Of a stretch of 64,000 nt of DNA, positions 1 to 64,000 are shown in pieces. The position numbers and the translations under genes were made by a program. Source of the stretch: Streptomyces sp. NBC_00285 (lineage in GTDB: Bacteria > Actinomycetota > Actinomycetes > Streptomycetales > Streptomycetaceae). The notes beneath the pieces are model-generated. The model ran no database searches. It was not told the origin of the DNA and saw only the letters and a program-made list of their open reading frames with translations. The stretch covers positions 1,550,001 to 1,614,000 of the forward strand of contig NZ_CP108055.1 in the NCBI RefSeq assembly GCF_036174265.1, in the 5' to 3' direction. Numbering within the stretch: the stretch's first letter is position 1; each line of letters opens with the position of its first letter.

Positions 1-573
1 CTCGCCAGTGCCTACAAGGCGCTCGACCACAACATCCCGGACGACATCAAGTCCGAGGACCTGCAGGATCTGATCGAGTGGCTCGGTGAGACGGTCCGCC
101 AGGTCGACTCCAGTCTGCTGGACGAGTGGGAGCAGCTCGCCAACCCGGAAGTGATGACCGCCGAGGAGGCTCAGGAGAAGGCCGACGAGGTCAAGCCGGT
201 CACCCTCAACTCGCGCGCCTTCCGCGTCCTGGTCCGCAACGCCATGTTCCGCCGCGTCGAACTCGCCGCCCTGGACCAGGTCGACCAGCTCGGCGAGATG
301 GACGCCGAGGCCGGCTGGGACGCCGAGGCATGGGGTGAGGCGATGGACAAGTACTGGGACGAGTACGAGGACCTCGGCACCGGACCGGACGCCCGTGGCC
401 CGAAGCTGCTGCGGATCGAGGAGGAGCCGCAGAACAGGCTGTGGCGTGTGCGGCAGACCTTCGCCGACCCGAACGGTGACCACGACTGGGGCATCAGTGC
501 GGAGATCGACCTCACTGCCTCCGACACGGAGGGCCGTGCGGTCGTCCGGGTCACCGATGTCGGCCAGCTGTGA
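1..573 (+). CDS. C-terminal part of a DUF3516 DEAD/DEAH-box helicase (5' end outside window)
   Basis: The frame is open from base 1 to the TGA at 571-573, so the gene starts before the window; about 190 residues are visible. The acidic, tryptophan-rich tail (LIEWLGETVRQVDSS, then DKYWDEYEDLG) and the ending in a beta-rich stretch (GISAEIDLTASDTEGRAVV) match what I recall of the DUF3516 region that follows the helicase core in actinobacterial RNA helicases. No helicase motif lies inside the window, so the ATPase function is inferred from that family. The next gene begins 37 bp downstream on the same strand. Confidence 0.72.
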   Translation, partial: LASAYKALDHNIPDDIKSEDLQDLIEWLGETVRQVDSSLLDEWEQLANPEVMTAEEAQEKADEVKPVTLNSRAFRVLVRNAMFRRVELAALDQVDQLGEMDAEAGWDAEAWGEAMDKYWDEYEDLGTGPDARGPKLLRIEEEPQNRLWRVRQTFADPNGDHDWGISAEIDLTASDTEGRAVVRVTDVGQL

Positions 574-610
574 GCCGTAGGGCAGTTGTGAGCCAAGGAG
601 AGACCGACGC

Positions 611-1477
611 ATGACGAACCCGGCCGAGAAGCTCGTCGACCTGCTCGACCTGGAACAGATCGAGGTAAACATCTTCCGGGGCCGAAGCCCGCACGAGTCC
701 CTCCAGCGGGTCTTCGGCGGGCAGGTGGCGGGCCAGGCGCTGGTGGCTGCCGCGCGCACCACGGAGGGCGACCGCCCGGTGCACTCGCTGCACGCGTATT
801 TTCTGCGCCCGGGCCGGCCCGGGGTGCCGATCGTGTACCAGGTGGAGCGGGTGCGGGACGGTCGGTCGTTCACCACCCGCCGGGTCACCGCCGTGCAGCA
901 GGGACGCACGATCTTCAATCTCACCGCCTCCTTTCACAAGCCTGAGACAGGTGCGTTCGAGCACCAGTTGCCGCCCGCCCGTAAGGTCCCGGCGCCCGAC
1001 TCCCTGCCGAGGGTGGGTGACGAGATTCGGGAGCATCTGGGCGAGCTGCCCGAGCAGTTGGAGCGGATGGCGCGCAGACAGCCGTTCGACATCCGGTATG
1101 TGGACCGGCTGCGCTGGAGTGCCGAGGAGGTCAAGGACGCCGAACCGCGCAGCGCGGTGTGGATGCGTGCGGTCGGGCCGCTCGGCGACGATCCGGTCGT
1201 GCACACCTGCGCGCTGACCTACGCGAGCGACATGACCCTCCTGGACGCTGTCCGTCTCCCGGTCCAGCCCCTGTGGGGCCCGCGGTCCTTCGACATCGCG
1301 TCGTTGGACCACGCCATGTGGTTCCACCGGCCCTTCCGTGCGGACGAGTGGTTCCTGTACGACCAGGAGTCGCCGATCGCGACGGGCGGACGAGGTCTGG
1401 CCCGCGGCCGGATCTACGACCTGGAGGGACGCCTGCTGGTGTCCGTCGTCCAGGAGGGGTTGTTCCGGCCGCTGTAG
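611..1477 (+). CDS. tesB: Acyl-CoA thioesterase II (TesB family)
   Basis: This 288-residue protein has the length and double hot-dog organisation of TesB, which hydrolyses medium- and long-chain acyl-CoA to free fatty acid and CoA in the cytoplasm. The N-terminal motif RVFGGQVAGQAL and the HSLHAYFLRPG strand are diagnostic of the first hot-dog. Expected catalytic residues are present: Asp near residue 206 (LTYASDMTLLD) and Gln near 282 (SVVQEGLF). The start is supported by AAGGAGAG about 8 nt before the ATG. It lies 37 bp after the helicase and may share its transcript; it ends two bases before the convergent DUF6397 gene. Confidence 0.92.
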   Translation: MTNPAEKLVDLLDLEQIEVNIFRGRSPHESLQRVFGGQVAGQALVAAARTTEGDRPVHSLHAYFLRPGRPGVPIVYQVERVRDGRSFTTRRVTAVQQGRTIFNLTASFHKPETGAFEHQLPPARKVPAPDSLPRVGDEIREHLGELPEQLERMARRQPFDIRYVDRLRWSAEEVKDAEPRSAVWMRAVGPLGDDPVVHTCALTYASDMTLLDAVRLPVQPLWGPRSFDIASLDHAMWFHRPFRADEWFLYDQESPIATGGRGLARGRIYDLEGRLLVSVVQEGLFRPL

Positions 1478-1478
1478 G

Positions 1479-2363
1479 TCAGGCGCTTCTGCGCCGGAGC
1501 CAGCCCAGCAGGCCGCGAGCAGGTTCCTCCGGTGGTGTCGGCGTGTCCCGCGGCCGGCCGGGGGAAGTCCGCCCGGTCGTGGGGCGTGGCGCGGGCCGGA
1601 GCCTTCGGGCATCTTCCAGTGCGCGGGCCAGATCGGTCCGCAGCCACTCGATCTCGTCCGGGTGGTCCGCTGTCATGATCTTCTCGATGAGGTTTGCGGC
1701 AGGCGAGCCCTGTGCGCCGCCGGCCGGGGGTCCGGGCCGGAAGCGGCCCAGGTGGGACCGCTCGTAGGGATCCGGGACGAGCTCCGCGATCTGGGCGGGG
1801 TCGAGGAAGGCGGCGAGGGTTCCGGCGCTCTCCCAGGGGCCTTCGGCGAGGCGTAGCAGGAATCCACGGTGGCGTTGGCGCCAGTTGCGGGCGCGCAGGT
1901 CCACGCCCGCGTCGAGCATGTCGCGCAGGCCCTCGGGCATTCGCCGTGCCGTCAGCAGCCGGGTGTTCTCCTCGACTTCCGTGAACTGCTCCAGTTCCTC
2001 GGCCAGATACAGCCACACCACGGCTCGGTACCGGTTGAGATAGAAGCGCACCGGTGAGAAGAGGCCGAGACGGGCAAGGCGGGTGAACCTGCCGGCGGGG
2101 ATGTCCATGACCTCCGCGGCCTCGGTGGTGCCCACGACGCGTACACGTCGCTGCAGTGAGTCGGGAAAGCCTTCCGACTCGCGCAGCCGGTCGAGCTCGG
2201 AGTGGGTGACGCGCCGGCCCCCGCCTCCTTCGTCGGGGACGGTCCGGATCTGCCCGAGGTGCACGGCGAGGTCGAACTCGCTTCGCTTGAGGCCCAGTTC
2301 CCTTGCGGCGCGGCTGGGCGCGTAGGGCTGGTGGCGGCGTTGGGTGATCAGGCTTCCGGACAT
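1479..2363 (-). CDS. DUF6397 family protein
   Basis: This 294-residue protein of unknown function resembles a family annotated as DUF6397 in streptomycetes. The N-terminal 60 residues (RAARELGLKRSEFDLAVHLG) look like a helix-turn-helix-type fold and are followed by a second helical unit (GRFTRLARLGL). The C-terminal 40 residues are proline- and arginine-rich and probably disordered. The ATG at 2363 was chosen because GGGGGAG stands 7 nt upstream; an in-frame start further out would add 35 atypical residues. DNA binding is only inferred from the helical N terminus. Confidence 0.75.
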   Translation of the reverse strand: MSGSLITQRRHQPYAPSRAARELGLKRSEFDLAVHLGQIRTVPDEGGGGRRVTHSELDRLRESEGFPDSLQRRVRVVGTTEAAEVMDIPAGRFTRLARLGLFSPVRFYLNRYRAVVWLYLAEELEQFTEVEENTRLLTARRMPEGLRDMLDAGVDLRARNWRQRHRGFLLRLAEGPWESAGTLAAFLDPAQIAELVPDPYERSHLGRFRPGPPAGGAQGSPAANLIEKIMTADHPDEIEWLRTDLARALEDARRLRPAPRPTTGRTSPGRPRDTPTPPEEPARGLLGWLRRRSA

Positions 2364-2453
2364 GTGTCGCTCTCCCCCATGGAGTCGTCGCTCACGCTGT
2401 GTGCGTTCGCCGTGACACAAAAGTAGCCGGTGGGGCGGGATGCGCGACGGGCC

Positions 2454-2462
2454 TGTGGATAA
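2454..2462 (-). promoter_or_regulatory. DnaA-box-like nonamer
   Basis: Read on the minus strand this is TTATCCACA, a perfect match to the classical DnaA box. It lies in the 133-bp gap upstream of the DUF6397 gene. A single nonamer can arise by chance, so regulatory meaning is uncertain. Confidence 0.3.
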
Positions 2463-2496
2463 CTCCATGGGGGCAGCAAAACACGCAGGTCAGAGG

Positions 2497-2910
2497 TCAG
2501 AGGTCGGTCGCCGGGCTCCGCTCGGGCCTGCGGGCGTCCACGTCGAGGTGCTCGCCGACTCGGTTGACGAGGAGGGTCATCTCGTAGGCGATCTGGCCGA
2601 TGTCGGCGCTCGCGCCGCTGAGCACGCACAGGCAGCTGCCGGTGCCCGCCGCGGTGACGAACAGCACTGCTTCGTCGAACTCGACCATCGTCTGCCGTAC
2701 CTGGCCCGCGCCGAAGTGGCGCCCGGAGCCCTTGGCGAGGCTGTTCAGTCCGGACGAGACGGCGGCGAGATGTTCCGCGTCCTCCCGGCGCAGACCGGTG
2801 CTGACGCCCGTGACCAGCCCGTCGTTGGACAGCACCAGTGCGTGCCGCACATGGTGGACACGCTCGGTCAGGTCGTCCAGGAGCCAACCGAGGCTCCGCT
2901 TCTCCGGCAT
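2497..2910 (-). CDS. Orphan roadblock/LC7 domain protein (CvnB-like)
   Basis: This 137-residue single-domain roadblock/LC7 protein is a close paralog of the CvnB protein 1.7 kb away. Both share RREDAEHLAAVSSG, the GRHFGAG turn and a C-terminal RVGEHL helix. In Cvn systems the roadblock protein pairs with a small GTPase and a histidine-kinase-like protein at the membrane. This copy stands alone, divergent from the PPOX gene, so it may be a duplicated, uncoupled partner. The C-terminal 15 residues (ARRPERSPATDL) differ from CvnB. The start at 2910 is reasonable, but no strong ribosome binding site was seen. Confidence 0.88.
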   Translation of the reverse strand: MPEKRSLGWLLDDLTERVHHVRHALVLSNDGLVTGVSTGLRREDAEHLAAVSSGLNSLAKGSGRHFGAGQVRQTMVEFDEAVLFVTAAGTGSCLCVLSGASADIGQIAYEMTLLVNRVGEHLDVDARRPERSPATDL

Positions 2911-3004
2911 GTGTCCCGTCTCCCCGTGTGACGTCTCCCCCTGCCCGGAGGATCTCCTCGCAAGCCTTCCCCACGACCGTCAACGGGGCAAGGAGAATGG
3001 GGAC

Positions 3005-3433
3005 ATGGCACAGAAGATGACCGATGAGGAATGGCGGGCGTTCGTTTCGTACGGCACCCGCACCGGTAAGTTGTCGACCGTCCGGGCCGACGGGAGCCCA
3101 CACGTGGCCCCGGTCTGGTTCGTGCTCGACGGTGACGACCTGGTGTTCAACACCGGTAAGGCCACCGTCAAGGGGCGCAACCTCGTGCGGGACGGGCGCG
3201 TCGCGTTCTGCGTGGACGACGACCGGCCGCCCTTCGACTACGTGGTACTCCAGGGCCGGGCCCGCATATCGGAGGATCTCGACGAGGTCCGGCACTGGGC
3301 GGGCCGCATAGGGGCTCGGTACATGGGCGAGGAGCGGGCCGAGGAGTTCGGCGCCCGCAACGGCGTTCCCGGGGAACTCCTCGTCCGCGTGACGATCGAC
3401 AGGGTGCTGGCGGAGAAGGCCGTCGCGGCGTGA
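3005..3433 (+). CDS. PPOX-class F420-dependent oxidoreductase
   Basis: This 142-residue split-barrel flavin/deazaflavin-binding protein belongs to the pyridoxamine-phosphate-oxidase-like (PPOX) F420 family. GKLSTVRADGSPHVAPVWF is the typical first strand pair and NTGKATVKGRNL the cofactor-phosphate-binding stretch. Such proteins transfer hydride between F420H2 and small substrates; the substrate cannot be read from sequence. The ATG at 3005 follows AAGGAG by 9 nt. It is divergent from the orphan roadblock gene and convergent with cvnD. Three F420_oxidored-fold proteins occur later in the window. Confidence 0.85.
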   Translation: MAQKMTDEEWRAFVSYGTRTGKLSTVRADGSPHVAPVWFVLDGDDLVFNTGKATVKGRNLVRDGRVAFCVDDDRPPFDYVVLQGRARISEDLDEVRHWAGRIGARYMGEERAEEFGARNGVPGELLVRVTIDRVLAEKAVAA

Positions 3434-3441
3434 CGTGCCGG

Positions 3442-3477
3442 TGACCCGGCCCCGGTCAACGGTCCGGGTCCGGGTCA
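3442..3477. terminator. Possible bidirectional terminator between PPOX gene and cvnD
   Basis: TGACCCGG (3442-3449) pairs with CCGGGTCA (3470-3477) around a GC-rich interior that can pair further. It sits in the 41-bp gap between convergent genes and overlaps the cvnD stop codon. There is no T-tract. Confidence 0.45.
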
Positions 3478-4080
3478 GCCCACCGAGTCGAGGAGCCGGG
3501 CGGTGTGCATCCGCCCGGCATACTCGACCAGGCGGATCAGCACCTCCTTCCCCGAGTCACGGTCCCGTGCGTCGCACAGGACCACGGGTGTCCCCTGATT
3601 CAGGTCGAGGGCGCGGGACACGTCATGGGCGCCGTAGGTCCGGCTGCCGGTGAAGCAGTTGACGGCCACCACGAACGGGATGTGCCGGTGCTCGAAGTAG
3701 TCCACGGCCGGGAAACAGTCCTCCAGCCGCCGGGTGTCCGCGAGAACCACGGCACCCAGGGCTCCCTGCGACAACTCGTCCCACAGAAACCAGAAGCGGT
3801 CCTGGCCCGGGGTGCCGAAGAGGTAGAGCGACAGTCCGGAGCGGATGGTGATGCGCCCGAAGTCCATGGCGACCGTCGTGGTGACCTTCTGGTCCACGCC
3901 GTCGGTGTCGTCCACCAACTGGCCCGCTTCGCTCAGCAGTTCCTCGGTGCGCAGCGGCCTGATCTCGCTGACCGCGCCCACCAGGGTGGTCTTGCCCACG
4001 CCGAAACCGCCGGCGACCAATATCTTCAGCGCGAGGGCGGTCGTCTCGCCGTCCTGGGCGTCGGAGTTCTCGGAGACCAT
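3475..4080 (-). CDS. cvnD: Conservon GTPase CvnD (ATP/GTP-binding protein)
   Basis: This 201-residue small GTPase-like protein is the last gene of the cvn operon. The Walker A motif GGFGVGKTT lies at about residues 24-32 and the switch II motif is TPGQDRFWF; the usual NKxD base-recognition motif is replaced by VNCF, as I recall for Cvn GTPases. In conservons this protein acts at the membrane with CvnA, B and C as a eukaryote-like G-protein-coupled assembly. A 129-bp gap separates it from cvnC, longer than in a tightly coupled operon, so a separate signal in the gap is possible. Confidence 0.92.
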   Translation of the reverse strand: MVSENSDAQDGETTALALKILVAGGFGVGKTTLVGAVSEIRPLRTEELLSEAGQLVDDTDGVDQKVTTTVAMDFGRITIRSGLSLYLFGTPGQDRFWFLWDELSQGALGAVVLADTRRLEDCFPAVDYFEHRHIPFVVAVNCFTGSRTYGAHDVSRALDLNQGTPVVLCDARDRDSGKEVLIRLVEYAGRMHTARLLDSVG

Positions 4081-4161
4081 CGTTCACTTCTCTCGGGAGG
4101 GTCGGCAACGGGCGGCGACGTCCATGCGGGGTCGCGAAATCAGCATCATGACAACTGGAGC

Positions 4162-4175
4162 TCCCCTTTGGGGGA
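4162..4175 (-). promoter_or_regulatory. Short hairpin in the cvnC-cvnD gap
   Basis: TCCCC and GGGGA flank a 4-nt loop about 85 bp before the cvnD start. It could act as an attenuator or mRNA-stability element inside the conservon transcript. It is short, so weight is low. Confidence 0.25.
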
Positions 4176-4209
4176 TTGGACCACTTTTTGCCCGGTTCTG
4201 AACGTTCAT

Positions 4210-4623
4210 CTACAGCGCCCGAAGCCCTTCGATCACCTCGCGCAGAATCCGTTCGTCGGGCAGTTGCGCGGGGGGCACCGGGCGGCTGACGGTGACACAG
4301 CCGAGCTCCAGGAGGTCTCCCAGGAGCACCCTGACGACACCGACGGGAAGATCTGCGCCTGCGCCGAGTTCTGCCACCGACTGCGTCTCCGGGCGGCAGA
4401 GGTCGATCAGGGCCCGGTGTTCCGGCCCGAGCGCCGAGTCGTCGCCGATGTTGGGCGCGCTCGCGTTCAGGGTGACGAGGGCGATCAGGTCGAAACGCAC
4501 CCCGGTGGGGCCGGGTTTGGTGCGTCCGCCCGTCATCGCGTAGGGGCGGACCAGGGGCCCCGCCTCCCCGTCGTACCACTGACTGCCCTGTTCGTGCGGG
4601 CCACCCGTCATGTCGTCGGTCAT
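4210..4623 (-). CDS. cvnC: Conservon DUF742 protein CvnC
   Basis: This 137-residue protein has the DUF742 signature: the VRPYAMTGGRTKP stretch near residue 25, then FDLIALV and PEHRALIDLC, with a winged-helix-like C terminus (VLLGDLLELGCVTV). CvnC is the third component of the Streptomyces conservon and contacts the GTPase and roadblock proteins. It starts 22 bp after the cvnB stop on the same strand. Confidence 0.92.
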   Translation of the reverse strand: MTDDMTGGPHEQGSQWYDGEAGPLVRPYAMTGGRTKPGPTGVRFDLIALVTLNASAPNIGDDSALGPEHRALIDLCRPETQSVAELGAGADLPVGVVRVLLGDLLELGCVTVSRPVPPAQLPDERILREVIEGLRAL

Positions 4624-4645
4624 GTGTGCCGACCGCCCTTCCCTC

Positions 4646-5083
4646 TCATCCGGCTGCGGGCGGTCGCGCGCCCACGCGCGGCGCCGTGTAGAGGTGCTCG
4701 CCGACCCGTTTGACCAGCCGTGCCATCTCGTAGGCGACCAGGCCTATGTCCGCGTTCACGGCGGTGAGGACGGCGAGACACGAACCGTCTCCCGCGGCGG
4801 CCACGAACAGGAAGCCGTCGTCCATCTCGACCATGGTCTGGCGCACTCCCCCGGCCCCGAAGTGCCGGCCGGCGCCCTTGGCGAGGCTGTGGAAGCCGGA
4901 GGAGACGGCGGCGAGATGTTCCGCGTCCTCCCGGCGCAGGTCCGTCGAGGCGCCCACCGCGAGGCCGTCGTTGGAGAGCACCACGGCATGTCGTACCTCG
5001 CTCACGCGCAGCACCAAGTCGTCCAGCAACCAGTCGAGTTCGCCGGACCTCTGAGCGGCCCTCATACTCGGATCCTGGATCAT
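4646..5083 (-). CDS. cvnB: Conservon roadblock/LC7 protein CvnB
   Basis: This 145-residue roadblock/LC7 domain protein is the second component of the conservon. Its ATG overlaps the stop codon of cvnA by 4 nt (ATGA), which implies translational coupling. LDDLVLRVSEVRHAVVLSNDG is the typical N-terminal helix-strand of the family (quoted here only in part as a motif region). The close paralog at 2497-2910 suggests a local duplication. Confidence 0.93.
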   Translation of the reverse strand: MIQDPSMRAAQRSGELDWLLDDLVLRVSEVRHAVVLSNDGLAVGASTDLRREDAEHLAAVSSGFHSLAKGAGRHFGAGGVRQTMVEMDDGFLFVAAAGDGSCLAVLTAVNADIGLVAYEMARLVKRVGEHLYTAPRVGARPPAAG

Positions 5084-7620
5084 CCTCGGTCTCCTTCACT
5101 GCTGTCTCTGCCCGCTGGGAAATCTGGGGTGGCGGCGCGGCCCGGCTGCCGGCCGCCCCCACGCGCCCAGCCGGCCCGGTAGGCCGCCATCCGGTCCCGT
5201 ACGACCTCCGGGGTACGGCCGTCGTCGTCCCGGCGGGCGGTCGCCGAAGCCGGTTCCTCAGGGCGCTGTGCGCGCAGTTGGGGAGCGAGGTTCGCCTGGC
5301 GCACCCTGCGGGGGAGTTCGTCGGAGTCCTCGGGCTCGTCGGGAGGTCGGTGCAGACGCAAGGCGGTGACTCCGGAGGGCGGTGTGTCGGTCGATCCCCT
5401 GTCGGTCGATCCCCTGTCGGTTACGGCCCTGTGGGGAGCCACCAGCGCGGGCCGCTCGGCCGGGGCGGGAACGGACTCCTGGTCCCGTTGGGCGGCGGGC
5501 ACGCGCGCGTACTCGCGTTCCATGGACCGTTCCCTGGTCACGGCGTTGGCGGGGGAACGTTCCGCCGCCTTGACGTGCAGCAGTGCCGTGGGCAGCAGAA
5601 CGACCGCGGTGGTGCCGCCGTAGGGCGAGGTGCGCAGGTGCACCTTGATGCCGTGCCGGGCCGCGAGCCTGCTGACCACGAACAGGCCCAGCTGATCGCT
5701 GTCGAACAGGTCGAGCGCCTCGGACTGCTCGATGCGCCGGTTGGCCTCCGCGAGGGTCTCGTTGCCCATGCCCAGACCGCGGTCCTCGACCTCGATGGCG
5801 TAGCCGTTGCCGACGGGCTCGCCGGTGACCCGCACGCGCGTGTGGGGCGGTGAGAACTGGGCGGCGTTCTCGATGATCTCGGCCAGCAGGTGGGTGAGGT
5901 CGGCGACCGCCGCGCCGACGACGGACGCGTCGGGCAGTTGGCGTACCTCCACGCGTGCGTAGTCCTCGACCTCGGAGACGGCCGCGCGGACCACGTTGGT
6001 CAGCGACACGGGCATGCGCCAGGCACGGCCTGGTGCCGCTCCGGAGAGGATGATCAGGCTCTCCGCGTGGCGGCGCATGCGGGTGGTGAGGTGGTCGAGC
6101 CGGAAGAGGTCGCTCAGTTCGTTGGGGTCGTCGGAGCGGCGTTCCATGCTGTCGAGCAGACTCAGCTGGCGGTGGACCAGGACCTGGCTGCGGCGGGCGA
6201 GGTTGACGAAGACCCCTGAGATGCCGCTGGCGAGTTCGGCGCGCTCCACCGCGGCCCGCAGTGCGGCGCGGTGCACGGTTCCAAGGGCCTCGGCGACCTG
6301 GCCGGTCTCGTCCTCCGCGGGCGGCCCGGGCGGGGCCTCGGACCGGATGTCGATCTCGTCGCCCGCGCGCAGCCTCTCCATGGCCTCGGGGAGTTTGCGG
6401 CGGGCGATGTCCAGGGCGCTGTTGCGCAGGCTGACGAGTTCGATGACGAGGCCGCGTCCGATGCGCACGGAGATGACGAGGGAGGCGGCGACGGCGACGA
6501 GGCCGAGCAGGACCGCGGCGCCCGCCGGGGTGAGAAGTCCCCGGGTGAACGGGTCGGCGCGGTCGGCGACCCCGCTGCCCGCCGCCTGCTGGACGTTCCG
6601 CATGCCGCTCTGGACACGCGTGTGTGCCGCCTGCCAGGTGGCCTCGGGCGTCGACTCGACGGCGCGGACACCGGGTGCCGCGGCGAGCGTCCGGTCCTCG
6701 GCGGCGGTCACGGTGGCGTAGGCACCGCTGCCTGCGATCTTCTGCCAGGCGGCGCGGTCGGAGCCGCGCAGGTCGACCACGGCGCCCTCGGTGAGGGCCC
6801 GGCGGGTGTCGACGGCGCCGGTGAACAGTCGCAGCCTTTCTCCGGCGAGGACGCCGGCCTGGCGCGCGCTCGCCAGCACGACGTCCTCTTGGGCCAGTGA
6901 CTCTCCCGCGCGGGAGAACTCGAGCAGGACGCGCGCGTCGGAGCCGAGGTCGGCGTCCTGGATGCCGGTGAGGGCACCGTCCACCGCGAAGGCGGTGGCG
7001 ATGGTCCTGGTGTAGCGGCCGTACGTCTCGTCCCAGCCGGAGCTGCGGTCCAGCACGGCGGTGCGCAAGGAGCGCAGTCGCTCGGCGCCGGTCACGAAGG
7101 CGTCGAGGCGCTGGGCGACCCCGGCGGGCAGTTCCTCGCTGTCGGCGACGGTGTTGTCGTCGCCGAGTCGCAGCCGTGCCACGGCCCGGTCGGTGCGTCC
7201 GGCGAGCCTGCGCAGCTCGTCTCCCTGTGCGGCGGACGGGTCGGACGCGTAGCGGACCGCGGCGGCACGCTCGGCCTGCAGCGCGGTCACGCTGTCGGTG
7301 ACGGGCGAGCGGACGGCGTCGTCCACGTGCTGCAACTGCCGCAGCCGGGCGACGTCCTGGGCGGTGCTGACGGTCGCGTACGCCCAGAGGGCGAGCAGCG
7401 AGACGACGGGCACCATGAGCAGACAGACGATCTTGGCGCGGACCGTGCGGGGGCGTATCCGCCACTGTCCCGCACGCGCAGGTATGTCCTCCGGCACCGG
7501 GTCCAGCGGGTCGTCCCGGGTTTCGTCGGCCGGTGGCCCGGCATGGGCGCGACGACCGCGCGCGGGTGTCGTGGGCGGCGTCTCGGCGCCGGGGGTGGGG
7601 GTCCTACGCGGTGTACGCAT
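5080..7620 (-). CDS. cvnA: Conservon sensor histidine kinase CvnA, NIT-type sensor
   Basis: This 846-residue membrane kinase-like protein has a proline-rich cytoplasmic start (1-55), a first membrane segment at about 62-84 (IVCLLMVPVVSLLALWAY) and an extracytoplasmic helical nitrate/nitrite-sensing-like domain to about 360. A second membrane segment follows at about 365-390, then a HAMP-like linker and an HATPase_c domain with LLAEIIENAAQFSPP as N box and EDRGLGMG as G1 box. The last 200 residues are low-complexity and contain a short repeat (DRGSTDRGST). It heads cvnABCD, and a 61-bp gap separates it from the upstream MHYT gene. Confidence 0.93.
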   Translation of the reverse strand: MRTPRRTPTPGAETPPTTPARGRRAHAGPPADETRDDPLDPVPEDIPARAGQWRIRPRTVRAKIVCLLMVPVVSLLALWAYATVSTAQDVARLRQLQHVDDAVRSPVTDSVTALQAERAAAVRYASDPSAAQGDELRRLAGRTDRAVARLRLGDDNTVADSEELPAGVAQRLDAFVTGAERLRSLRTAVLDRSSGWDETYGRYTRTIATAFAVDGALTGIQDADLGSDARVLLEFSRAGESLAQEDVVLASARQAGVLAGERLRLFTGAVDTRRALTEGAVVDLRGSDRAAWQKIAGSGAYATVTAAEDRTLAAAPGVRAVESTPEATWQAAHTRVQSGMRNVQQAAGSGVADRADPFTRGLLTPAGAAVLLGLVAVAASLVISVRIGRGLVIELVSLRNSALDIARRKLPEAMERLRAGDEIDIRSEAPPGPPAEDETGQVAEALGTVHRAALRAAVERAELASGISGVFVNLARRSQVLVHRQLSLLDSMERRSDDPNELSDLFRLDHLTTRMRRHAESLIILSGAAPGRAWRMPVSLTNVVRAAVSEVEDYARVEVRQLPDASVVGAAVADLTHLLAEIIENAAQFSPPHTRVRVTGEPVGNGYAIEVEDRGLGMGNETLAEANRRIEQSEALDLFDSDQLGLFVVSRLAARHGIKVHLRTSPYGGTTAVVLLPTALLHVKAAERSPANAVTRERSMEREYARVPAAQRDQESVPAPAERPALVAPHRAVTDRGSTDRGSTDTPPSGVTALRLHRPPDEPEDSDELPRRVRQANLAPQLRAQRPEEPASATARRDDDGRTPEVVRDRMAAYRAGWARGGGRQPGRAATPDFPAGRDSSEGDRG

Positions 7621-7681
7621 GGCCTCCTCGCTCGGAAGTGGTCGGGGTGTGGTCGGGGCCGTCCGGGGCTCGGATCCGCTC

Positions 7682-8455
7682 CTAGGAGGGGACGTTCTCG
7701 ACCGTCCGCTGGGCCGAGGCAGAGGCCGTGCGTTCTCCCGTGGTGGGTGACAGTGCGACGAAGGCCGAGGTCAGGAACAGATAGGAGCCGAGGCCGACGG
7801 CGAGCGGGAAGATGAACTGCATCGCCGTGGCTCCGGGCAGGACGTCGCCGGAGGGCGCGACCCGCACGCTCACCGCGAACATCCCGGTGTAGTGCATGCT
7901 GCTGACCGCGGCCCCCATGATCAGGGAGGCGATGGTGACGGCGACGGGCGACTTGATGTTGAGCGCCGCCCACAGGGCCGCCGTCGCCGCGACGACGGCG
8001 ATGAGGACGGAGAGGCCGACGAGCACCGGGTCGTACGCGACGTCTCCGTGCAGCCGCACGGCAGCCATGCCCAGGTAGTGCATGCTCGCCACACCCAGGC
8101 CGGTGGTGAGTCCTCCCAGGAAGAGCGCGCGGACCCGGTCACGGCTGTAGCCGACCGCGAAGACGCCTGCGGAGACCACGATCATCGCGACCAGGAGGCT
8201 CGCGATGGTCAGTGGCACGTCGTAGCGGATGTCGGTGCCGCTGACGCTGAAGCCGAGCATGGCCACGAAGTGCATGGTCCAGATCCCGGTTCCGATGGCC
8301 GAGGCGGCGGTGATGAGCCAGTTGCGGCGCGATCGTCCGGTCGCGCCGAGCGCGCGGACGGTGCAGCGCAGGCCGAGCGCGGAGCCGATGCAGGCCATGA
8401 CGTACGAAAGTGTGGGCGTCAGCCAGCCCAGGGCTGCGTGGTCCAGGTGTCCCAT
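7682..8455 (-). CDS. MHYT domain integral membrane sensor protein
   Basis: This 257-residue protein has about seven membrane segments and three MHYT-type motifs: MHFVAM near residue 61, MHYLGM near 126 and MHYTGM near 188. The family is thought to sense a diatomic gas or other small ligand through metal bound by the Met/His clusters; the ligand is not demonstrated here. There is no attached output domain. It lies immediately upstream of cvnA on the same strand, so it may feed a signal into the conservon, although an independent function is equally possible. Confidence 0.9.
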   Translation of the reverse strand: MGHLDHAALGWLTPTLSYVMACIGSALGLRCTVRALGATGRSRRNWLITAASAIGTGIWTMHFVAMLGFSVSGTDIRYDVPLTIASLLVAMIVVSAGVFAVGYSRDRVRALFLGGLTTGLGVASMHYLGMAAVRLHGDVAYDPVLVGLSVLIAVVAATAALWAALNIKSPVAVTIASLIMGAAVSSMHYTGMFAVSVRVAPSGDVLPGATAMQFIFPLAVGLGSYLFLTSAFVALSPTTGERTASASAQRTVENVPS

Positions 8456-8599
8456 GGCCAGGGGACGCTAGTCCGGTCAGGGGTACCCACAGAGGGCGCA
8501 TTTCGAAAGGTGTTGGAATATGACGCAGAGGTGTACCTGAACGATCGCGTCACGCTCGAACGTGTGCGCAGGGGCTCCCATCCGTGTCGGTGGGGGATC

Positions 8600-9208
8600 A
8601 TGCGGAACATGAGTGACGACCACACGCATGTCCAGGAGTTCTTCTCGGCCCGCGCGGCCGGCTGGGACAGCAGATTCCCGGACGACGGTCCGGCCTACGC
8701 CGCCGCGGTCGCCGGCCTCGGGCTGCGGGAGGGCGACCGTGTGCTCGACGCCGGCTGCGGCACAGGGCGGGCCCTGCCGCCCCTGCGTGCGGCCGTGGGG
8801 CAGTCCGGAGTGGTCATGGGTGCGGATCTGACTTCGGCCATGCTGGAAGCCGCCGTACGGGCCGGGAGGGACCGGGACGGACGGCTGCTCCTCGCCGACG
8901 TGACCGCGCTGCCGTTGCGCTCCCGGTCGCTCGACGCCGTCTTCGGAGCGGGCCTGATCTCACATCTGCCTCAACCGGCCGAGAATGTGCGCGAGTTGGC
9001 CCGTGTGGTGCGGCCGGGTGGTGTCCTGGCCCTGTTCCATCCGATCGGCCGGGCGGCGCTCGCCGCCCGTCAGGGGCGGCAGATCACCCCGGACGACCTG
9101 CGCGCGGAATCCAACCTCCGCGCCCTGCTGACCGGTTCGGGGTGGCGTATGACGTCGTACGTCGACGAGGACGCCCGGTTCCTCGCCCTGGCCGTCCGCG
9201 AGGACTGA
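8600..9208 (+). CDS. SAM-dependent methyltransferase (class I)
   Basis: This 202-residue class I methyltransferase has motif I (VLDAGCGTGRALP) near residue 47, an acidic loop at the end of strand 2 (GADLTSAML) and a post-motif (LPLRSRSLDAVFGAG). The substrate is unknown; the size and lack of extra domains resemble UbiE/type-11-like enzymes. Two ATGs (8600, 8609) are possible; the first is preferred because GGGGG lies just upstream, although the spacing is short. It is divergent from the MHYT gene. Confidence 0.85.
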   Translation: MRNMSDDHTHVQEFFSARAAGWDSRFPDDGPAYAAAVAGLGLREGDRVLDAGCGTGRALPPLRAAVGQSGVVMGADLTSAMLEAAVRAGRDRDGRLLLADVTALPLRSRSLDAVFGAGLISHLPQPAENVRELARVVRPGGVLALFHPIGRAALAARQGRQITPDDLRAESNLRALLTGSGWRMTSYVDEDARFLALAVRED

Positions 9209-9476
9209 CCGCGCTCACCCGTCGCGGCAACCCGCGCAGGGGGCGCGCGGGCCGGCGGCCGGTCGTCGCCGCCCACAGAGAGCGGACCTTTTCGAGGTCA
9301 CGCGCGCGTGGGCGACGACGTCATCCTCCGCCCAGGCGCCGAGCGAGTTGCTGCCCGCACCCCATGGAAACCCGGCAGGCTGCGGGGAGACGCTCACGGC
9401 ACTCGGCGACTGACGGCTTCACGCGACGCCCACCGCGCGGTGGTGCATGGCAGGGGCCGTCGATGGCCGGTGGGGC

Positions 9477-10901
9477 TCAGTGGCCCGGTTCCTCCGGCGT
9501 GGTCGGCGGCTCGGTGGGTGTCGGGCCGGGCGGACGGAAGAGGACGGCCCGGAGCACGGGTGGCGCGAACAGGGCGGTGACGGGCGCGGAGAGGGTCAGC
9601 ACGGAGCGGAAGGCCCGACCCACGACCGGGTCACCGGGGGACCGTTCGGTGACGCGGCCCAGATACCACCCCGCTACGCGGTCCGCGGGCCCGTCGGCGA
9701 CGGCGGTGCCGACCGCGCCCGGCATCTTGCGGTCCGCCCCGGCGGAGATGTCCCAGGCGAGCGTGGACGCCGCAAGGACCCTCTGCTGCACGCGCCGCGT
9801 GGTGGGCGTCCGGCGCCGTTCGGCCAGCGCGTCACGCAGGGCGACCGCGCTCATCGCGGCGATGGCCATGCCCTGCCCATAGATCGGGTTGAAGGTGCAC
9901 AGCGCGTCGCCGGTGGCGATGAATCCGGCCGGGTGGCGGCCGGGCAGGTCGTAGCGACGACGGACATTCGCGGTCCGCCGGTAACCGAAGGCCGGGGTGA
10001 GGGGTTCGGCCTCCTCGATCCACCGGTCCAGGAGCGGATGCGCCAGCCGTTTGGTGTACGTCTCGAACTCGTCGTCGTCCGTGGGCGGTTCGTCTCCTCG
10101 CAGCCCCGAGACGATGACCAGGTGGCTACCGTCCTCCAGTGGCAGGGCGCCGCCGCCGTGGACCTGGTCGGGGCCGGGGTAGACGAAGTAACCGACGGTC
10201 TCGCCGTCGAGGACGCCCTTCCTGCCGCGGTAGACACGGGAGGCATAGGCGAGCCCGGTGTCGATGATCTCCTCCTGCGGAGGCTCGGCGCCGATCGCCG
10301 TGAGCCACTGCGGTGCCTTGGTGCCGCTGCCGGAGGCGTCGACGACCAGGTCGGCCTCCAGGGCCCGGTGTTCCGCGCCGACGCCGTCCGCGCGGTCCCG
10401 CAGCAGCACGCCCCGTACCCGCGACGCGTCGCCGAGCAGACCGACGGCATCGGTCCCCTCCACCACGCTGACCGCCGGATGGGCGAGAACCCGCCGCCGC
10501 ACCAGAGCCTCCAGCTGCGCCCGGGAACCGGTGTAGATGTGCGTCGTCGCGGGCGAGCGGCGGAACCAGCGGCCGTTCTGCCACAGCACCATGTCCGACG
10601 GCATCCCCACCTTCGGCGCCCCCGCCGCCCGCAGCTCCGGCAGGAAGCCCGGCAGCAGCGACTCCATGGCCACCTGCCCGCCCTGCAGCAGGACGTGCGG
10701 ATGCCGGCCGTGCGGTACGCCGGGCCGGGCCCCGGTCCCGTCCGGGAACCGGTCGCGCTCGACGATGGACACCCGGTCGGCGTACCCGGCCAGTACGTGC
10801 GCGGTGAGGAGCCCCGCGAGGCTTCCGCCCACGACGACCGCGTGCCGCCCGCCCCGACCGCCGCTCTCTCCCCAACGGCCCGTTCCTACGGCTGAGTTCA
10901 C
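9477..10901 (-). CDS. FAD-dependent oxidoreductase (monooxygenase/geranylgeranyl-reductase-like)
   Basis: This protein of about 474 residues has an N-terminal FAD-binding Rossmann motif (VVVGGSLAGLLTAHVLAG) and a second FAD motif (ATGDALCTFNPIYGQGM) near residue 315, as in flavoprotein monooxygenases and reductases. The GTG start at 10901 is preferred because AAGGGAG stands about 9 nt upstream and the sequence before it lacks family character. The C-terminal 60 residues are proline-rich. Its substrate cannot be assigned. It is convergent with the methyltransferase gene; the 268-bp gap shows no further gene. Confidence 0.8.
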   Translation of the reverse strand: MNSAVGTGRWGESGGRGGRHAVVVGGSLAGLLTAHVLAGYADRVSIVERDRFPDGTGARPGVPHGRHPHVLLQGGQVAMESLLPGFLPELRAAGAPKVGMPSDMVLWQNGRWFRRSPATTHIYTGSRAQLEALVRRRVLAHPAVSVVEGTDAVGLLGDASRVRGVLLRDRADGVGAEHRALEADLVVDASGSGTKAPQWLTAIGAEPPQEEIIDTGLAYASRVYRGRKGVLDGETVGYFVYPGPDQVHGGGALPLEDGSHLVIVSGLRGDEPPTDDDEFETYTKRLAHPLLDRWIEEAEPLTPAFGYRRTANVRRRYDLPGRHPAGFIATGDALCTFNPIYGQGMAIAAMSAVALRDALAERRRTPTTRRVQQRVLAASTLAWDISAGADRKMPGAVGTAVADGPADRVAGWYLGRVTERSPGDPVVGRAFRSVLTLSAPVTALFAPPVLRAVLFRPPGPTPTEPPTTPEEPGH

Positions 10902-11428
10902 CGATCCGCTCCCTTGGTCGCCTCGTCGTGAGAGACACAAGTATCCCGTCCGGCGAGCAGAGTTGACCGTGTTCCGGCCCTTCCGCAACGGCCCGACCCG
11001 TTCGCTCCGGCGGCCCCTCGTGGGCCACCGCGTCACGGTGACGGTCCGGCCGTCGGCGACCTAGGGATACCTGCTCGTGTTCGAGAGCGGCGACGACGGT
11101 ACGACGTGGGCGAGGCCGACCGACGTGGAGGCGCCCGCAGGCGGGAATGCGGCTCCTCGCAAGCGTCCGGTGACGGCGACCTGGACGGCGTCGGGATCGG
11201 CCGGCACGCCGGCATTGGCGACGGCTGGGGCAGGAACATCCAGGCCGCGAGGACGTACGCGACCCTCCCCGCCGAACGATCCGCGACGCGTCCGGCCAAG
11301 GTTCCGTACAAGTCGCCGGCCCCCCTCGCCGGACTGCCCCCTTCTGCCGTCAGGCCTCCAACTCTATTTTGGATAGCAGAAGACGAACGTTCGGTGGGAC
11401 CACATCACTCAGGGGGAAGGTGATCGAC
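10902..11428. other. Gap of 527 bp with no supported gene
   Basis: Upstream region of the divergent FAD oxidoreductase and small hypothetical genes. Short frames exist on both strands, but none shows a ribosome binding site or protein-like composition. The AT-richer patch around 11360-11385 is the likeliest promoter region for the gene at 11429. Confidence 0.4.
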
Positions 11429-11725
11429 ATGTGGGGCAGGATCCGTAAGTCCAGTGCCAGATTGGTCGATTCCATGCGGATCGAGGAGCACACCGGCCGG
11501 GAGACCCGCTCGCACAATCTGTTCGAGGCCGCCGCCGCGTATGTCTCGGCCTGCGCGGAGGACGACCAGGACCGGATCGAGGAGGCCTCGGCCTGGGTCT
11601 CCCCGGAAGCGCTGTCGTTCGGGGTCAACGAGCTCGCGTGCCGGGCCGTCATCGCCCTCGCGCGGGAACGCGACGAGTCTCCGCGTACGGTGGCACGGGC
11701 GCTCCTCGGGCTACCGACAGCCTGA
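11429..11725 (+). CDS. Hypothetical protein, 98 residues
   Basis: I do not recognise this small protein. It is predicted to be helical, acidic in the middle (CAEDDQDRIEEASAW) and cytoplasmic. The ATG at 11429 is preferred over a GTG 9 nt earlier because GGGGGAAGG is properly spaced (8 nt) only for the ATG. Codon third positions are strongly GC-biased as in neighbouring genes, supporting real coding. No operon partner is evident. Confidence 0.65.
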   Translation: MWGRIRKSSARLVDSMRIEEHTGRETRSHNLFEAAAAYVSACAEDDQDRIEEASAWVSPEALSFGVNELACRAVIALARERDESPRTVARALLGLPTA

Positions 11726-11861
11726 CCGGATGACAAGGCATGGTCGATTCGCCCCCGTCCAAGCGGAAAACTGCAGCTCCGGGTGCACTTGGGAATCGTG
11801 ACAAGCGCCTCCCCCACCCACTAGGGTGCGCGCCGTTGGACGAACCTATCGGGAGGCTGGG

Positions 11862-12749
11862 ATGGCCGGGACGGACGAGGACGCCGTCGCCGCCGCGGAC
11901 GACGCGCTCTATGTGCTGACGGCGGTGCTGCTGACGCCGGCGAAGTTCCCGAGCGTGCTGGGCGACGACTATCCGGAGGCCTGCGCGGCGCTCGGTCTGG
12001 CACCGCTCGCCGACGGGTACGGCCTGGTGATCGGCCAGGACGGCGGTGGCGCCCGGTGGACGGTCGTCATCGACGACGTCTCACTGGTCGCCGTCGCCAT
12101 CGCGTCCTGGGACTGCGGCATGGAGTACGACCTGTCGCCCGACGAGCACACCGTCGTGGCCGCGCTGCCCGGCTGGCCCCTGGCGGTCGCCGTCGCCGCG
12201 CCCGGCGTGCCGGCGCCGCACGACCCCGATCCGGAGACCGCCGACGGCCCCGCCCTGTCGCCGCCGGACACCTCCACGTGGGGCGCCGCCCAGCGACGCC
12301 TGGGGGCCGACGAGATCGCGCTCCAGTGGGCGATGTGGCGCGAGCAGATCGACGACGCGGCCTTCCCCAGACCGAACGGCGGGTCCGCCGGGGACGGCAA
12401 CGGCCCTGACGGCGAGGTCACGGACCACGACGTCTCGGACAGCAAGGGCGCGGGCGAGGCCGAGACGGAGACGCCCAAGGGCCACAGCGGTATTCGGCGG
12501 GTGCTCGCGGAGGCCCGCGCCTATGTGGACACCTCGCCGCCCCTCGGCCGCGTCCGCTCGTCCTTCGCGTCGGGCGACGCCCGGACCCTGCGTGCCGACG
12601 GGCCCGGGTGGTCGCTGGTGGCCAGGACCGACGACATCGCGTTCGTGCTGCTCGACGACGAGCCCGGAGAGGTCCTGCCGGTGGGCCGGGGACCGGAGCT
12701 GCCGGGACTGCTGGAAGCGCTCGACAAGATGGCCGTTCGGCCCAGCTGA
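11862..12749 (+). CDS. Hypothetical protein, 295 residues
   Basis: No domain was recognised. The N-terminal half is hydrophobic and helical/strand mixed (DDALYVLTAVLLTPAKFPSV); a middle linker near residues 165-205 is rich in Gly, Asp and Ser; the C-terminal 90 residues look folded again (DIAFVLLDDEPGEVLPVG). No signal peptide or transmembrane segment was seen. A strong ribosome binding site (GGGAGG) supports the ATG at 11862. A clear hairpin follows the stop codon. Confidence 0.7.
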   Translation: MAGTDEDAVAAADDALYVLTAVLLTPAKFPSVLGDDYPEACAALGLAPLADGYGLVIGQDGGGARWTVVIDDVSLVAVAIASWDCGMEYDLSPDEHTVVAALPGWPLAVAVAAPGVPAPHDPDPETADGPALSPPDTSTWGAAQRRLGADEIALQWAMWREQIDDAAFPRPNGGSAGDGNGPDGEVTDHDVSDSKGAGEAETETPKGHSGIRRVLAEARAYVDTSPPLGRVRSSFASGDARTLRADGPGWSLVARTDDIAFVLLDDEPGEVLPVGRGPELPGLLEALDKMAVRPS

Positions 12750-12758
12750 ACCGCTGCG

Positions 12759-12797
12759 GCGCACCGGTCGGGCCTGTGTGCTGCCCGGCCGGTGCGC
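12759..12797. terminator. Strong hairpin terminator between convergent genes
   Basis: GCGCACCGGTCGGGC (12759-12773) pairs with GCCCGGCCGGTGCGC (12783-12797) with one internal mismatch and a 9-nt loop. It sits between the convergent genes ending at 12749 and 12804, so it probably terminates both. Confidence 0.75.
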
Positions 12798-12803
12798 GGG
12801 TGG

Positions 12804-12986
12804 TCAGCGGCCGATTTCCTTGCGGGTGACGCGGCGCAGCCTGCGCCGCTGTGAGGGGTCCAGTGTGAGGTATGCGGCGGCCGGGACTCCCAGGACGATC
12901 AGTAGGGCGACCCACCAGGGCAGCCAGATCAACAGGAGAAGCCCGACTGCCACACCCCCCGCGGCGATCTTCGCGTTCTTCGACAT
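12804..12986 (-). CDS. Small membrane protein, 60 residues
   Basis: A short protein with one long or two close hydrophobic segments (VAVGLLLLIWLPWWVALLIV) and a strongly basic C terminus (SQRRRLRRVTRKEIGR) likely to face the cytoplasm. The ATG at 12986 is set by an excellent AAGGAGG 8 nt upstream. Function unknown. Confidence 0.75.
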   Translation of the reverse strand: MSKNAKIAAGGVAVGLLLLIWLPWWVALLIVLGVPAAAYLTLDPSQRRRLRRVTRKEIGR

Positions 12987-13286
12987 GTGCGTCGCCTCCT
13001 TCGCGGCGGATGCCGCTCTCTGTCCAGAGAAACGGACCCGCGCTGTCTGTGGTTCCGAAGCGCGACCCTGAGACATCCCTGAGACCACGCCCTGAGACAT
13101 CCCGGATGCGTGTCTCCCGGGACGTGCTTCGAAAGTAGCGCCGTCCGCCCGTAGGACGGGCCCGACGGCGGCCGGTACGTGCGATCCGCAAGGCGGAGGA
13201 GTGACCCGCTACCGCGTATACCGGGGTGAATCCGGCGGACATGCGTGCCAGGCACCGGCGGGCCGGCGGGACCTTCGAAGCGCTCC
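12987..13286. other. Gap of 300 bp with short direct repeats
   Basis: Upstream of the small membrane protein gene. It contains CCTGAGACATCCC at 13067-13079 and again at 13091-13103, with a partial copy between them. No gene was seen. The repeats could be regulator half-sites or a slippage product. Confidence 0.4.
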
Positions 13287-14345
13287 CTAGCGGTCGGCCC
13301 GCAGCGGTTCACCCACCTCGTGCATGTGGCTCAGCGCCTGTCGGTAGGAGTCGACGAGTCCGGTCTCCGCGTAGGGAATGCCCAGATCTCGACAGTGCGC
13401 GCGCACAAGCGGCTGCGCGAGCCGCAGATGGGGCCGGGGCATGCTGGGGAAGAGGTGGTGTTCGATCTGGTAGTTGAGGCCTCCGAGGAACCAGTCGGTG
13501 AGGGCACTGCCCCGGACGTTGCGGGAGGTGAGCACCTGGCGGCGCAGGTGGCCCCAGGACTCGCCGTTCGGGTCGGGCATCTCCATGCCCTTGTGGTTGG
13601 GCGCGAAGGCCATCCCGAGGTGCAGGCCGAACAGCGCCTGGTGGATCGCCGCGAAGACCAGCGCCCTGCCGGGGGACATGGTGGTCAGCAGCAGCGTGGC
13701 GTAGGCGGCGACATGGCTCACCAGGAGGGTGGCCTCCACGGCGCGCTCCCCCGGCTCCTGCCGGCGCAGGTCCCGGAAGCCCTGGATCTTCAGGGCGACG
13801 CCTTCGAGGAGGGTGAGCGGGAAGAAGAGCCAGGCCTGGTGGCGGGTGAGCCAGCGCCTGAAGCCCGTGCGTACCTTCGCCTGTTCGCCGGTGAAGACGA
13901 GGACGTCCGCGACGACGTCGGGGTCCTTGTCGATGTGGTTGGGATTGGCGTGGTGGCGACTGTGCTTGCGGTTCCACCAGGAGTAGCTCATCCCCAGCAG
14001 CAGGTTGCTGTGCACGAGACCGATGGCCCGGCCGCTCGCCCTGTCGCCGGTGATCTGGGCGTGGCCCGCGTCGTGACCGAGGAAGGCGGTGCGGGCGGAG
14101 AACACGGCGAGGAGCGGGGCCAGCAGCAGCGTCCACCAGGAGTCTCCGGACAGGACGACGGCCGTGACGAGGCCGGCGAGGGCGAGTGCGTTGACGGTGA
14201 TGGCCCGGGCGTACCAGTCCTGGCGGCGCTCCAGGAGCCCCTGCGACTTCACCTCGCGGAGGAGGGGGGCGAACTCGCTTCCGCCGGGTGGGGAACCGGA
14301 CGTACCGCGCGGTTGGGGTGCGACGGTCGCGGCACTCTGGGACAT
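13287..14345 (-). CDS. Membrane fatty acid desaturase
   Basis: This 352-residue di-iron membrane desaturase carries the three histidine boxes: HDAGHAQ near residue 91, HSRHHANPNH near 127, and QIEHHLFPS near 298. Four hydrophobic segments flank these boxes, as expected. Such enzymes insert a double bond into acyl chains of membrane lipids using O2 and an electron carrier; the position of the bond cannot be predicted. The ATG at 14345 has GGAG about 7 nt upstream. It is divergent from the SNF2 helicase gene. Confidence 0.92.
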   Translation of the reverse strand: MSQSAATVAPQPRGTSGSPPGGSEFAPLLREVKSQGLLERRQDWYARAITVNALALAGLVTAVVLSGDSWWTLLLAPLLAVFSARTAFLGHDAGHAQITGDRASGRAIGLVHSNLLLGMSYSWWNRKHSRHHANPNHIDKDPDVVADVLVFTGEQAKVRTGFRRWLTRHQAWLFFPLTLLEGVALKIQGFRDLRRQEPGERAVEATLLVSHVAAYATLLLTTMSPGRALVFAAIHQALFGLHLGMAFAPNHKGMEMPDPNGESWGHLRRQVLTSRNVRGSALTDWFLGGLNYQIEHHLFPSMPRPHLRLAQPLVRAHCRDLGIPYAETGLVDSYRQALSHMHEVGEPLRADR

Positions 14346-14423
14346 GTCCGGGCTCCGGCTCTCTCAGGAAACGTGCTGACCTGAGCAAACGTACGAACCG
14401 GTGACCTGTCGCGACCATGCGGC

Positions 14424-14448
14424 GACCCCCCGTGTACGTACGGGGGTC
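14424..14448. promoter_or_regulatory. Inverted repeat in desaturase-helicase divergent promoter region
   Basis: GACCCCC (14424-14430) and GGGGGTC (14442-14448) surround a TGTACGTAC core, giving a near-perfect dyad about 80 bp upstream of the desaturase start. A TTGACA hexamer follows at 14470-14475 on the plus strand. An operator is more likely than a terminator because both neighbours are transcribed away from it. Confidence 0.45.
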
Positions 14449-14570
14449 AGCACCGTGCCACGCAGGGGGTTGACAACACCCTTGCGAGAATGTGAACCAC
14501 GTCACGCTTCTGCTACCTCGCAAGCCCGAGAGGTGCTGTATCCTCGACCACTCCGACGAACTAGTCAAGT

Positions 14571-17423
14571 TTGAGGAGAACCACGATCTCTGTCCAGGGA
14601 TTCCCTGCGGTATCACCGTCCGAGATTTCCGAACTCGCCTCATGCTGTGCCGTGTTCGTACCCGGGGACCCCGCCAGAACCGGCCATGTGGCCTTCTGGC
14701 GGCCCGACGGCACTCCGCCTCCGGCCGTGGCCGCGGGGACGCTCGAGGACCTGCCGCTCGCGGTCCCCGGCGACGGCGGTGTGGAACTGCTGAGCCTGCC
14801 CGCGGTGCTGCTGCCGGTCCGCGCGTCCCTCCCGGTCCTCACACGCGCGCGTGCCTCCGCACACGGGGACCGGGCGACGGTGTTCTGGGGTTCGGCGGCC
14901 GTGCTGGCCCTGCAGTGCGTGGCGCGCGGGCTGTTGCTGCCCGGACTGTCCGGGACCGACCACGACGCGTGGCGCATGGGTCCGCTGGGCGCGGCGGACG
15001 TCGAGCGCCTTCGTCGGCTCGCCGCCGCGATGCCGCCCGAGGCGCATGCAGTACCGCTGAACGCCGACGAGCCACTCAGACTGCCCGAGCCGGAGGAACT
15101 GCTGCGCGCCTTCCTGGACGCGGTCGCCGACGCCCTGCCCCGCTCGCCCGCGGCACCTCTCGTGACGGGCGGGCCCGCGTACGCCGCTCAGGAACCGCAA
15201 CACCTGCCCGAGCAGCGCGCGTGGGCGGCGGACGTCGCTGCGGGCCATGACGCGGGCGTGCGCGTGTCGTTGCGGATCGAGGCGCACAGCCCGGCCGCTG
15301 ACGGGGCGCCCTCCTTCCGGGCCGTTCTTCAGGCGCACAGCGTCAGCGATCCGACCATCGTCGCGGACGCCGCCGACGTGTGGGCAGGATCAACCGTCCT
15401 CGGCTCCCGCGCGCGGAGGGACGTTCTCCTCGCCCTGCGCCGGGCGGCACGCGCCTGGCCGCCGCTCACCCCGCTGCTCTCGGCTTCGGTGCCGGATGCC
15501 GTGGAACTCGCCGACGAGGAGGTCACCGACCTGCTGGGCGAAGGTACCCGGGGTCTCGCCGACGTCGGGGTCGGGGTGCACTGGCCGAAGGAGTTGGTCA
15601 GAAAGCTCACCACGCGCGCGACCGTCGGTCCGCCCGACGACATGGCGAAGCTTTCCTCCGCCGCTCCGTCGTTCCTGTCCGCCGACGCACTGCTCGCATT
15701 CGACTGGTCCTACGCGCTCGGGGACCACCAGCTGACGCGCGAGGAACTCGACCGGCTCGCCGAAGCCGATCGACCTGTCGTGCGGCTGCGCGACCAGTGG
15801 GTGCTGGTCGACCCGCACGAGGTGCGCCGCGCCCATGCCCGGCAGGACCACAAGGTGACACCCGTCGACGCTCTGAGCGCCGCCCTGACAGGCTCCGCCG
15901 ACGTCGACGGCCACAGGGTCGACGTGCAGCCCACTGGGTGGCTGGCTGCCCTGCGGGACCGCCTCGCGGACCCGGAATCCCAGGAGCCCGTCCCCCAACC
16001 CGCTGCCCTCGCCGCCACCTTGCGGGACTACCAGCGCCGGGGCCTGAGCTGGCTGGCCCGCATGACCTCCGCGGGACTCGGCTGCTGCCTGGCCGACGAC
16101 ATGGGACTCGGCAAGACGATCACGCTGATCGCGCTGCATCTGCACCGGCAGACCGACAGGGCCACCGCCGGGCCCACTCTCGTGGTCTGCCCGACATCCC
16201 TGATGGGCAACTGGCAGCGCGAGATCGAGCGATTCGCACCGGGTACGCCCGTGCGCCGCTTCCACGGTCCGCGGCGCGAGCTCGACGGCCTGGCCGACGG
16301 GGAGTTCGTGCTGACCACGTACGGCACCATGCGCCTGGACGCGTCCCGGCTGGCGGAGGTGGCCTGGGGCATGCTCGTGGCGGACGAGGCGCAGCACGTG
16401 AAGAACCCCTACTCGGCGACCGCGCGGGAGCTGCGCTCCATCGGGGCACACGCACGTGTGGCGCTCACCGGCACCCCGGTGGAGAACAACCTGTCGGAGT
16501 TGTGGGCGATCCTCGACTGGACGACGCCGGGTCTGCTGGGCCGGCTCGGCGCCTTCCGCACCCGGTACGCCCAGGCCGTCGAGAGCGGTCAGGACCCGGC
16601 CGCCGCGGAGCGTCTCGCCCGGCTGGTGCGCCCCTTCCTGCTGCGGCGACGCAAGGCGGATCCGGGAATCGCCCCGGAGCTGCCGCCGAAGACCGAGACC
16701 GACCGTGCTGTGTCCCTCACCCCGGAACAGGCGGGGCTCTACGAGGCGGTGGTGCGCGAGACCCTCGCGGAGATCTCCGGGGCGGACAGCATGGCGCGGC
16801 GCGGACTGATCGTGAAGCTGCTGACGGGTCTGAAGCAGATCTGCAACCACCCCGCGCAGTTCCTCAAGGAGGAGCAGCCGAGGATCGTCGGCCGCTCCGG
16901 GAAGCTGGAGCTGCTGGACGAGCTCCTCGACACGATCCTCGCCGAAGGGGCGAGCGTCCTGGTGTTCACGCAGTACGTGCGCATGGCCCGTCTCATCGAG
17001 CGTCATCTGGCGGCGCGCGGTCTGCCTTCGCAGTTCCTGCACGGCGGGATGCCGGTCTCCCGGCGCGAGGCGATGGTGCAACGGTTCCAGGACGGTGAAG
17101 TGCCCGTGTTCCTGCTGTCGTTGAAGGCGGCGGGCACCGGCCTGAACCTGACGCGGGCCGAGCATGTCGTGCACTACGACCGCTGGTGGAACCCGGCCGT
17201 CGAGGCGCAGGCCACCGACCGCGCGTACCGCATCGGCCAGACCCGCCCCGTGCAGGTGCACCGGCTGATCACCGAAGGGACCATCGAGGACCGCATCTCC
17301 GACATGCTGCGCCGCAAGCGGCAGTTGGCGGACGCGGTGCTCGGTGCCGGCGAGGCGGCGCTGACCGAGCTGACGGACGCGGAGCTGGCCGATCTGGTGG
17401 AACTGCGAGGGGATGCGCGATGA
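14571..17423 (+). CDS. SNF2-family DNA helicase/ATPase
   Basis: This protein of about 950 residues has an N-terminal bacterial SNF2-associated region (to about 480) and a full SNF2 motor: Walker A DDMGLGKT near residue 508, Walker B ADEAQHVKNP near 607, and the C-terminal motif VI QATDRAYRIGQTRPVQVHRL. It is a double-stranded DNA translocase, probably acting in repair or chromosome remodelling. The first possible codon is a TTG at 14571 with poor ribosome binding, so the true start is uncertain. Its stop overlaps the next gene's ATG, indicating an operon with the SWIM protein. Confidence 0.9.
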   Translation: MRRTTISVQGFPAVSPSEISELASCCAVFVPGDPARTGHVAFWRPDGTPPPAVAAGTLEDLPLAVPGDGGVELLSLPAVLLPVRASLPVLTRARASAHGDRATVFWGSAAVLALQCVARGLLLPGLSGTDHDAWRMGPLGAADVERLRRLAAAMPPEAHAVPLNADEPLRLPEPEELLRAFLDAVADALPRSPAAPLVTGGPAYAAQEPQHLPEQRAWAADVAAGHDAGVRVSLRIEAHSPAADGAPSFRAVLQAHSVSDPTIVADAADVWAGSTVLGSRARRDVLLALRRAARAWPPLTPLLSASVPDAVELADEEVTDLLGEGTRGLADVGVGVHWPKELVRKLTTRATVGPPDDMAKLSSAAPSFLSADALLAFDWSYALGDHQLTREELDRLAEADRPVVRLRDQWVLVDPHEVRRAHARQDHKVTPVDALSAALTGSADVDGHRVDVQPTGWLAALRDRLADPESQEPVPQPAALAATLRDYQRRGLSWLARMTSAGLGCCLADDMGLGKTITLIALHLHRQTDRATAGPTLVVCPTSLMGNWQREIERFAPGTPVRRFHGPRRELDGLADGEFVLTTYGTMRLDASRLAEVAWGMLVADEAQHVKNPYSATARELRSIGAHARVALTGTPVENNLSELWAILDWTTPGLLGRLGAFRTRYAQAVESGQDPAAAERLARLVRPFLLRRRKADPGIAPELPPKTETDRAVSLTPEQAGLYEAVVRETLAEISGADSMARRGLIVKLLTGLKQICNHPAQFLKEEQPRIVGRSGKLELLDELLDTILAEGASVLVFTQYVRMARLIERHLAARGLPSQFLHGGMPVSRREAMVQRFQDGEVPVFLLSLKAAGTGLNLTRAEHVVHYDRWWNPAVEAQATDRAYRIGQTRPVQVHRLITEGTIEDRISDMLRRKRQLADAVLGAGEAALTELTDAELADLVELRGDAR

Positions 17424-18697
17424 CGGGACATGACGCCGGCGCGGAGCGCACGTTCGCGGCGCTGCCGCCCGCGCACGGGCGGGGTTTCGCCGAGACCTGG
17501 TGGGGCCGGGCCTGGCTGCGGGCGCTGGAGGACGCGGCGGTGGACTCGGCGCAGGTGAAGACGGGCCGCAGCCTCGCGCGCCGGGGTGCGGTGGGCGCAG
17601 TATCGGTACGCGCCGGACGCATCACTGCCGTCGTCCAGGACCGCGACCGGAGCGCGCACCGGGCCGATGTCCTGTTGGCCGAACTGTCGGCCGAACAATG
17701 GGACCGTTTCCTCGACATGGCCGCCGAACGGGCAGGGCACGTCGCCGCGCTGCTGGACCGGGAGATGCCGCCCCATCTGGTAGAGGACGCGGCCGCCGCG
17801 GACATCGAACTGCTGCCGGGGTTGGGCGATCTGGAACCGGAGTGCGACTGCGGTGCGTGGGACCACTGCGGCCACACGGCGGCCCTCTGCTATCAGGTGG
17901 CCCGCCTGCTGGACCAGGACCCGTTCGTGCTGCTGCTGATGCGCGGACGCGGCGAGCACGCGCTCCTGGACGCCCTGCAGGCCCGCAGCGTCACCTCCAC
18001 AAAGGAGCCTGCGGCCGCCGCGGAGACGGAAGGCGTCGATGCCGCCGAGGCCTACGTGGCGGGCGGCATCCTGCCGCCGCTGCCCGCAGCCGCCGAGCTG
18101 CCCCAGGAGCCCGGTCTGCCGCCCTCGCTGGACACCGAGGCCCCGCCGGGACCGGGAGTGGACCCGGCCGCGGTCCGTCACCTGGCGGCCAGGACCGCCG
18201 TAGAGGCTCATCGGCTGCTCGCGGAGGCTCTCCGGCCGCTGCCCGAACACCCTGTCCACGTCACCGAGTTGACCGCCACTCAGGACGCGGTGCGGCTTGC
18301 CGTGGCCGCGCCCGACCAGGACGTCACACGACGGCTCGCCGACGGGTCGGGGCGCGGCCCGGAAACCCTGGCGGACGCCACACGTGCGTGGGGCCTCGGT
18401 GGTGCGGCGGCGCTGTCCGTGCTGGAGGAGCACTGGGCTCCCGACCGCGAGACACACGTACGCGCGTGTGCCGCTGTTGACTCGGCCTGGGACGAGGACG
18501 AGAGGCCACCGCTGCAGCCGGCCGGCAACCGGTGGACGGTCAGCGGGGGCCGCACCCAGATACGTCTGGGACGGGACGGTCGGTGGTGGCCGTACCGGAG
18601 GGAACAGGGACGCTGGCTGCCGGCGGGTCCGGCCGCCCTGGATCCGGCGACCGCTCTGGCCTCGGCTGAGCTTGCCTCAGCCGAACCTCAGCGGTAG
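17420..18697 (+). CDS. SWIM zinc-finger protein
   Basis: This 425-residue protein carries a SWIM zinc finger near residues 139-152 (CDCGAWDHCGHTAALCY), matching CxCxnCxH. In bacteria such proteins are typically encoded next to SNF2 helicases, exactly as here, and probably help target the motor to DNA or RNA. The ATG overlaps the helicase stop codon by 4 nt (ATGA). The C-terminal half is alanine- and proline-rich with a final tryptophan-rich beta segment. The gene overlaps the 3' end of the convergent P450 gene by 21 bp. Confidence 0.9.
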   Translation: MTGHDAGAERTFAALPPAHGRGFAETWWGRAWLRALEDAAVDSAQVKTGRSLARRGAVGAVSVRAGRITAVVQDRDRSAHRADVLLAELSAEQWDRFLDMAAERAGHVAALLDREMPPHLVEDAAAADIELLPGLGDLEPECDCGAWDHCGHTAALCYQVARLLDQDPFVLLLMRGRGEHALLDALQARSVTSTKEPAAAAETEGVDAAEAYVAGGILPPLPAAAELPQEPGLPPSLDTEAPPGPGVDPAAVRHLAARTAVEAHRLLAEALRPLPEHPVHVTELTATQDAVRLAVAAPDQDVTRRLADGSGRGPETLADATRAWGLGGAAALSVLEEHWAPDRETHVRACAAVDSAWDEDERPPLQPAGNRWTVSGGRTQIRLGRDGRWWPYRREQGRWLPAGPAALDPATALASAELASAEPQR

Positions 18698-19852
18698 TTC
18701 GGCCAGGCCACGCAGAAGGGTGCTGCTGCGCCAGGTCAGCGTGTCGGGATCGGTCGCGAAGGCGAGAGTGGGCCGGTGACGCAGCAGCAGGCGCAGGGCG
18801 ACGGCCGTCTCCACGCGGGCCAGCGGGGCTCCCAGGCAGTGGTGCAGGCCGTGGCCGAATCCCAGGTGCCCACGCGCGGGGCGCCGTACGTCGAAGCGGT
18901 CGGGCTCGGGAAAGCGGAGCGGGTCGCGGGAGGCGGCGGCGAGCGAGACCAGCACGGAATCGCCCGCCTCGATCCGGGTGCCGCCGATGTCGAGCGGTCG
19001 GGCGGCGAAGCGGAACGCCGTGGCGTGCACAGGCGAGTTGTAGCGCAGGGACTCCTCCACGGCGGCCTCGGTGAGGGCCGGCTCGGTACGGAGCAGGGCG
19101 AGTTGGTCCGGGTGGGCGAGCAGCGCGTGGACGGTCGTGGAGATCAGGTCGACCGTCGTCTCGTGGCCCGCGACGAGGATCAGGAAGGCCATGCCGAGGA
19201 GTTCCTCGGAGGTGAGGTCGGCGGCTGTCGCGAGGTCGCCGAGCAGGCCCGTCGCCCGCTCTGCACGGCTTGGCGAGATCAGGTCGGCGAGGTACCCGGT
19301 CAGTGCGGCCGCGGCGGTGCTCGCGGCCTCGGGCGAGGTGGGTATGACGAGTTCGTCGGACCATGCGTGGAAGACCGCGCGATCGTCTGCGGGTATGCCC
19401 AGAAGGTCACAGATCACCGTGACCGGCAGCGGCAGCGCGTACCGGGTGACCAGGTCAGCCGTTCCCTGTTCCGGCAGCGCGTCGAGGAGTCGCAGCGCTA
19501 CGGCTTCGATCCGCGGGCGCAGTGCGGCGATGCTCCCGGTCGTGAAGCGGGCCGCCACCGCTCGGCGCAGCCGGGTGTGCTGCGGGGGCTCGGTCTGGAG
19601 CATGTTGCGGCCGATGGCGTGTCCGCCGTCACCCTGCCAGGACGCGGAGTGGCGGATGTCGTTGCTCAGGCGCGGGTCGGTCAGCGCGGCCCTCGCCGCG
19701 TCGTGCGTGACGACGAGCCAGCTCTCGCCGCTTCCTGGGACGAGCACGCGGTGCACAGGGCCCTCGGCCCGCAGCGCGGCGTAGACGGGGTACGGGTTCG
19801 ACGCCAGGTCGTGGCCGTCCGGAGCCAGTTCCTCCAGGGTGGGCGCGGGCAT
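18677..19852 (-). CDS. Cytochrome P450
   Basis: This 391-residue bacterial class I P450 has the oxygen-binding I-helix motif AGHETT near residue 229, the K-helix ExxR motif in EESLR and the heme-thiolate loop FGHGLHHCLGAPLAR near residue 338. Length and motifs fit soluble CYP107-like enzymes. It would need ferredoxin partners; none is adjacent. It lies 24 bp downstream of the patatin gene on the same strand and is likely co-transcribed and controlled by the divergent TetR. The substrate is unknown. Confidence 0.94.
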   Translation of the reverse strand: MPAPTLEELAPDGHDLASNPYPVYAALRAEGPVHRVLVPGSGESWLVVTHDAARAALTDPRLSNDIRHSASWQGDGGHAIGRNMLQTEPPQHTRLRRAVAARFTTGSIAALRPRIEAVALRLLDALPEQGTADLVTRYALPLPVTVICDLLGIPADDRAVFHAWSDELVIPTSPEAASTAAAALTGYLADLISPSRAERATGLLGDLATAADLTSEELLGMAFLILVAGHETTVDLISTTVHALLAHPDQLALLRTEPALTEAAVEESLRYNSPVHATAFRFAARPLDIGGTRIEAGDSVLVSLAAASRDPLRFPEPDRFDVRRPARGHLGFGHGLHHCLGAPLARVETAVALRLLLRHRPTLAFATDPDTLTWRSSTLLRGLAELPLRFG

Positions 19853-19876
19853 GGTGATTCCTTTCGATCGCGGTCC

Positions 19877-20749
19877 TCAGGCCTGTGTCGTCCCGGCCGG
19901 TCTGCGTCGTTCGTCGCGCCAGACCTCGTGCACCGACCCCGCGAGTGCCGTCGCCTGGGCATGGCCGGCCCGGGCGGCCGCGGGGCGGCGCGCGTCGGAC
20001 GTCATGTCACGTCCCATGGCCCGGCGTGCGGCGTGGTCCGGGGTCACGAGGGTGACGTGGGCACCTTCGGCGGTGAGCGTCGCCGCCTGCTGTCCCGCAC
20101 TGGAATGGGGACCCACTGCGGTGGGGATCGGGGCGATGGCCAGGACATGGCCGTGGCCGCACGCGAGGTGGATGTTGGCCGTGGAACGGCTGCCTCCGTC
20201 CATCCAGCGGCGCCCTGCCGCCGTGACGGGAGGCCAGACCACGGGGACCGCGCAGCTCGCGGCGATCGCTTCGAGAAACGAGATGCCGGAGTCGGCGCCG
20301 AAGGCCGTCAGTTGCCCTGAGAGAGCGTCGACTGCCGTGATCCGCAGCCCGCGGCCGGGCCAGTCCCGTACGCCACGCAGCAGGGGGCCGAGGGCGTCGT
20401 ACACGTCGGACTCGGGGCCCGTGCGGGCTTTCAACGCGGCTCGTCCGAGACGTCGCACGGAACGCTCCGGGTCGCGGGCACCCAGCGCGGCCCACAGGAA
20501 GCGGAGCGTCTGGGCGGGAGTGACACGAAGGTCCACCCCGTCGGCGCCGGCCAGTTGGCGTTCGTACAGCTCACGCGCGGACTCACCGGCAAGGAGCCGC
20601 GAACCGAAGATCGCACCGGCCGAGGTCCCGATCACGACGTCCGCGCGGACCGGATCGACGCCCGCGTCGCACAGGCCCGCGAGGACTCCCGTCATCCAAC
20701 CTCCGCCGACGGGCCCGCCCCCGCCCAGGACAAGCGCGGTACTGCCCAT
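19877..20749 (-). CDS. Patatin-like phospholipase
   Basis: This 290-residue patatin-fold hydrolase carries the oxyanion loop GGGGPVGGGW at residues 9-18, the nucleophile elbow GTSAG near residue 43 and the catalytic Asp in DGG near residue 190. It forms a Ser-Asp dyad lipase or acyl-hydrolase, probably cytoplasmic because no signal peptide is visible. It is the first gene of a two-gene operon with the P450; GGGAGGGG supports the start. The pairing suggests release then oxidation of a lipid-derived substrate, which is inference. Confidence 0.9.
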   Translation of the reverse strand: MGSTALVLGGGGPVGGGWMTGVLAGLCDAGVDPVRADVVIGTSAGAIFGSRLLAGESARELYERQLAGADGVDLRVTPAQTLRFLWAALGARDPERSVRRLGRAALKARTGPESDVYDALGPLLRGVRDWPGRGLRITAVDALSGQLTAFGADSGISFLEAIAASCAVPVVWPPVTAAGRRWMDGGSRSTANIHLACGHGHVLAIAPIPTAVGPHSSAGQQAATLTAEGAHVTLVTPDHAARRAMGRDMTSDARRPAAARAGHAQATALAGSVHEVWRDERRRPAGTTQA

Positions 20750-20772
20750 GTGCCACCCCTCCCAAATAAATG

Positions 20773-20786
20773 GGGACTACTCCCCA
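20773..20786. promoter_or_regulatory. TetR operator candidate 1 (patatin-P450 side)
   Basis: GGGGACTACTCCCC is a dyad sharing the GGGGA-N4-TCCCC core of the second site 40 bp away. It lies 24 bp before the patatin start codon, where bound repressor would block transcription of the patatin-P450 operon. Confidence 0.65.
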
Positions 20787-20812
20787 CTTCTAGGCCGACG
20801 ATAGCATCACTA

Positions 20813-20832
20813 CCGGGGAGTGCTCCCCGGTA
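20813..20832. promoter_or_regulatory. TetR operator candidate 2 (autoregulatory)
   Basis: ACCGGGGAGTGCTCCCCGGT is a 20-bp near-perfect palindrome (only the central pair breaks symmetry) ending 14 bp before the TetR start codon. With the related site at 20773 it forms a paired operator in the divergent promoter region. Confidence 0.7.
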
Positions 20833-20846
20833 ACGGAGGGGCGAAC

Positions 20847-21527
20847 ATGACGAACGACGCGACGGCACCGGCTCGACGGCGCGACGCGCGACGCAACCGG
20901 GAGCTGCTGGTCGAGGCCGCTCACGAGGTGTTCACAGAGCAGGGGCTCGAAGCAGCTCTGGACGTGATCGCGCGGCGGGCCGGAGTGGGCAACGCCACGC
21001 TCTACCGGCATTTCCCGAGCCGTGCCGCTCTGGTCGACGCGGTCTTCCGCGAACCGCTGGCGGGCACCATGGCCGCCGGCGAGGAGGCCAGGACCGCCAT
21101 AGACCCCTGGGAGGGACTCACCGGCTACCTGAACGCCGTGTTCGCCGTCCTGGCCACCGATCGTGGCACGAACGACCTGATGACCACCCACCTCGAAGGC
21201 GTCGACTCGCTGGGGGCCGTGCACGCCCACAACCGGGCGACCCTGGACCTGCTGCTCGCCCGCGGCCGTGAGCAGGGCAGCGTCCGCGCGGACGTCACCA
21301 CGGAGGACGTCCTGTTCGCACTGGCCGCGCTGGGGCGCGCCGTCCCCTCCCTGGCCACCACCGTCGCCCCGGAGGCCTGGCGCCGTCCGCTGGCCCTGCT
21401 CCTCGACGGTCTGCGCGCCTCACCGGTCACCAGCACCCTCCCCTCCCCCGCACTCACAGCGGGCGAACTCGGGGACGTCCTCCAAGGGCTTGGACCGCAT
21501 CGGGCACCCCGGAGCTCCCCTGAGTGA
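20847..21527 (+). CDS. TetR family transcriptional regulator
   Basis: This 226-residue regulator has a TetR N-terminal helix-turn-helix at about residues 18-62 (DVIARRAGVGNATLYRHFPS), followed by a ligand-binding helical domain. The ATG at 20847 has GGAGGGG upstream. It is divergent from the patatin-P450 operon, and two matching dyads lie between them, so it most likely represses that operon and itself until a lipophilic ligand binds. Confidence 0.9.
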   Translation: MTNDATAPARRRDARRNRELLVEAAHEVFTEQGLEAALDVIARRAGVGNATLYRHFPSRAALVDAVFREPLAGTMAAGEEARTAIDPWEGLTGYLNAVFAVLATDRGTNDLMTTHLEGVDSLGAVHAHNRATLDLLLARGREQGSVRADVTTEDVLFALAALGRAVPSLATTVAPEAWRRPLALLLDGLRASPVTSTLPSPALTAGELGDVLQGLGPHRAPRSSPE

Positions 21528-21560
21528 ACGCACATCCGGCACGGCACACGCGCGTCCGCG

Positions 21561-22013
21561 TCACCCGAGCAGGGAAGGGACCAGCGATTCCAGGTCGCTC
21601 GGGAACTCGCTGGGAATGTCGCTCGGGAACTGCGACGGGAGCTCGCTGGGCAACTCGCTCGGGAGCTGCGAGGGCAGACTGAACGACGGCTTCGGAGATT
21701 GGCTCGTACTGGTGGCGGGCGCCGGCTTCTTGTCCGGTGAGTCGCTGCTCCCCGACGACATGAGGATCACGGCGGCCACCGTGGCGGCGGCCACGATCAC
21801 GATGAGCAGGGCGATCAGTGGGCTGCGGCGCCTTCTCGGGCCCCGCGGCGGCCCCCCAGGGTCGCCGACCGAACCCATCCTCTGGGTCGGCGGCAGACCG
21901 CCGTAGGGATTCGGACCCTTGCGCCCGAAGTCGTCGGGGGGTGGTCCGAAGCCACCGCCCGGAGGCGGCGTGTCACCCGGCGGTCCGGGCGGCTGGGGCG
22001 GTACCGGCGGCAT
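21561..22013 (-). CDS. Proline-rich membrane-anchored protein with Ser/Pro repeat tail
   Basis: This protein of about 150 residues has three zones: a Pro/Gly-rich cytoplasmic part (1-58), a basic stop (PRRRRSP) and one membrane segment near residues 65-85 (ALLIVIVAAATVAAVILM). The extracytoplasmic tail ends in near-identical 4-5 residue units (LPSELPSELPSQFPSDIPSE). Topology is N-inside. No enzyme domain was found. Two overlapping ATGs exist (22013, 22019). The tail repeats are encoded by near-identical short DNA repeats and may vary in number between strains. Confidence 0.7.
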   Translation of the reverse strand: MPPVPPQPPGPPGDTPPPGGGFGPPPDDFGRKGPNPYGGLPPTQRMGSVGDPGGPPRGPRRRRSPLIALLIVIVAAATVAAVILMSSGSSDSPDKKPAPATSTSQSPKPSFSLPSQLPSELPSELPSQFPSDIPSEFPSDLESLVPSLLG

Positions 22014-22176
22014 GGCCATACCGTCCAGAGTCGCCTCGAACCGGTCATGGGGCGACCCCCGCGCGGCAGTTGATACGGACCCATGCCGTGGATCGCATGA
22101 TTCCGGAACATTCCGCGCGGGGGTCGCGACAGGCCGACTCGCTCATGTGCCGTCGTCAACGGTCCGGGCCGGTCGG

Positions 22177-22230
22177 CACGCGCGTGTGCCGGCGACGGAG
22201 GCCACTCACGACCGACGGCACACGCGCGTG
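22177..22230 (-). terminator. xylA terminator hairpin
   Basis: CACGCGCGTGTGCCG (22177-22191) and CGGCACACGCGCGTG (22216-22230) are perfect 15-bp complementary arms around a 24-nt loop. The hairpin starts 8 bp after the xylA stop codon, the right place for a factor-independent or stabilising terminator. Confidence 0.75.
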
Positions 22231-22238
22231 GTCTTCGT

Positions 22239-23551
<1,313 letters not shown>

Positions 23552-24997
23552 ATGTCAGCAGCCGAGGGTCCGCTCGTCGTCGGCGTGGACACGTCCACCC
23601 AGTCCACGAAGGCGCTGGTGGTCGACGCGGCCACCGGCCAGGTCGTCGCGAGTGGCCAGGCACCGCACACCGTGTCCTCCGGGGCCGGCCGCGAGAGCGA
23701 CCCGCGCCAGTGGTGGGACGCGCTCAACGAGGCCCTGCGCCAGTGCGGAGACGCGGCCCGCGAGGCCGCCGCGGTATCGATCGGCGGCCAGCAGCACGGC
23801 CTCGTCACCCTGGACGCCCAGGGCGAGCCGGTGCGCCCGGCGATGCTGTGGAACGACGTCCGCTCCGCGCCCCAGGCCCAGCGCCTGATCGACGAGCTGG
23901 GCGGCCCGAAGGCCTGGGCGGAGCGAACCGGAAGCGTGCCCGGCGCCTCCTTCACGGTCACGAAGTGGGCCTGGCTCGCCGAGCACGAGCCGGAAGCCCT
24001 GCGCGCCACGAAGGCCGTGCGCCTGCCCCACGACTACCTCACCGAGCGCCTCACCGGCCAGGGCACGACGGACCGCGGCGACGCCTCCGGCACCGGCTGG
24101 TGGGCCTCGTCGACGGAGTCGTACGACAGCGAGATCCTCGCGCACGTGGGGCTCGACCCGGCCCTGCTTCCCCGCGTGGTCCGGCCCGGCGAGGTCGCGG
24201 GCACCGTCCGCGACGGACATGACCTGCCGTTCTCCAAGGGCACCCTGGTGGCCCCCGGCACGGGTGACAACGCGGCGGCCGCGCTGGGCCTCGGGCTGCG
24301 CCCCGGGGCGCCGGTGATGAGCCTGGGCACGTCGGGCACGGTGTACGCCGTGTCGAAGCGGCGTCCCACCGACCCGACCGGGACCGTGGCGGGCTTCGCC
24401 GACGCCCACGGCGACTGGCTGCCGCTGGCCTGCACCCTGAACTGCACGCTCGCCGTGGACCGCGTGGCGGCCCTGCTGGGCCTGGACCGCGAGGCGGTGG
24501 AGCCGGTCTCCGGGGTGACCCTGCTGCCCTACCTGGACGGCGAACGCACCCCGAACCTACCGAACGCCTCGGGACTGCTGCACGGACTCCGCCACGACAC
24601 CACCGGCGGCCAGCTCCTCCAGGCGGCCTACGACGGTGCCGTACAAGCCCTGCTCGGAGCACTGGACCTGGTGCTCGACGAGGACGCGGACCGCTCGACG
24701 CCACTGCTGCTGATCGGCGGCGGCGCCCAGGGCGCGGCCTGGCGGCAGACCGTACGACGGCTCTCGGGACGCCCCGTCCAGGTGCCCGAGGCCAAGGAAC
24801 TGGTCGCGCTCGGCGCCGCCGCGCAGGCCGCCGGCCTGCTGACCGGCGAGGACCCCGGCGCGGTCGCCCGACGCTGGAACACGGCCGCCGGGCCGGTGCT
24901 GGAGGCCGTGGAGCGGGACGAGGAGACGCTGGCCAGGATCGCCGGGGTACTCTCCGACGCGGCGCCGCTGCTGGAACGGGGGACGCAGACCGGCTGA
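23552..24997 (+). CDS. xylB: Xylulokinase
   Basis: This 481-residue FGGY-family kinase phosphorylates D-xylulose to xylulose-5-phosphate. VVGVDTSTQSTKALVVD is the first nucleotide-binding motif, GGQQHGLV the substrate loop and GTGDNAAAALGLGL carries the catalytic Asp near residue 235. The ATG at 23552 is preferred (AAGGGAG 8 nt upstream) over an upstream start. Its product is the substrate of the phosphoketolase encoded at 47855-50239. Its last codons are part of a tandem repeat that extends into the intergenic region. Confidence 0.97.
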   Translation: MSAAEGPLVVGVDTSTQSTKALVVDAATGQVVASGQAPHTVSSGAGRESDPRQWWDALNEALRQCGDAAREAAAVSIGGQQHGLVTLDAQGEPVRPAMLWNDVRSAPQAQRLIDELGGPKAWAERTGSVPGASFTVTKWAWLAEHEPEALRATKAVRLPHDYLTERLTGQGTTDRGDASGTGWWASSTESYDSEILAHVGLDPALLPRVVRPGEVAGTVRDGHDLPFSKGTLVAPGTGDNAAAALGLGLRPGAPVMSLGTSGTVYAVSKRRPTDPTGTVAGFADAHGDWLPLACTLNCTLAVDRVAALLGLDREAVEPVSGVTLLPYLDGERTPNLPNASGLLHGLRHDTTGGQLLQAAYDGAVQALLGALDLVLDEDADRSTPLLLIGGGAQGAAWRQTVRRLSGRPVQVPEAKELVALGAAAQAAGLLTGEDPGAVARRWNTAAGPVLEAVERDEETLARIAGVLSDAAPLLERGTQTG

Positions 24998-25121
24998 CGA
25001 CGGGGACACGGGCCGGCCCAGGACGGGGAACGCAGACCGGCTGACGACGGGGACACGGGCCGGCCCAAGACGGGGTCGTAGCCCGACCCAGGACGGGTTC
25101 GTAGCCCGACCCAGGACGGGA
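24983..25121. repeat. Tandem repeats: 47 bp x 2, then 23 bp x 2
   Basis: A 47-bp unit starting ACGCAGACCGGCTGACGACG spans 24983-25029 and 25030-25076 with few differences; the first copy contains the last codons and stop of xylB. It is followed by a 23-bp unit starting TCGTAGCCCGACCCAGGACG at 25076-25098 and 25099-25121. All units share a (C)CCAGGACGGG core. The array fills almost the whole gap before the ROK regulator gene. Confidence 0.85.
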
Positions 25122-25150
25122 ACGCGGAGCCACTGAGGATCGAGGGAGGC

Positions 25151-26359
25151 ATGACCGCACCGCTGCACGACGCCCACCCGGCGGGTCCCGGCCGCGGCCT
25201 GCCCGACACCCAGCAGGGCATGCGCCGCCGCAACCTGGCCCGGGTGATGCACGCCGTCAGTGCCGAAGGACCGCTGTCGCGTGCCGCGGTCTCCTCGCAC
25301 ATCGGTCTGACCCGGGCCGCGGTGTCGACCCTCGTCGACGAGCTCATACGCTCCGGGCTCCTCGAAGAGCTGGGCCCCGAGCGTCCCGGGAGGGTCGGCA
25401 GACCGGGTTCGGCCCTCGCCGTCAGCGGGCGCGGTCCGGCCGGGATAGGTGCCGAGATCGGCGTGGACCACCTCGCGGCCTGCGCGGTCGACCTGCGCGG
25501 ACAGATGCGCTCACGCGTGGTGCGGTACGGCGCCAATCGCGGCCGCTCCCCCGAGCCGGTGATCGCCGAACTCACCGCCCTGGTACGCCAAGTGGTGACG
25601 GAGGTCGAGGCCGAGGGCCTGTGGCCGGCGGGTCTCGCGGTGGCGGTGCCCGGTCTGGTGGCGCGCAACGCCAGGACCGTCGTGCGCGCTCCCAACCTCG
25701 ACTGGCACGACACGGACCTGGGCACCCTGCTGCCCGAGGACTACCCGCTGACCGTGGGCAACGAGGCCAACTTCGGTGCGCTGGCCGAACTCTGGCTCGG
25801 AGAAAGCACCCCCCACGACTTCCTGCACGTCTCGGCCGAGATCGGCATCGGTGCGGCCCTCGTGGTGGACGGACAACTGCTGCGCGGGACGCGGGGTTTC
25901 GCCGGCGAGCTCGGCCATGTGCCGGTCCGGCCGGACGGCCCCCGGTGCCCGTGCGGCAGTCGGGGCTGTCTGGAGCAGTACGCCGGTGAGGAGGCGGTGC
26001 TGCGGGCGGCCGGCCTGGAGCCGGGCGAGGACCGCGTCGGTCTGCTCGCCCAGCACGCGGCGGACGGCGACGAGGAGGTGCGAGGCGCGCTGCGCGAGGC
26101 GGGCGAGGCGCTCGGTATCGCGCTGACCGGAGCGGTCAACCTGCTGGACCCCGAAGCCGTGGTGCTGGGCGGCGCGTTGTCCGGGCTCGCGCCCTGGCTG
26201 CTGCCGTCGCTGCAGGACGAACTGGCCCGGCGCACGGCCGGCCCGGCCTGCCCGGTGACCGTGTCCCGGCTGGGTTCGGAGGGGCCGTTGCTCGGGGCCG
26301 CGCACTCGGTCGTGCGGGCTGTACTGGACGATCCCGCGGTTGTGGGCGAACGGACCTGA
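25151..26359 (+). CDS. xylR: ROK family transcriptional regulator of xylose genes
   Basis: This 402-residue ROK protein has an N-terminal winged helix-turn-helix (about 22-80, LSRAAVSSHIGLTRAAVSTL) and a sugar-kinase-like ROK domain. The latter includes the zinc-binding motif with CPCGSRGCLEQYAG near residue 275 and GFAGELGHVPV just before it. By position after xylB it is the likely xylose-responsive repressor of xylA and xylB. CGAGGGAGG precedes the ATG. The ligand is inferred from neighbours. Confidence 0.9.
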   Translation: MTAPLHDAHPAGPGRGLPDTQQGMRRRNLARVMHAVSAEGPLSRAAVSSHIGLTRAAVSTLVDELIRSGLLEELGPERPGRVGRPGSALAVSGRGPAGIGAEIGVDHLAACAVDLRGQMRSRVVRYGANRGRSPEPVIAELTALVRQVVTEVEAEGLWPAGLAVAVPGLVARNARTVVRAPNLDWHDTDLGTLLPEDYPLTVGNEANFGALAELWLGESTPHDFLHVSAEIGIGAALVVDGQLLRGTRGFAGELGHVPVRPDGPRCPCGSRGCLEQYAGEEAVLRAAGLEPGEDRVGLLAQHAADGDEEVRGALREAGEALGIALTGAVNLLDPEAVVLGGALSGLAPWLLPSLQDELARRTAGPACPVTVSRLGSEGPLLGAAHSVVRAVLDDPAVVGERT

Positions 26360-26392
26360 GCCCCGGCCGCGTCACCCCGTCGGGTGAGCGAG

Positions 26393-26419
26393 TTGTCCAC
26401 ATCCCCAAGGTTGTCCACC
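26393..26419 (+). promoter_or_regulatory. Pair of DnaA-box-like sites
   Basis: TTGTCCACA at 26393-26401 matches the nonamer reported as preferred by Streptomyces DnaA; TTGTCCACC follows at 26411-26419, 18 bp apart, in the same orientation. They lie about 90-115 bp upstream of the short ORF before the acetamidase gene. Alternatively the repeat GTTGTCCAC is the site of another regulator. Confidence 0.4.
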
Positions 26420-26508
26420 GAAACACCAAGCACACTTCTGCCCCATCGGCAGGCGCCGTACCGTGATCCACACGAGGCACACAGCCGCCGTGAACAGCGG
26501 AGTCGGGG

Positions 26509-26715
26509 GTGCACAACATGTCAAGGAACAGGGCTGCTCGGCCGCGGCGCGACGTCATCGGGCTGCGCGAGATCCGGCTCCGCCGCATCACGGCCATGGC
26601 CGACACCGCCCGTGTCCCCACCGCCGACCCCCAGACCACCGGAGCCCGGATCACCCGTGTCCACCTCGCGCATGTCCGCCCCGACGAACCCACGCAGAAC
26701 GGAGCCGTGCAGTGA
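26509..26715 (+). CDS. Short basic protein coupled to acetamidase (hypothetical)
   Basis: A 68-residue ORF, rich in Arg in its first half (RNRAARPRRDVIGLREIRLR), with no recognised domain. GGAG with 6-nt spacing supports the GTG at 26509; an ATG at 26518 is the alternative. Its stop codon overlaps the start of the acetamidase gene (GTGA), strongly suggesting translational coupling. It may be a regulatory leader ORF or a small partner protein. Confidence 0.5.
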   Translation: MHNMSRNRAARPRRDVIGLREIRLRRITAMADTARVPTADPQTTGARITRVHLAHVRPDEPTQNGAVQ

Positions 26716-27731
26716 CGAGCGACGACCCCAGGATCCTGAAGGTACGGCCCCAACCCGGCGAGTACGCCTGGACGTTCGGCGGCGCGCCACCCGTGGCCCG
26801 GATCTCCCCCGGCACAGTTCTCGACCTGTACACGGAGGACTGTTTCGCGGGACGGGTGCGGTCCGAAAGGGACCTGGTGTCCGAGGTGTGCGAATTCCCC
26901 TTCCTGAACCCGCAGACCGGTCCCTTCCACATCGAGGGCGCGGAGCCGGGCGACACCGTCGCCGTGCACTTCGTCTCGATCGAACCGGCCCGGGACTGGG
27001 CCGCGTCGACCACGGTCCCCCTGTTCGGCGCGCTCACCTCGACGCACACCACCGCCACGCTCCAGCCCCCGCTGCCGGAGACAGTGTGGATCTGGCAGTT
27101 GGACCGGACCCGGCGCACGGCACTGTTCCGGGCCCGTGACAGTGACATCGAGATCGAGCTGCCCATGGACCCGATGCACGGCACCGTGGGGGTGGCTCCC
27201 GCCCATATGGAGGTGCGCTCGGCGCTGGTGCCCGACGCACACGGCGGGAACATGGACACACCCGAGATGCGGGCCGGCGTCACCTGCTACCTCGGTGTCA
27301 ACGTGGAGGGCGCCCTGCTCAGCCTCGGCGACGGACACGCCCGGCAGGGCGAGGGCGAGACCTGCGGGGTCGCCGTCGAGTGCGCGATGAACACCGTGGT
27401 GATCGTCGAACTACTCAAGGGCATCTCCACGCCCTGGCCGCGCATCGAGTCGGACACTCACATCATCTCGACCGGTTCGGCTCGGCCACTGGAGGACGCG
27501 TTCCGGATATCGCAGCTCGACCTCGTGCGGTGGCTGGTGCGCGACTACGGGTTCAGTGAGCTGGACGCCTACCAGTTCGCGACCCAGGCCGTGGAGTCCC
27601 CGCTGGCCAACGTCTGCGACACCAACTACACGTGCGTGGCGAAAATCCGCAAGGAATGGCTGCCCGCGGGCGAGACTCACCGCGGGGTGCACGCCCGGCT
27701 CCGTCACACCGCGGCGGCCCTGCTGGGCTGA
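26712..27731 (+). CDS. Acetamidase/formamidase family protein
   Basis: This 339-residue FmdA/AmdA-family amidohydrolase would release ammonia from short aliphatic amides. Family signatures visible are GPFHIEGAEPGDTVAVHF near residue 75, MDPMHGTVGVAP near 155, and LGDGHARQGEGE near 205, which contains expected metal-binding residues. The GTG start overlaps the stop of the upstream short ORF. A Tat-signal amidase follows after 29 bp and may be in the same transcript. Confidence 0.9.
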   Translation: MTSDDPRILKVRPQPGEYAWTFGGAPPVARISPGTVLDLYTEDCFAGRVRSERDLVSEVCEFPFLNPQTGPFHIEGAEPGDTVAVHFVSIEPARDWAASTTVPLFGALTSTHTTATLQPPLPETVWIWQLDRTRRTALFRARDSDIEIELPMDPMHGTVGVAPAHMEVRSALVPDAHGGNMDTPEMRAGVTCYLGVNVEGALLSLGDGHARQGEGETCGVAVECAMNTVVIVELLKGISTPWPRIESDTHIISTGSARPLEDAFRISQLDLVRWLVRDYGFSELDAYQFATQAVESPLANVCDTNYTCVAKIRKEWLPAGETHRGVHARLRHTAAALLG

Positions 27732-27760
27732 ACACCGCCGACAGGAAAGGCTCCTGATCC

Positions 27761-28360
27761 TTGGAACGCTCGCGACCGCTCCTCGACAGACGGCGACTGC
27801 TGAAGGGGGCCGCTCTGGCCGCCGTACCGTACACGCTGCTTCCCGAGGTGCGCGTCTGGGCGGCTCCCCAGCCCGTCCACCAGCCGTCCGCCGAGTGGCA
27901 GCCGGCCACCCCGTCCAACTACACGGCGTCGGACCGTCCCTCCTCCTACCGCGTGGACCGGGTGATCATCCATGTCACGCAGACCGACTACACCGGCGCC
28001 CTTGCCATCTTCCGGGACCCGGCGAAGAAGGTGTCCGCGCACTACGTCGTGCGATCGGCCGACGGTCACATCGCGCAGTGCGTCCGGGAGGCCGACATCG
28101 CCTGGCACGCCGGGAACTGGGGGTACAACACCCGCAGCATCGGCATCGAGCACGAGGGCTGGGTGGACAAGCCCGCCTACTTCACGGAGGCCCTGTACGG
28201 GCAGTCCGCGAAGCTCACCGCGGAGATCTGCCGGAGATACGGCATCCCCCGGGACCGTGGGCACATCATCGGGCACGCCGAGGTGCCGGGCACGGACCAC
28301 ACCGACCCGGGACCGTACTGGAACTGGGCGCGCTACATGAGGATGGTCGAACTGGCCTGA
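27761..28360 (+). CDS. Tat-exported N-acetylmuramoyl-L-alanine amidase (Amidase_2)
   Basis: This 199-residue peptidoglycan amidase of the PGRP/Amidase_2 fold has a twin-arginine signal (DRRRLLKGAAL, residues 9-19) and cleavage expected after the AAP near residue 36. Zinc-site residues are visible: His in VIIHVTQTDY, the catalytic Glu in IGIEHEGW and His/Asp in TDHTDPGPYWNW. It would cleave the lactyl-peptide amide bond in the cell wall. The start appears to be TTG at 27761; no better codon was seen. It is 29 bp downstream of the acetamidase gene. Confidence 0.88.
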   Translation: MERSRPLLDRRRLLKGAALAAVPYTLLPEVRVWAAPQPVHQPSAEWQPATPSNYTASDRPSSYRVDRVIIHVTQTDYTGALAIFRDPAKKVSAHYVVRSADGHIAQCVREADIAWHAGNWGYNTRSIGIEHEGWVDKPAYFTEALYGQSAKLTAEICRRYGIPRDRGHIIGHAEVPGTDHTDPGPYWNWARYMRMVELA

Positions 28361-28432
28361 CCCGCGCGAGAGAAACATCGCCTCAGGTGACGCCGGTCGA
28401 AGTGGTTGTCTGCGCGCGCACCCGGAGTGACG

Positions 28433-29749
28433 ATGTCCCCAGCCACATCGCCTTCCGGGGAGACCGAGTTGACCGATCCATGGGTGGCCCTGGAGCCGGG
28501 GACCGACCCCGCCGAGCAGGTCCGGCTGCTGCGACGCGCTCACGAGAGGTTCACCGAGGCGGGCACGGTGCAACGCCCGGTGCGCCCCGTGGTGGCCGAC
28601 TCGTGGCGGCGATCCGCGCGGGCCGGTGTCGGGCCCGACGGAACGGCGAGCGTCGACCTCAGCGACGGTGACCTCGATGTGTACCGGGCCGAGCATCCGC
28701 TGGCACGGGTCATGCCCCTGGTCCGTGAGCTGATGGGGACCTTCGCCGCCGACGGGGAGCATCTGCTCGCGGTGTGCGACGAGCACGGCAGGCTGCTCTG
28801 GGTCGAGGGCCACGCTACGACCCGCCGACAGGCGGAGTGGATGAACTTCGTGCCGGGTGCGCAGTGGGCGGAAACAGCCGTCGGGACGAACGCGCCGGGC
28901 ACCGCGGTCGCGGTGGACCGGCCGGTGCAGGTGTTCGCGGCGGAGCACTTCATCCGCCGGGTTCAACCGTGGACCTGCGCGGCGGCACCGGTGCACGATC
29001 CGCGGACCGGGCGGGTGTTGGGGGCCGTGGACATCACCGGCGGGGATGGACTGGCGCATCCGCACAGTCTGGGCTTCGTCCAGGCGGTCGCGCGGGCCGC
29101 CGAGTCCCAGCTGACGCTGCTCCTCCCGCAGCGGCCCGCCGGCGACATCCCCGAACTGAGCGCGCTCGGCCGGGATGAGGCAGTGCTGGTCGGCGACGGC
29201 GGCGGGACCAGGCTCAGCCGTCGGCACAGCGAGATCCTTGTGCTGCTGTCCCGCCACCCGGAGGGACTGACCGGGGACGAGCTCCTGTGCGCGCTGTACG
29301 AGGACGAGTCGGTGCCGTCGGTGACGCTGCGGGCCGAACTGGCGCGGCTGCGCAGGGTCCTCGGGCCGGGACTGCTGGCCTCGCGGCCGTACCGGCTGAC
29401 CGTGCCGGTCGAGTCGGACGTGGCCCTCGTCGAGCGTCGGCTGGAGAGCGGGGCGGTCACGGGGGCGGCACGGGGATACGCCGGTCCACTGCTGCCGGCG
29501 TCGCAGGCTCCGGCCGTGGTACGGCTCCGGCGCCGGGTCGCCGACGGGCTGCGCACCGCGTTGATCGCCCGCCGCGATCCCGACCTGCTCTCCGACTGGG
29601 CGCACGCTCCGTGGGGCGAGGACGACCTCGACGTGTGGCGGGCGCTCGCGGCCGTACGGCCCACGGTGAGCGTACGAGCCCGTCTTGCCGCGCTGGAATC
29701 GGAGCTGGCCGCCCCGGCGGCAACGTGGTTGCAACGTCCGCGCTCCTAG
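28433..29749 (+). CDS. GAF-domain transcriptional regulator, AcoR-like without AAA+ domain
   Basis: This 438-residue regulator has an N-terminal GAF sensor (about 60-225) with features of the AcoR-type input domain (VVADSWRRSARAGV, MNFVPGAQWAETAVGTNAPG) and a C-terminal winged-helix DNA-binding segment near residues 265-345 (LSRRHSEILVLLSRHPEGLT). It lacks the sigma-54 AAA+ module of classical AcoR. It is encoded 56 bp upstream of an aldehyde dehydrogenase gene that it very likely activates in response to an alcohol or aldehyde. Confidence 0.85.
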   Translation: MSPATSPSGETELTDPWVALEPGTDPAEQVRLLRRAHERFTEAGTVQRPVRPVVADSWRRSARAGVGPDGTASVDLSDGDLDVYRAEHPLARVMPLVRELMGTFAADGEHLLAVCDEHGRLLWVEGHATTRRQAEWMNFVPGAQWAETAVGTNAPGTAVAVDRPVQVFAAEHFIRRVQPWTCAAAPVHDPRTGRVLGAVDITGGDGLAHPHSLGFVQAVARAAESQLTLLLPQRPAGDIPELSALGRDEAVLVGDGGGTRLSRRHSEILVLLSRHPEGLTGDELLCALYEDESVPSVTLRAELARLRRVLGPGLLASRPYRLTVPVESDVALVERRLESGAVTGAARGYAGPLLPASQAPAVVRLRRRVADGLRTALIARRDPDLLSDWAHAPWGEDDLDVWRALAAVRPTVSVRARLAALESELAAPAATWLQRPRS

Positions 29750-29763
29750 CCTCGCGCCCAGAG

Positions 29764-29781
29764 CTGCCCAACGGCGGGCAG
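29764..29781 (+). promoter_or_regulatory. Small hairpin between GAF regulator and aldehyde dehydrogenase genes
   Basis: CTGCCC and GGGCAG (6-bp arms, 6-nt loop) lie just before the dehydrogenase ribosome binding site. It could attenuate readthrough or be incidental. Confidence 0.3.
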
Positions 29782-29805
29782 CGCTGCTGAAGGAGGCAGG
29801 CCAGC

Positions 29806-31329
29806 ATGACCCGTTACGCGGCACCCGGCACCGAGGGCGCGATCGTCTCCTACCAGGCGCGCTACGACCACTTCATCGGCGGCGAGTACGTGGCGCCGGC
29901 GCTCGGGCAGTACTTCGAGAACCCGTCCCCGGTCAACGGGCAGCCGTTCACCGAGGTCGCGCGGGGCACCGCACAGGACGTGGAGCGGGCGCTGGACGCC
30001 GCGCACGCCGCCGCCCCGGGCTGGGGCCGGACCTCGGTGACCGAACGGTCCGGCATCCTGCTGAAGATCGCCGACCGGATGGAGGCGAACCTGGAGAAGC
30101 TCGCCGTCGCGGAGAGCTGGGAGAACGGCAAGCCGGTGCGGGAGACCCTCGCCGCCGACATCCCACTGGCCATCGACCACTTCAGGTACTTCGCGGGGGC
30201 GATCCGCGCGCAGGAGGGTTCGCTGGGCGAGGTCGACGACGACACGGTGGCGTACCACTTCCACGAGCCGCTCGGTGTCGTAGCGCAGATCATCCCGTGG
30301 AACTTCCCGATCCTGATGGCGGTGTGGAAGCTCGCCCCGGCCCTCGCCGCGGGCAACGCGGTCGTCATCAAGCCCGCCGAGCAGACCCCGGCCTCCCTCC
30401 ACTACTGGATGAGCCTGATCGCGGACCTGCTGCCGCCCGGCGTGGTGAACATCGTCAACGGCTTCGGCGTCGAGGCCGGCAAGCCGCTCGCGTCCAGCCC
30501 GCGGGTGGCCAAGGTGGCGTTCACCGGCGAGACCACGACGGGGCGGCTGATCATGCAGTACGCCTCCGAGAACATCAAGCCGGTCACCCTCGAACTCGGC
30601 GGCAAGTCACCGAACATCTTCTTCGACGACGTGTGGGCGCAGGACGACGACTTCCGGGACAAGGCTCTCGAAGGGTTCACGATGTTCGCCCTCAACCAGG
30701 GCGAGGTCTGCACCTGTCCGTCCCGGGCGCTCATCCAGCGCGGCAACTACTCCGAGTTCCTCCAGGCGGCCGTCGCCCGCACCGAGCTCATCAAGCCGGG
30801 CCACCCGCTCGACACCGACACGATGATCGGCGCCCAGGCCTCCAACGACCAGCTGGAGAAGATCCTCTCCTACCTCGACGTCGGCCGGCAGGAGGGCGCG
30901 CGCATCCTCACCGGCGGCGAACGCATCGAGTACGACGGGGAGTTGAAGGGCGGCTACTACGTCCAGCCGACGATCTTCGAGGGCGACAACCGTATGCGGA
31001 TCTTCCAGGAGGAGATCTTCGGCCCCGTCGTCTCGGTGACCTCCTTCGACGACTTCGACGACGCCCTGAAGATCGCCAACGACACGCTGTACGGGCTCGG
31101 CGCGGGTGTGTGGACCCGGGACATCAACACGGCGTACCGGGCCGGCCGGGGGATCCAGGCCGGCCGCGTCTGGACCAACTGCTACCACGCGTACCCGGCG
31201 CATGCCGCGTTCGGCGGGTACAAGCAGTCGGGGATCGGGCGGGAGAACCACAAGATGATGCTGGAGCACTACCAGCAGACGAAGAACCTTTTGGTTTCAT
31301 ACAGCCCGAAGAAACTTGGGTTCTTCTAG
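29806..31329 (+). CDS. NAD-dependent aldehyde dehydrogenase (ExaC/acetaldehyde type)
   Basis: This 507-residue enzyme oxidises an aldehyde, probably acetaldehyde, to the acid with NAD+. The catalytic Cys is in [11 protein letters not shown] near residue 305 and the general-base Glu in LELGGKSPN near 270; the NAD-binding [19 protein letters not shown] is also present (about 163-181). AAGGAGG precedes the ATG. Co-location with the GAF regulator matches alcohol/aldehyde-induced exaC-type loci. Confidence 0.95.
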
Positions 31330-31446
31330 AGTCTCAAGTCGGTTGCCTGGAGGCACCGATGCGCTCCCGGCAACCCGACACGATAGTGTCGGCGGCGGTT
31401 GAATCCATTCACCCGTCGCCGACCTCTGCCTGGTGCAGGTATCGGC

Positions 31447-31572
31447 TCAGTCGCAGCCGGGGCGGCAGCCGCAGGCGTCTGTCTCCCCGCCGGCGGCCGG
31501 AACCACCACGGTGGGTCGGTGTCCGGACCCGCTCAGGAGTTCCGGTTCCACCTCTTCCGCGATGCTCTCCAC
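31447..31572 (-). CDS. Cys-rich micropeptide candidate, 41 residues
   Basis: The GTG at 31572 directly follows the stop codon of the F420-type oxidoreductase gene (TGAGTG) and opens a 42-codon frame. It encodes an acidic N terminus (ESIAEEVEPELL), a hydrophobic stretch (TVVVPAAGG) and a C terminus DACGCRPGCD with CxC-x3-C spacing. GGAGG lies just upstream but the spacing is short. It could be a metal-binding peptide, a modified-peptide precursor or a chance frame; I do not recognise a family. Confidence 0.4.
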   Translation of the reverse strand: MESIAEEVEPELLSGSGHRPTVVVPAAGGETDACGCRPGCD

Positions 31573-32322
31573 TCACCTCCAGGCGTCGACCGAGAAGCTG
31601 CCGCCCGCGGGCCGGACAACCGTGGCGGTCAGTTCCCTCACCCGGTCGGCAGGTACCGGAACGCCCGGGGCTTGGAAGATCCATTCCATCGTCTTGTCCA
31701 AGCCCACGTCCTTGGGTACTTCCCCGAAGTAGGGCTTGCAGTAGACGGGCGTGCCTGGTTCGCTGCGCCAGCTGTCGGCGAGCGTGCCGATGTCCACCGC
31801 GTCGTAGCCGAGGATGTCGAGCAACTCCACGACCTCCGTCTTGGCGGCGGCATCGTCACCGGCGATCGGCATGGCACTGCGGTCCGGCGCACCCGAGGGA
31901 CGTGCCAGGCTGGACAGCTGGCTGGAGACGATATTGTTGGCCGCCTTGACCACACGGGAGTCGGCCAGGTGGCGCTGCACCAGCTCGCTGCTCGTCAGCT
32001 CGTTCGCGTCCAGCTCGGCGATGCGGCCGTCGCGCTCCGGGTAATAGTTCAGCGTGTCGATCACGATCTTGCCCGCCAGCGGCTGTGCCGGGATCTTCTC
32101 GTAGGCGCCCAGCGGGATGGACACCACCACCAGGTCCCCGGCCTCGGCGGCCTCGGCGGGAGTGGCCGCCCGGGCGCGGGGGCCGAGTTCGGCAACGAGA
32201 CCGGCGAGGGACTCGGGACCGCGGGAGTTGCTCAGGACGACGTCCAGGCCTGCGGCGACAGCAAGGCGGGCCAAGATGCCGCCGATGGTGCCACTGCCGA
32301 TGAAGCCGAGTGTCTTGTTCAT
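31573..32322 (-). CDS. F420-dependent NADP oxidoreductase-like protein (paralog 1)
   Basis: This 249-residue F420_oxidored-fold protein has an N-terminal dinucleotide-binding motif (LGFIGSGTIGGILARLAV) and the phosphate-binding NSRGPES loop. The family includes F420H2:NADP reductases, but many members are uncharacterised NADP oxidoreductases. It shares TxNYYPxRDG and GTLADSWR...GTPVYC blocks with two paralogs at 37228 and 38178. The ATG at 32322 was chosen at the Rossmann motif. It is divergent from a TetR gene with paired operators between them. Confidence 0.85.
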   Translation of the reverse strand: MNKTLGFIGSGTIGGILARLAVAAGLDVVLSNSRGPESLAGLVAELGPRARAATPAEAAEAGDLVVVSIPLGAYEKIPAQPLAGKIVIDTLNYYPERDGRIAELDANELTSSELVQRHLADSRVVKAANNIVSSQLSSLARPSGAPDRSAMPIAGDDAAAKTEVVELLDILGYDAVDIGTLADSWRSEPGTPVYCKPYFGEVPKDVGLDKTMEWIFQAPGVPVPADRVRELTATVVRPAGGSFSVDAWR

Positions 32323-32379
32323 GGTGCTCTGTTCTCCAATGGGATGAGGAAATGCCGGACCGGCCACAGCCACGAACCG

Positions 32380-32398
32380 TAACCGGACCGGCTGGTCA
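32380..32398. promoter_or_regulatory. TetR operator candidate A
   Basis: TAACCGGACCGGCTGGTCA shares 16 of 19 positions with the site at 32418-32436. It lies 58 bp upstream of the oxidoreductase start in the divergent region. Confidence 0.6.
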
Positions 32399-32417
32399 CT
32401 TTAACTACCGTACCACC

Positions 32418-32436
32418 TAACCGGACCGCCCGGTCA
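32418..32436. promoter_or_regulatory. TetR operator candidate B
   Basis: TAACCGGACCGCCCGGTCA contains the dyad GACCG-N2-CGGTC and repeats candidate A at a 38-bp distance. It lies 19 bp before the TetR start codon, suitable for autorepression. Confidence 0.6.
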
Positions 32437-32455
32437 TGTTGAGTAGAGTGGACCC

Positions 32456-33109
32456 ATGAGCACTGAAGAAGAAGCCGTTGCAGCGCCGCCCGCGCGACGG
32501 ATGAGAGCCGACGCGGTGCGGACGCGCAAGGCGCTGTTGAAGGCTGCCGCGGAGGTGTTCGCCGAGCACGGCGCGGAAGGGTCCACTGCGCAGATCGCGG
32601 CACGGGCGGGGATCGGAAAGGGAACCGTCTTCCGGCATTTCCCCACCAAGGAGGACCTGTTCGCCGCGATCATCGGCGAGGCAATCGACGGGCTGGTGGC
32701 AGTGGGCCGCCAGCAGGCCGAGCAGGCCGACGCGGACGCCGCCCTGCTGCAGTTCATGAGCGCGGGCGTCGATCTCTACGCAAACAACCGGGCGCTCGCG
32801 GAGGCACTTCGTATGGTGTCGGATGTTCGGCACCCGGAGATACAGGCCGGACAGGCGCAGTTGATCGCAACAGCCGGGTCACTGGCGCGGCGGGCGCAAC
32901 GCGACGGCTCACTCCGTGCGGATCTGAACGGGCAGGACGTGATGCTGCTGATCTGCGGCGTGTACTACACCGCCGCACCCTTGCTGGCTGCCGATCCGTC
33001 GGCCTGGCGGCGCTACCTGCGGCTCACCTTCGACGGCATGTGCGCCACCGGCACCGGGCCTCTACCCCCGGCACTCTTTCACGACTCCTTGCTGCCGACG
33101 ATCCGGTAG
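32456..33109 (+). CDS. TetR family transcriptional regulator
   Basis: This 217-residue regulator has a TetR helix-turn-helix at about residues 20-65 (QIAARAGIGKGTVFRHFPTK) and an all-helical ligand domain. It is divergent from the F420-type oxidoreductase gene, with two matching operator candidates in the 133-bp gap. It most likely represses that gene and itself. The effector is unknown. Confidence 0.9.
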   Translation: MSTEEEAVAAPPARRMRADAVRTRKALLKAAAEVFAEHGAEGSTAQIAARAGIGKGTVFRHFPTKEDLFAAIIGEAIDGLVAVGRQQAEQADADAALLQFMSAGVDLYANNRALAEALRMVSDVRHPEIQAGQAQLIATAGSLARRAQRDGSLRADLNGQDVMLLICGVYYTAAPLLAADPSAWRRYLRLTFDGMCATGTGPLPPALFHDSLLPTIR

Positions 33110-33472
33110 GGCCGACCGGCATGCGCCAGAAGTTCACCGACGCGCGGGCTGCCGCGGCTCCTACAGGCCTCCGCTCTGCGGTCTTCGGTCGGCACCCCGC
33201 CGACCGACGCTCCAGCTCGGGCCTCGTCGGCTCCTCGGCGAACGTTCCGTACGACGAGGAGCCCACCGTCCGGAGCCGGGGAGGATTGTCGGTCCATGGA
33301 TATGTGATCCTCTCCCGCCCCCGTCGATACACCCCCATAGTCGAGACTGCCGGGCGCGCCCGGCCCCTGCGGCGAAGGAGAGTATCGCCGAGGTCAACGG
33401 CGTCTACGACCAGGTGCTGGCCCTGCTGAGCGGCGCCACGACCTGATCCAGCCACACAATGGAGAGCCGAAC
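33110..33472. other. Gap of 363 bp with a possible gene-tail remnant
   Basis: Mostly no recognisable gene. The last part contains a short protein-like frame ending at 33446 (AAKESIAEVNGVYDQVLALL), which looks like the C terminus of a lost oxidoreductase or dehydrogenase. It has no start and no upstream continuation. Confidence 0.35.
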
Positions 33473-33865
33473 GTGAAACCCACGAATGAAGACACCGTCG
33501 AAATAAGCAGGGCCCTGGCGCTGTGGGCGCACATCATGGACGACCACAAACTGGACCGTCTCGGCGAATGCCTCACCGAAGACGCGGTGTGGGACGGCAG
33601 CGTCTTCGGCGGCGACCCGATCGTCGGGCTGGACGCGATCGCGGCCTTCATGAACGCCCCCGGACACGCGAAAGCCCACCACACGACGAACATCGTCGTG
33701 TCGGAAGGCCCGGGCGACGAGGTGCGGGCCCGATCCAAAGGTCTGAGCCTGCTGGAGGGCGGCACTGTCGCCAGCGTCGTCTACGCCGACGACCTGCGGC
33801 GCACCGATGACGGCTGGCGCATTTCCCGGCGGGTCATCCATCTCACGTGGCCACAGCGCTTCTAG
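33473..33865 (+). CDS. SnoaL-like (NTF2-fold) protein
   Basis: This 130-residue NTF2-like protein has the SnoaL_4 layout: an N-terminal helix (ISRALALWAHIMDDHKLDRL), an EDAVWDGSVFGG strand with acidic residues and the HHTTNIVVS sheet. Members act as small isomerases, cyclases, dehydratases or as ligand-binding subunits; the substrate is unknown. GTG at 33473 with GGAGAG upstream. Its stop codon TAG is formed from host TA plus the first G of the adjacent IS element; the uninterrupted sequence would have read TAA at the same codon. Confidence 0.85.
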   Translation: MKPTNEDTVEISRALALWAHIMDDHKLDRLGECLTEDAVWDGSVFGGDPIVGLDAIAAFMNAPGHAKAHHTTNIVVSEGPGDEVRARSKGLSLLEGGTVASVVYADDLRRTDDGWRISRRVIHLTWPQRF

Positions 33866-34692
33866 GGGTGCTTTCCAAAAGCCGGGTGCTTGCGGGCGAG
33901 TGTCATGCAGTGGGCGAGTTGCAGTAAGGCGTCGTGCATGTCGTCGTGTACTTCCCACCGGATCCACAGGCGGCGAGGGCCATGGAGCCAGGCGATGGCG
34001 GACTCGGCGTCCCAGCGGACCTTGCCCAGGCCCGACCCGTGCGGCTGGCTCCGTTGAACGATCTTCGGTGTGATGCCGCGCTCGCGCAGTCGGCGGCGAT
34101 AGAGGTCGTAGTCGTAGCCGCGGTCGGCATACAGCATCCTGGGTTTGCGCCGGGGGCGGCCCCGCTTGCCCCGCACCGGCCCAAGGCTGTCGATCAGCGG
34201 CCGAAGCCGGGTGACATCGTGGCGGTGACTGCCGGTCAGCGACACCCGCAGCGGGGTGCCGCGGGCATCGGTCAGCACGTGATGCTTCGAACCCGGCCTC
34301 CCGCGGTCAACCGGGCTCGGACCGACTTTCGGGCTGCGTCGTCCCCGTCTGGCCTGCACGTGCGAGGCGTCGATGGTGGCGCGGGAGAAGTCGAGACGGT
34401 CCGGCGCCCGCACCCCGTCCGGCAGCACCCGCCGGAGTTCCTCCCACACCCCGGCCTCCTGCCACTCGGCCGGCCGCCGCCAGCAGGTAGGACCGGAACC
34501 GAACCCCAACTCCGGCGGCAGGAACTCCCACTGGACACCTGGGTAGAGGACGAACAGCACACCTTGGAGCGTCTAGCGGTCATCGATCCGCTTGGGCCCC
34601 GGGTAGCGGAACTGCCGCTCATGCTTCGGCAACAGCGGCTCGCTCACCGCCCACAACCCGTCACTGACCTCCCATGGCTTCCGCCGCGCCAT
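33862..34692 (-). pseudogene. IS5-family transposase with in-frame amber codon
   Basis: A 276-codon DDE transposase reading frame (DUF4096 N terminus MARRKPWEVSDGLWAVSEPL, then DDE_Tnp_1). Catalytic Asp in ATIDASHVQ and in YADRGYDYDLY, and the terminal Glu in the AESAIAWLHG region, are present. A TAG at 34573-34575, between RIDDR and TLQGVLFVL, breaks an otherwise continuous frame. It is either a nonsense mutation (from CAG) or a natural break in a two-part frame. The element is therefore probably immobile on its own. Confidence 0.85.
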
Positions 34693-34767
34693 GGTCACAC
34701 CCCACAGAAAACATGGGATTACGCACATCTCCGCCGTGCCACAACACGATCTTTCTGCAAGGACCCC
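33865..34767. mobile_element. IS5-like insertion sequence, 903 bp
   Basis: Ends are defined by imperfect terminal inverted repeats beginning GGGGTGCTTTCCAAAAG (left) and GGGGTCCTTGCAGAAAG (right, read inward on the minus strand), identical at 13 of 17 positions. Both outer ends are flanked by TA, consistent with a 2-bp target duplication. Removing the element rejoins the SnoaL stop codon (TAA) with AAAAGGACG before the alpha/beta hydrolase gene. Confidence 0.85.
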
Positions 34768-34789
34768 TAAAAAAGGACGTACCACCATC

Positions 34790-35740
34790 ATGAACGCTTC
34801 CACCACAGCCTCCACGACCGCCCTGGCCATCGGGTCGGAGGAGCCTCTCAGCCCCGGCTACGACGCGGCGACCAAGGACGACGCCGAGTTCAACAAGCAC
34901 TTCCGGCACGGCTTCACCACCATCAACGACGTACAGATGCACTACGTCGTCGGCGGCGACGGCCCGCAGGTCATGGTGCTCCTGCACGGCTGGCCGCAGA
35001 GCTGGTACGAGTACCGCCAAATCATGCCCTCACTGCTGCCCGGCCGCACCGTCATCGCCATCGACCTGCCGGGCATGGGCGACTCGACCGGAAACCCGCC
35101 CTCCATGACCAAGACGGTCCTGGCCACGTACGTCCACAAGCTGCTCAACCACCTCGGCCACCACGAGAACGTACACGTCGTCGCCCACGACTTCGGCCTC
35201 AACGTCGCCTACCCATTGGCCGCCCAGCACCGCGACCAGGTGGCGGGCCTGTTCCTCATGGACGGCGGCCTCGTCGGCAAGAACCTTAAGTTCGCCACCC
35301 TCGCATCGGTTTCTTGGCACTTCTCCTTCTTCCTGCAGAATCCGCTCGCCGAGGAACTGGTCACCGGCCGGGTCGAAACCTTCCTCACCCGCTTCCTCCA
35401 GAGTGTGAAGACCGCCGGCGAGAACGTCTCCGACGACGAACTCGCCGAGTTCGTCCGGGTGTTCTCCCGTCCCCAGGTCCTGCACGCCGGCTTCGGGCTC
35501 TACCGGACCATGACCCAGGACGAGGCCGACAACACCAAACTCCAGGACACCCCGCTGACCATCCCGGTCCATCTGATCACCCAGGCCGCCCTCGCCGACC
35601 TGTTCCTGCCGCCCATCCAGGACGCCGCCCCCCACGCCACCTCCGCCGTCGTGCCCGGCGCCGGACACTTCCTCGTCCACGAAGCACCCGACCGCGTCCT
35701 GGCCGAGATCAACGCCTTCTACCCCACCTCCGCCCCCTGA
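34790..35740 (+). CDS. Alpha/beta hydrolase (epoxide hydrolase/dehalogenase-like)
   Basis: This 316-residue alpha/beta hydrolase has the oxyanion motif HGWPQSWYEYR near residue 71, an aspartate nucleophile elbow (VVAHDFGLNVA) near residue 135 and the catalytic His in PGAGHFLVHEAPDR near 293. The Asp nucleophile is typical of epoxide hydrolases and haloalkane dehalogenases rather than serine esterases. The ATG at 34790 follows AAAAAAGGACG. Before IS insertion it would have sat about 20 bp after the SnoaL gene, probably as one operon. Confidence 0.88.
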   Translation: MNASTTASTTALAIGSEEPLSPGYDAATKDDAEFNKHFRHGFTTINDVQMHYVVGGDGPQVMVLLHGWPQSWYEYRQIMPSLLPGRTVIAIDLPGMGDSTGNPPSMTKTVLATYVHKLLNHLGHHENVHVVAHDFGLNVAYPLAAQHRDQVAGLFLMDGGLVGKNLKFATLASVSWHFSFFLQNPLAEELVTGRVETFLTRFLQSVKTAGENVSDDELAEFVRVFSRPQVLHAGFGLYRTMTQDEADNTKLQDTPLTIPVHLITQAALADLFLPPIQDAAPHATSAVVPGAGHFLVHEAPDRVLAEINAFYPTSAP

Positions 35741-36056
35741 CCAAAAAGCGCCACACGACCACATGACGTCCAAACCATCCGATGCCAGCACTCGCGCGGT
35801 CCCTTGGCGGCGACCTCGAAAGCCGGCACACCGAGGCCAACATAAACGGCGCTTGACGACGTCTCAGCCGGATCACATCTGCCGGCATCCGACAACAAAC
35901 CGAAGAAATCAGTAACAGGATTCCATCCTGTGCATACGGCTTCGAAGGCCCCGGCTCCTGAGCGTTCCAGGAGCTCAGGACTCCGTGGCGCTTGCCCGCA
36001 AGTAGTCCACGCCGCGAGTGCCCGCCGCGTGGCGAAGACCCTTCCGCGGACTCCAG
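35741..36056. other. Gap of 316 bp
   Basis: Lies between convergent genes. No gene was seen. It is less GC-rich in the middle (ACAACAAACCGAAGAAATCA, near 35892). A hairpin at 35956-35980 is annotated separately. Confidence 0.4.
35956..35980. terminator. Hairpin between alpha/beta hydrolase and Gfo/Idh/MocA genes
   Basis: TCCTGAGC (35956-35963) pairs with GCTCAGGA (35973-35980) across a 9-nt loop that can alternatively form GCTCCTG/CAGGAGC. It may terminate either convergent gene. Confidence 0.45.
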
Positions 36057-37157
36057 TCAGGCGGGCTCGGCCGTGCGCTCGATCCGGTCGAGGAGTCGGT
36101 GGTGTCGGGCTGCGTGGGCGAAGTCGGGCACCACGGAGCCGCCTTCCGTCAGGTCGCGCTGGATCTGGGCGTAGGCGGCGCCGACGTTGTATGCGGGGGT
36201 ACCGCGCAGCTCTTGGAGCGCGGGGTCGAAGTACCGCTCGGGTACGGTGAGGCGGCTGAGCTCGGCGTCGGATCCGTGCGCTCCGGCGATGCTGAACTCG
36301 CCCACCTGGAGGTGTCCGGTGTCGCCGGTGATGACCAGGTCACCGTCCGTTCCGTTGATCTCCCAGTGGAAGTTGGTGCCCCGGGACCGGCCGCCCCGGT
36401 AGTGCACGGAGGCCACCGCGCCGGAGGAGAGCACGCCGCCGAACACCACCTGGTCGGCGACGTTCGGCCGGAAGACCCGGCTGGTCTGCGGGTACCTGAC
36501 TTCTCGGTGGCGAGTGGCTGTGACAGTGGTGACCTTTCCGACATCGCCGAGCACCATGGTCAGTGCGTCCAGGGTGTGCCCGAACGGGATGGTCAGCATG
36601 GTGGCGCCGTTGGCGCGGTCCAGTAGGTAGGCACCGTCCTCGGAGAAGACCGCTCCCCAACTCCCGCCGGACGCTACCAGGCTGGTCGAGAGCACCTCGC
36701 CGACATATCCGTCGGCGACTAGGTCGCGCAGATAGCGCACAACCGGGGCGGACCGTGCCTGCAGCCCGGTGAAGGTGCGCAGTTTGCGTTCGGCAGCGGC
36801 GGTCGCCAACTCCTCGGCCTCCGCGGTGCCGTTGCCCAGCGGCCACTCGGAGAGCACCATCTTCCCTGCGGCCAGGGCGGATTGGATGATCTCCCGATGG
36901 TGCGGCACCTTCACGGTGACCACCACCAGGTCGACCCCGTCGGCCGCCGCCAGTTCTCCGGCCGTCCCGAAAGACTGCGCGACTCCGTACTTCTCCGAAG
37001 CCTGCCGCGCGGACTCGGCGCTGCTCGCCGAAAGTGCGCGCAGTTCGAAGCCGTCCAGCTGTTGCAGCGCGGGAAGGTGGGCCCGAGAAGCCCAGCCGCG
37101 CCTGGCGGAAAGACCGACGATGCCCACGCCAATGGGCGTCTGGTGCGGGGATGACAT
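36057..37157 (-). CDS. Gfo/Idh/MocA family oxidoreductase
   Basis: This 366-residue NAD(P)-dependent dehydrogenase-like protein has a Rossmann start (VGIVGLSARRGWASRAHLPA), the EWPLGNGTAEAEEL helix that follows the conserved dinucleotide region and a C-terminal alpha/beta domain with beta-sheet (NFHWEINGTDGDLVITGD). In place of the classical EKP motif it reads SEWP, as in some galactose-repressor (Gal80)-like members, so a regulatory rather than catalytic role is possible. It is the last of four minus-strand genes. Confidence 0.85.
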   Translation of the reverse strand: MSSPHQTPIGVGIVGLSARRGWASRAHLPALQQLDGFELRALSASSAESARQASEKYGVAQSFGTAGELAAADGVDLVVVTVKVPHHREIIQSALAAGKMVLSEWPLGNGTAEAEELATAAAERKLRTFTGLQARSAPVVRYLRDLVADGYVGEVLSTSLVASGGSWGAVFSEDGAYLLDRANGATMLTIPFGHTLDALTMVLGDVGKVTTVTATRHREVRYPQTSRVFRPNVADQVVFGGVLSSGAVASVHYRGGRSRGTNFHWEINGTDGDLVITGDTGHLQVGEFSIAGAHGSDAELSRLTVPERYFDPALQELRGTPAYNVGAAYAQIQRDLTEGGSVVPDFAHAARHHRLLDRIERTAEPA

Positions 37158-37227
37158 GGTGAGACTCCTACACAGAGCGACAAACTGTTCGGCAATGACG
37201 GGCCACCGCGCCGGCCCCCGTCCCTCC

Positions 37228-37971
37228 TCACATGAAAATTGCGCGGTTCAGGCGGAGAAGGTATTCCGCGTCCGGTTGCCCGCCGGCCGCGAAGCGTTCC
37301 TGGAGCACGGCGAGCCCGAGGTCGCGCCGCTTCGGTGATCGCGCCGCGTCGGCCGCCGCCAGTGCATCCGGCAGCTCCTGACGGGTGAGATCCGTGCAGT
37401 AGGCGGGTGTGCCGGGCTGCTGCCGCCACGATTTCGCGAGCGGCCCCGCGTCAAAGGCGTCGAACCCGGTGTCCTCAACGAGTGCCATGGCCAGGTCACG
37501 CTCTCGCGCACTGTCGGCCGCGACGGGCAGCGCGATGCGGTCCGCACTTCCCGCCGGCTTGTTCCTGTGCGCGAACGACTCGGCTCCGATCGAGTTCCAC
37601 GCCTTGACGATGGACCGGCCCAGCTGCTTGGCAGCCCACACGCTCTCGGCCTGGCCGGCCTCGATCGCCGCGATTCCGCTGTCTCGGTGCGGGTAGTAGT
37701 TCGACGTGTCGATGACCACCGTGTCAGCCGGCACCTTGGCGATCAGCGGTGCGACCTGCGGATTGCGGGCGAAGGGAATGGAGAGGATCACGGCGTCGAC
37801 GTCCACTACGGCTTCCGCCGCTGTCACCGCTCGTGCGCCCGAGGCCAGCACGTCCGCCTCGATCGTCTCCGGGCCGCGCGAATTGGCCGCCTTCACCTCG
37901 TGCCCGGCCGCGCTCAACCGCCTGGTCAACGTCTTGCCGATGTTCCCGGTGCCGAGAATGCCGATCTTCAT
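37228..37971 (-). CDS. F420-dependent NADP oxidoreductase-like protein (paralog 2)
   Basis: This 247-residue F420_oxidored-fold protein has the Rossmann motif MKIGILGTGNIGKTLTRRL, NSRGPET, TSNYYPHRDSG and LAKSWRQQPGTPAYCTDL. It closely resembles paralog 3, 206 bp upstream on the same strand. The ATG at 37971 has AAGGAG 7 nt upstream. Cofactor F420 use is inferred from the family only; an NADP-only function is possible. Confidence 0.87.
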   Translation of the reverse strand: MKIGILGTGNIGKTLTRRLSAAGHEVKAANSRGPETIEADVLASGARAVTAAEAVVDVDAVILSIPFARNPQVAPLIAKVPADTVVIDTSNYYPHRDSGIAAIEAGQAESVWAAKQLGRSIVKAWNSIGAESFAHRNKPAGSADRIALPVAADSARERDLAMALVEDTGFDAFDAGPLAKSWRQQPGTPAYCTDLTRQELPDALAAADAARSPKRRDLGLAVLQERFAAGGQPDAEYLLRLNRAIFM

Positions 37972-37994
37972 GGTGAAACTCCTTGTCCGGAAAG

Positions 37995-38021
37995 GAACCC
38001 CGGTTTCGGTGACCGGGGTTC
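37995..38021 (-). terminator. Hairpin between F420-type paralogs 3 and 2
   Basis: GAACCCCGGT (37995-38004) pairs perfectly with ACCGGGGTTC (38012-38021) around a 7-nt loop. On the minus strand it lies 24 bp before the ATG of paralog 2, so it could terminate paralog 3 transcripts or control translation of paralog 2. Confidence 0.55.
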
Positions 38022-38177
38022 TTGGCGCTGCGGGCCGGCCGCGGACGCGGTGGTGCGGGTGGGTAATGGCGGCCTTGCCGAAGTGAGCGCCGTTCTGCGT
38101 GTTCGTCGTGTGTGTTCGTGGCGTGCCGGCGCTGCCACCCTCGTGTCGTTGCGTGGACGAGAGCGGCGTCGGGTGTC

Positions 38178-38915
38178 TCAGCGGTGGGCGGCGCGGTTCA
38201 TCTCGACGACGTCGTCGACGGTGGGGTTGGCCGGGAGGGCGGCGAAGCGTTCCGGGAGGGTGTCGCGGATGGCCGCGTCCTTGGCGCGGTCGGCCGCGGC
38301 CAGGGCCGCCGGCAGTTCGTCGAGGGTCAGTTCGGTGCAGTAGGCGGGGCTGTTGGGCTGCTGGCGCCAGGAGTCGGCCAGTGTGCCGGTGTCGTAGGGG
38401 TCGAAGCCGGTGTCGTCCACCAGGCTCATGGCCACCTTCCGCGCCTCCTCGCTGTCGCCGGCGACGGGGATGGCGAGGCGGCCGGTCGTTCCGGCCGGGA
38501 CGCCCTTGGTCCGCTGGGTTTCGGCCAGCGCGGCATTCCACGCCTTGACCACGGGGCGGCCGAGCAGCTCGGCGGTGTACACGCTCTCCACCTGGCCGTT
38601 GTCCACCGCCTCGATCGGCTCGCTGAGCATGCCGGGGTAGTAGTTCGCGGTGTCGATGACCACCGTCTCGTCGGGCACCGACGCGAACAGGTCCGCCAGC
38701 TGGCCCGCCACCCCGAACGGGATCGACAGGACGATGACGTCCCGGCCCTGGACGGCGTCGGCGAGGTCCGCCACGCGGGCCCCGGACTCCAGCACCTCCG
38801 CCCGGACGGCCTCGGGGCCGCGGGCGTCGGCCACCTGAACGTCGTGACCGGCCGTGCTGAGCTTGGCAGCGAGGTTCCCGCCGATGACGCCGGCACCTAT
38901 GACAGTAATTTTCAT
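38178..38915 (-). CDS. F420-dependent NADP oxidoreductase-like protein (paralog 3)
   Basis: This 245-residue F420_oxidored-fold protein has MKITVIGAGVIGGNLAAKL, DARGPEAV, TANYYPGMLSEP and LADSWRQQPNSPAYCTEL. It lies between a TetR gene and paralog 2 on the minus strand. GAAGGAAC precedes the ATG at 38915. The order TetR-reductase-reductase-Gfo suggests one TetR-controlled transcript, with the internal hairpin as a modulator. Confidence 0.87.
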   Translation of the reverse strand: MKITVIGAGVIGGNLAAKLSTAGHDVQVADARGPEAVRAEVLESGARVADLADAVQGRDVIVLSIPFGVAGQLADLFASVPDETVVIDTANYYPGMLSEPIEAVDNGQVESVYTAELLGRPVVKAWNAALAETQRTKGVPAGTTGRLAIPVAGDSEEARKVAMSLVDDTGFDPYDTGTLADSWRQQPNSPAYCTELTLDELPAALAAADRAKDAAIRDTLPERFAALPANPTVDDVVEMNRAAHR

Positions 38916-39024
38916 GATTTGTTCCTTCAGAGGTTGTGCTGCTCCTGAGGGCAGCGCGATGTGATGGCTGGGTGGGTGTGGTGCCGCCTGGCGTTGCGGG
39001 GGCCGGGGCGGGGCGGCTGGCGGT

Positions 39025-39630
39025 TTACGCCTGGATGTCCTGCTGGGTGTCCTGCTGGCGGTAGCCGCTCGCGATGAGCGTGCGGAGCCGGTCGAGCGAC
39101 TCCTCCTCGACGCCGGCGCCCTTGATCCAGGCAATGGAACAGGCCGCGAGGAACAGGTCGTTGCCCCGCACCGACGCGCGCACGCGCCCCGCGCGCTGCG
39201 CGGCCCGCACGTACTGATCGGTTGCGGAGATGAGGATGCCGCAGGGGATCGTGAGCGGGTTGTCCGGCTCCTGCGCCCGGGCCGCGGCCATGAGCGGGTC
39301 CGGCAGCCCGCTGAAGGCGCTGAAGTACTCCTCCATCGCCCGCAGCCACTGCTCCAGCGCCTCGGCCGGGTCGCCGAGCTGCTCGATGTCCGCCTGACGG
39401 GCCACCAGCTCCTCGGAACGCGTCTGCAGCACGGCCGCCAGCAGCGCTTCCCGGGTGGGGAAGTGCCGGTACAGGGTGCCGGGCCCGACGCCCGCCTCCT
39501 TGGCCACCGCCTCGAGGGAGGTACCGACCCCGTACTGCAGGAAGTGACGCTGCGCGGTCTCCAGAAGGGCCGCACGGTTGCGCTGGACATCCGCGCGGGG
39601 CTTGCGGCCCCGCTGTTCACTGACGCTCAT
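39025..39630 (-). CDS. TetR family transcriptional regulator
   Basis: This 201-residue TetR regulator has its helix-turn-helix at about residues 33-64 (AVAKEAGVGPGTLYRHFPTR) and a TetR_C-type ligand domain. The ATG at 39630 has AGGAGGG upstream. Two dyad sites in its promoter region suggest autoregulation. It heads a run of four minus-strand genes that includes two F420-type oxidoreductases. Confidence 0.9.
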   Translation of the reverse strand: MSVSEQRGRKPRADVQRNRAALLETAQRHFLQYGVGTSLEAVAKEAGVGPGTLYRHFPTREALLAAVLQTRSEELVARQADIEQLGDPAEALEQWLRAMEEYFSAFSGLPDPLMAAARAQEPDNPLTIPCGILISATDQYVRAAQRAGRVRASVRGNDLFLAACSIAWIKGAGVEEESLDRLRTLIASGYRQQDTQQDIQA

Positions 39631-39670
39631 GCGCCCTCCTGCCTGCTGTGATCTGGCGGCCGCATCAAAA

Positions 39671-39719
39671 CGGATGCTGCCTCCGTACATGGTCGAGCGT
39701 AAAGCGGAGGCGGCATCCG
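39671..39719. promoter_or_regulatory. Paired TetR operator with 15-bp inverted arms
   Basis: CGGATGCTGCCTCCG (39671-39685) and CGGAGGCGGCATCCG (39705-39719) are inverted copies differing at one base. Each arm is itself a CGGA-N7-TCCG dyad, so two repressor dimers could bind. They lie 41 and 75 bp upstream of the TetR start. Confidence 0.7.
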
Positions 39720-39871
39720 GTCAAACGGGCGGCCCGACCACGGTGCCCGGGACAAGCAGGGGGCCGACATGTTCGGCCGTGGAGAGCGGGCGCAAGCCGT
39801 GCGGGCCGCACCATTCCAGGGTGCCCATGTCCGGCCCGTCCCGCGCCCGGCCCGGTACCCGGACCAGGACG

Positions 39872-40708
39872 TCAGGGGGTGAGCTGTTGGTGTCCGATGA
39901 CGGAGAGCAGTTCGAGTTTGCTGTGGCTCTCCGTGCCGGGGCGGGTGGTCAGCACCACCAGGGTCTGGGCGCGGTTCTCGGTGTACAGGAGCTGGGCGTC
40001 GACGTCGATGCGGCCGAGTTCGGGGTGGAGGAGGGTTTTGCAGTCGCCGTAGCGGGCGACCTCCTGGAGTTCCCACATGCGGACGAACTCGGGGCTGTGT
40101 TGCTGGAGTTCGGCGAGGATCTGGGCGGCTCGGGGGGTGTCGCTGCCGGCTGTCAGCGCGGCCCGCAGGCGTGCCGCCTGGGCGCGGCCGTGCTGTTCAT
40201 GGGTCTCCTCGGGATACACCAGGCGTTCGGTCGGGTCCATGAACCAGCGGTAGTAGCCGCTGCTGGCCAGACCGGTGTGGCGGGTCTGGTCGCCGAGCAG
40301 CGCGACGGCCAAGGGGTTCATCGCGAGAGTGTCGACCAGGTCGGTCGTCACCAGGGCCGGTGTGTCGTCCAGGCGGTCCAGGACCCGCAGCAGCGTCGGG
40401 TTGACATGCTCGGAGCGGTGGAAGCGAGCCGGGGCGTTGTGCCCGATGAGCACGAAGAGATGGTCGCGCTCATCCGGGGTCAGCCGCAGCGCCCGGGCAA
40501 GAGCCGCGGTGATCTGGACGGAGGGCTGTGGAGCACGCTGCTGTTCCAGCCGGGCGTAGTAGTCGGTGGACATGCCGGCGAGCTGCGCGACCTCCTCGCG
40601 GCGCAGGCCCTGGGTACGTCTGCGTGGCCCCTCGACCAGCCCGACATCGCGGGGCCGCAGCGCCTCACGCCGATGGCGCAGGAACTCCGCCAGTTCCTTC
40701 TTGTTCAT
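39872..40708 (-). CDS. XRE family regulator with MmyB-like ligand domain
   Basis: This 278-residue protein has an N-terminal XRE helix-turn-helix (about 8-70, RREEVAQLAGMSTDYYARLE) and a C-terminal MmyB-like PAS-type domain (about 95-270) typical of a large actinobacterial regulator family that binds fatty acid-like ligands. The ATG at 40708 has GAGG upstream. It commonly sits divergent to a target oxidoreductase gene; here the divergent neighbour is only an X2-domain fragment, so its partner may have been lost. Confidence 0.88.
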   Translation of the reverse strand: MNKKELAEFLRHRREALRPRDVGLVEGPRRRTQGLRREEVAQLAGMSTDYYARLEQQRAPQPSVQITAALARALRLTPDERDHLFVLIGHNAPARFHRSEHVNPTLLRVLDRLDDTPALVTTDLVDTLAMNPLAVALLGDQTRHTGLASSGYYRWFMDPTERLVYPEETHEQHGRAQAARLRAALTAGSDTPRAAQILAELQQHSPEFVRMWELQEVARYGDCKTLLHPELGRIDVDAQLLYTENRAQTLVVLTTRPGTESHSKLELLSVIGHQQLTP

Positions 40709-40766
40709 GCCGTCCATCCTCGCCGCATCCCGCCCGGCTATCCAGAGACCGCGGATCCATGGCTGA

Positions 40767-41405
40767 GCCCCGTCGCCCACGCGCGCGAAGCCGCTCGTAT
40801 CCGGTACTGCCTCCAACGATCAGCTCTTCGTGCCCAAGGGCAGGGCCCCGGCGGCCGCGACGATCACGCTGAACCTCAACGGCACCAGGCTGACGAGGAT
40901 CGACGTCGTCGGCACCCGCCACCTGGTCCGAGGCGTGGACTACACCGTCAGCGGCAGCACGCTGACGATCGCCGCCGCGACACTCGGCCGGCTGACCGCG
41001 TCACAGGAGCACGGCACGAATGCCGTCCTGTCCCTTCGCTTCACGGACGGAACTCCCTGGGCCGTCAACGTCATCACCTACGAAAAGCCGGTGCTGACGA
41101 GCGCGACGGGTACGACCGCCTCGCTGGCGATCCCCACCGCGTTCAACGGCGACAAGCTGGCGACCATGGAAGCCGTCTACGCCGACGGCAGCCCCGCAGG
41201 TCCGCAGTCCTGGACGACGTACAAGCAGTTCAACGTGGCTTTCACACCGGACTACACCGCGGGCACGATCACCTTGCCGACCGCGTTCTTCGGCGATGTC
41301 ACCGACGGCGCCGCCGTGACCCTCACCTTCTACTTCTGGAGCGGGACACGACTGACGTACACACTGACCAGGTCCGGCACCGCGGTCACCGGCACCTCCG
41401 CCTGA
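40767..41405 (+). pseudogene. Carbohydrate-binding X2 double-domain fragment of a lost secreted enzyme
   Basis: The frame is open from just after a TGA at 40764 but has no credible start (only an internal GTG at 40830). It encodes two tandem X2 (CBM_X2) beta-sandwich modules: TLNLNGTRLTRI...LVRGVDYTVSGSTLTI, then a second from about 41096 (TFYFWSGTRLTYTLT). Such modules occur at the C terminus of secreted glycoside hydrolases. No signal peptide or catalytic domain remains. It begins abruptly next to the XRE gene. Confidence 0.7.
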
Positions 41406-41490
41406 AACCGGGCCCATCGGGAAGTCGCGAGGCTGCGAGACCTTCGGTACTGGCTGGTGACGGGCGCTTCGCTGTACGTGCCCGGCGGTG

Positions 41491-41520
41491 TGACGGCCGA
41501 TCTCCGGGGATCGGCCGTCA
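41491..41520. terminator. Strong hairpin terminator
   Basis: TGACGGCCGATC (41491-41502) pairs perfectly with GATCGGCCGTCA (41509-41520) around a 6-nt loop. It lies between the convergent X2 fragment and the WD40-type gene. Confidence 0.75.
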
Positions 41521-41599
41521 GTCCGTTCACCTCCGGCCCGGCAAGGGCCCGGTGGTGCGGGACCACGTGCCCGGGCAGGCCCTGTGGCACGTGGACGGT

Positions 41600-43648
41600 T
41601 CACTGCCGCGTGAGCGGTAGTCGCAAGACCCCGCGGTCGTGTCCGACGATCAGGTCCGGGCCTGCGGTGGCCAGACAGGTGACCGCCACATCCACGGCGA
41701 TGTGCTGCACCGTGCCGCTCTCCGGTTCCCATACCCGCAGGCGGCGCCCGCTGCCGGTGACCAGGACGGAGCGCCCGTCGGGCAGTGTGGTGGCGGCCAT
41801 GACCGGAAGTCCTGCGGTGCCTGTCGAGGAGGGCAGGCCGTCCCCGACCGGGTCACCGATCGCGGGGTCCCACAACATGACCTTGCCGCGGTCGTCTCCG
41901 GTGGCCAGCACGGTTCCGGTCTGAGTGGGCACAGCCGCCACGGCTGCCGCCCGGTGATCGGCATCGTCGAGCGCGCGTCCTCTCACCTGCACGGCCGCGC
42001 CCGGTTCCCAGGGGTCGTCGACGGCCGGATCCCACATGTGAACGCGGCCCGCGGTGTCCGCGGCCGCGATCAGCGTATGGCCGGCGGAGATCGGGATGGC
42101 GGCGATCGACCGGATCGGACTCCCATACGGGTTGAGGCGCCCGACGGCCTCACCGGTGTCCGGATTCCACAGCCGGACCGCGCCTCGGGGGGTGGCGGTG
42201 ACGAGCAGGGTCCCACCGCCGGGGACGGTCGCGGCACACATCCCGGTCACCCCGCCGGGCCAGTTGCCGGCCGGTTCGCGAACCGGTCGCCCGGTGACGG
42301 GGTCCCACACGGCGATCGTCCCGGTGTCGCCGCCGCTTGCCAGGAGGGTGCGGCCGTCGGGGAGGAGCAGGGTCGTCATCGAGCGGATACGGTCAGGATG
42401 TCCTGGCAGCGGTCCATGGACGAGTCGGCCGTCGGCCGCATCCCACAGGCACACCACGCCCCCGGGACCGGCACCGGCACCGGCCATGAGCGTTGGCTGA
42501 CCGGGGCGGGACACCACCGCCAGTGAGTCGACACCCCCGATGGCACCGGGCGCGGAATCGGAGAACACCGATATACGGCCCCAGCGTGTGCCGTCGGCCG
42601 CAAGCAGAGCGTTCCCCTCCCGCAGGAACCGGGTCGCTGCTTCGCCGGATCCACCCGACGCCGCTGACTCTCCCGTGACAGCCGTGACAGCCGACCAGCC
42701 GGAGTCCGTCCACGCTTCCGTCAGCTGGTTCCGGGGGCGCGCACCGTCCGGATTCTCCGCCAGACCGTCAGCAATCGTCCATGTCCGCCCACAGTCCCAG
42801 CAGCGGAAGTATCCGGTGAGCGACATCAGTTGGCGGGCCCATTCCCTGCCGGCCCGTTGCGGAGCGCCCTTGACCGCGACCAGTCCGGCGACCAGGCACA
42901 GAACGGCCTGCCCCGGTGTTTCCGGGGGTACGCCCGCCCTCGCGACTTCGCGTGCCACCCGCAGGAACGGCTCCCACCCCTCCCCCACCGTCTCCGGCTC
43001 CAAAGCCGCGGCGACCTCACCCCAGGGATGCTCTCCTTGGCGGACAGGTGTGGGATCAGGCAGCTCTGGAGCCTCGACAGGCGGACGCACCGGGTTCACG
43101 AAGAACTCGGGGATCTCGGTATCGCTTCCGCACCCGGGGCACACCAGCGGAAGCTCACCTTCCTCTTCCTGGCTGTCGGGAAGCCGCTGCAGCGCTGGGG
43201 CGATGTGGTGACCGGCGAAGGCCACACAGGACAGCGCGAGGTGGGCGTACAACTGCGCGGGTGTGCCGGCGGCAAGGAGGCTTCGGGTGGCCGCCCGCTC
43301 GGCCAGACGCAGTGCGGCGCTGAACCCCGCCTCGAGGTCGGCCGGGACGGGTGGCCGGTAATCCGCGGTCAGGATGTAGCCCATGTCCACCCAGAAATCC
43401 ACGGTCTGTCCCGAAGGCAGGGCCGCTGCCGCCTCGACGAGATGTGGCAGGGCCGCATAGGCCCCGTCGGAGACGTCTCCGCCGTCCATCAGGCCGCCGG
43501 TCAGGTGCGTCCAGGTCCGCCTCCATTCATCACCGGTCCCGGTGTCAGCCGTGGACGCCATCTGCTCCAGGAGTGCTCTCACCTCGTCGGCTGTCACACC
43601 CTGAAGGTCACGCCAACGGGGGTCGTGCAGGGGCAGCTTCGGAATCAT
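41600..43648 (-). CDS. WD40-repeat protein with zinc-ribbon-like N-terminal half
   Basis: This 682-residue protein has an N-terminal helical half (1-330) with two Cys pairs (LVCPGCGSD and RCWDCGRTW) likely to bind one zinc, and a C-terminal beta-propeller of about six or seven WD40-like blades (VVCLWDAADG, TIAVWDPVTG, AVRLWNPDTG, RVHMWDPAVD, KVMLWDPAIG, RLRVWEPESG). It is probably a cytoplasmic scaffold; no catalytic motif was seen. The ATG at 43648 gives the family-like start MIPKLPLHDPRW, though its ribosome binding site is weak. Confidence 0.8.
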   Translation of the reverse strand: MIPKLPLHDPRWRDLQGVTADEVRALLEQMASTADTGTGDEWRRTWTHLTGGLMDGGDVSDGAYAALPHLVEAAAALPSGQTVDFWVDMGYILTADYRPPVPADLEAGFSAALRLAERAATRSLLAAGTPAQLYAHLALSCVAFAGHHIAPALQRLPDSQEEEGELPLVCPGCGSDTEIPEFFVNPVRPPVEAPELPDPTPVRQGEHPWGEVAAALEPETVGEGWEPFLRVAREVARAGVPPETPGQAVLCLVAGLVAVKGAPQRAGREWARQLMSLTGYFRCWDCGRTWTIADGLAENPDGARPRNQLTEAWTDSGWSAVTAVTGESAASGGSGEAATRFLREGNALLAADGTRWGRISVFSDSAPGAIGGVDSLAVVSRPGQPTLMAGAGAGPGGVVCLWDAADGRLVHGPLPGHPDRIRSMTTLLLPDGRTLLASGGDTGTIAVWDPVTGRPVREPAGNWPGGVTGMCAATVPGGGTLLVTATPRGAVRLWNPDTGEAVGRLNPYGSPIRSIAAIPISAGHTLIAAADTAGRVHMWDPAVDDPWEPGAAVQVRGRALDDADHRAAAVAAVPTQTGTVLATGDDRGKVMLWDPAIGDPVGDGLPSSTGTAGLPVMAATTLPDGRSVLVTGSGRRLRVWEPESGTVQHIAVDVAVTCLATAGPDLIVGHDRGVLRLPLTRQ

Positions 43649-44135
43649 GGAGTGCGTCTCGCAATCGTCGGGGACAGTGAGGGGGCCTGCTGCTCCCAGC
43701 GATCCGGCCGGCGCCCGCGTCGAGATGCCGTGGCCTGGCACACGAGGTGCCGTGCGGCGCGGCAGGGTGTCGTAACGTCGCCGCGGATCAGCTCGGCATC
43801 TGATCGGCGACGGTTGCTGGCGCGCGGCACGATCCGCTCCAGGAGTGGCAGGACAGTGTCCCAGCCGTCGAGGGCCACGACCTGTGCGGAAAGCCTGCAG
43901 GCGTGGGACGGCTCGGGCAGTTCCACGAGGCGGCCAGTGCGCGGGCCAGTGTCAGACGGTACGGATCGCCGCGCAGGACCCCTTCGTCTTCAACGACGTC
44001 GCGGAATACACCATCACGACTATCACCCCGGGCGAGTGCACCCGGACTTGAGTCCTGCTGAGAACGAACCGCTGACGTTCACCAGCTCCTTCGCCTGTCC
44101 CCGCGCACCGTTTTCAGGGAGGCTGAACGTTGAAC
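43649..44135. other. Gap of 487 bp with gene remnants
   Basis: Between the WD40-type gene and the SnoaL-like gene. A minus-strand frame from 43926 down to 43645 has protein-like character (VALDGWDTVLPLLERIV) but no start or domain. A plus-strand frame ending at 44051 (RIAAQDPFVFNDVAEYTITT) looks like the tail of a lost gene. Neither can be assigned. Confidence 0.35.
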
Positions 44136-44495
44136 TCAGCGCCCGGGGCGACTGAGTGAAGACAGGCCCCACAGCTCGGCGATGCGCCCGTCCCGCACCC
44201 GGAAGATCTCCATCATCGAGGGGAGAGCCTGTTCCCCAACTCCCCCCGGGATGCCATGCAGGCTCGTGCGGACTGCGGCTCTATCTGCATCGACGAGGAT
44301 GTCCTCGACGACGACCTGCATGTTTGGGAACGTGGCGTGGAGCCCCCTCCACGCCTGCACAATGCTGTCGACGCCAACGGTTCCCAACGGATGGCTCACG
44401 AAGTCGGCCGAGAAGATCGCCTCTGCCACGGCGAGGTCACGGGCATTGAACGCCTCATACATGCGCTCCGCGAGGGCTCGTACGTCGTCTGTCAT
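44136..44495 (-). CDS. SnoaL-like ester cyclase/NTF2 family protein
   Basis: This 119-residue NTF2-fold protein of the SnoaL polyketide-cyclase type has MYEAFNARDLAVAEAIFSADFVSHP as its helix-strand start region (quoted here as positions 13-37), then the FPNMQVVVEDI strand and the final GRIAELWG. The substrate is unknown; the family includes small cyclases and hydratases. The ATG at 44495 has AGGAAG about 6 nt upstream. It is divergent from the stress island that begins with the universal stress protein gene. Confidence 0.82.
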   Translation of the reverse strand: MTDDVRALAERMYEAFNARDLAVAEAIFSADFVSHPLGTVGVDSIVQAWRGLHATFPNMQVVVEDILVDADRAAVRTSLHGIPGGVGEQALPSMMEIFRVRDGRIAELWGLSSLSRPGR

Positions 44496-44830
44496 CTCAC
44501 GCTTCCTGTCCAGGACACGGGCGTGGCTCAGCTTATGAGGAGAGCGGAGCGGGCCTGCGCGGATGCCGACTCCGGCGAAGACAGCGAAGAGCCTCGGTCT
44601 CGACCTACTCCGACTCGCACAGGACATACGCACCACCACGCGCACCACCACGCGCACCGAGATCATCCCGCACGAGCGATCAGAAACCCACGGCCGGCTG
44701 CGCTGACCGCGACAGGTCCCGGGCAGGGGCCGATCGGCCCCTGCCCGGGACCTGCGGCCCCTGCACCACGGACTCGATCGACACCAGTCTGGAATCGGAT
44801 CGTGCGATCCCTATTCAGGAGGTGGCGACC
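44496..44830. other. Control region of 335 bp at the head of the stress island
   Basis: No gene was seen. It contains the 42-bp palindrome with the first copy of the GGGGCCG-N2-CGGCCCC motif (annotated separately), then about 75 bp of promoter-proximal sequence with an AGGAGGTGG ribosome binding site before the first gene. Confidence 0.5.
44713..44754. promoter_or_regulatory. 42-bp perfect palindrome containing DevR-like box (site 1)
   Basis: The 42 bases read the same on both strands; the outer arm begins CAGGTCCCGGGCAGG and the core is GGGGCCGATCGGCCCC at 44726-44741. The core ends 90 bp before the start codon of the first universal stress protein. The core recurs at four other promoters of the island. 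The length suggests extended or multiple dimer binding. Confidence 0.75.
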
Positions 44831-45775
44831 ATGCCCCGAACCGTCACTGTGGGCCTCGACGGCTCATCCGAGAGCCGTGCCGCCGCCGAATGGGCGGCCA
44901 GGGAGGCCAGGCTGCGCGGCCTGCCGCTGAAGCTCGTCAACGTCGCGGAGCCGGTTCCCACGCCGATGGCGCAGGCCCCGCTCCTGGGCGCCGAGCCCCA
45001 GCAGCACGGGACCGGGCGAAGCGAGACGGGTGCACCTCCGGCCGCGGGCTGGGGGTGGATCTGCCGTGAGTCCGCAGAGGGACTGCGGCTGCGGCACCCC
45101 GGTGTCGAGATCACCGCGGAGCAGGTCTCCGGCCGGCCCGGCGAGGTCCTGGCGCACCTGGCCGAGGACGCCGCGCTGCTCGTCCTGGGCTCGCGCGGGA
45201 TGAGCGGGGTCGGCGGGTTCCTGGTGGGCTCGGTCGGCCTCGCCGTCGTGGCGCACGCCGAGCGGCCCGTGGTCCTCGTACGGGCCGGTGAACAGGCCGC
45301 CGACGAGCACCTGATGGACCCGGCGGGCATCCCGTCCGCCGCGGCCCCCTACCGGCCCGTGGTCCTGGGCCTGGACACCGACGACCCGGACCCCTCGCTC
45401 GTCGAGTTCGCCTTCGACGCGGCCGGCCGCCGCGCCACCTCACTGCGGGTCGTCCACGGCTGGAACCCGCCTCCCTACTACGCCTACGGCCTCTCCTCCG
45501 ACCTCGAACTCCACACCGAGCTGTCCCGGCAGCAGGCCACCGCCCTGACCGACCTCCTGCGCCCGTGGCGGCAGAAGTTCCCCGCCGTCGAGGTGGTCGA
45601 GGAGTCCCGGTACGGAACGGCCGCCATTCACCTGGTCGACGCCTCGCGTGAGGCCTCCCTGGTCGTCGTCGGCCGCCGTATCCGCCGCAGCCCGCTCGGC
45701 GCCCGCGTCGGCCCGGTCACGCACGCCGTACTGCACCACTCCACCGCCCCCGTCGCCGTCGTCCCGCACGGCTGA
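44831..45775 (+). CDS. Tandem-domain universal stress protein (USP 1)
   Basis: This 314-residue protein has two UspA domains (about 2-155 and 165-312). The first keeps the ATP-binding signature (LGSRGMSGVGGFLVGSVG); in the second it is degenerate (VVGRRIRRSPLGARVGPVTH), as in many actinobacterial tandem USPs. Such proteins are prominent members of the mycobacterial dormancy regulon. AGGAGGTGG sets the ATG at 44831. It is the first gene of a run with adh, a second USP, phosphoketolase and GAPDH, headed by site 1. Confidence 0.94.
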   Translation: MPRTVTVGLDGSSESRAAAEWAAREARLRGLPLKLVNVAEPVPTPMAQAPLLGAEPQQHGTGRSETGAPPAAGWGWICRESAEGLRLRHPGVEITAEQVSGRPGEVLAHLAEDAALLVLGSRGMSGVGGFLVGSVGLAVVAHAERPVVLVRAGEQAADEHLMDPAGIPSAAAPYRPVVLGLDTDDPDPSLVEFAFDAAGRRATSLRVVHGWNPPPYYAYGLSSDLELHTELSRQQATALTDLLRPWRQKFPAVEVVEESRYGTAAIHLVDASREASLVVVGRRIRRSPLGARVGPVTHAVLHHSTAPVAVVPHG

Positions 45776-45799
45776 CCTGTCCCGAGGAGGAGAGAATCC

Positions 45800-46822
45800 A
45801 TGAAGGCAGCAGTCGTACGAGCCTTCGGCGAGCCCCTGGTCATCGAGGAGCGCCCCGATCCCGAGCCCGGCGCCGGACAGGTCCGTATCCGGGTCGAGGC
45901 CTGCGGGCTGTGCCACACCGACATCCACGCCGCCCGCGGAGACTGGCCGGTCAGGCCGAACCCGCCGTTCGTCCCCGGCCACGAGGGCGTCGGCCTCGTC
46001 GAGGCCCTCGGCGACGGCGTCACGCACCTCGCACCGGGGCAGCGCGTCGCCGTGCCCTGGCTGGGCAGGACGTGCGGGCGTTGCGAGTACTGCCTGTCCG
46101 GCCGGGAGACGCTGTGCGAGCAGCAGATCAACACCGGATACGGGTGCGACGGCGGGTACGCGGAGAAGATGCTGGCCTGGGCCGACTTCGCCCAGCCGGT
46201 GCCCGACGGCATCAGCGCCCTGGAGGCCGCGCCGCTGACCTGCGCCGGCGTCACCACGTACAAGGCGCTCAAGGTCGCCGACGTCAAGCCGACCCAGCTG
46301 GTGGCCATCTCCGGTGTCGGAGGACTGGGCCACCTGGCGGTGCAGTACGCGAAGATCGCCGGGGCGACCGTCGCCGCGATCGACGTCACCGACGAGAAGC
46401 TCGAACTCGCCGCGGAACTCGGCGCCGACCTCGTCATCGACGCCCGCAAGCAGGACCCGGCAGAGGTGCTGCGACGGTACGGCGGTGCGCATGCCGCCGT
46501 CGCGCTCGCGGTGAACGAGGCGGCGTTCTCGGCGGCGTACGCCGGGCTGCGGCGCGGCGGGAAGCTCGTGATGGTGGCCCTGCCGGCGCACGGCACGATC
46601 CAGGTCCCGATCTTCGACACCGTGCTGAACGGCACCTCGGTGATCGGCTCCATCGTGGGCACCCGGCAGGACCTGGCCGAGGTCTTCCAGCTCCACTCGG
46701 CAGGCCGCACCAGGGTCATCTACGAGACACGGCCGCTCGCCGGCGTCAACGAGTCCATCGACGAGGTGCTGCGCGGCGACATCAAGGCGCGGATCGTCTT
46801 CGACATGGCTGCGGGAAGGTGA
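45800..46822 (+). CDS. adhP: Zinc-dependent alcohol dehydrogenase (AdhP type)
   Basis: This 340-residue medium-chain dehydrogenase has catalytic zinc ligands in CGLCHTDIH and GHEGVG, structural zinc Cys in CGRCEYCLSGRETLC and the NAD-binding GVGGLGHLAVQYAK near residue 172. It interconverts primary alcohols and aldehydes, probably ethanol and acetaldehyde, helping NADH reoxidation under low oxygen. GAGGAGGAG precedes the ATG. It starts 24 bp after USP 1 and ends 5 bp before USP 2. Confidence 0.95.
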   Translation: MKAAVVRAFGEPLVIEERPDPEPGAGQVRIRVEACGLCHTDIHAARGDWPVRPNPPFVPGHEGVGLVEALGDGVTHLAPGQRVAVPWLGRTCGRCEYCLSGRETLCEQQINTGYGCDGGYAEKMLAWADFAQPVPDGISALEAAPLTCAGVTTYKALKVADVKPTQLVAISGVGGLGHLAVQYAKIAGATVAAIDVTDEKLELAAELGADLVIDARKQDPAEVLRRYGGAHAAVALAVNEAAFSAAYAGLRRGGKLVMVALPAHGTIQVPIFDTVLNGTSVIGSIVGTRQDLAEVFQLHSAGRTRVIYETRPLAGVNESIDEVLRGDIKARIVFDMAAGR

Positions 46823-46827
46823 CGGCG

Positions 46828-47700
46828 ATGGAGCTCCCCCTGGTCGTGGGCGTCGACGGTTCCGAGCCGAGTCTGCGCGCCGTGGACTGGGCGGCCGACG
46901 AGGCCGCCCTGCGCGGGGTGCCATTGAGGCTGGTGTACGCCTCGCTGTGGGAACGCTACGAGGGTGCCGCCCTCGCCACGGGTCTTGGCAGGTCCTCGGA
47001 GCAGGTGCTGGCCGACACCATCGTCGAGGCCGCCGCGAAGCGTGCGCACCGCCGCGAGGCGGACGTGAAGATCTCCACCGAGGTACTGCCCGAAGAGCCG
47101 GTGCCCGCTCTGCTGCGCGAGGGCCAAATCGCTTCCGCACTGGTCCTGGGCTCGCGCGGCCGCGGCGGCATCGCCGAGCTGCTGCTCGGCTCGGTCAGCC
47201 TCGCGGTGGCCGCCCGCGCCGACTGCCCGGTGATCGTGCTGCGCGGCAGCCACGACAACCGGGCGACGTCCGCGACGCGCGGGCGCGTCGTGTTGGGGGT
47301 CGGCGAGGAGCCGGAGAACTCGGCGGCCGTACGCTTCGCCTTCCAGGAGGCGGCGCAGCGCCGGGTGCCCCTGGAGGCCGTACGCGCCTGGCGGTGCCCC
47401 GGGTACGAGACCACCGACCATCCTCTGATGGCCGGCGAACCCGCCCGGCTGCACGAGGAGCGGGCCGTTCAGACCCTGGACGCGGCGCTGCGGGATGCCC
47501 CGGAGGGTGTGGAACTGCACCGGCGTACCGCCGAAGGCCCCGCACGCACGGTGCTGCTCGACGCCTCGGCCGACGCCGGCCTGCTCGTTGTCGGCGCCCA
47601 GCGGCGCCACGGCCACTTCGGGCTCCAGCTCGGCCGGGTCGCCCACACGGTCCTGCACCACTGCGCCTGCCCGGTGGCCGTCGTACCCCAACGGGCATGA
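46828..47700 (+). CDS. Tandem-domain universal stress protein (USP 2)
   Basis: This 290-residue protein has two UspA domains. The first carries the ATP-binding signature ([18 protein letters not shown]); the second has a degenerate version ([19 protein letters not shown]). It starts 5 bp after the adh stop (a GTG at 46819 overlapping that stop is an alternative), so translational coupling is likely. The low pairwise similarity to USP 1 and 3 argues against very recent duplication. Confidence 0.93.
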
Positions 47701-47854
47701 CCGGCTCAGAGCGCCACCGTGTGCGCGACCCGCGGGTTCACGTGCGCCGGGACGCGTTCGAACGTGGCGCCCCTCGAACACCACGACGAGCGGGCGCCCT
47801 CGGTTCCCGCCCCTTCCGGAAGCCCGACTCGCCTCGATGAGTTACGGAGTCACC

Positions 47855-50239
47855 ATGCCCAAGGTCGAAAACCGGAACAGCACCGTGCTGACCGACGAGG
47901 AACTACGCACCCTGGACGCCCACTGGCGGGCCGCCAACTACCTTGCCGTCGGCCAGATCTACCTGCTGGCCAACCCACTGCTCACCGCACCCCTCACCGC
48001 CGCCCACATCAAGCCGCGGCTGCTCGGCCACTGGGGCACCTCCCCCGGCCTCAACCTCGTGTACACGCACCTCAACCGCGTGATCAGGACTCGCGGTCTC
48101 GACGCGCTGTGCGTGTGGGGGCCGGGTCACGGCGGCCCGGCGATGCTCGCGAACTCCTGGCTGGAGGGCAGCTACAGCGAGACCTACCCGGACGTCTCGC
48201 GGGACGCGGCGGGTATGGACCGGCTCTTCCGGCAGTTCTCGTTCCCCGGCGGAGTACCCAGCCATGTCGCGCCGGAGACACCCGGCTCGATCCACGAGGG
48301 CGGCGAGCTCGGCTACTCACTCGCGCACGCCTACGGTGCCGCCTTCGACAACCCGGACCTGCTGGTCGCCTGTGTGATCGGCGACGGTGAGGCGGAGACC
48401 GGGCCGCTCGCCGCGTCCTGGCACTCCAACAAGTTCCTCGACCCGGTACACGACGGCGCCGTCCTGCCGATCCTGCACCTCAACGGCTACAAGATCGCCA
48501 ACCCGACCGTGCTGTCCAGGCTCCCGGAGTCCGAACTCGACGAGCTGCTGCGCGGCTACGGCCACGAGCCGATCCACGTCACCAGCGACGACCCGCACCA
48601 GGTCCACCGTGCCATGGCCGACGCCTTCGACCAGGCGCTGGACCGCATCGCCCTGATGCAGCGCACGGCCCGCGAGGACGGCGTGACCGAGCGCGCGCAC
48701 TGGCCCATGATCGTGCTGCGCACGCCGAAGGGCTGGACGGGCCCCGCCGAGGTCGACGGAGTCCCGGTCGAGGGCACCTGGCGCGCCCACCAGGTCCCGC
48801 TGTCCGGCGTACGCGAGAACCCGGAGCACCTGCGGCAGTTGGAGACCTGGCTGCGCTCGTACCGTCCCGAGGAGCTCTTCGACACCGAGGGGCGGCCCAC
48901 CGCCGACGTCCTCGCCTGTGTCCCCGAGGGGACCCGCCGGCTGGGTGCCACCCCGCACGCCAACGGCGGTCTGCTCGTACGTGACCTGCCGATGCCGTCC
49001 CTCGACCGCTTCGCCGTCCCCGTCGACAAGCCGGGCGCCACCCTGCACGAGCCCACCCGGGTCCTCGGCGACCTCCTCGAACAGGTCATGCGGGACACAT
49101 CGGCACGGCGCGACTTCCGCCTGGTGGGCCCGGACGAGACCGCGTCCAACCGGCTCGGCGCCGTCCTCAACGCCAGCGGCAAAGCCTGGCAGGCCCAGAC
49201 CCTCCAGGTGGACGAGCACCTGGACCGGCACGGCCGGGTCATGGAGATCCTCTCCGAACACCTCTGCCAGGGCTGGCTGGAGGGCTATCTCCTCACCGGC
49301 CGGCACGGACTGTTCTCCTGCTACGAGGCGTTCGTCCACATCGTCGACTCGATGGTCAACCAGCACATCAAGTGGCTGAAGACGTCGAGGGAGTTGGCGT
49401 GGCGGGCACCCATTGCCTCCCTCAACTACCTTCTGACGTCGCATGTCTGGCGTCAGGACCACAACGGCTTCTCGCACCAGGACCCCGGGTTCATCGACCA
49501 TGTCCTCAGCAAGAGCCCCGGGGTCGTCCGGGTCTATCTGCCGCCGGACGCCAACACCCTGCTGTCCGTGGCGGATCACGTCCTGCGCAGCCGCGACTAC
49601 GTCAACGTGATCGTGGCGGGCAAGCAGCCCTGTTTCGACTGGCTGTCCATGGACGAGGCCCGCGCCCACTGCGCCCGCGGTGCCGGGATCTGGGACTGGG
49701 CCGGCAGCGAGAACAGCACGCGGGAACCGGATGTCGTCCTCGCCTGCGCGGGCGACGTACCCACCCTGGAGATCCTGGCCGCCTCCGGTCTGCTCCGCCG
49801 CCATCTGCCGGAACTCGCCGTCCGGGTAGTCAACGTCGTCGACCTGGCCCGGCTGCTGCCGCGCGAGGAACACCCGCACGGAATGGGCGACTTCGAGTAC
49901 GACGGCCTGTTCACCACCGACAAGCCGGTGATCTTCGCCTACCACGGCTACCCCTGGCTGATCCACCGCCTCGCCTACCGCCGCACCGGCCACGCCAACC
50001 TCCACGTCCGCGGCTACAAGGAGATGGGCACCACGACCACACCGTTCGACATGGTCGTCCGCAACGACATGGACCGCTACCGGCTCGTCACGGACGTCAT
50101 CGACCGCGTCCCGGGACTCGCGGTCCGCGCCGCCGCCGTACGGCAGGAGATGGCCGACGCCCGCACCCGCCACCACGCCTGGATCCGCGAGCACGGCACC
50201 GACCTGCCCGAGGTCACCGACTGGACCTGGACGGCCTGA
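47855..50239 (+). CDS. xfp: Phosphoketolase (xylulose-5-P/fructose-6-P)
   Basis: This 794-residue thiamine-diphosphate enzyme splits xylulose-5-phosphate (or fructose-6-phosphate) with phosphate to acetyl-phosphate and a glyceraldehyde-3-phosphate (or erythrose-4-phosphate). The TPP motif [19 protein letters not shown] near residue 178, HGGP and the HQDPGFIDH loop in the C-terminal half are family signatures, and the length is typical. The ATG at 47855 (GGAG with 5-nt spacing) is preferred over one 18 nt earlier. It follows USP 2 and is 31 bp before the GAPDH gene, which would take up the C3 product. Confidence 0.96.
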
Positions 50240-50270
50240 ACACCCCTACCGCGCGAAGGAGTTCAACGCC

Positions 50271-51310
50271 ATGACCGTACGGGTCGGCATCAACGGCTTC
50301 GGCCGCGTCGGCCACACCTACCTCCGCGCGGCCCTCGACCGGGCGGAGGCGGGCACCCAGTACGTCGTGGTGGTCGCCGTCAACGACATCGCTCCGCCCG
50401 CCACCCTGGCCCTCCCCCAGACTCCGTCCGGGGGGACCCCCAGCTGGAGTACGACTCGACGTTCGGCCGGATCGGACGCGAGGTCACCCACGACGACAGT
50501 TCGATCACCGTCGACGGCCATCGCATCGCCGTCACCGCCGAACGCGACCCGGCCGCCCTCCAGTGGGGCGACTGCGGCGCCGACATCGTCATCGAGTCCA
50601 CCGGGCACTTCCGTGATCGCGACTCGGCCGCACTGCACCTGAAGAGCGGCGCCCACACGGTGCTGCTCTCCGCGCCCGGCAAGGACGCGGACGCCACCAT
50701 CGTGATGGGCGTCAACGACGGCACGTACGACCGTCACAGTGACCGGATCGTGTCGGCGGCCTCCTGCACCACCAACTGCGCCGCTCCCATGGTCAAGGTC
50801 CTCCACGAGACCTTCGGCATCGACCGCGGCATGATGACCACCCTCCACGGCTGCACCAACGACCAGTCCCTCCTGGACTGCCCGCACAGGGACCCGCGCC
50901 GGGCCCGCTCCGCGGCGCTCGGCATCATCCCGACCAGCACGGGAGCCGCCCGCGCAGTCGGCCTGGTGCTGCCGGAACTGGCGGGTGCGCTGGACGGCAT
51001 CGCGGTCCGCGTGCCCCTCGAGGACGGCTCGCGCACGGACCTCGCGGTGGTGCTGCGGCGCGAGACGACGGTGGACGAGGTCAACACGGCCTTCGCCGAG
51101 GCCGCTCAGGGCCCGTTGAACGGCATCCTCCGCGTGTCGAAGGCGCCCATCGTCTCCCGCGACGTCATCGGCGACCCCGCTTCCTGCGTCTTCGACCCGG
51201 CGCTGACGCAGGCGCACGGCCATCTGGTCAAGGTCTTCGGCTGGTACGACAACGAGTGGGGCTACGCAAACCGGCTCCTGGACCTCACGGCGCTGGTGGC
51301 CGACGACTGA
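50271..51310 (+). pseudogene. gap: Glyceraldehyde-3-phosphate dehydrogenase, frameshifted by a mini-repeat insertion
   Basis: Frame 1 from 50271 encodes a normal GAPDH start (VGINGFGRVGHTYLRAALD, then VVAVNDIAPPATLA). A 32-bp palindromic insert at 50412-50443 then shifts the frame by two. Downstream, the second frame continues a normal GAPDH from LEYDSTFGRIG to its end with no other lesion: catalytic Cys in SAASCTTNCAAP, and KVFGWYDNEWGYANR. Unless corrected, translation stops at 50642 after 123 residues. The insert also replaces residues expected after ATLA (usually HLLEYDS). Confidence 0.85.
50412..50443. repeat. Palindromic mini-repeat inserted in GAPDH gene
   Basis: This 32-bp GC-rich element starts CTCCCCCAGACTCCGTCCGG and ends GGGGACCCCCAG, with several inverted C/G runs able to form hairpins. 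From memory it resembles a short repeat dispersed in Streptomyces intergenic regions; no database was searched. It interrupts an otherwise intact coding frame. Confidence 0.75.
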
Positions 51311-51427
51311 GGACGCCGACCCGTACACCGGCGTCACCGTCACCCCGCCCGCGCCCGCGCCCGGCCCGCACCCCGTGACGTCTGCCGGGTGCCGGCCTGG
51401 GCCGTTGCCGTGCGGGGCCGGGCTCCA

Positions 51428-51441
51428 GGGCCGATCGGCCC
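51428..51441. promoter_or_regulatory. DevR-like box (site 2) upstream of the acetyltransferase fusion gene
   Basis: GGGCCGATCGGCCC is a perfect 14-bp palindrome identical to the core of site 1. It ends 86 bp before the next start codon and follows the GAPDH stop by 117 bp. Confidence 0.7.
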
Positions 51442-51526
51442 CCAAAGCACCCCCGGACAGCCCATGCGGTCACCGCCCGATCCGCTGGATGCTCGAAGTG
51501 CCAGAAGGCTTTGGAGGAGACCCGCG

Positions 51527-54235
51527 ATGACGTATGACACGCTCAGCCGACCCACGGTCCATGCCCTGCTCTCGGACGGCACCACCGTGTGCATACGTCC
51601 TGTGCGGCCGGGCGATCACGAGCAGTTGCAGGGGCTCTACGAGGAGATGTCCGCGGAGAGTCTGCGGCTGCGGTTCTTCGCGGCGAGCCGGCGTTCCGCA
51701 GCGATGGCCACCGACCGGGCGTGTGCGCCGCCGCGCCCCGGCTACCGGGCGCTGATGGCCGAGTCGCAGGGGCAGGTGATCGGCCTGGCCGAGTACGAGG
51801 TCGGCGGCGAAGCGGCCACGGCCGAGATCTCCGTCGCGGTGGCCGACGGACTGCACCACCGGGGCGTCGGCACACTCCTGATCGAGCATCTGGTCTCCGC
51901 CGCCCGTGCGGACGGCATCACCACGTTCACGGCGGACGCGCTCTCGGAGAACCACGAAGTCCTTCGGCTCTTCGCCGACCTGGGCCTGCGCACCGCACGC
52001 CGTTTCGAGGGTCCGGAGGTGCGCTGCGTCATCGCACTGAACGAGAACGACGCCGAGGACGACCAGGGCTATCTCTCTGCCGTCGAGGCCCGCGGCCGGG
52101 CCGCCGACGTGGCCAGCCTGGAGCCGCTGCTGCGGCCGACCGCGATCGCCGTGGTAGGCGCCGGGCGCAGGCCGGGATCGGTGGGGCGGGCCCTCCTGCA
52201 CCATCTGCACGAGGGCGGCTTCACCCGACGGCTCTTCGCGGTGAACCCCTGTGCCACCTCGATCCTCGGCGTGCCGTCCCACCCCTCGGTCAGCGCGCTG
52301 CCCAGGGTCCCGGATCTCGCGGTCCTCGCGGTGCCCGCGGCAGCCCTCCCCGCCACCGCGGAGGAGTGCGGCAAGGCCGGAGTACGAGCACTGCTCGTCG
52401 TCTCGGCCGGCCTCGACAGCCGGCAGGCGGAAGCGCTCATGGCCGCCTGCCGCACATACGGCATGCGGCTCGTCGGCCCCAACTCCCTCGGCATCACCAA
52501 CACCGACCCGGCACTCTCCCTCGACGCCACCTTCGCGGCGGACCATCCGCGCCCCGGCACGGCGGGCGTCGCCGTGCAGTCCGGCGGCGTCGGCATCGCC
52601 CTGCTCGACGGGCTGTCCCGGCTCGGCATCGGTGTCTCGTCCTTCGCTTCGCTCGGCGACAAGTACGACGTCAGCGGCAACGACATGCTCCAGTGGTGGG
52701 AGAGCGACGGCCGCACCGACCTCGCCCTGTTGCACCTGGAGTCCTTCGGCAACCCGCGTGCGTTCTCCCGTACCGCACGGCGTGTGACCCGCCGCATGCC
52801 CGTGCTGACGGTCGACGCGGGCCGCACCGCCGCCGGCCGTCGCGCCGCCGCCTCGCACACCGCGGCCGCCGCGACCCCGACCATGACCCGGCAGGCGCTG
52901 TTCACCCAGGCCGGGATCACCGCCACCCGCTCTGTGGGTGAACTCCTCGAAACCGCGGCGCTGTTGCACTCCCAGCCGCTGCCGGCCGGGACCCGCGTCG
53001 CGATCGTCACCAATGCGGGCGGCGCGGGTGTCCTGGCCGCGGACGCCTGCGCGGAAGCGGGACTGTCGCTTCCGCCGCTCACACCCTCGGTGGTCGAAAG
53101 CCTGTCTGCCGTACTGCCCGACGGTGCGACCGCGGGCAACCCCGTCGACGTCACCGCCGCCGTCACGGAGGAGCAGCTCGGGGACTGCGTGGACCGGATC
53201 ATGCGGCACCCGGGGATCGACGCCGTCCTGCTTGCCCTCGTCCCCACGGCCGTCGCGGCCGCGACCGGCAACGACCTCGTGCGGGCCCTCACCAGCGGCC
53301 CCGCACACCGCGCCCTTCCGGTCGCCGTCGTACGCCTGGAGCAGGACCTGCCCGTCAGGCTGCTGCCGGCCACGGAGGGCGGCGCGATTCCCTCGTACGC
53401 CGAACCCGGTGCGGCAGCACGTGCGCTGGCCCACGCCGCTCACCGCGCGGCCTGGTTGAGCCGGGCGGCGGGCACGATCCCGGAGCTCGCGGGGGTCGAC
53501 ACGGCCCGGGCCCGCGCGGTCGCCGAGACGTACCTCGCCGCCCACCCGGACGGCGGCTGGCTCGATCCGCGTACCTGCGCCGAACTCCTCGGCTGCTACG
53601 GCATTCCCCAGCTCCCGTGGTCCTGGGCGCAGACGGAGGACGACGCCGTCGTCGCGGCCGAACGGCTGCGGGGCCCCGACGGAAGAGTCGTCATGAAGGC
53701 CCACTGGCCCGGCCAGTTGCACAAGAGCGAACAGCATGCCGTGCACCTCGACCTCGAAGGTGAAGCCCAAGTGCGCGCCGCCTTCAGGGACTTCGAGACA
53801 CGGTTCGCCGGACTGCTGACCGGGGTGATCGTCCAGCCACTGGCGGCACGCGGCACCGAACTGTTCGCGGGAGTCGTACAGGACGAGGTCTTCGGCCCGC
53901 TCGTGCTGTTCGGGCTCGGCGGCACCGCGACCGAGGTCCTGGCCGACCAGGCCGCCCGCCTCGCCCCGCTGACCGACCACGACGTACACGACCTGATCAC
54001 CGCACCGCGCTGCGCACCGCTCCTGTTCGGGGCACACGGCAGCGGACCCGTCGACCTCCAGGGTCTGGAGCAACTGCTGCTGCGCCTGTCCCGCATGGCG
54101 GGCGACCTGCCGCAGCTCGCCGAGGCCGACTTCAACCCCGTCCTCGCGACGCCCGGTTCGGTCACCGTGCTCGACGGGCGAGTCCGCCTGCTGCCGCGCA
54201 GGGCTCAGGACCCTTATCTACGCCGACTGCGCTGA
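51527..54235 (+). CDS. GNAT acetyltransferase fused to NDP-forming acyl-CoA synthetase (Pat-like)
   Basis: This 902-residue fusion has an N-terminal GNAT domain (about 10-165, acetyl-CoA loop HHRGVGTLLIEHLV), a CoA-binding domain (about 200-300), a succinyl-CoA-synthetase-like domain with the active-site His in ASHTAAAA, and a C-terminal ATP-grasp domain (about 690-890). Such proteins acetylate lysines of acyl-CoA synthetases and other enzymes using acetyl-CoA. Whether the synthetase part is active is unknown. GGAGGAG precedes the ATG. It is the first gene after site 2. Confidence 0.92.
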   Translation: MTYDTLSRPTVHALLSDGTTVCIRPVRPGDHEQLQGLYEEMSAESLRLRFFAASRRSAAMATDRACAPPRPGYRALMAESQGQVIGLAEYEVGGEAATAEISVAVADGLHHRGVGTLLIEHLVSAARADGITTFTADALSENHEVLRLFADLGLRTARRFEGPEVRCVIALNENDAEDDQGYLSAVEARGRAADVASLEPLLRPTAIAVVGAGRRPGSVGRALLHHLHEGGFTRRLFAVNPCATSILGVPSHPSVSALPRVPDLAVLAVPAAALPATAEECGKAGVRALLVVSAGLDSRQAEALMAACRTYGMRLVGPNSLGITNTDPALSLDATFAADHPRPGTAGVAVQSGGVGIALLDGLSRLGIGVSSFASLGDKYDVSGNDMLQWWESDGRTDLALLHLESFGNPRAFSRTARRVTRRMPVLTVDAGRTAAGRRAAASHTAAAATPTMTRQALFTQAGITATRSVGELLETAALLHSQPLPAGTRVAIVTNAGGAGVLAADACAEAGLSLPPLTPSVVESLSAVLPDGATAGNPVDVTAAVTEEQLGDCVDRIMRHPGIDAVLLALVPTAVAAATGNDLVRALTSGPAHRALPVAVVRLEQDLPVRLLPATEGGAIPSYAEPGAAARALAHAAHRAAWLSRAAGTIPELAGVDTARARAVAETYLAAHPDGGWLDPRTCAELLGCYGIPQLPWSWAQTEDDAVVAAERLRGPDGRVVMKAHWPGQLHKSEQHAVHLDLEGEAQVRAAFRDFETRFAGLLTGVIVQPLAARGTELFAGVVQDEVFGPLVLFGLGGTATEVLADQAARLAPLTDHDVHDLITAPRCAPLLFGAHGSGPVDLQGLEQLLLRLSRMAGDLPQLAEADFNPVLATPGSVTVLDGRVRLLPRRAQDPYLRRLR

Positions 54236-54247
54236 GGAGGAACGGAC

Positions 54248-54364
54248 ATGAGGCACAACAAGGTCGGCACCGTGATGACCACCGAGGTCGTCCTGGTCAT
54301 CACGGTGATCTCCGAAACCGACCTGATGGTCCGGCAGGAAGACTCTGAACCGCACAACCTGTGA
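54248..54364 (+). pseudogene. CBS-domain protein reduced by internal deletion
   Basis: A 38-codon frame with a strong ribosome binding site (GAGGAGG) starts like a CBS protein (MRHNKVGTVMTTEVV) and ends like the following CBS segment (VISETDLMV), but about 40-45 residues of the first CBS fold between these parts are missing and the tail is short. The two retained segments are in frame. It is 12 bp after the acetyltransferase gene and 16 bp before the flavodoxin gene, so it was probably a normal operon member before the deletion. Confidence 0.72.
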
Positions 54365-54380
54365 GAGGAGGCGGACCGCC

Positions 54381-54890
54381 ATGCCCAGCAGTGTGTTGGT
54401 CGCCTACGGAACGACGAACGGATCGACCGCGCAGATCGCCGAGGCCGTGGCCGAGGTCCTGCGCAAGGCGGGACTGACGGTCGATGTACTGCCCGCCCAG
54501 TCCGTGGCGAGCGTGGCCTCGTACGAGGCCGTGGTGGTCGGAGGCGGCGTGTACGCCGGACGCTGGCAGAAGCACGCCCGCCGCTTCGTCCGCCGCCACA
54601 GCCGCGCACTGGCCGGACGCCCGCTGTGGATGTTCAGCAGCGGCCCGCTCGACCCCTCGGCCTCGGAGCGGGACATCCCGCCCGTCCCCGGAGTGAAGCG
54701 GGCCGTCGTCCGGCTCGACGCCAGGGAACACGTCACCTTCGGCGGCCGCCTCGATGAGGGAGCGAAGGGATTCGTCGCCCGGCAGATCGTCTCCTCCGGC
54801 AAGGGCGGAGACTTCCGCGACTTCACGGCGATCGAGGCGTGGGCCACTCGGATCGGCAGCGAACTCGCGGGCGTGTCACAAGGGAGCTGA
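54381..54890 (+). CDS. Flavodoxin-domain protein
   Basis: This 169-residue protein has an N-terminal flavodoxin fold with the FMN phosphate loop AYGTTNGSTAQIAEAV at residues 9-24 and the GGGVYAGRW loop near residue 54, as in Flavodoxin_5 / HemG-like proteins. It may shuttle electrons or act as a quinone- or protoporphyrinogen-linked oxidoreductase; the substrate is unknown. GAGAGGAGG precedes the ATG. It is third in the run headed by site 2. Confidence 0.88.
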   Translation: MPSSVLVAYGTTNGSTAQIAEAVAEVLRKAGLTVDVLPAQSVASVASYEAVVVGGGVYAGRWQKHARRFVRRHSRALAGRPLWMFSSGPLDPSASERDIPPVPGVKRAVVRLDAREHVTFGGRLDEGAKGFVARQIVSSGKGGDFRDFTAIEAWATRIGSELAGVSQGS

Positions 54891-55374
54891 ACCATGCCGG
54901 CCTCTTCCCGCCCCGTCCGCCGTCCTGTCGGTGAGTGCGTGTGAGTGCGTCCCTGCGCCTGTGTTCGTCGGCTCCGCCGGGTCACCCGCAGCCGCTTCGT
55001 CGAGAGGCTGGGTCGGGACACCCTGTGACCGTGCGCGGGCACGGATCAGCGCGGTCAGGGTGGTCGCCGGTGCAGCCGAGGGCAGCGCCACGGTCGTCCG
55101 GCAGGGGGCGGCCACGGCGGTCGCGGTCTGCGTGTGGGCTCGTGGATCGGGGTGCGAACCGTGGCCCAACGCCGTCGGGCGGGCGCGTGGGAGTGGGGGT
55201 GGGCAGCGACGGGGCCGCTCTGGAGCCGTAGTGCTTGAGGGAGCGGTCCGCGCCGCCGGGATGCCGACCTGGCCTCAGCTCGTCCGACGGTCATATCGAG
55301 GCCCCCGGGCAGTACGGTGAAGACAGGGGAACCGGTCCGAGCCGCCCTGTCCGCTGTGTCGGTCGGAGGAAGTC
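54891..55374. other. Gap of 484 bp with a possible truncated gene start
   Basis: An ATG at 54894 with AAGGGAG upstream opens only 16 codons (MPASSRPVRRPVGECV) before a stop, as if a following gene had been truncated. The rest is GC-rich without convincing coding signal on either strand. A promoter for the histidine kinase at 55375 is expected near its 3' end, but no DevR-like box was found there. Confidence 0.4.
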
Positions 55375-57120
55375 ATGAGCGAGGATCGGCACGGCGGTAC
55401 CGAGGAGCAGGTGCCCAAGCTGCGGCTCGACGAGCTGCTGGACGAGCTACAGGTGCGCATCGACGCCGTACGGGGTACGCGGGACCGTCTGCACAGCCTG
55501 CTGGAGGCCGTTCTCTCCGTCGGGCGGGAGCTCGACCTGCCACAGGTGCTGCGCAGCATCGTCGAGGCCGCGGTGGTGCTGGTGGACGCCGAGTACGGGG
55601 CGCTGGGTGTGATCGGCGGTGACCAGAAGCTGTCCGAGTTCCTGACCGTCGGCATCGGCGAGGAGGGGCACTCGGAGATCGGGTCGCTGCCCAGCGGGCA
55701 CGGACTCCTCGGAGAGCTGATCCGGCACCCGGTACCACTGCGGCTGCCGGAGCTGTCGGAGCACCCGGCGTCGTACGGCTTCCCGGCCAACCATCCGCCG
55801 ATGCACTCCTTCCTCGGCGTACCGATCCGGGTGCGCGACGAGGTCTTCGGGAACCTCTACCTCACCGAGAAACGCAGCGCCAGGGAATTCGACGTGGAGG
55901 ACGAGTCCGTCCTGTCGACGCTGGCGGTCGCCGCCGGGGTGGCCATCGAGAACGCACGGCTGTACGAGGAGACCAGGCTGCGCGAACGCTGGCAGCGGGC
56001 CAGCGGCAAGGTCACCAGCATGCTCCTGACCGGTGCGCCGAGCCCGGACGTCCTGGAACTGATCGTCGACGAGGCCCGCAAGATCGTCTCCGCCGACATG
56101 GGACTGATCGCGGAACACGTACCGGGCGAGGAGACACTACGGCCGGCCCTGGCGGTCGGCCTGGGACGAGAGGAACGCAGCGGTCTGGTGCTGTCCGCGC
56201 GCGACGGTTTCGTCGGAGCGGCACTCGGCGCGGCCGAACCGGTGGTCAGCGCCGACATCGAGCGCGACGCGCGCACCGGCGAGGACGAAGCCCAGTGGGC
56301 CGGGCTCGGACCCGTGGTCGCGGTGCCGCTCGGTGCCGGCGGCAAGGCGCGGGGCGTGTTGTTGCTGGGGCGCGTACCGGCGGGTACGCCGTTCGGCGAC
56401 GTGGACACCGGGCCGCTGCTCGGGTTCGCCGACCAGGCGGCGCTCGCCCTGGAGCTGGCCGAACGGCGGCGGGACGCGGAACAGCTCACGCTGCTCAAGG
56501 ACCGTGACCGCATCGCCCGCGACCTCCATGACCTCGCCATCCAGCGGCTCTTCGCGGCCGGCATGACCCTGCAGAGCACCCAGCGCTTCATGGAGCACCC
56601 CGAAGGCATGGAGCGGCTGACACGGACCGTCGACGACCTCGACGACACCATCAAGATCATTCGTTCCACGATCTTCGGACTGCGCACCCACAGCGGGGGC
56701 AGGCGGGAGAGCGACGGCTTGCGCGGCCGGGTGGCCGAGGCGGTGAGAGCGTCGGTCACGTCTCTCGGATTCCCGCCCGCACTGCGCATCGAGGGGCTCG
56801 TCGAGACCGACGTCCCCGGCGACATCGCCGACCATGCGGTCGCGGTGCTCGGCGAGGCCCTCAGCAACGCGGCCCGGCACTCCGGAGCACAGGCGGTGGA
56901 CGTCCGACTTCAGTGTGCCAGGGGCGAGTTGACGCTCACGGTGACGGACGACGGCTGCGGGGTGCCGGACGGAGTCGAACGCAGCGGGCTGAAGAACATC
57001 AAGGAGCGGGCCGTCACCCTCGGCGGAGTTCTCGCACTCGGCGAACGGCCGGAGGGCGGCGGAACACGACTGGTGTGGCGGGTCCCCGTGCGTGCGGACG
57101 GTGCCGCGGACGAAAGCTGA
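55375..57120 (+). CDS. devS: DevS-like GAF-domain sensor histidine kinase
   Basis: This 581-residue soluble kinase has two GAF domains (about 55-195 and 220-365), a HisKA_3 dimerisation helix with the phospho-acceptor His in RDRIARDLHDLAIQRLFAAG (near residue 385) and an HATPase_c domain (about 470-570, GEALSNAARHSGAQ and VTDDGCGVPDG). The layout matches the DevS/DosT family, which senses O2, NO or CO through heme in the first GAF; heme binding here is inferred, not visible. It is convergent with the response regulator gene rather than in one operon. Confidence 0.92.
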   Translation: MSEDRHGGTEEQVPKLRLDELLDELQVRIDAVRGTRDRLHSLLEAVLSVGRELDLPQVLRSIVEAAVVLVDAEYGALGVIGGDQKLSEFLTVGIGEEGHSEIGSLPSGHGLLGELIRHPVPLRLPELSEHPASYGFPANHPPMHSFLGVPIRVRDEVFGNLYLTEKRSAREFDVEDESVLSTLAVAAGVAIENARLYEETRLRERWQRASGKVTSMLLTGAPSPDVLELIVDEARKIVSADMGLIAEHVPGEETLRPALAVGLGREERSGLVLSARDGFVGAALGAAEPVVSADIERDARTGEDEAQWAGLGPVVAVPLGAGGKARGVLLLGRVPAGTPFGDVDTGPLLGFADQAALALELAERRRDAEQLTLLKDRDRIARDLHDLAIQRLFAAGMTLQSTQRFMEHPEGMERLTRTVDDLDDTIKIIRSTIFGLRTHSGGRRESDGLRGRVAEAVRASVTSLGFPPALRIEGLVETDVPGDIADHAVAVLGEALSNAARHSGAQAVDVRLQCARGELTLTVTDDGCGVPDGVERSGLKNIKERAVTLGGVLALGERPEGGGTRLVWRVPVRADGAADES

Positions 57121-57152
57121 CCGCGGAAGGCCTCCGCTCCACCGGCCCGGAC

Positions 57153-57188
57153 GGCGAGGCGGGGCAGGGCGGCGAGGCGGGGCAGGGC
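57153..57188. repeat. 18-bp tandem repeat x 2
   Basis: GGCGAGGCGGGGCAGGGC occurs twice without a gap in the 72-bp space between the convergent kinase and response regulator genes. It may affect termination or simply reflect slippage. Confidence 0.7.
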
Positions 57189-57192
57189 GGAC

Positions 57193-57894
57193 TCATCGCG
57201 TCGGGCGGTCGGTGGCGGCGGGCTGTTCGAGATGGCTGGCCAGGACCGCCGCCTGGACGCGGCGCTGGACGCCGAGCTTGGCGAGCAGCCGGGAGATGTG
57301 GTTCTTCACCGTCTTCTCGGACAGGTAGAGCTTCTTGCCGATCTCACGGTTGGTGAGCCCGTCCCCGATCAGCGCGAGGATGTCCCTCTCGCGGGGTGAC
57401 AGGCCGGCGAGCTCGGGTGCGGGTGCCGGTCCCTCGGTGGGGTCCGCCCGCAGGGAGCGCATCAGGCGGGCGGTCGTCGCCGGATCCAGCATCGACTGCC
57501 CGGAAGCAACCGTGCGGACCGCCGCGACCAGGTCGGACCCCCTGATCTGTTTGAGCACATAGCCCGCCGCCCCGGCCATGATCGCGTCGAGCAGGGCCTC
57601 CTCCTCGTCGAAGGACGTCAGCATCAGACAGGCCAGCTCCGGCATGCGGCTGCGCAGCTCACGGCAGACACTGATCCCGTCACCGTCCGGCAGGCGTACG
57701 TCGAGGACGGCCACGTCCGGGCGCAGCGCCGGCCCGCGCACCAGCGCGTGCTCGACGCTGTCCGCATCGCCGACCACCGAGATGTCCGGCTCGGAGTCCA
57801 GCAGGTCGGTGAGGCCGCGTCGTACGACCTCGTGGTCGTCCAGCAGGAAGACCCGGATCGGGTTCTGCTGCGTGAAGGTACGTGCCTCGGCCAT
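57193..57894 (-). CDS. devR: DevR-like LuxR-family response regulator
   Basis: This 233-residue NarL/LuxR response regulator has a receiver domain (about 13-130, phospho-acceptor Asp in VAVLDVRLPD, Lys in GYVLKQI) and a LuxR helix-turn-helix (about 165-222, LSPRERDILALIGDGLTNRE and LSEKTVKNHISRLLAKLGV). It resembles DevR/DosR and its Streptomyces counterpart OsdR. The ATG at 57894 has GAGGGG upstream. A matching palindrome 90 bp upstream (site 3) suggests autoregulation. Confidence 0.92.
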   Translation of the reverse strand: MAEARTFTQQNPIRVFLLDDHEVVRRGLTDLLDSEPDISVVGDADSVEHALVRGPALRPDVAVLDVRLPDGDGISVCRELRSRMPELACLMLTSFDEEEALLDAIMAGAAGYVLKQIRGSDLVAAVRTVASGQSMLDPATTARLMRSLRADPTEGPAPAPELAGLSPRERDILALIGDGLTNREIGKKLYLSEKTVKNHISRLLAKLGVQRRVQAAVLASHLEQPAATDRPTR

Positions 57895-57983
57895 GACGAC
57901 CCCTCGTTCGCTGGTGGCCCAGGGACTACGGACCACATGCCGACTGTGATGGCGATGGTCACCCTTGTGAAGCGGATGCACCA

Positions 57984-57997
57984 GGGCCGACCGGCCC
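57984..57997. promoter_or_regulatory. DevR-like box (site 3) upstream of devR
   Basis: GGGCCGACCGGCCC keeps both GGGCC/GGCCC arms with a changed centre. It is 90 bp upstream of the devR start, the same spacing as sites 1 and 2. Confidence 0.65.
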
Positions 57998-58029
57998 AAC
58001 CGGGCGATGGCCCCCGGTTCGGCCGGCGG

Positions 58030-58704
58030 TCATTGCTCCGGGCGGCGCGTCGGGCCCGCGAGCTCGCACTCCACGTCCACCACACCTTCGACGGCCCGCA
58101 CCAGGCGTGCGGCCACGGGCACCAGGGAGGTGTCCCTGACACGCCCGGCAAGTGTGACGATCCCCTGCTTCACCTGCACGCGCACAGACGAGTACGACGC
58201 GGGGAACAGGTACGGCACGACTTCCCTGCGGACCTCCTCGGCGACCTCCTCGTCGTCCCGCAGGAACACCTTCAGCAGATCACCGCGGCTGACAACGCCT
58301 TCCAGCCTGCCTGAGTCGTCGACGACGGGGAGCCGTTTGACCTTGGCGTGCGCCATGGTGCGGGCGGCCTGCGCGAGCGTCGCGGTCGCGTGGACGGTCA
58401 GGGCCGGCGACGTCATCAGCTCCTCGGCGGTCACGGCGCCGGCCTTGGCGAGATCGGAGAAACGCCGCAGCTGTGTGTCACGGTCGGGGTCGGCGTCGCG
58501 GAACTCCTCCTTGTACAGCAGGTCGGCCTCGGAGACGACGCCGACCACCCGGCCCTTCCCCTCTCCTGGGCCCTCCAGAACGGGAAGGGCACTGACGTCC
58601 CACTGCTCCATCAGCTGCACGATCTCCTTGAAGTCGGCCCTGCGGCCGATGGAGGCGACAGGGTGGGTCATCACGTCGCTCACGATGTGCGGGGTGCCGT
58701 GCAC
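58030..58704 (-). CDS. CBS-pair and BON domain protein
   Basis: This 224-residue protein has two CBS motifs (about 8-65, VSDVMTHPVASIGRRADFKE; and 93-150, ELMTSPALTVHATATLAQA) that may bind adenine nucleotides, followed by a BON domain (about 155-217, VRVQVKQGIVTLAGRVRD) often associated with membranes. Related CBS proteins belong to the mycobacterial dormancy regulon. It starts 42 bp after the cyclic-nucleotide-binding gene and is probably co-transcribed with it. Confidence 0.92.
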   Translation of the reverse strand: MHGTPHIVSDVMTHPVASIGRRADFKEIVQLMEQWDVSALPVLEGPGEGKGRVVGVVSEADLLYKEEFRDADPDRDTQLRRFSDLAKAGAVTAEELMTSPALTVHATATLAQAARTMAHAKVKRLPVVDDSGRLEGVVSRGDLLKVFLRDDEEVAEEVRREVVPYLFPASYSSVRVQVKQGIVTLAGRVRDTSLVPVAARLVRAVEGVVDVECELAGPTRRPEQ

Positions 58705-58746
58705 GGTGACTCCTTGGTCGGTTCCGACGATTCCATCGTGGACGGG

Positions 58747-59223
58747 TCAGAGAGAGCTGCCGCTGCCGTAGGGCGCGTACACGTCCAGCAGGCGGGTCCT
58801 CGCCGACCGCAGTCGGCGGGCGACGACGTCTCCCACCCACTGGGTCACCGCCATTCCCAGTACGGGATCGGCCCGGCACATGGCCACTACCGCCTCGGCA
58901 TCGAACTCGTACGCGCGTACCGGGCTCGTCGTCTCGGCGCCCAGGCACCAGGCGTGCGGTCCGAACAACCAGGACCAGCCCACGAGTTCGTTGTGCCCGA
59001 GTGTCTCGATGACGGCTGCCCGGCGACCGGGCACGTGCATGTCGAGGGCGATCGTGCCGGTACGGATGATCCAGAACCGGTCGGCCCGCCCGCCCTCCTC
59101 GAAGAGGTGGGTGCCCTGCGGGAACGACACCTCGCGGGCGAGGCTCATCAGCCGCTCGCGGTGATCGGCGGGCAACGCCCGCAGCATGGTGGATGCAAAG
59201 GTGGATGTAGGGGAAGCGTTCAT
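58747..59223 (-). CDS. Cyclic nucleotide-binding domain protein without DNA-binding domain
   Basis: This 158-residue protein consists of a single cNMP-binding (CAP_ED) domain: LFEEGGRADRFWIIRTG, and the phosphate-binding region near ELVGWSWLFG. There is no C-terminal helix-turn-helix, so it is not a classical Crp/Fnr regulator and may sense a ligand for a partner protein. It is divergent from USP 3; site 4 lies in the shared 299-bp gap. Confidence 0.85.
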   Translation of the reverse strand: MNASPTSTFASTMLRALPADHRERLMSLAREVSFPQGTHLFEEGGRADRFWIIRTGTIALDMHVPGRRAAVIETLGHNELVGWSWLFGPHAWCLGAETTSPVRAYEFDAEAVVAMCRADPVLGMAVTQWVGDVVARRLRSARTRLLDVYAPYGSGSSL

Positions 59224-59408
59224 GGTCCTGCCTCTTCCTGGAGCGCGACCCTGCCGACTCCAATCTCTCCCCGTCTCCCCTCCTCCGCCATGGGCCACCC
59301 GGCCCCCAGACCGGGCCGCATGGCATCGGTCAGGGCGATCTGCATGGCCCGTTGCCCGTGCCGCGAGGTGCGGGAGGCCGCCGGGCCGTGCACGGCGGGA
59401 CAGCATCA

Positions 59409-59422
59409 GGGCCGAAGGGCCC
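59409..59422. promoter_or_regulatory. DevR-like box (site 4) between the cNMP-protein and USP 3 genes
   Basis: GGGCCGAAGGGCCC keeps the GGGCC/GGCCC arms. It ends 101 bp before the USP 3 start and is 186 bp from the divergent cNMP-binding gene, so it could serve both directions. Confidence 0.65.
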
Positions 59423-59522
59423 CTCACAAGGGCCTGCCCGGCCTCTGCGCCGCTGCTCGTCCCGGTACCAGGCTCGATGGAGGAAGAGAAACCCACGGGC
59501 AGCAACACTGGAGGTACTGATC

Positions 59523-60431
59523 ATGCTTCGACATGTCACCGCGGGGATCGACGGTTCTCCCGAAAGCCTGGCAGCCGTGCACTGGGCGGCCCGGGAAGCC
59601 ATACGCCGGGGCGCCGCGCTGTGCCTGGTGCATGCCTGGGAGTGGCATCCGCGTCCGGCTGCGCCCGTGCCCGCGGACATGTCCGAACGGGCCCGGGCCG
59701 AGGACCTGCCGGAACGGGCGGCGAACAGCATGCGCGCCGCGCACCCAGACCTGCAGGTCATCGGCCAGGCGCTGGCGGACTCGCCGGTCTCAGCCCTCCT
59801 CAAGGCGGCCGAGCAGGCCGAGCTGCTGGTCCTCGGCTCCCGTGGGCTCGGCGGCGTCGCGGGGTTCGTGATGGGGTCGGTGTCGCAGCGGGTCGTCGCC
59901 AGGGCACCCTGTCCCGTGGTGTTGGTGAGGGCGGGCGGGAGCACCGCCGACGAGCACTTCTCGGCACCGGACGGCATCTCCCCGGACGAGATACCCGGGA
60001 TCCCGTACCGCGATGTCGTCCTCGGTCTCGACACCGGCGGGCCCTGCGACGAACTGATCGAGTTCGCCTTCGACGCCGCCGGACGCCGGGGCTCCTCGCT
60101 GCGTGTGATCCACGCCTTCAGCCGTCCGCCGGACTTCGCCGTGGCGGACAGCCTCGTCCCGGTGAGCAGCCCGGAGCTGAGGGCGGAGCGGGAGCACGCC
60201 GTGGCCGCCGCACTGCGCCCCTGGTGCGAGAAGTTCCCCGAGGTCGCCGTCACGGAGAGCGTCGCCGAAGGACGTGCCGCCGGCAAGCTGATCGGCGCCT
60301 CGGCCGGCGCGGCCCTCCTCGTGATGGGACGCCGGATCCGCGAATCCCGTCTCGGCACCCACCTCGGCCCTGTCGCGCACGCGGCGCTGCATCACGCGCC
60401 CTGCCCCGTCGCCGTCGTCCCGCACGCCTGA
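59523..60431 (+). CDS. Tandem-domain universal stress protein (USP 3)
   Basis: This 302-residue protein has two UspA domains (about 1-140 and 152-300). The first has the ATP-binding signature (LGSRGLGGVAGFVMGSVS); the second is degenerate (MGRRIRESRLGTHLGPVAHA). GGAGGTACTG precedes the ATG at 59523. It is the most similar to USP 1 in its C-terminal domain. The PPDK remnant follows after 32 bp on the same strand. Confidence 0.94.
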   Translation: MLRHVTAGIDGSPESLAAVHWAAREAIRRGAALCLVHAWEWHPRPAAPVPADMSERARAEDLPERAANSMRAAHPDLQVIGQALADSPVSALLKAAEQAELLVLGSRGLGGVAGFVMGSVSQRVVARAPCPVVLVRAGGSTADEHFSAPDGISPDEIPGIPYRDVVLGLDTGGPCDELIEFAFDAAGRRGSSLRVIHAFSRPPDFAVADSLVPVSSPELRAEREHAVAAALRPWCEKFPEVAVTESVAEGRAAGKLIGASAGAALLVMGRRIRESRLGTHLGPVAHAALHHAPCPVAVVPHA

Positions 60432-60463
60432 ACAAGCCCGGAGGGTGAGAGACGACCCGGTAC

Positions 60464-60640
60464 GTGTACGCATTCGCCGAGGGCGGCCGTGACATGGCGG
60501 ACGTCCTCGGCGGCAAGGGGGCGAACCTCGCGGAGACGACCCGGCTGGGACTGCCCGTACCCCCTGGCTTCACCGTCACCACGCGCGCCCCGCCGGGAGT
60601 ACCTGGCCACCGGTGCGGAACCCCAGGAGCTGGGCGCCCA
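60464..60640 (+). pseudogene. ppdK: Pyruvate phosphate dikinase, N-terminal remnant
   Basis: The first 40 codons match the start of pyruvate phosphate dikinase closely ([20 protein letters not shown] then [12 protein letters not shown]). Near 60580 the frame shifts by one and resumes as [18 protein letters not shown], after which similarity ends. The remaining about 800 residues are absent. Intact PPDK would make phosphoenolpyruvate from pyruvate, ATP and phosphate, and its homologs occur in dormancy loci. A second unassigned protein-like piece (about 60685-60790, [20 protein letters not shown]) follows. Confidence 0.75.
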
Positions 60641-60787
60641 GGTCGCCCTTCGGTGCTGGAGCGCCGGATCGGCCACGAGCCGGGCGGCCGGGCATCCACA
60701 ACGCCGTACCGCTCGCCGAACCGGACCGCCTCGACCCGGCGTCGTACCGGCAGCTCGTCGATCACATGCGGTCCCTTGACGTCCCGT

Positions 60788-60843
60788 GTCGCCATGGCGG
60801 TGACCTGCCAGGACAGGTCCTGGCAGGTCACCGCCATGGCGAC
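60788..60843. repeat. 56-bp near-perfect palindrome
   Basis: Two 27-bp arms, starting GTCGCCATGGCGGTGACCTG on each strand, are separated by only AG (60815-60816). It lies between the PPDK remnant and the 3' end of the SPFH gene. It could extrude a cruciform, act as a very strong terminator for the SPFH gene, or be the scar of the rearrangement that removed PPDK. Confidence 0.85.
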
Positions 60844-60848
60844 GTTGA

Positions 60849-61706
60849 TCAGGCGGTCTTGGTCGCCCCGTTCAGTACCGGGGCGGGGTCGGTCCTGGTG
60901 TCGTCGAGGGACGGCGGCACGGTGGCCGTGACGGCTGCTGCCGTCTCCCGGGCGAGGAAGGAGCCGAGTTCGCCGATGGTGCTCATGAGGGGGGCGGGGA
61001 AGACGACTGTGGTGTTCTTGTCCACGCCGATCTCCACCAGGCTCTGGAGGTTGCGGAGTTGGAGTGCGAGCGGGTGGTTCATCATGATGTCCGAGGCGTC
61101 GCCGAGTGCCGCGGCGGCCAGTGATTCACCCTCGGCGTTGATGATTTTGGCGCGCTTCTCGCGCTCTGCCTCGGCCTGACGGGCCATCGCCCGCTTCATG
61201 CTGTCGGGGAGCTGGATGTCCTTGAGCTCCACCAGTGTGACCTCCACACCCCATTCGGCGGTCGTGACGTCGAGGATCTCGCGGATGCCGAGGTTGATGC
61301 GGTCGGTCTCCGAGAGTGTCTCGTCGAGGGTGTGCTGGCCGACGACCTTGCGCAGGGTGGTCTGGGCGATCTGGTTGATCGCCGTATGGACGTTCTCGAT
61401 CGCGATGACCGATTTCACCGCGTCCACGACCCGGAAGTAGGCGACCGCCGACACATCGACGCTCACGTTGTCCCGGGTGATGATGCCCTGGGACTGGATC
61501 GGCATCGTCACGATCCGCAGCGACACCCGGTGCAGGACTTCCACGACCGGGACGATGATCCGCAGCCCCGGTTCCCGTGATCCGACGAGTCGGCCGAACC
61601 TGAACAGCACTCCTTGTTCGTACTGCTTGACGATCTTGATCGCCATGGCGAGTACCACCAGGGCCAACAGGATCGCGATGACCAGAAGGAAGATCAGGAC
61701 TTTCAT
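60849..61706 (-). CDS. SPFH/band 7 family membrane protein (slipin)
   Basis: This 285-residue protein has one N-terminal membrane segment (about 3-22, [18 protein letters not shown]) and an SPFH/prohibitin domain ([14 protein letters not shown] to about residue 195, [20 protein letters not shown]). The C-terminal helix promotes oligomerisation in membrane microdomains. GAGGAG supports the ATG at 61706. It is convergent with the PPDK remnant and may be terminated by the 56-bp palindrome. It is often found in actinobacterial stress loci. Confidence 0.9.
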
Positions 61707-61886
61707 GGTGCCGCTCCTCAGAATGAGGACCGCGTCGTTCCCGCGCGAGGCCCGGAGTACGTCGGCGGAGCAGGGGAAATTGGCCCGGGTCCGTCCGCAG
61801 GGTTCTCGGTGTGGTCCGGTGTGACCTTTCCGCGACGAGCCGCCCTGCCGTGTATCCAGCATCGCCCGGTGTCCCCGGCCACGGCA

Positions 61887-61902
61887 GGGGCCGAACGGCC
61901 CC
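61887..61902. promoter_or_regulatory. DevR-like box (site 5) upstream of the SPFH gene
   Basis: GGGGCCGAACGGCCCC matches the site 1 core except for the centre. It lies 181 bp upstream of the SPFH start, in the 273-bp gap downstream of the magnesium ATPase gene, a longer distance than the other four sites. Confidence 0.65.
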
Positions 61903-61979
61903 AACCTCCCGCCCCGGCGGTACGTCCGGGCGCCTGCGCCGACACCTCGACCGCTGCTGATGGGCGTGGTGACAGCGTG

Positions 61980-64000
61980 TCACCGGGGTCGCAGCGGTCC
62001 GGGGTGGCTGAAGCGGCCGGCCCGGCGTTGGATGCGGTGCCGGAGGGTGCGGTGCCGTACCGGCGGATGTGCGGCTCGCGCGTCCACGCGGGCGTAAAAG
62101 ACGTGTTTCGCGCCCTCGATCAGCACCAGGTAGAGCACGGCCATCAGGGCCAGGGTGAGGAGGAGTCCGAGCGGCAGGGGCCGGAAACCGAGCGGTTCCG
62201 CGAGCGGGGACATCGGCAGCGCGACGGCGACAGCGACGACACCGATGGCGCTGACCAGCAGGGGGCGGCTGGGCCGGCTGCGGTAGAACGGCACCCGGCG
62301 GGTGCGGATGGCGAAGACGACCAGCGCCTGCGTGGCGAGGGACTCCACGAACCAGCCGGAGCGGAACAGATCGGCGCCGGTGTGGAAGATCTGGATCATG
62401 ATCGCGAAGGTGAGGAAGTCGAAGAGGGAGCTGACGGGCCCGAAGAAGAGCATGAAGCGACGGATGAAGGCGATGTCCCAGTGCGAGGGCGCGCGCAGTT
62501 GCTCCGGGTCGACGTGGTCGGTGGGGATGGTCAACTGCCCCGCGTCGTAAAGAAGGTTGTTGAGCAGGATCTGCGAGGGCAGCATCGGCAGGAACGGCAG
62601 CACCAGGGAGGCTCCGGCCGCGCTGAACATGTTGCCGAAGTTGCTGGAGGTGCCCATCAGGACGTACTTGATGGTGTTGGCGAAGATCCGGCGGCCCTCG
62701 GCGACCCCGTCGGCGAGTACGCCGAGGTCCTTCTCCAGGAGCAGGACGTCGGCCGCGTCCTTGGCCACGTCGGTCGCGGTGTCCACGGACAGCCCCACGT
62801 CGGCGGCGTGCAGGGCCAGCGCGTCGTTCACGCCGTCGCCCAGGAACCCGATGTCCCGGCCACGGCGCCGCAGCGCCCGTACGACCCGTGCCTTGTCCTG
62901 GGGCGAGACGCGGGCGAAGACGGTGGTGGTCTCGGCCGCCCTGGTCAGCTGGTCGTCGTCCAGCTCCTCGATGTCCCGGCCGGTCAGGGCCCGGCCGGGC
63001 GGCAGCCCGAGGTCGGCGCAGACCTTCTGGGCGACGAGCGCGTTGTCGCCCGTACAGATCTTGACGGTGATGCCGAGGTCGGCGAGGCGGCGCAGTGAGT
63101 CGGCGGCACCGGTCTTGGGCGGGTCGAGGAAGACGAGGAAGCCGGCCAGGCACAGCCGGTACTCGTCGGCAGCCGTGAGGGACGTCTGCCCGTCCGCGGC
63201 CCTGGTGGCCACGGCGACCACCCGGCTGCCCGCCGCGAAGTGCTCCTGGAGGACCGCCGCCGCCTTGTCCGGTACGTCACCACAGCGGGCCAGGACCGCC
63301 TCGGGCGCGCCCTTGGCGACGAGCAGGCGGCTGCCGTCCGGGCGCTCGACGAGCGTGGAGCCCAGCTGCCGGTCGTGGTCGAAGGGCAGCAGCGCGAGCC
63401 GGTGGTGACCGGCCGGGGGCGTGCCCGTGGCCTGCCACAGCGCGACGTCCAGCGCGTTGCCGCCCACCTGGTCGAGGTCGCCCTCGGTGGCCAGCAGACC
63501 CAGCTTCAGCACCGTGTCGGAGAGCGCGCCGGCCGGGTCGAGGGCCGCCTCGAAACGGATGCGGCCCTCGGTGAGCGTGCCGGTCTTGTCGGTGACCAGG
63601 ACGTCCATGTCGCCCAGGTCCTCGATGCACACCAGCCGCTTCACGAGGACCTTGCGCCGCGCCAGCTGTCGTGAGCCGGTGGCCAGGCCGGTGCTCACCA
63701 CGGCGGGCAGCAGTTGCGGGGTGATGCCCACCGCGATGGCCAGCGAGAAGAGCAGCGCGTCGAGCAGCGGCCGGTGGAGCAGGACGTTGATGACGAAGAT
63801 TCCCGTGGTGAGGGCGGCGGCGACCTTGAGGAGCAGCATGGAGAAGCGGCGCAGCCCCGCCTGGAAGTCGGTCTCCGGCTGCCGTTCGCCCAGCCCCAGC
63901 GCGATCCGCCCGAACTCGGCACGGCCCCCGGTGGCGACCACCACTCCGGTCGCGCTGCCCCCGTGCACCACCGTCCCCATCAGCGCGCAGGAGGTCAGCT
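61980..64000 (-). CDS. mgtA: Magnesium-transporting P-type ATPase, partial (5' end outside window)
   Basis: The frame is open through the window end, so the gene's start lies beyond base 64000; about 673 residues are visible. The phosphorylation motif DKTGTLTEG, the hinge TGDNALVAQK and GDGVNDALALHAADVGLSVD identify a type IIIB (MgtA-like) P-type ATPase, which imports Mg2+. Membrane helices occur early (about 50-100 of the visible part) and in the C-terminal 230 residues. The N-terminal actuator region is mostly outside. It ends 273 bp upstream of the SPFH gene on the same strand. Confidence 0.92.
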   Translation of the reverse strand, partial: LTSCALMGTVVHGGSATGVVVATGGRAEFGRIALGLGERQPETDFQAGLRRFSMLLLKVAAALTTGIFVINVLLHRPLLDALLFSLAIAVGITPQLLPAVVSTGLATGSRQLARRKVLVKRLVCIEDLGDMDVLVTDKTGTLTEGRIRFEAALDPAGALSDTVLKLGLLATEGDLDQVGGNALDVALWQATGTPPAGHHRLALLPFDHDRQLGSTLVERPDGSRLLVAKGAPEAVLARCGDVPDKAAAVLQEHFAAGSRVVAVATRAADGQTSLTAADEYRLCLAGFLVFLDPPKTGAADSLRRLADLGITVKICTGDNALVAQKVCADLGLPPGRALTGRDIEELDDDQLTRAAETTTVFARVSPQDKARVVRALRRRGRDIGFLGDGVNDALALHAADVGLSVDTATDVAKDAADVLLLEKDLGVLADGVAEGRRIFANTIKYVLMGTSSNFGNMFSAAGASLVLPFLPMLPSQILLNNLLYDAGQLTIPTDHVDPEQLRAPSHWDIAFIRRFMLFFGPVSSLFDFLTFAIMIQIFHTGADLFRSGWFVESLATQALVVFAIRTRRVPFYRSRPSRPLLVSAIGVVAVAVALPMSPLAEPLGFRPLPLGLLLTLALMAVLYLVLIEGAKHVFYARVDARAAHPPVRHRTLRHRIQRRAGRFSHPGPLRPR

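Follow-up and report, generated by a model that had tools for sequence, protein, structure and literature searches.

Five palindromes in the analyzed window, a 64,000-nucleotide stretch of the Streptomyces sp. NBC_00285 genome, are very probably operators of the DevR/DosR-type response regulator OsdR, which is predicted to act under a DevS/DosT-type sensor kinase and to activate the gene run of universal stress protein 1 (USP1), a GNAT acetyltransferase/acyl-CoA ligase gene, osdR (devR) itself, and the USP3 and SPFH genes. The OsdR box system is already known, and the present genome is an extension of the published regulon. The observed basis comprises the sequence match, the intergenic placement, conservation, fixed positions, and the pairing of boxes at 20-22 bp; signal, phosphorylation, binding, and activation are proposed by analogy with published S. 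coelicolor and mycobacterial work. The GAF-domain kinase (55375-57120) would sense oxygen or nitric oxide (probably) and phosphorylate OsdR, and phosphorylated OsdR dimers would occupy the 16-bp palindrome some 90-110 bp upstream of the starts of USP1 (followed by the alcohol dehydrogenase and USP2), GNAT/acyl-CoA ligase, osdR, and USP3, as well as the same palindrome farther out from the SPFH gene, and activate these targets. At the USP1 promoter, an asymmetric second box two helix turns downstream may place a second dimer beside the first. The features are as follows.

44136..44666, minus, SnoaL-like gene, divergent from USP1
44713..44754, no strand, perfect palindrome of 42 bp enclosing the primary USP1 box
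44726..44741, no strand, primary box for the USP1 gene run, predicted OsdR site, GGGGCCGATCGGCCCC, PWM 18.8
44747..44764, plus, second, composite box GGGACCTGCGGCCCCTGC, 20 bp downstream of the primary one, measured between 14-mer starts
44831..45775, plus, USP1 (uspA-like), PF00582 in two stretches
45800..46822, plus, alcohol dehydrogenase directly after USP1, PF08240/PF00107, NCBIfam AdhP above cut-off
46828..47700, plus, USP2, PF00582
51427..51442, no strand, predicted OsdR box of the GNAT/acyl-CoA ligase gene, AGGGCCGATCGGCCCC, PWM 20.6
51527..54235, plus, GNAT acetyltransferase fused to NDP-forming acyl-CoA ligase, Pat-like (Pfam; no NCBIfam model above cut-off)
55375..57120, plus, OsdK-like sensor kinase, GAF-GAF-HisKA_3-HATPase (Pfam; GAF structures 2vzw, 178 bits, and DevS 2y8h, 154 bits), without upstream box
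57193..57894, minus, DevR/OsdR-like response regulator (3c3w, 248 bits, E 5e-73, residues 13-224; full-length)
57983..57998, no strand, predicted OsdR box of devR itself (autoregulation), PWM 17.2
58747..59226, minus, cNMP-binding-domain protein, divergent from USP3, PF00027
59292..59305, no strand, weak sixth core GGGCCACCCGGCCC 5' of the cNMP-domain gene, uncertain
59408..59423, no strand, predicted OsdR box of USP3, AGGGCCGAAGGGCCCC, PWM 16.4
59429..59444, no strand, weaker partner box 21 bp past the USP3 box, PWM 7.3
59523..60431, plus, USP3, PF00582 (start ATG 59523 used; the gene finder's 59667 is too late)
60849..61706, minus, SPFH/Band 7 protein, PF01145
61887..61902, no strand, predicted OsdR box of the SPFH gene, PWM 18.2

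Predicted OsdR boxes in the window

The published OsdR box is a 16-nt palindrome with the consensus AGGGCCGATCGGCCCT (Urem 2016, PMC5069765). The scoring matrix (PWM), composed of the 25 distinct S. coelicolor OsdR site sequences in Table 1 of PMC5069765, gives the five palindromes scores of 16.4-20.6, the runner-up across the 64 kb being 12.3. Scores of at least 16 are reached by five sites in the window versus a mean of 0.07 and a maximum of 2 in 200 shuffles, and none of 200 column-permuted matrices yielded five sites. An earlier note on this DNA had reported five copies of GGGCC-N4-GGCCC at promoters; all five cores are present with no mismatch (44727-44740, 51428-51441, 57984-57997, 59409-59422, and 61888-61901) and are intergenic by independent gene calls, the distances between site edge and start codon being 90, 85, 89, 100, and 181 bp for USP1, GNAT/ligase, devR, USP3, and SPFH, respectively. 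However, a sixth exact core at 59292-59305 had been overlooked, which scores only 5.3, and the consensus printed in that note, with a GAWS centre, does not fit the devR site, where the centre is GACC. Whether this weak core serves as a sixth operator is uncertain; among 55 matches of the cNMP gene in relatives, a site of at least 12 was found in 15 and a site of at least 16 in 8. The kinase gene indeed has no box, the top score within 300 bp upstream being 5.0. No sigma-70-type promoter was found in positions 44000-62500.

Regulator and sensor kinase

The proposal that the DevR-like protein is the regulator of these sites, its own promoter included, is supported by the match of the sites to the OsdR consensus, by the full-length match of the protein to 3c3w, by conservation of the devR box, and by EMSA results published for S. 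coelicolor OsdR (PMC5069765). The regulator and the mycobacterial chain share the recognition-helix stretch EKTVKN in the alignment to 3c3w, and the assignment of the regulator as the SCO0204 ortholog rests on gene order and the published description. A search of genome contigs gave at least 570 relatives; in the best 80 of these, the devR box scores at least 16 in 62 loci and at least 12 in 69, versus 14 and 20 of 400 random control stretches, which were drawn from the same loci and may contain genuine boxes, and 18 of the 80 have no site of at least 16 within 300 bp of devR. Across the same best 80 of at least 570 relatives, strong sites are, contrary to the refuting outcome named in the earlier note, far from equally frequent in coding DNA, with 163 of 173 intergenic and 10 coding, where intergenic DNA makes up 17.7% of the sequence. 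Since the genomes are related, these conservation counts are not independent events.

The kinase has the GAF homology, including that to 2vzw (DosT), and its HPPM stretch contains the conserved His, presumably the haem ligand. The DevR-type regulator, the DevS/DosT-type kinase, and the USP genes all match the known OsdR system. The kinase gene is convergent with the regulator gene in this genome, i.e., the two are not in one operon. In the best 80 of at least 570 relatives, the kinase is convergent in 27 loci, upstream on the opposite strand in two, and a same-strand neighbour in none; it lies more than 2 kb away in 18, and 33 loci, some of which end early, are without a kinase match above 400 bits.

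Predicted conserved targets and paired boxes

For the GNAT/acyl-CoA ligase, USP3, and SPFH genes, conservation was scored in 30 loci each, out of 150 genomes searched. The GNAT/acyl-CoA ligase box reaches at least 12 in 25 of the 30 loci (this one included), about 92 bp 5' of the start, with 24 at -89.5 to -95.5; this gene is thus a predicted conserved target, which goes beyond the earlier note. Boxes of at least 12 are weakly conserved for USP3 (14/30) and SPFH (5/30), and among the nine closest SPFH loci the three next-closest orthologs score 11.7-12.9 and the other five at most 7.4. Neither nar2 nitrate reductase nor nitroreductase was found among the 30 window proteins scanned with Pfam.

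The uspA-ADH-USP run (44831-47700) carries a box here, and a box of at least 8.5 is found at -60 to -140 in 27 of 33 USP1 orthologs (best matches below 55% identity, without a start, or with less than 260 bp upstream were excluded). The second box GGGACCTGCGGCCCCTGC has its sole exact match in the genome at USP1; it recurs within four mismatches in 28 of the 33 orthologs, with a spacing of exactly 20 bp in 23 of these 28, although its consensus was derived from the very promoters scored. A match to the 18-nt consensus with up to four mismatches often arises by chance: 260 kb of background contained 30 when both strands were counted. The second box gains its meaning from its fixed place and its partner box.

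Both the USP1 and USP3 promoters carry a primary box and, close by, a weaker secondary one, and the USP3 partner recurs at +21 in 6 of 30 homologs, this one included; no 20-22-bp partner was seen for the GNAT/ligase, devR, and SPFH boxes in this genome. In the best 80 of at least 570 relatives, 172 of 173 primary sites were kept after merging those with identical local context; they form 37 pairs at 20-22 bp versus 3.1 expected, and 35 of the 172 have such a partner.

A second DevR-type regulator and the composite box

The genome encodes a second DevR-like protein (G000:C1:5528879-5529514, at 5.53 Mb) that is 60% identical to the OsdR-like regulator and is probably the ortholog of SCO3818. Counting the present genome, 104 of the 150 genus genomes searched have a match to this paralog, and 30 loci from these 104 genomes were scored. 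A GGGAC-N4-GTCCC box, the presumed operator of the paralog, stands 3' of its gene in 17 of the 30 loci; in 16 of these a next gene was called, and the box precedes it by 44-68 bp.

The paralog could also act on the five GGGCC sites, but it is quite improbable that it, and not the neighbouring OsdR, is their chief binder. Its recognition helix is similar, it is nearer to mycobacterial DevR (263 versus 248 bits), and SCO0204 and SCO3818 are both substrates of the kinase SCO0203 (PMC3881020, PMC9739842, PMC5069765). Against this, the box adjoining the paralog is of the GGGAC-N4-GTCCC type, the helices differ (KNYVS in 30/30 paralog loci; KNHIS in 77 and KNNIS or KNNVS in 3 of the OsdR orthologs from the best 80 of at least 570 relatives), a GGGCC box stands before osdR itself, and GGGCC sites are bound by OsdR in vitro (PMC5069765).

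The second box at USP1 looks like one half of each type, which raises, rather than shows, a mixed dimer. An unlikely reading is that two DevR-type regulators, served by one kinase, are told apart in Streptomyces by a two-letter code in their operators: GGGCC-N4-GGCCC would be read by the OsdR homodimer, GGGAC-N4-GTCCC by the paralog, and the composite GGGACCT-N-CGGCCC by a mixed dimer beside the OsdR homodimer. If so, the choice between C and A at position 4 of the half-site would depend on the two residues that follow Lys-Asn in the helix, His-Ile in OsdR and Tyr-Val in the paralog. In the best 80 of at least 570 relatives, the strict composite has 17 intergenic and 0 coding matches, and none with T or G replacing A; the loose form GGGAC-N4-GGCCC has 57 intergenic and 10 coding matches, versus 14 and 7 for the T control and 12 and 22 for the G control in the same 80 loci. 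However, OsdR alone sufficed in vitro to bind a published probe from the SCO5978/SCO5979 region, for which the listed site is composite (PMC5069765), so a low-affinity OsdR homodimer site is the simpler account of the second box. The second box and the paralog-side class of boxes offer a testable route to how OsdK drives two regulators, for which opposite effects on actinorhodin production have been reported (PMC9739842).

RNA structure and genome-wide occurrence

It is very improbable that the palindromes act at the RNA level, as hairpins or transcription terminators, and are not protein operators. The USP1 copy, within its 42-bp perfect palindrome, does give a strong RNA fold (z -7.6), but the remaining four show no stronger folding than shuffled sequences (z -0.17 to -0.85), and both terminator-like matches in 44000-62500 lie away from the boxes. 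The USP1 box is flanked by divergent genes, and DNA binding agrees with the box positions and with the spacing of pairs at 20-22 bp. Of the 33 USP1 orthologs, 32 lack the long arms, only one (L067) coming near with 10 of 13 flanking pairs. A function of the long palindrome at USP1 was rejected, the arms being nearly absent from orthologs. No Rfam family reached its gathering score in the window.

Genome-wide evidence came from searches for patterns and from sampled stretches, and the bare core was judged a poor statistic. With one mismatch allowed it shows no enrichment across the window (18 observed versus 20.7 expected from shuffles), and the exact core is rarer genome-wide than its reversed control (108 versus 223 per strand). 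The 10.3-Mb genome has the exact form GGGCCGANCGGCCC at 11 places, four of them within the 64-kb window; counted strand-wise, it gives 13 matches and its reversed control 15. Of the seven places outside the window, five lie inside called ORFs, one of them perhaps only because the start was called too early. In 140 kb of targeted stretches of this genome, chosen near other matches and in the window flanks and kept out of the background count, sites of at least 14 comprised four intergenic and one called-coding. A chance cluster of GC-rich palindromes in a window of 71% G+C, with which the one-mismatch and reversed-control counts agree, has a negligible probability given the full-motif scores, the intergenic placement, the clustering of 4 of 11 places in 64 kb, and the cross-species conservation.

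Comparison with known systems

The predicted OsdR regulon resembles the M. tuberculosis DevR/DosR system in its homologous regulator, kinase GAF domain, and USP targets. The primary half-site is GGGCC here versus GGGAC in mycobacterial DevR/DosR, and the gene content of the mycobacterial regulon is mostly different. Another likeness is the pairing of primary and secondary boxes, which in M. tuberculosis is accompanied by cooperative binding (PMC3029386).

The closest likeness is to S. coelicolor OsdR (SCO0204), with the same 16-nt palindrome, near letter-for-letter, and a DevR-like regulator with a GAF-type kinase (PMC5069765, also for the S. coelicolor details that follow). There, the box stands at -81 before osdR and at -100 before the uspA-ADH-USP run, compared with gaps of 89 and 90 bp here, and a USP adjoins pyruvate phosphate dikinase, of which only a remnant remains here. 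PMC5069765 describes an osdR-osdK operon and a table in a review gives the order RR-HK, whereas the kinase is convergent with the regulator here; the operon statement is uncertain, and Table 1 of PMC5069765 gives no co-transcribed gene for SCO0204c. Neither the GNAT/acyl-CoA ligase gene nor the SPFH gene, both with boxes here, is in that Table 1, and the words "tandem" and "spacing" are absent from the article. The dormancy-type regulon thereby reaches a new genome and gains a conserved target of the protein-acetyltransferase type, which could link low oxygen to lysine acetylation. For two response regulators acting as a functional heterodimer at Streptomyces promoters, BldM-WhiI provides a precedent, albeit with regulators different from the OsdR pair (PMC4125116). 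As for SCO3818, the orphan regulator served by the same kinase, a DevR-like paralog is present here too, together with its presumed operator GGGAC-N4-GTCCC.

Genomic setting

In this 10.3-Mb genome, the final 20 kb of the window (1,550,001-1,614,000) contains a USP-ADH-USP run, a phosphoketolase gene, a gapdh gene that is broken, a GNAT/acyl-CoA ligase fusion and a flavodoxin gene. The GAF-GAF kinase gene and a convergent gene for the DevR-like regulator follow, accompanied by a CBS-BON gene, a cNMP-domain gene, a third USP, a pyruvate phosphate dikinase remnant, an SPFH gene and a P-type ATPase gene. The broken gene and the remnant have these window coordinates:

50271-51310, gapdh gene, split across two frames
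60464-60843, N-terminal remnant of pyruvate phosphate dikinase, then a perfect 27-bp inverted repeat with a 2-bp spacer

A 31-bp palindromic element inside gapdh (50412-50442) has three occurrences genome-wide. Immediately beyond the right edge of the window, a box of moderate score (11.7; 3618-3633 of locus L212) adjoins the start called for the P-type ATPase gene, which runs into the window.

The five palindromes and their motif

All five palindromes that the earlier note placed at promoters are present at its coordinates with exact GGGCC-N4-GGCCC cores, all are intergenic, and its distances to the start codons were reproduced within one base. The core with one mismatch allowed is not enriched in the window (18 observed vs. 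20.7 expected), therefore the full motif was tested using outside data, as a symmetric matrix from 25 distinct S. coelicolor OsdR sites (PMC5069765, Table 1). The five sites score 16.4-20.6 and the next best across the 64 kb scores 12.3; shuffled sequence contains on average 0.07 sites of at least 16, and column-permuted matrices give 0.17. The coding DNA of the window is free of sites of at least 16; a 260-kb background sampled from the same genome has none in intergenic DNA and one in coding DNA. Outside the window, exact GGGCCGANCGGCCC is found at seven places in the genome, five of them inside called ORFs, thus the exact core alone is insufficient for an operator.

A perfect 42-bp palindrome surrounds the USP1 box (window 44713-44754), and mainly its right-hand part is kept in relatives. 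Among 273 sites, extended palindromes also occur at the devR box of the S. hokutonensis locus L039 (all 13 flanking pairs) and, less completely, at the USP1 box of locus L067 (10 of 13). Template-switch mutation is a possible cause of these longer palindromes.

Conservation of boxes and target genes

Conservation was assessed at 80 loci, each carrying a relative of the regulator. These are the best 80 of 570, closest in the DevR-like gene (77 recorded as Streptomyces, two as Actinacidiphila and one as an actinobacterium); since the genomes are related, the conservation counts are not independent. The devR gene has a box of at least 16 within 300 bp upstream in 62 of these best 80 loci, mostly near -90, compared with 14 of 400 random stretches from the same loci. 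Strong sites favor intergenic DNA, which holds 163 of the 173 sites of at least 16 and makes up 17.7% of the sequence. Equal frequency of the motif in coding DNA, which the earlier note had named as evidence against its reading, was thus not observed. The 166 of 172 sites with a start within 350 bp have it at a median of 94 bp.

The GNAT/ligase box scores at least 12 in 25 of 30 loci, own genome counted, and at least 16 in 19; in 24 of the 25 it lies at -89.5 to -95.5. The consensus of 26 aligned promoters of GNAT/ligase orthologs (L122-L151) shows a second conserved element, approximately CAGCCC-N-TGGG, about 30 bp after the box, centre to centre. Boxes of at least 12 precede 14 of 30 USP3 homologs and 5 of 30 SPFH homologs, and only four of the nine closest SPFH orthologs, own genome included, exceed 11; such sparse occurrence marks SPFH as a predicted target that is recent or weakly held.

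A second box at fixed spacing

Around 172 primary sites, partner sites of at least 6 were counted 37 times at 20-22 bp on either side, where offsets of 25-80 bp predict 3.1. The USP1 promoters of 28 of 33 orthologs contain a sequence within four mismatches of GGGACCTGCGGCCCCTGC, at exactly 20 bp in 23 of the 28. In the own genome this 18-mer occurs within one mismatch at three places, two of them 20 bp from a GGGCC palindrome: at USP1 and at 9.88 Mb (locus L008), between PPK2 and sulfate-permease genes. No comparable partner was found at 20-22 bp from the devR, GNAT/ligase and SPFH boxes of the window. Mycobacterial DevR is known to bind such boxes in pairs and cooperatively (PMC3029386). A zinc alcohol dehydrogenase gene near 10.18 Mb (L010/L108) has three OsdR-type boxes in front of it (14.9, 14.9 and 17.2), spaced by 32 and 61 bp; the gene before this trio is transposase-like by eye.

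In the conserved second box, a GGGACCT half is combined with a CGGCCC half. Across the 80 loci, strict composites occur 17 times in intergenic DNA and never in coding DNA, with zero when A is replaced by T or G; loose composites number 57 intergenic and 10 coding (T variant, 14 and 7; G variant, 12 and 22). From the two half types and these counts, binding of a mixed dimer is conceivable, with BldM-WhiI as precedent (PMC4125116). Against it counts that the SCO5978/79 region has a composite as its listed site, and that OsdR by itself was enough to shift a probe from this region (PMC5069765).

A paralogous regulator with a separate box class beside it

A second DevR-like gene, 60% identical to the regulator, lies at 5.53 Mb (G000:C1:5528879-5529514, locus L013 of the own genome) and was found in 104 of 150 genus genomes. 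Exact GGGAC-N4-GTCCC directly follows it in 17 of 30 loci, 44-68 bp upstream of the next gene in the 16 loci with a called one; in the own genome this gene is pyridoxamine-oxidase-like (Pfam score slightly below cut-off). The density is 17 in 108 kb at paralog loci vs. 7 in 1.59 Mb of background. The recognition helix reads KNYVS in all 30 paralog loci, as in the mycobacterial chain, and KNHIS in 77 of 80 OsdR orthologs. In S. coelicolor, SCO0204 and the orphan SCO3818, which resembles it, share SCO0203 as the kinase that phosphorylates them (PMC3881020, PMC9739842 and PMC5069765). We infer that the 5.53 Mb paralog is the SCO3818 ortholog.

Comparison with known systems

The DevR-like regulator matches mycobacterial DevR (3c3w) over both domains with 248 bits. 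The first GAF domain of the kinase matches 2vzw (178 bits), listed only as a probable histidine kinase and which we take to be DosT, and the GAF domain of DevS (2y8h, 154 bits). No box precedes the kinase gene, in agreement with the first reading, the best score being 5.0; kinase-like genes of relatives have a site of at least 14 within 260 bp in 16 of 52 cases. Urem et al. describe an osdR-osdK operon, but their Table 1 gives SCO0204c without a co-transcribed gene (PMC5069765). In contrast to such an operon, the regulator and kinase genes here lie on opposite strands, as they do in all 29 relatives, among the 80 loci, with a kinase match above 400 bits within 2 kb.

The palindromes of the earlier note are real and their reading as a DevR/OsdR-like regulon is supported; judged by sequence, the five boxes are a predicted further case of the OsdR regulon already known. 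In the OsdR, SCO3818 and DosR-Streptomyces literature, mostly open papers and partial texts, no description was found of the second box, of a GNAT/ligase target or of the box beside the paralog. The analysis adds to the known regulon a GNAT/ligase target that is conserved, a second box at fixed spacing and a distinct class of box at the paralog.
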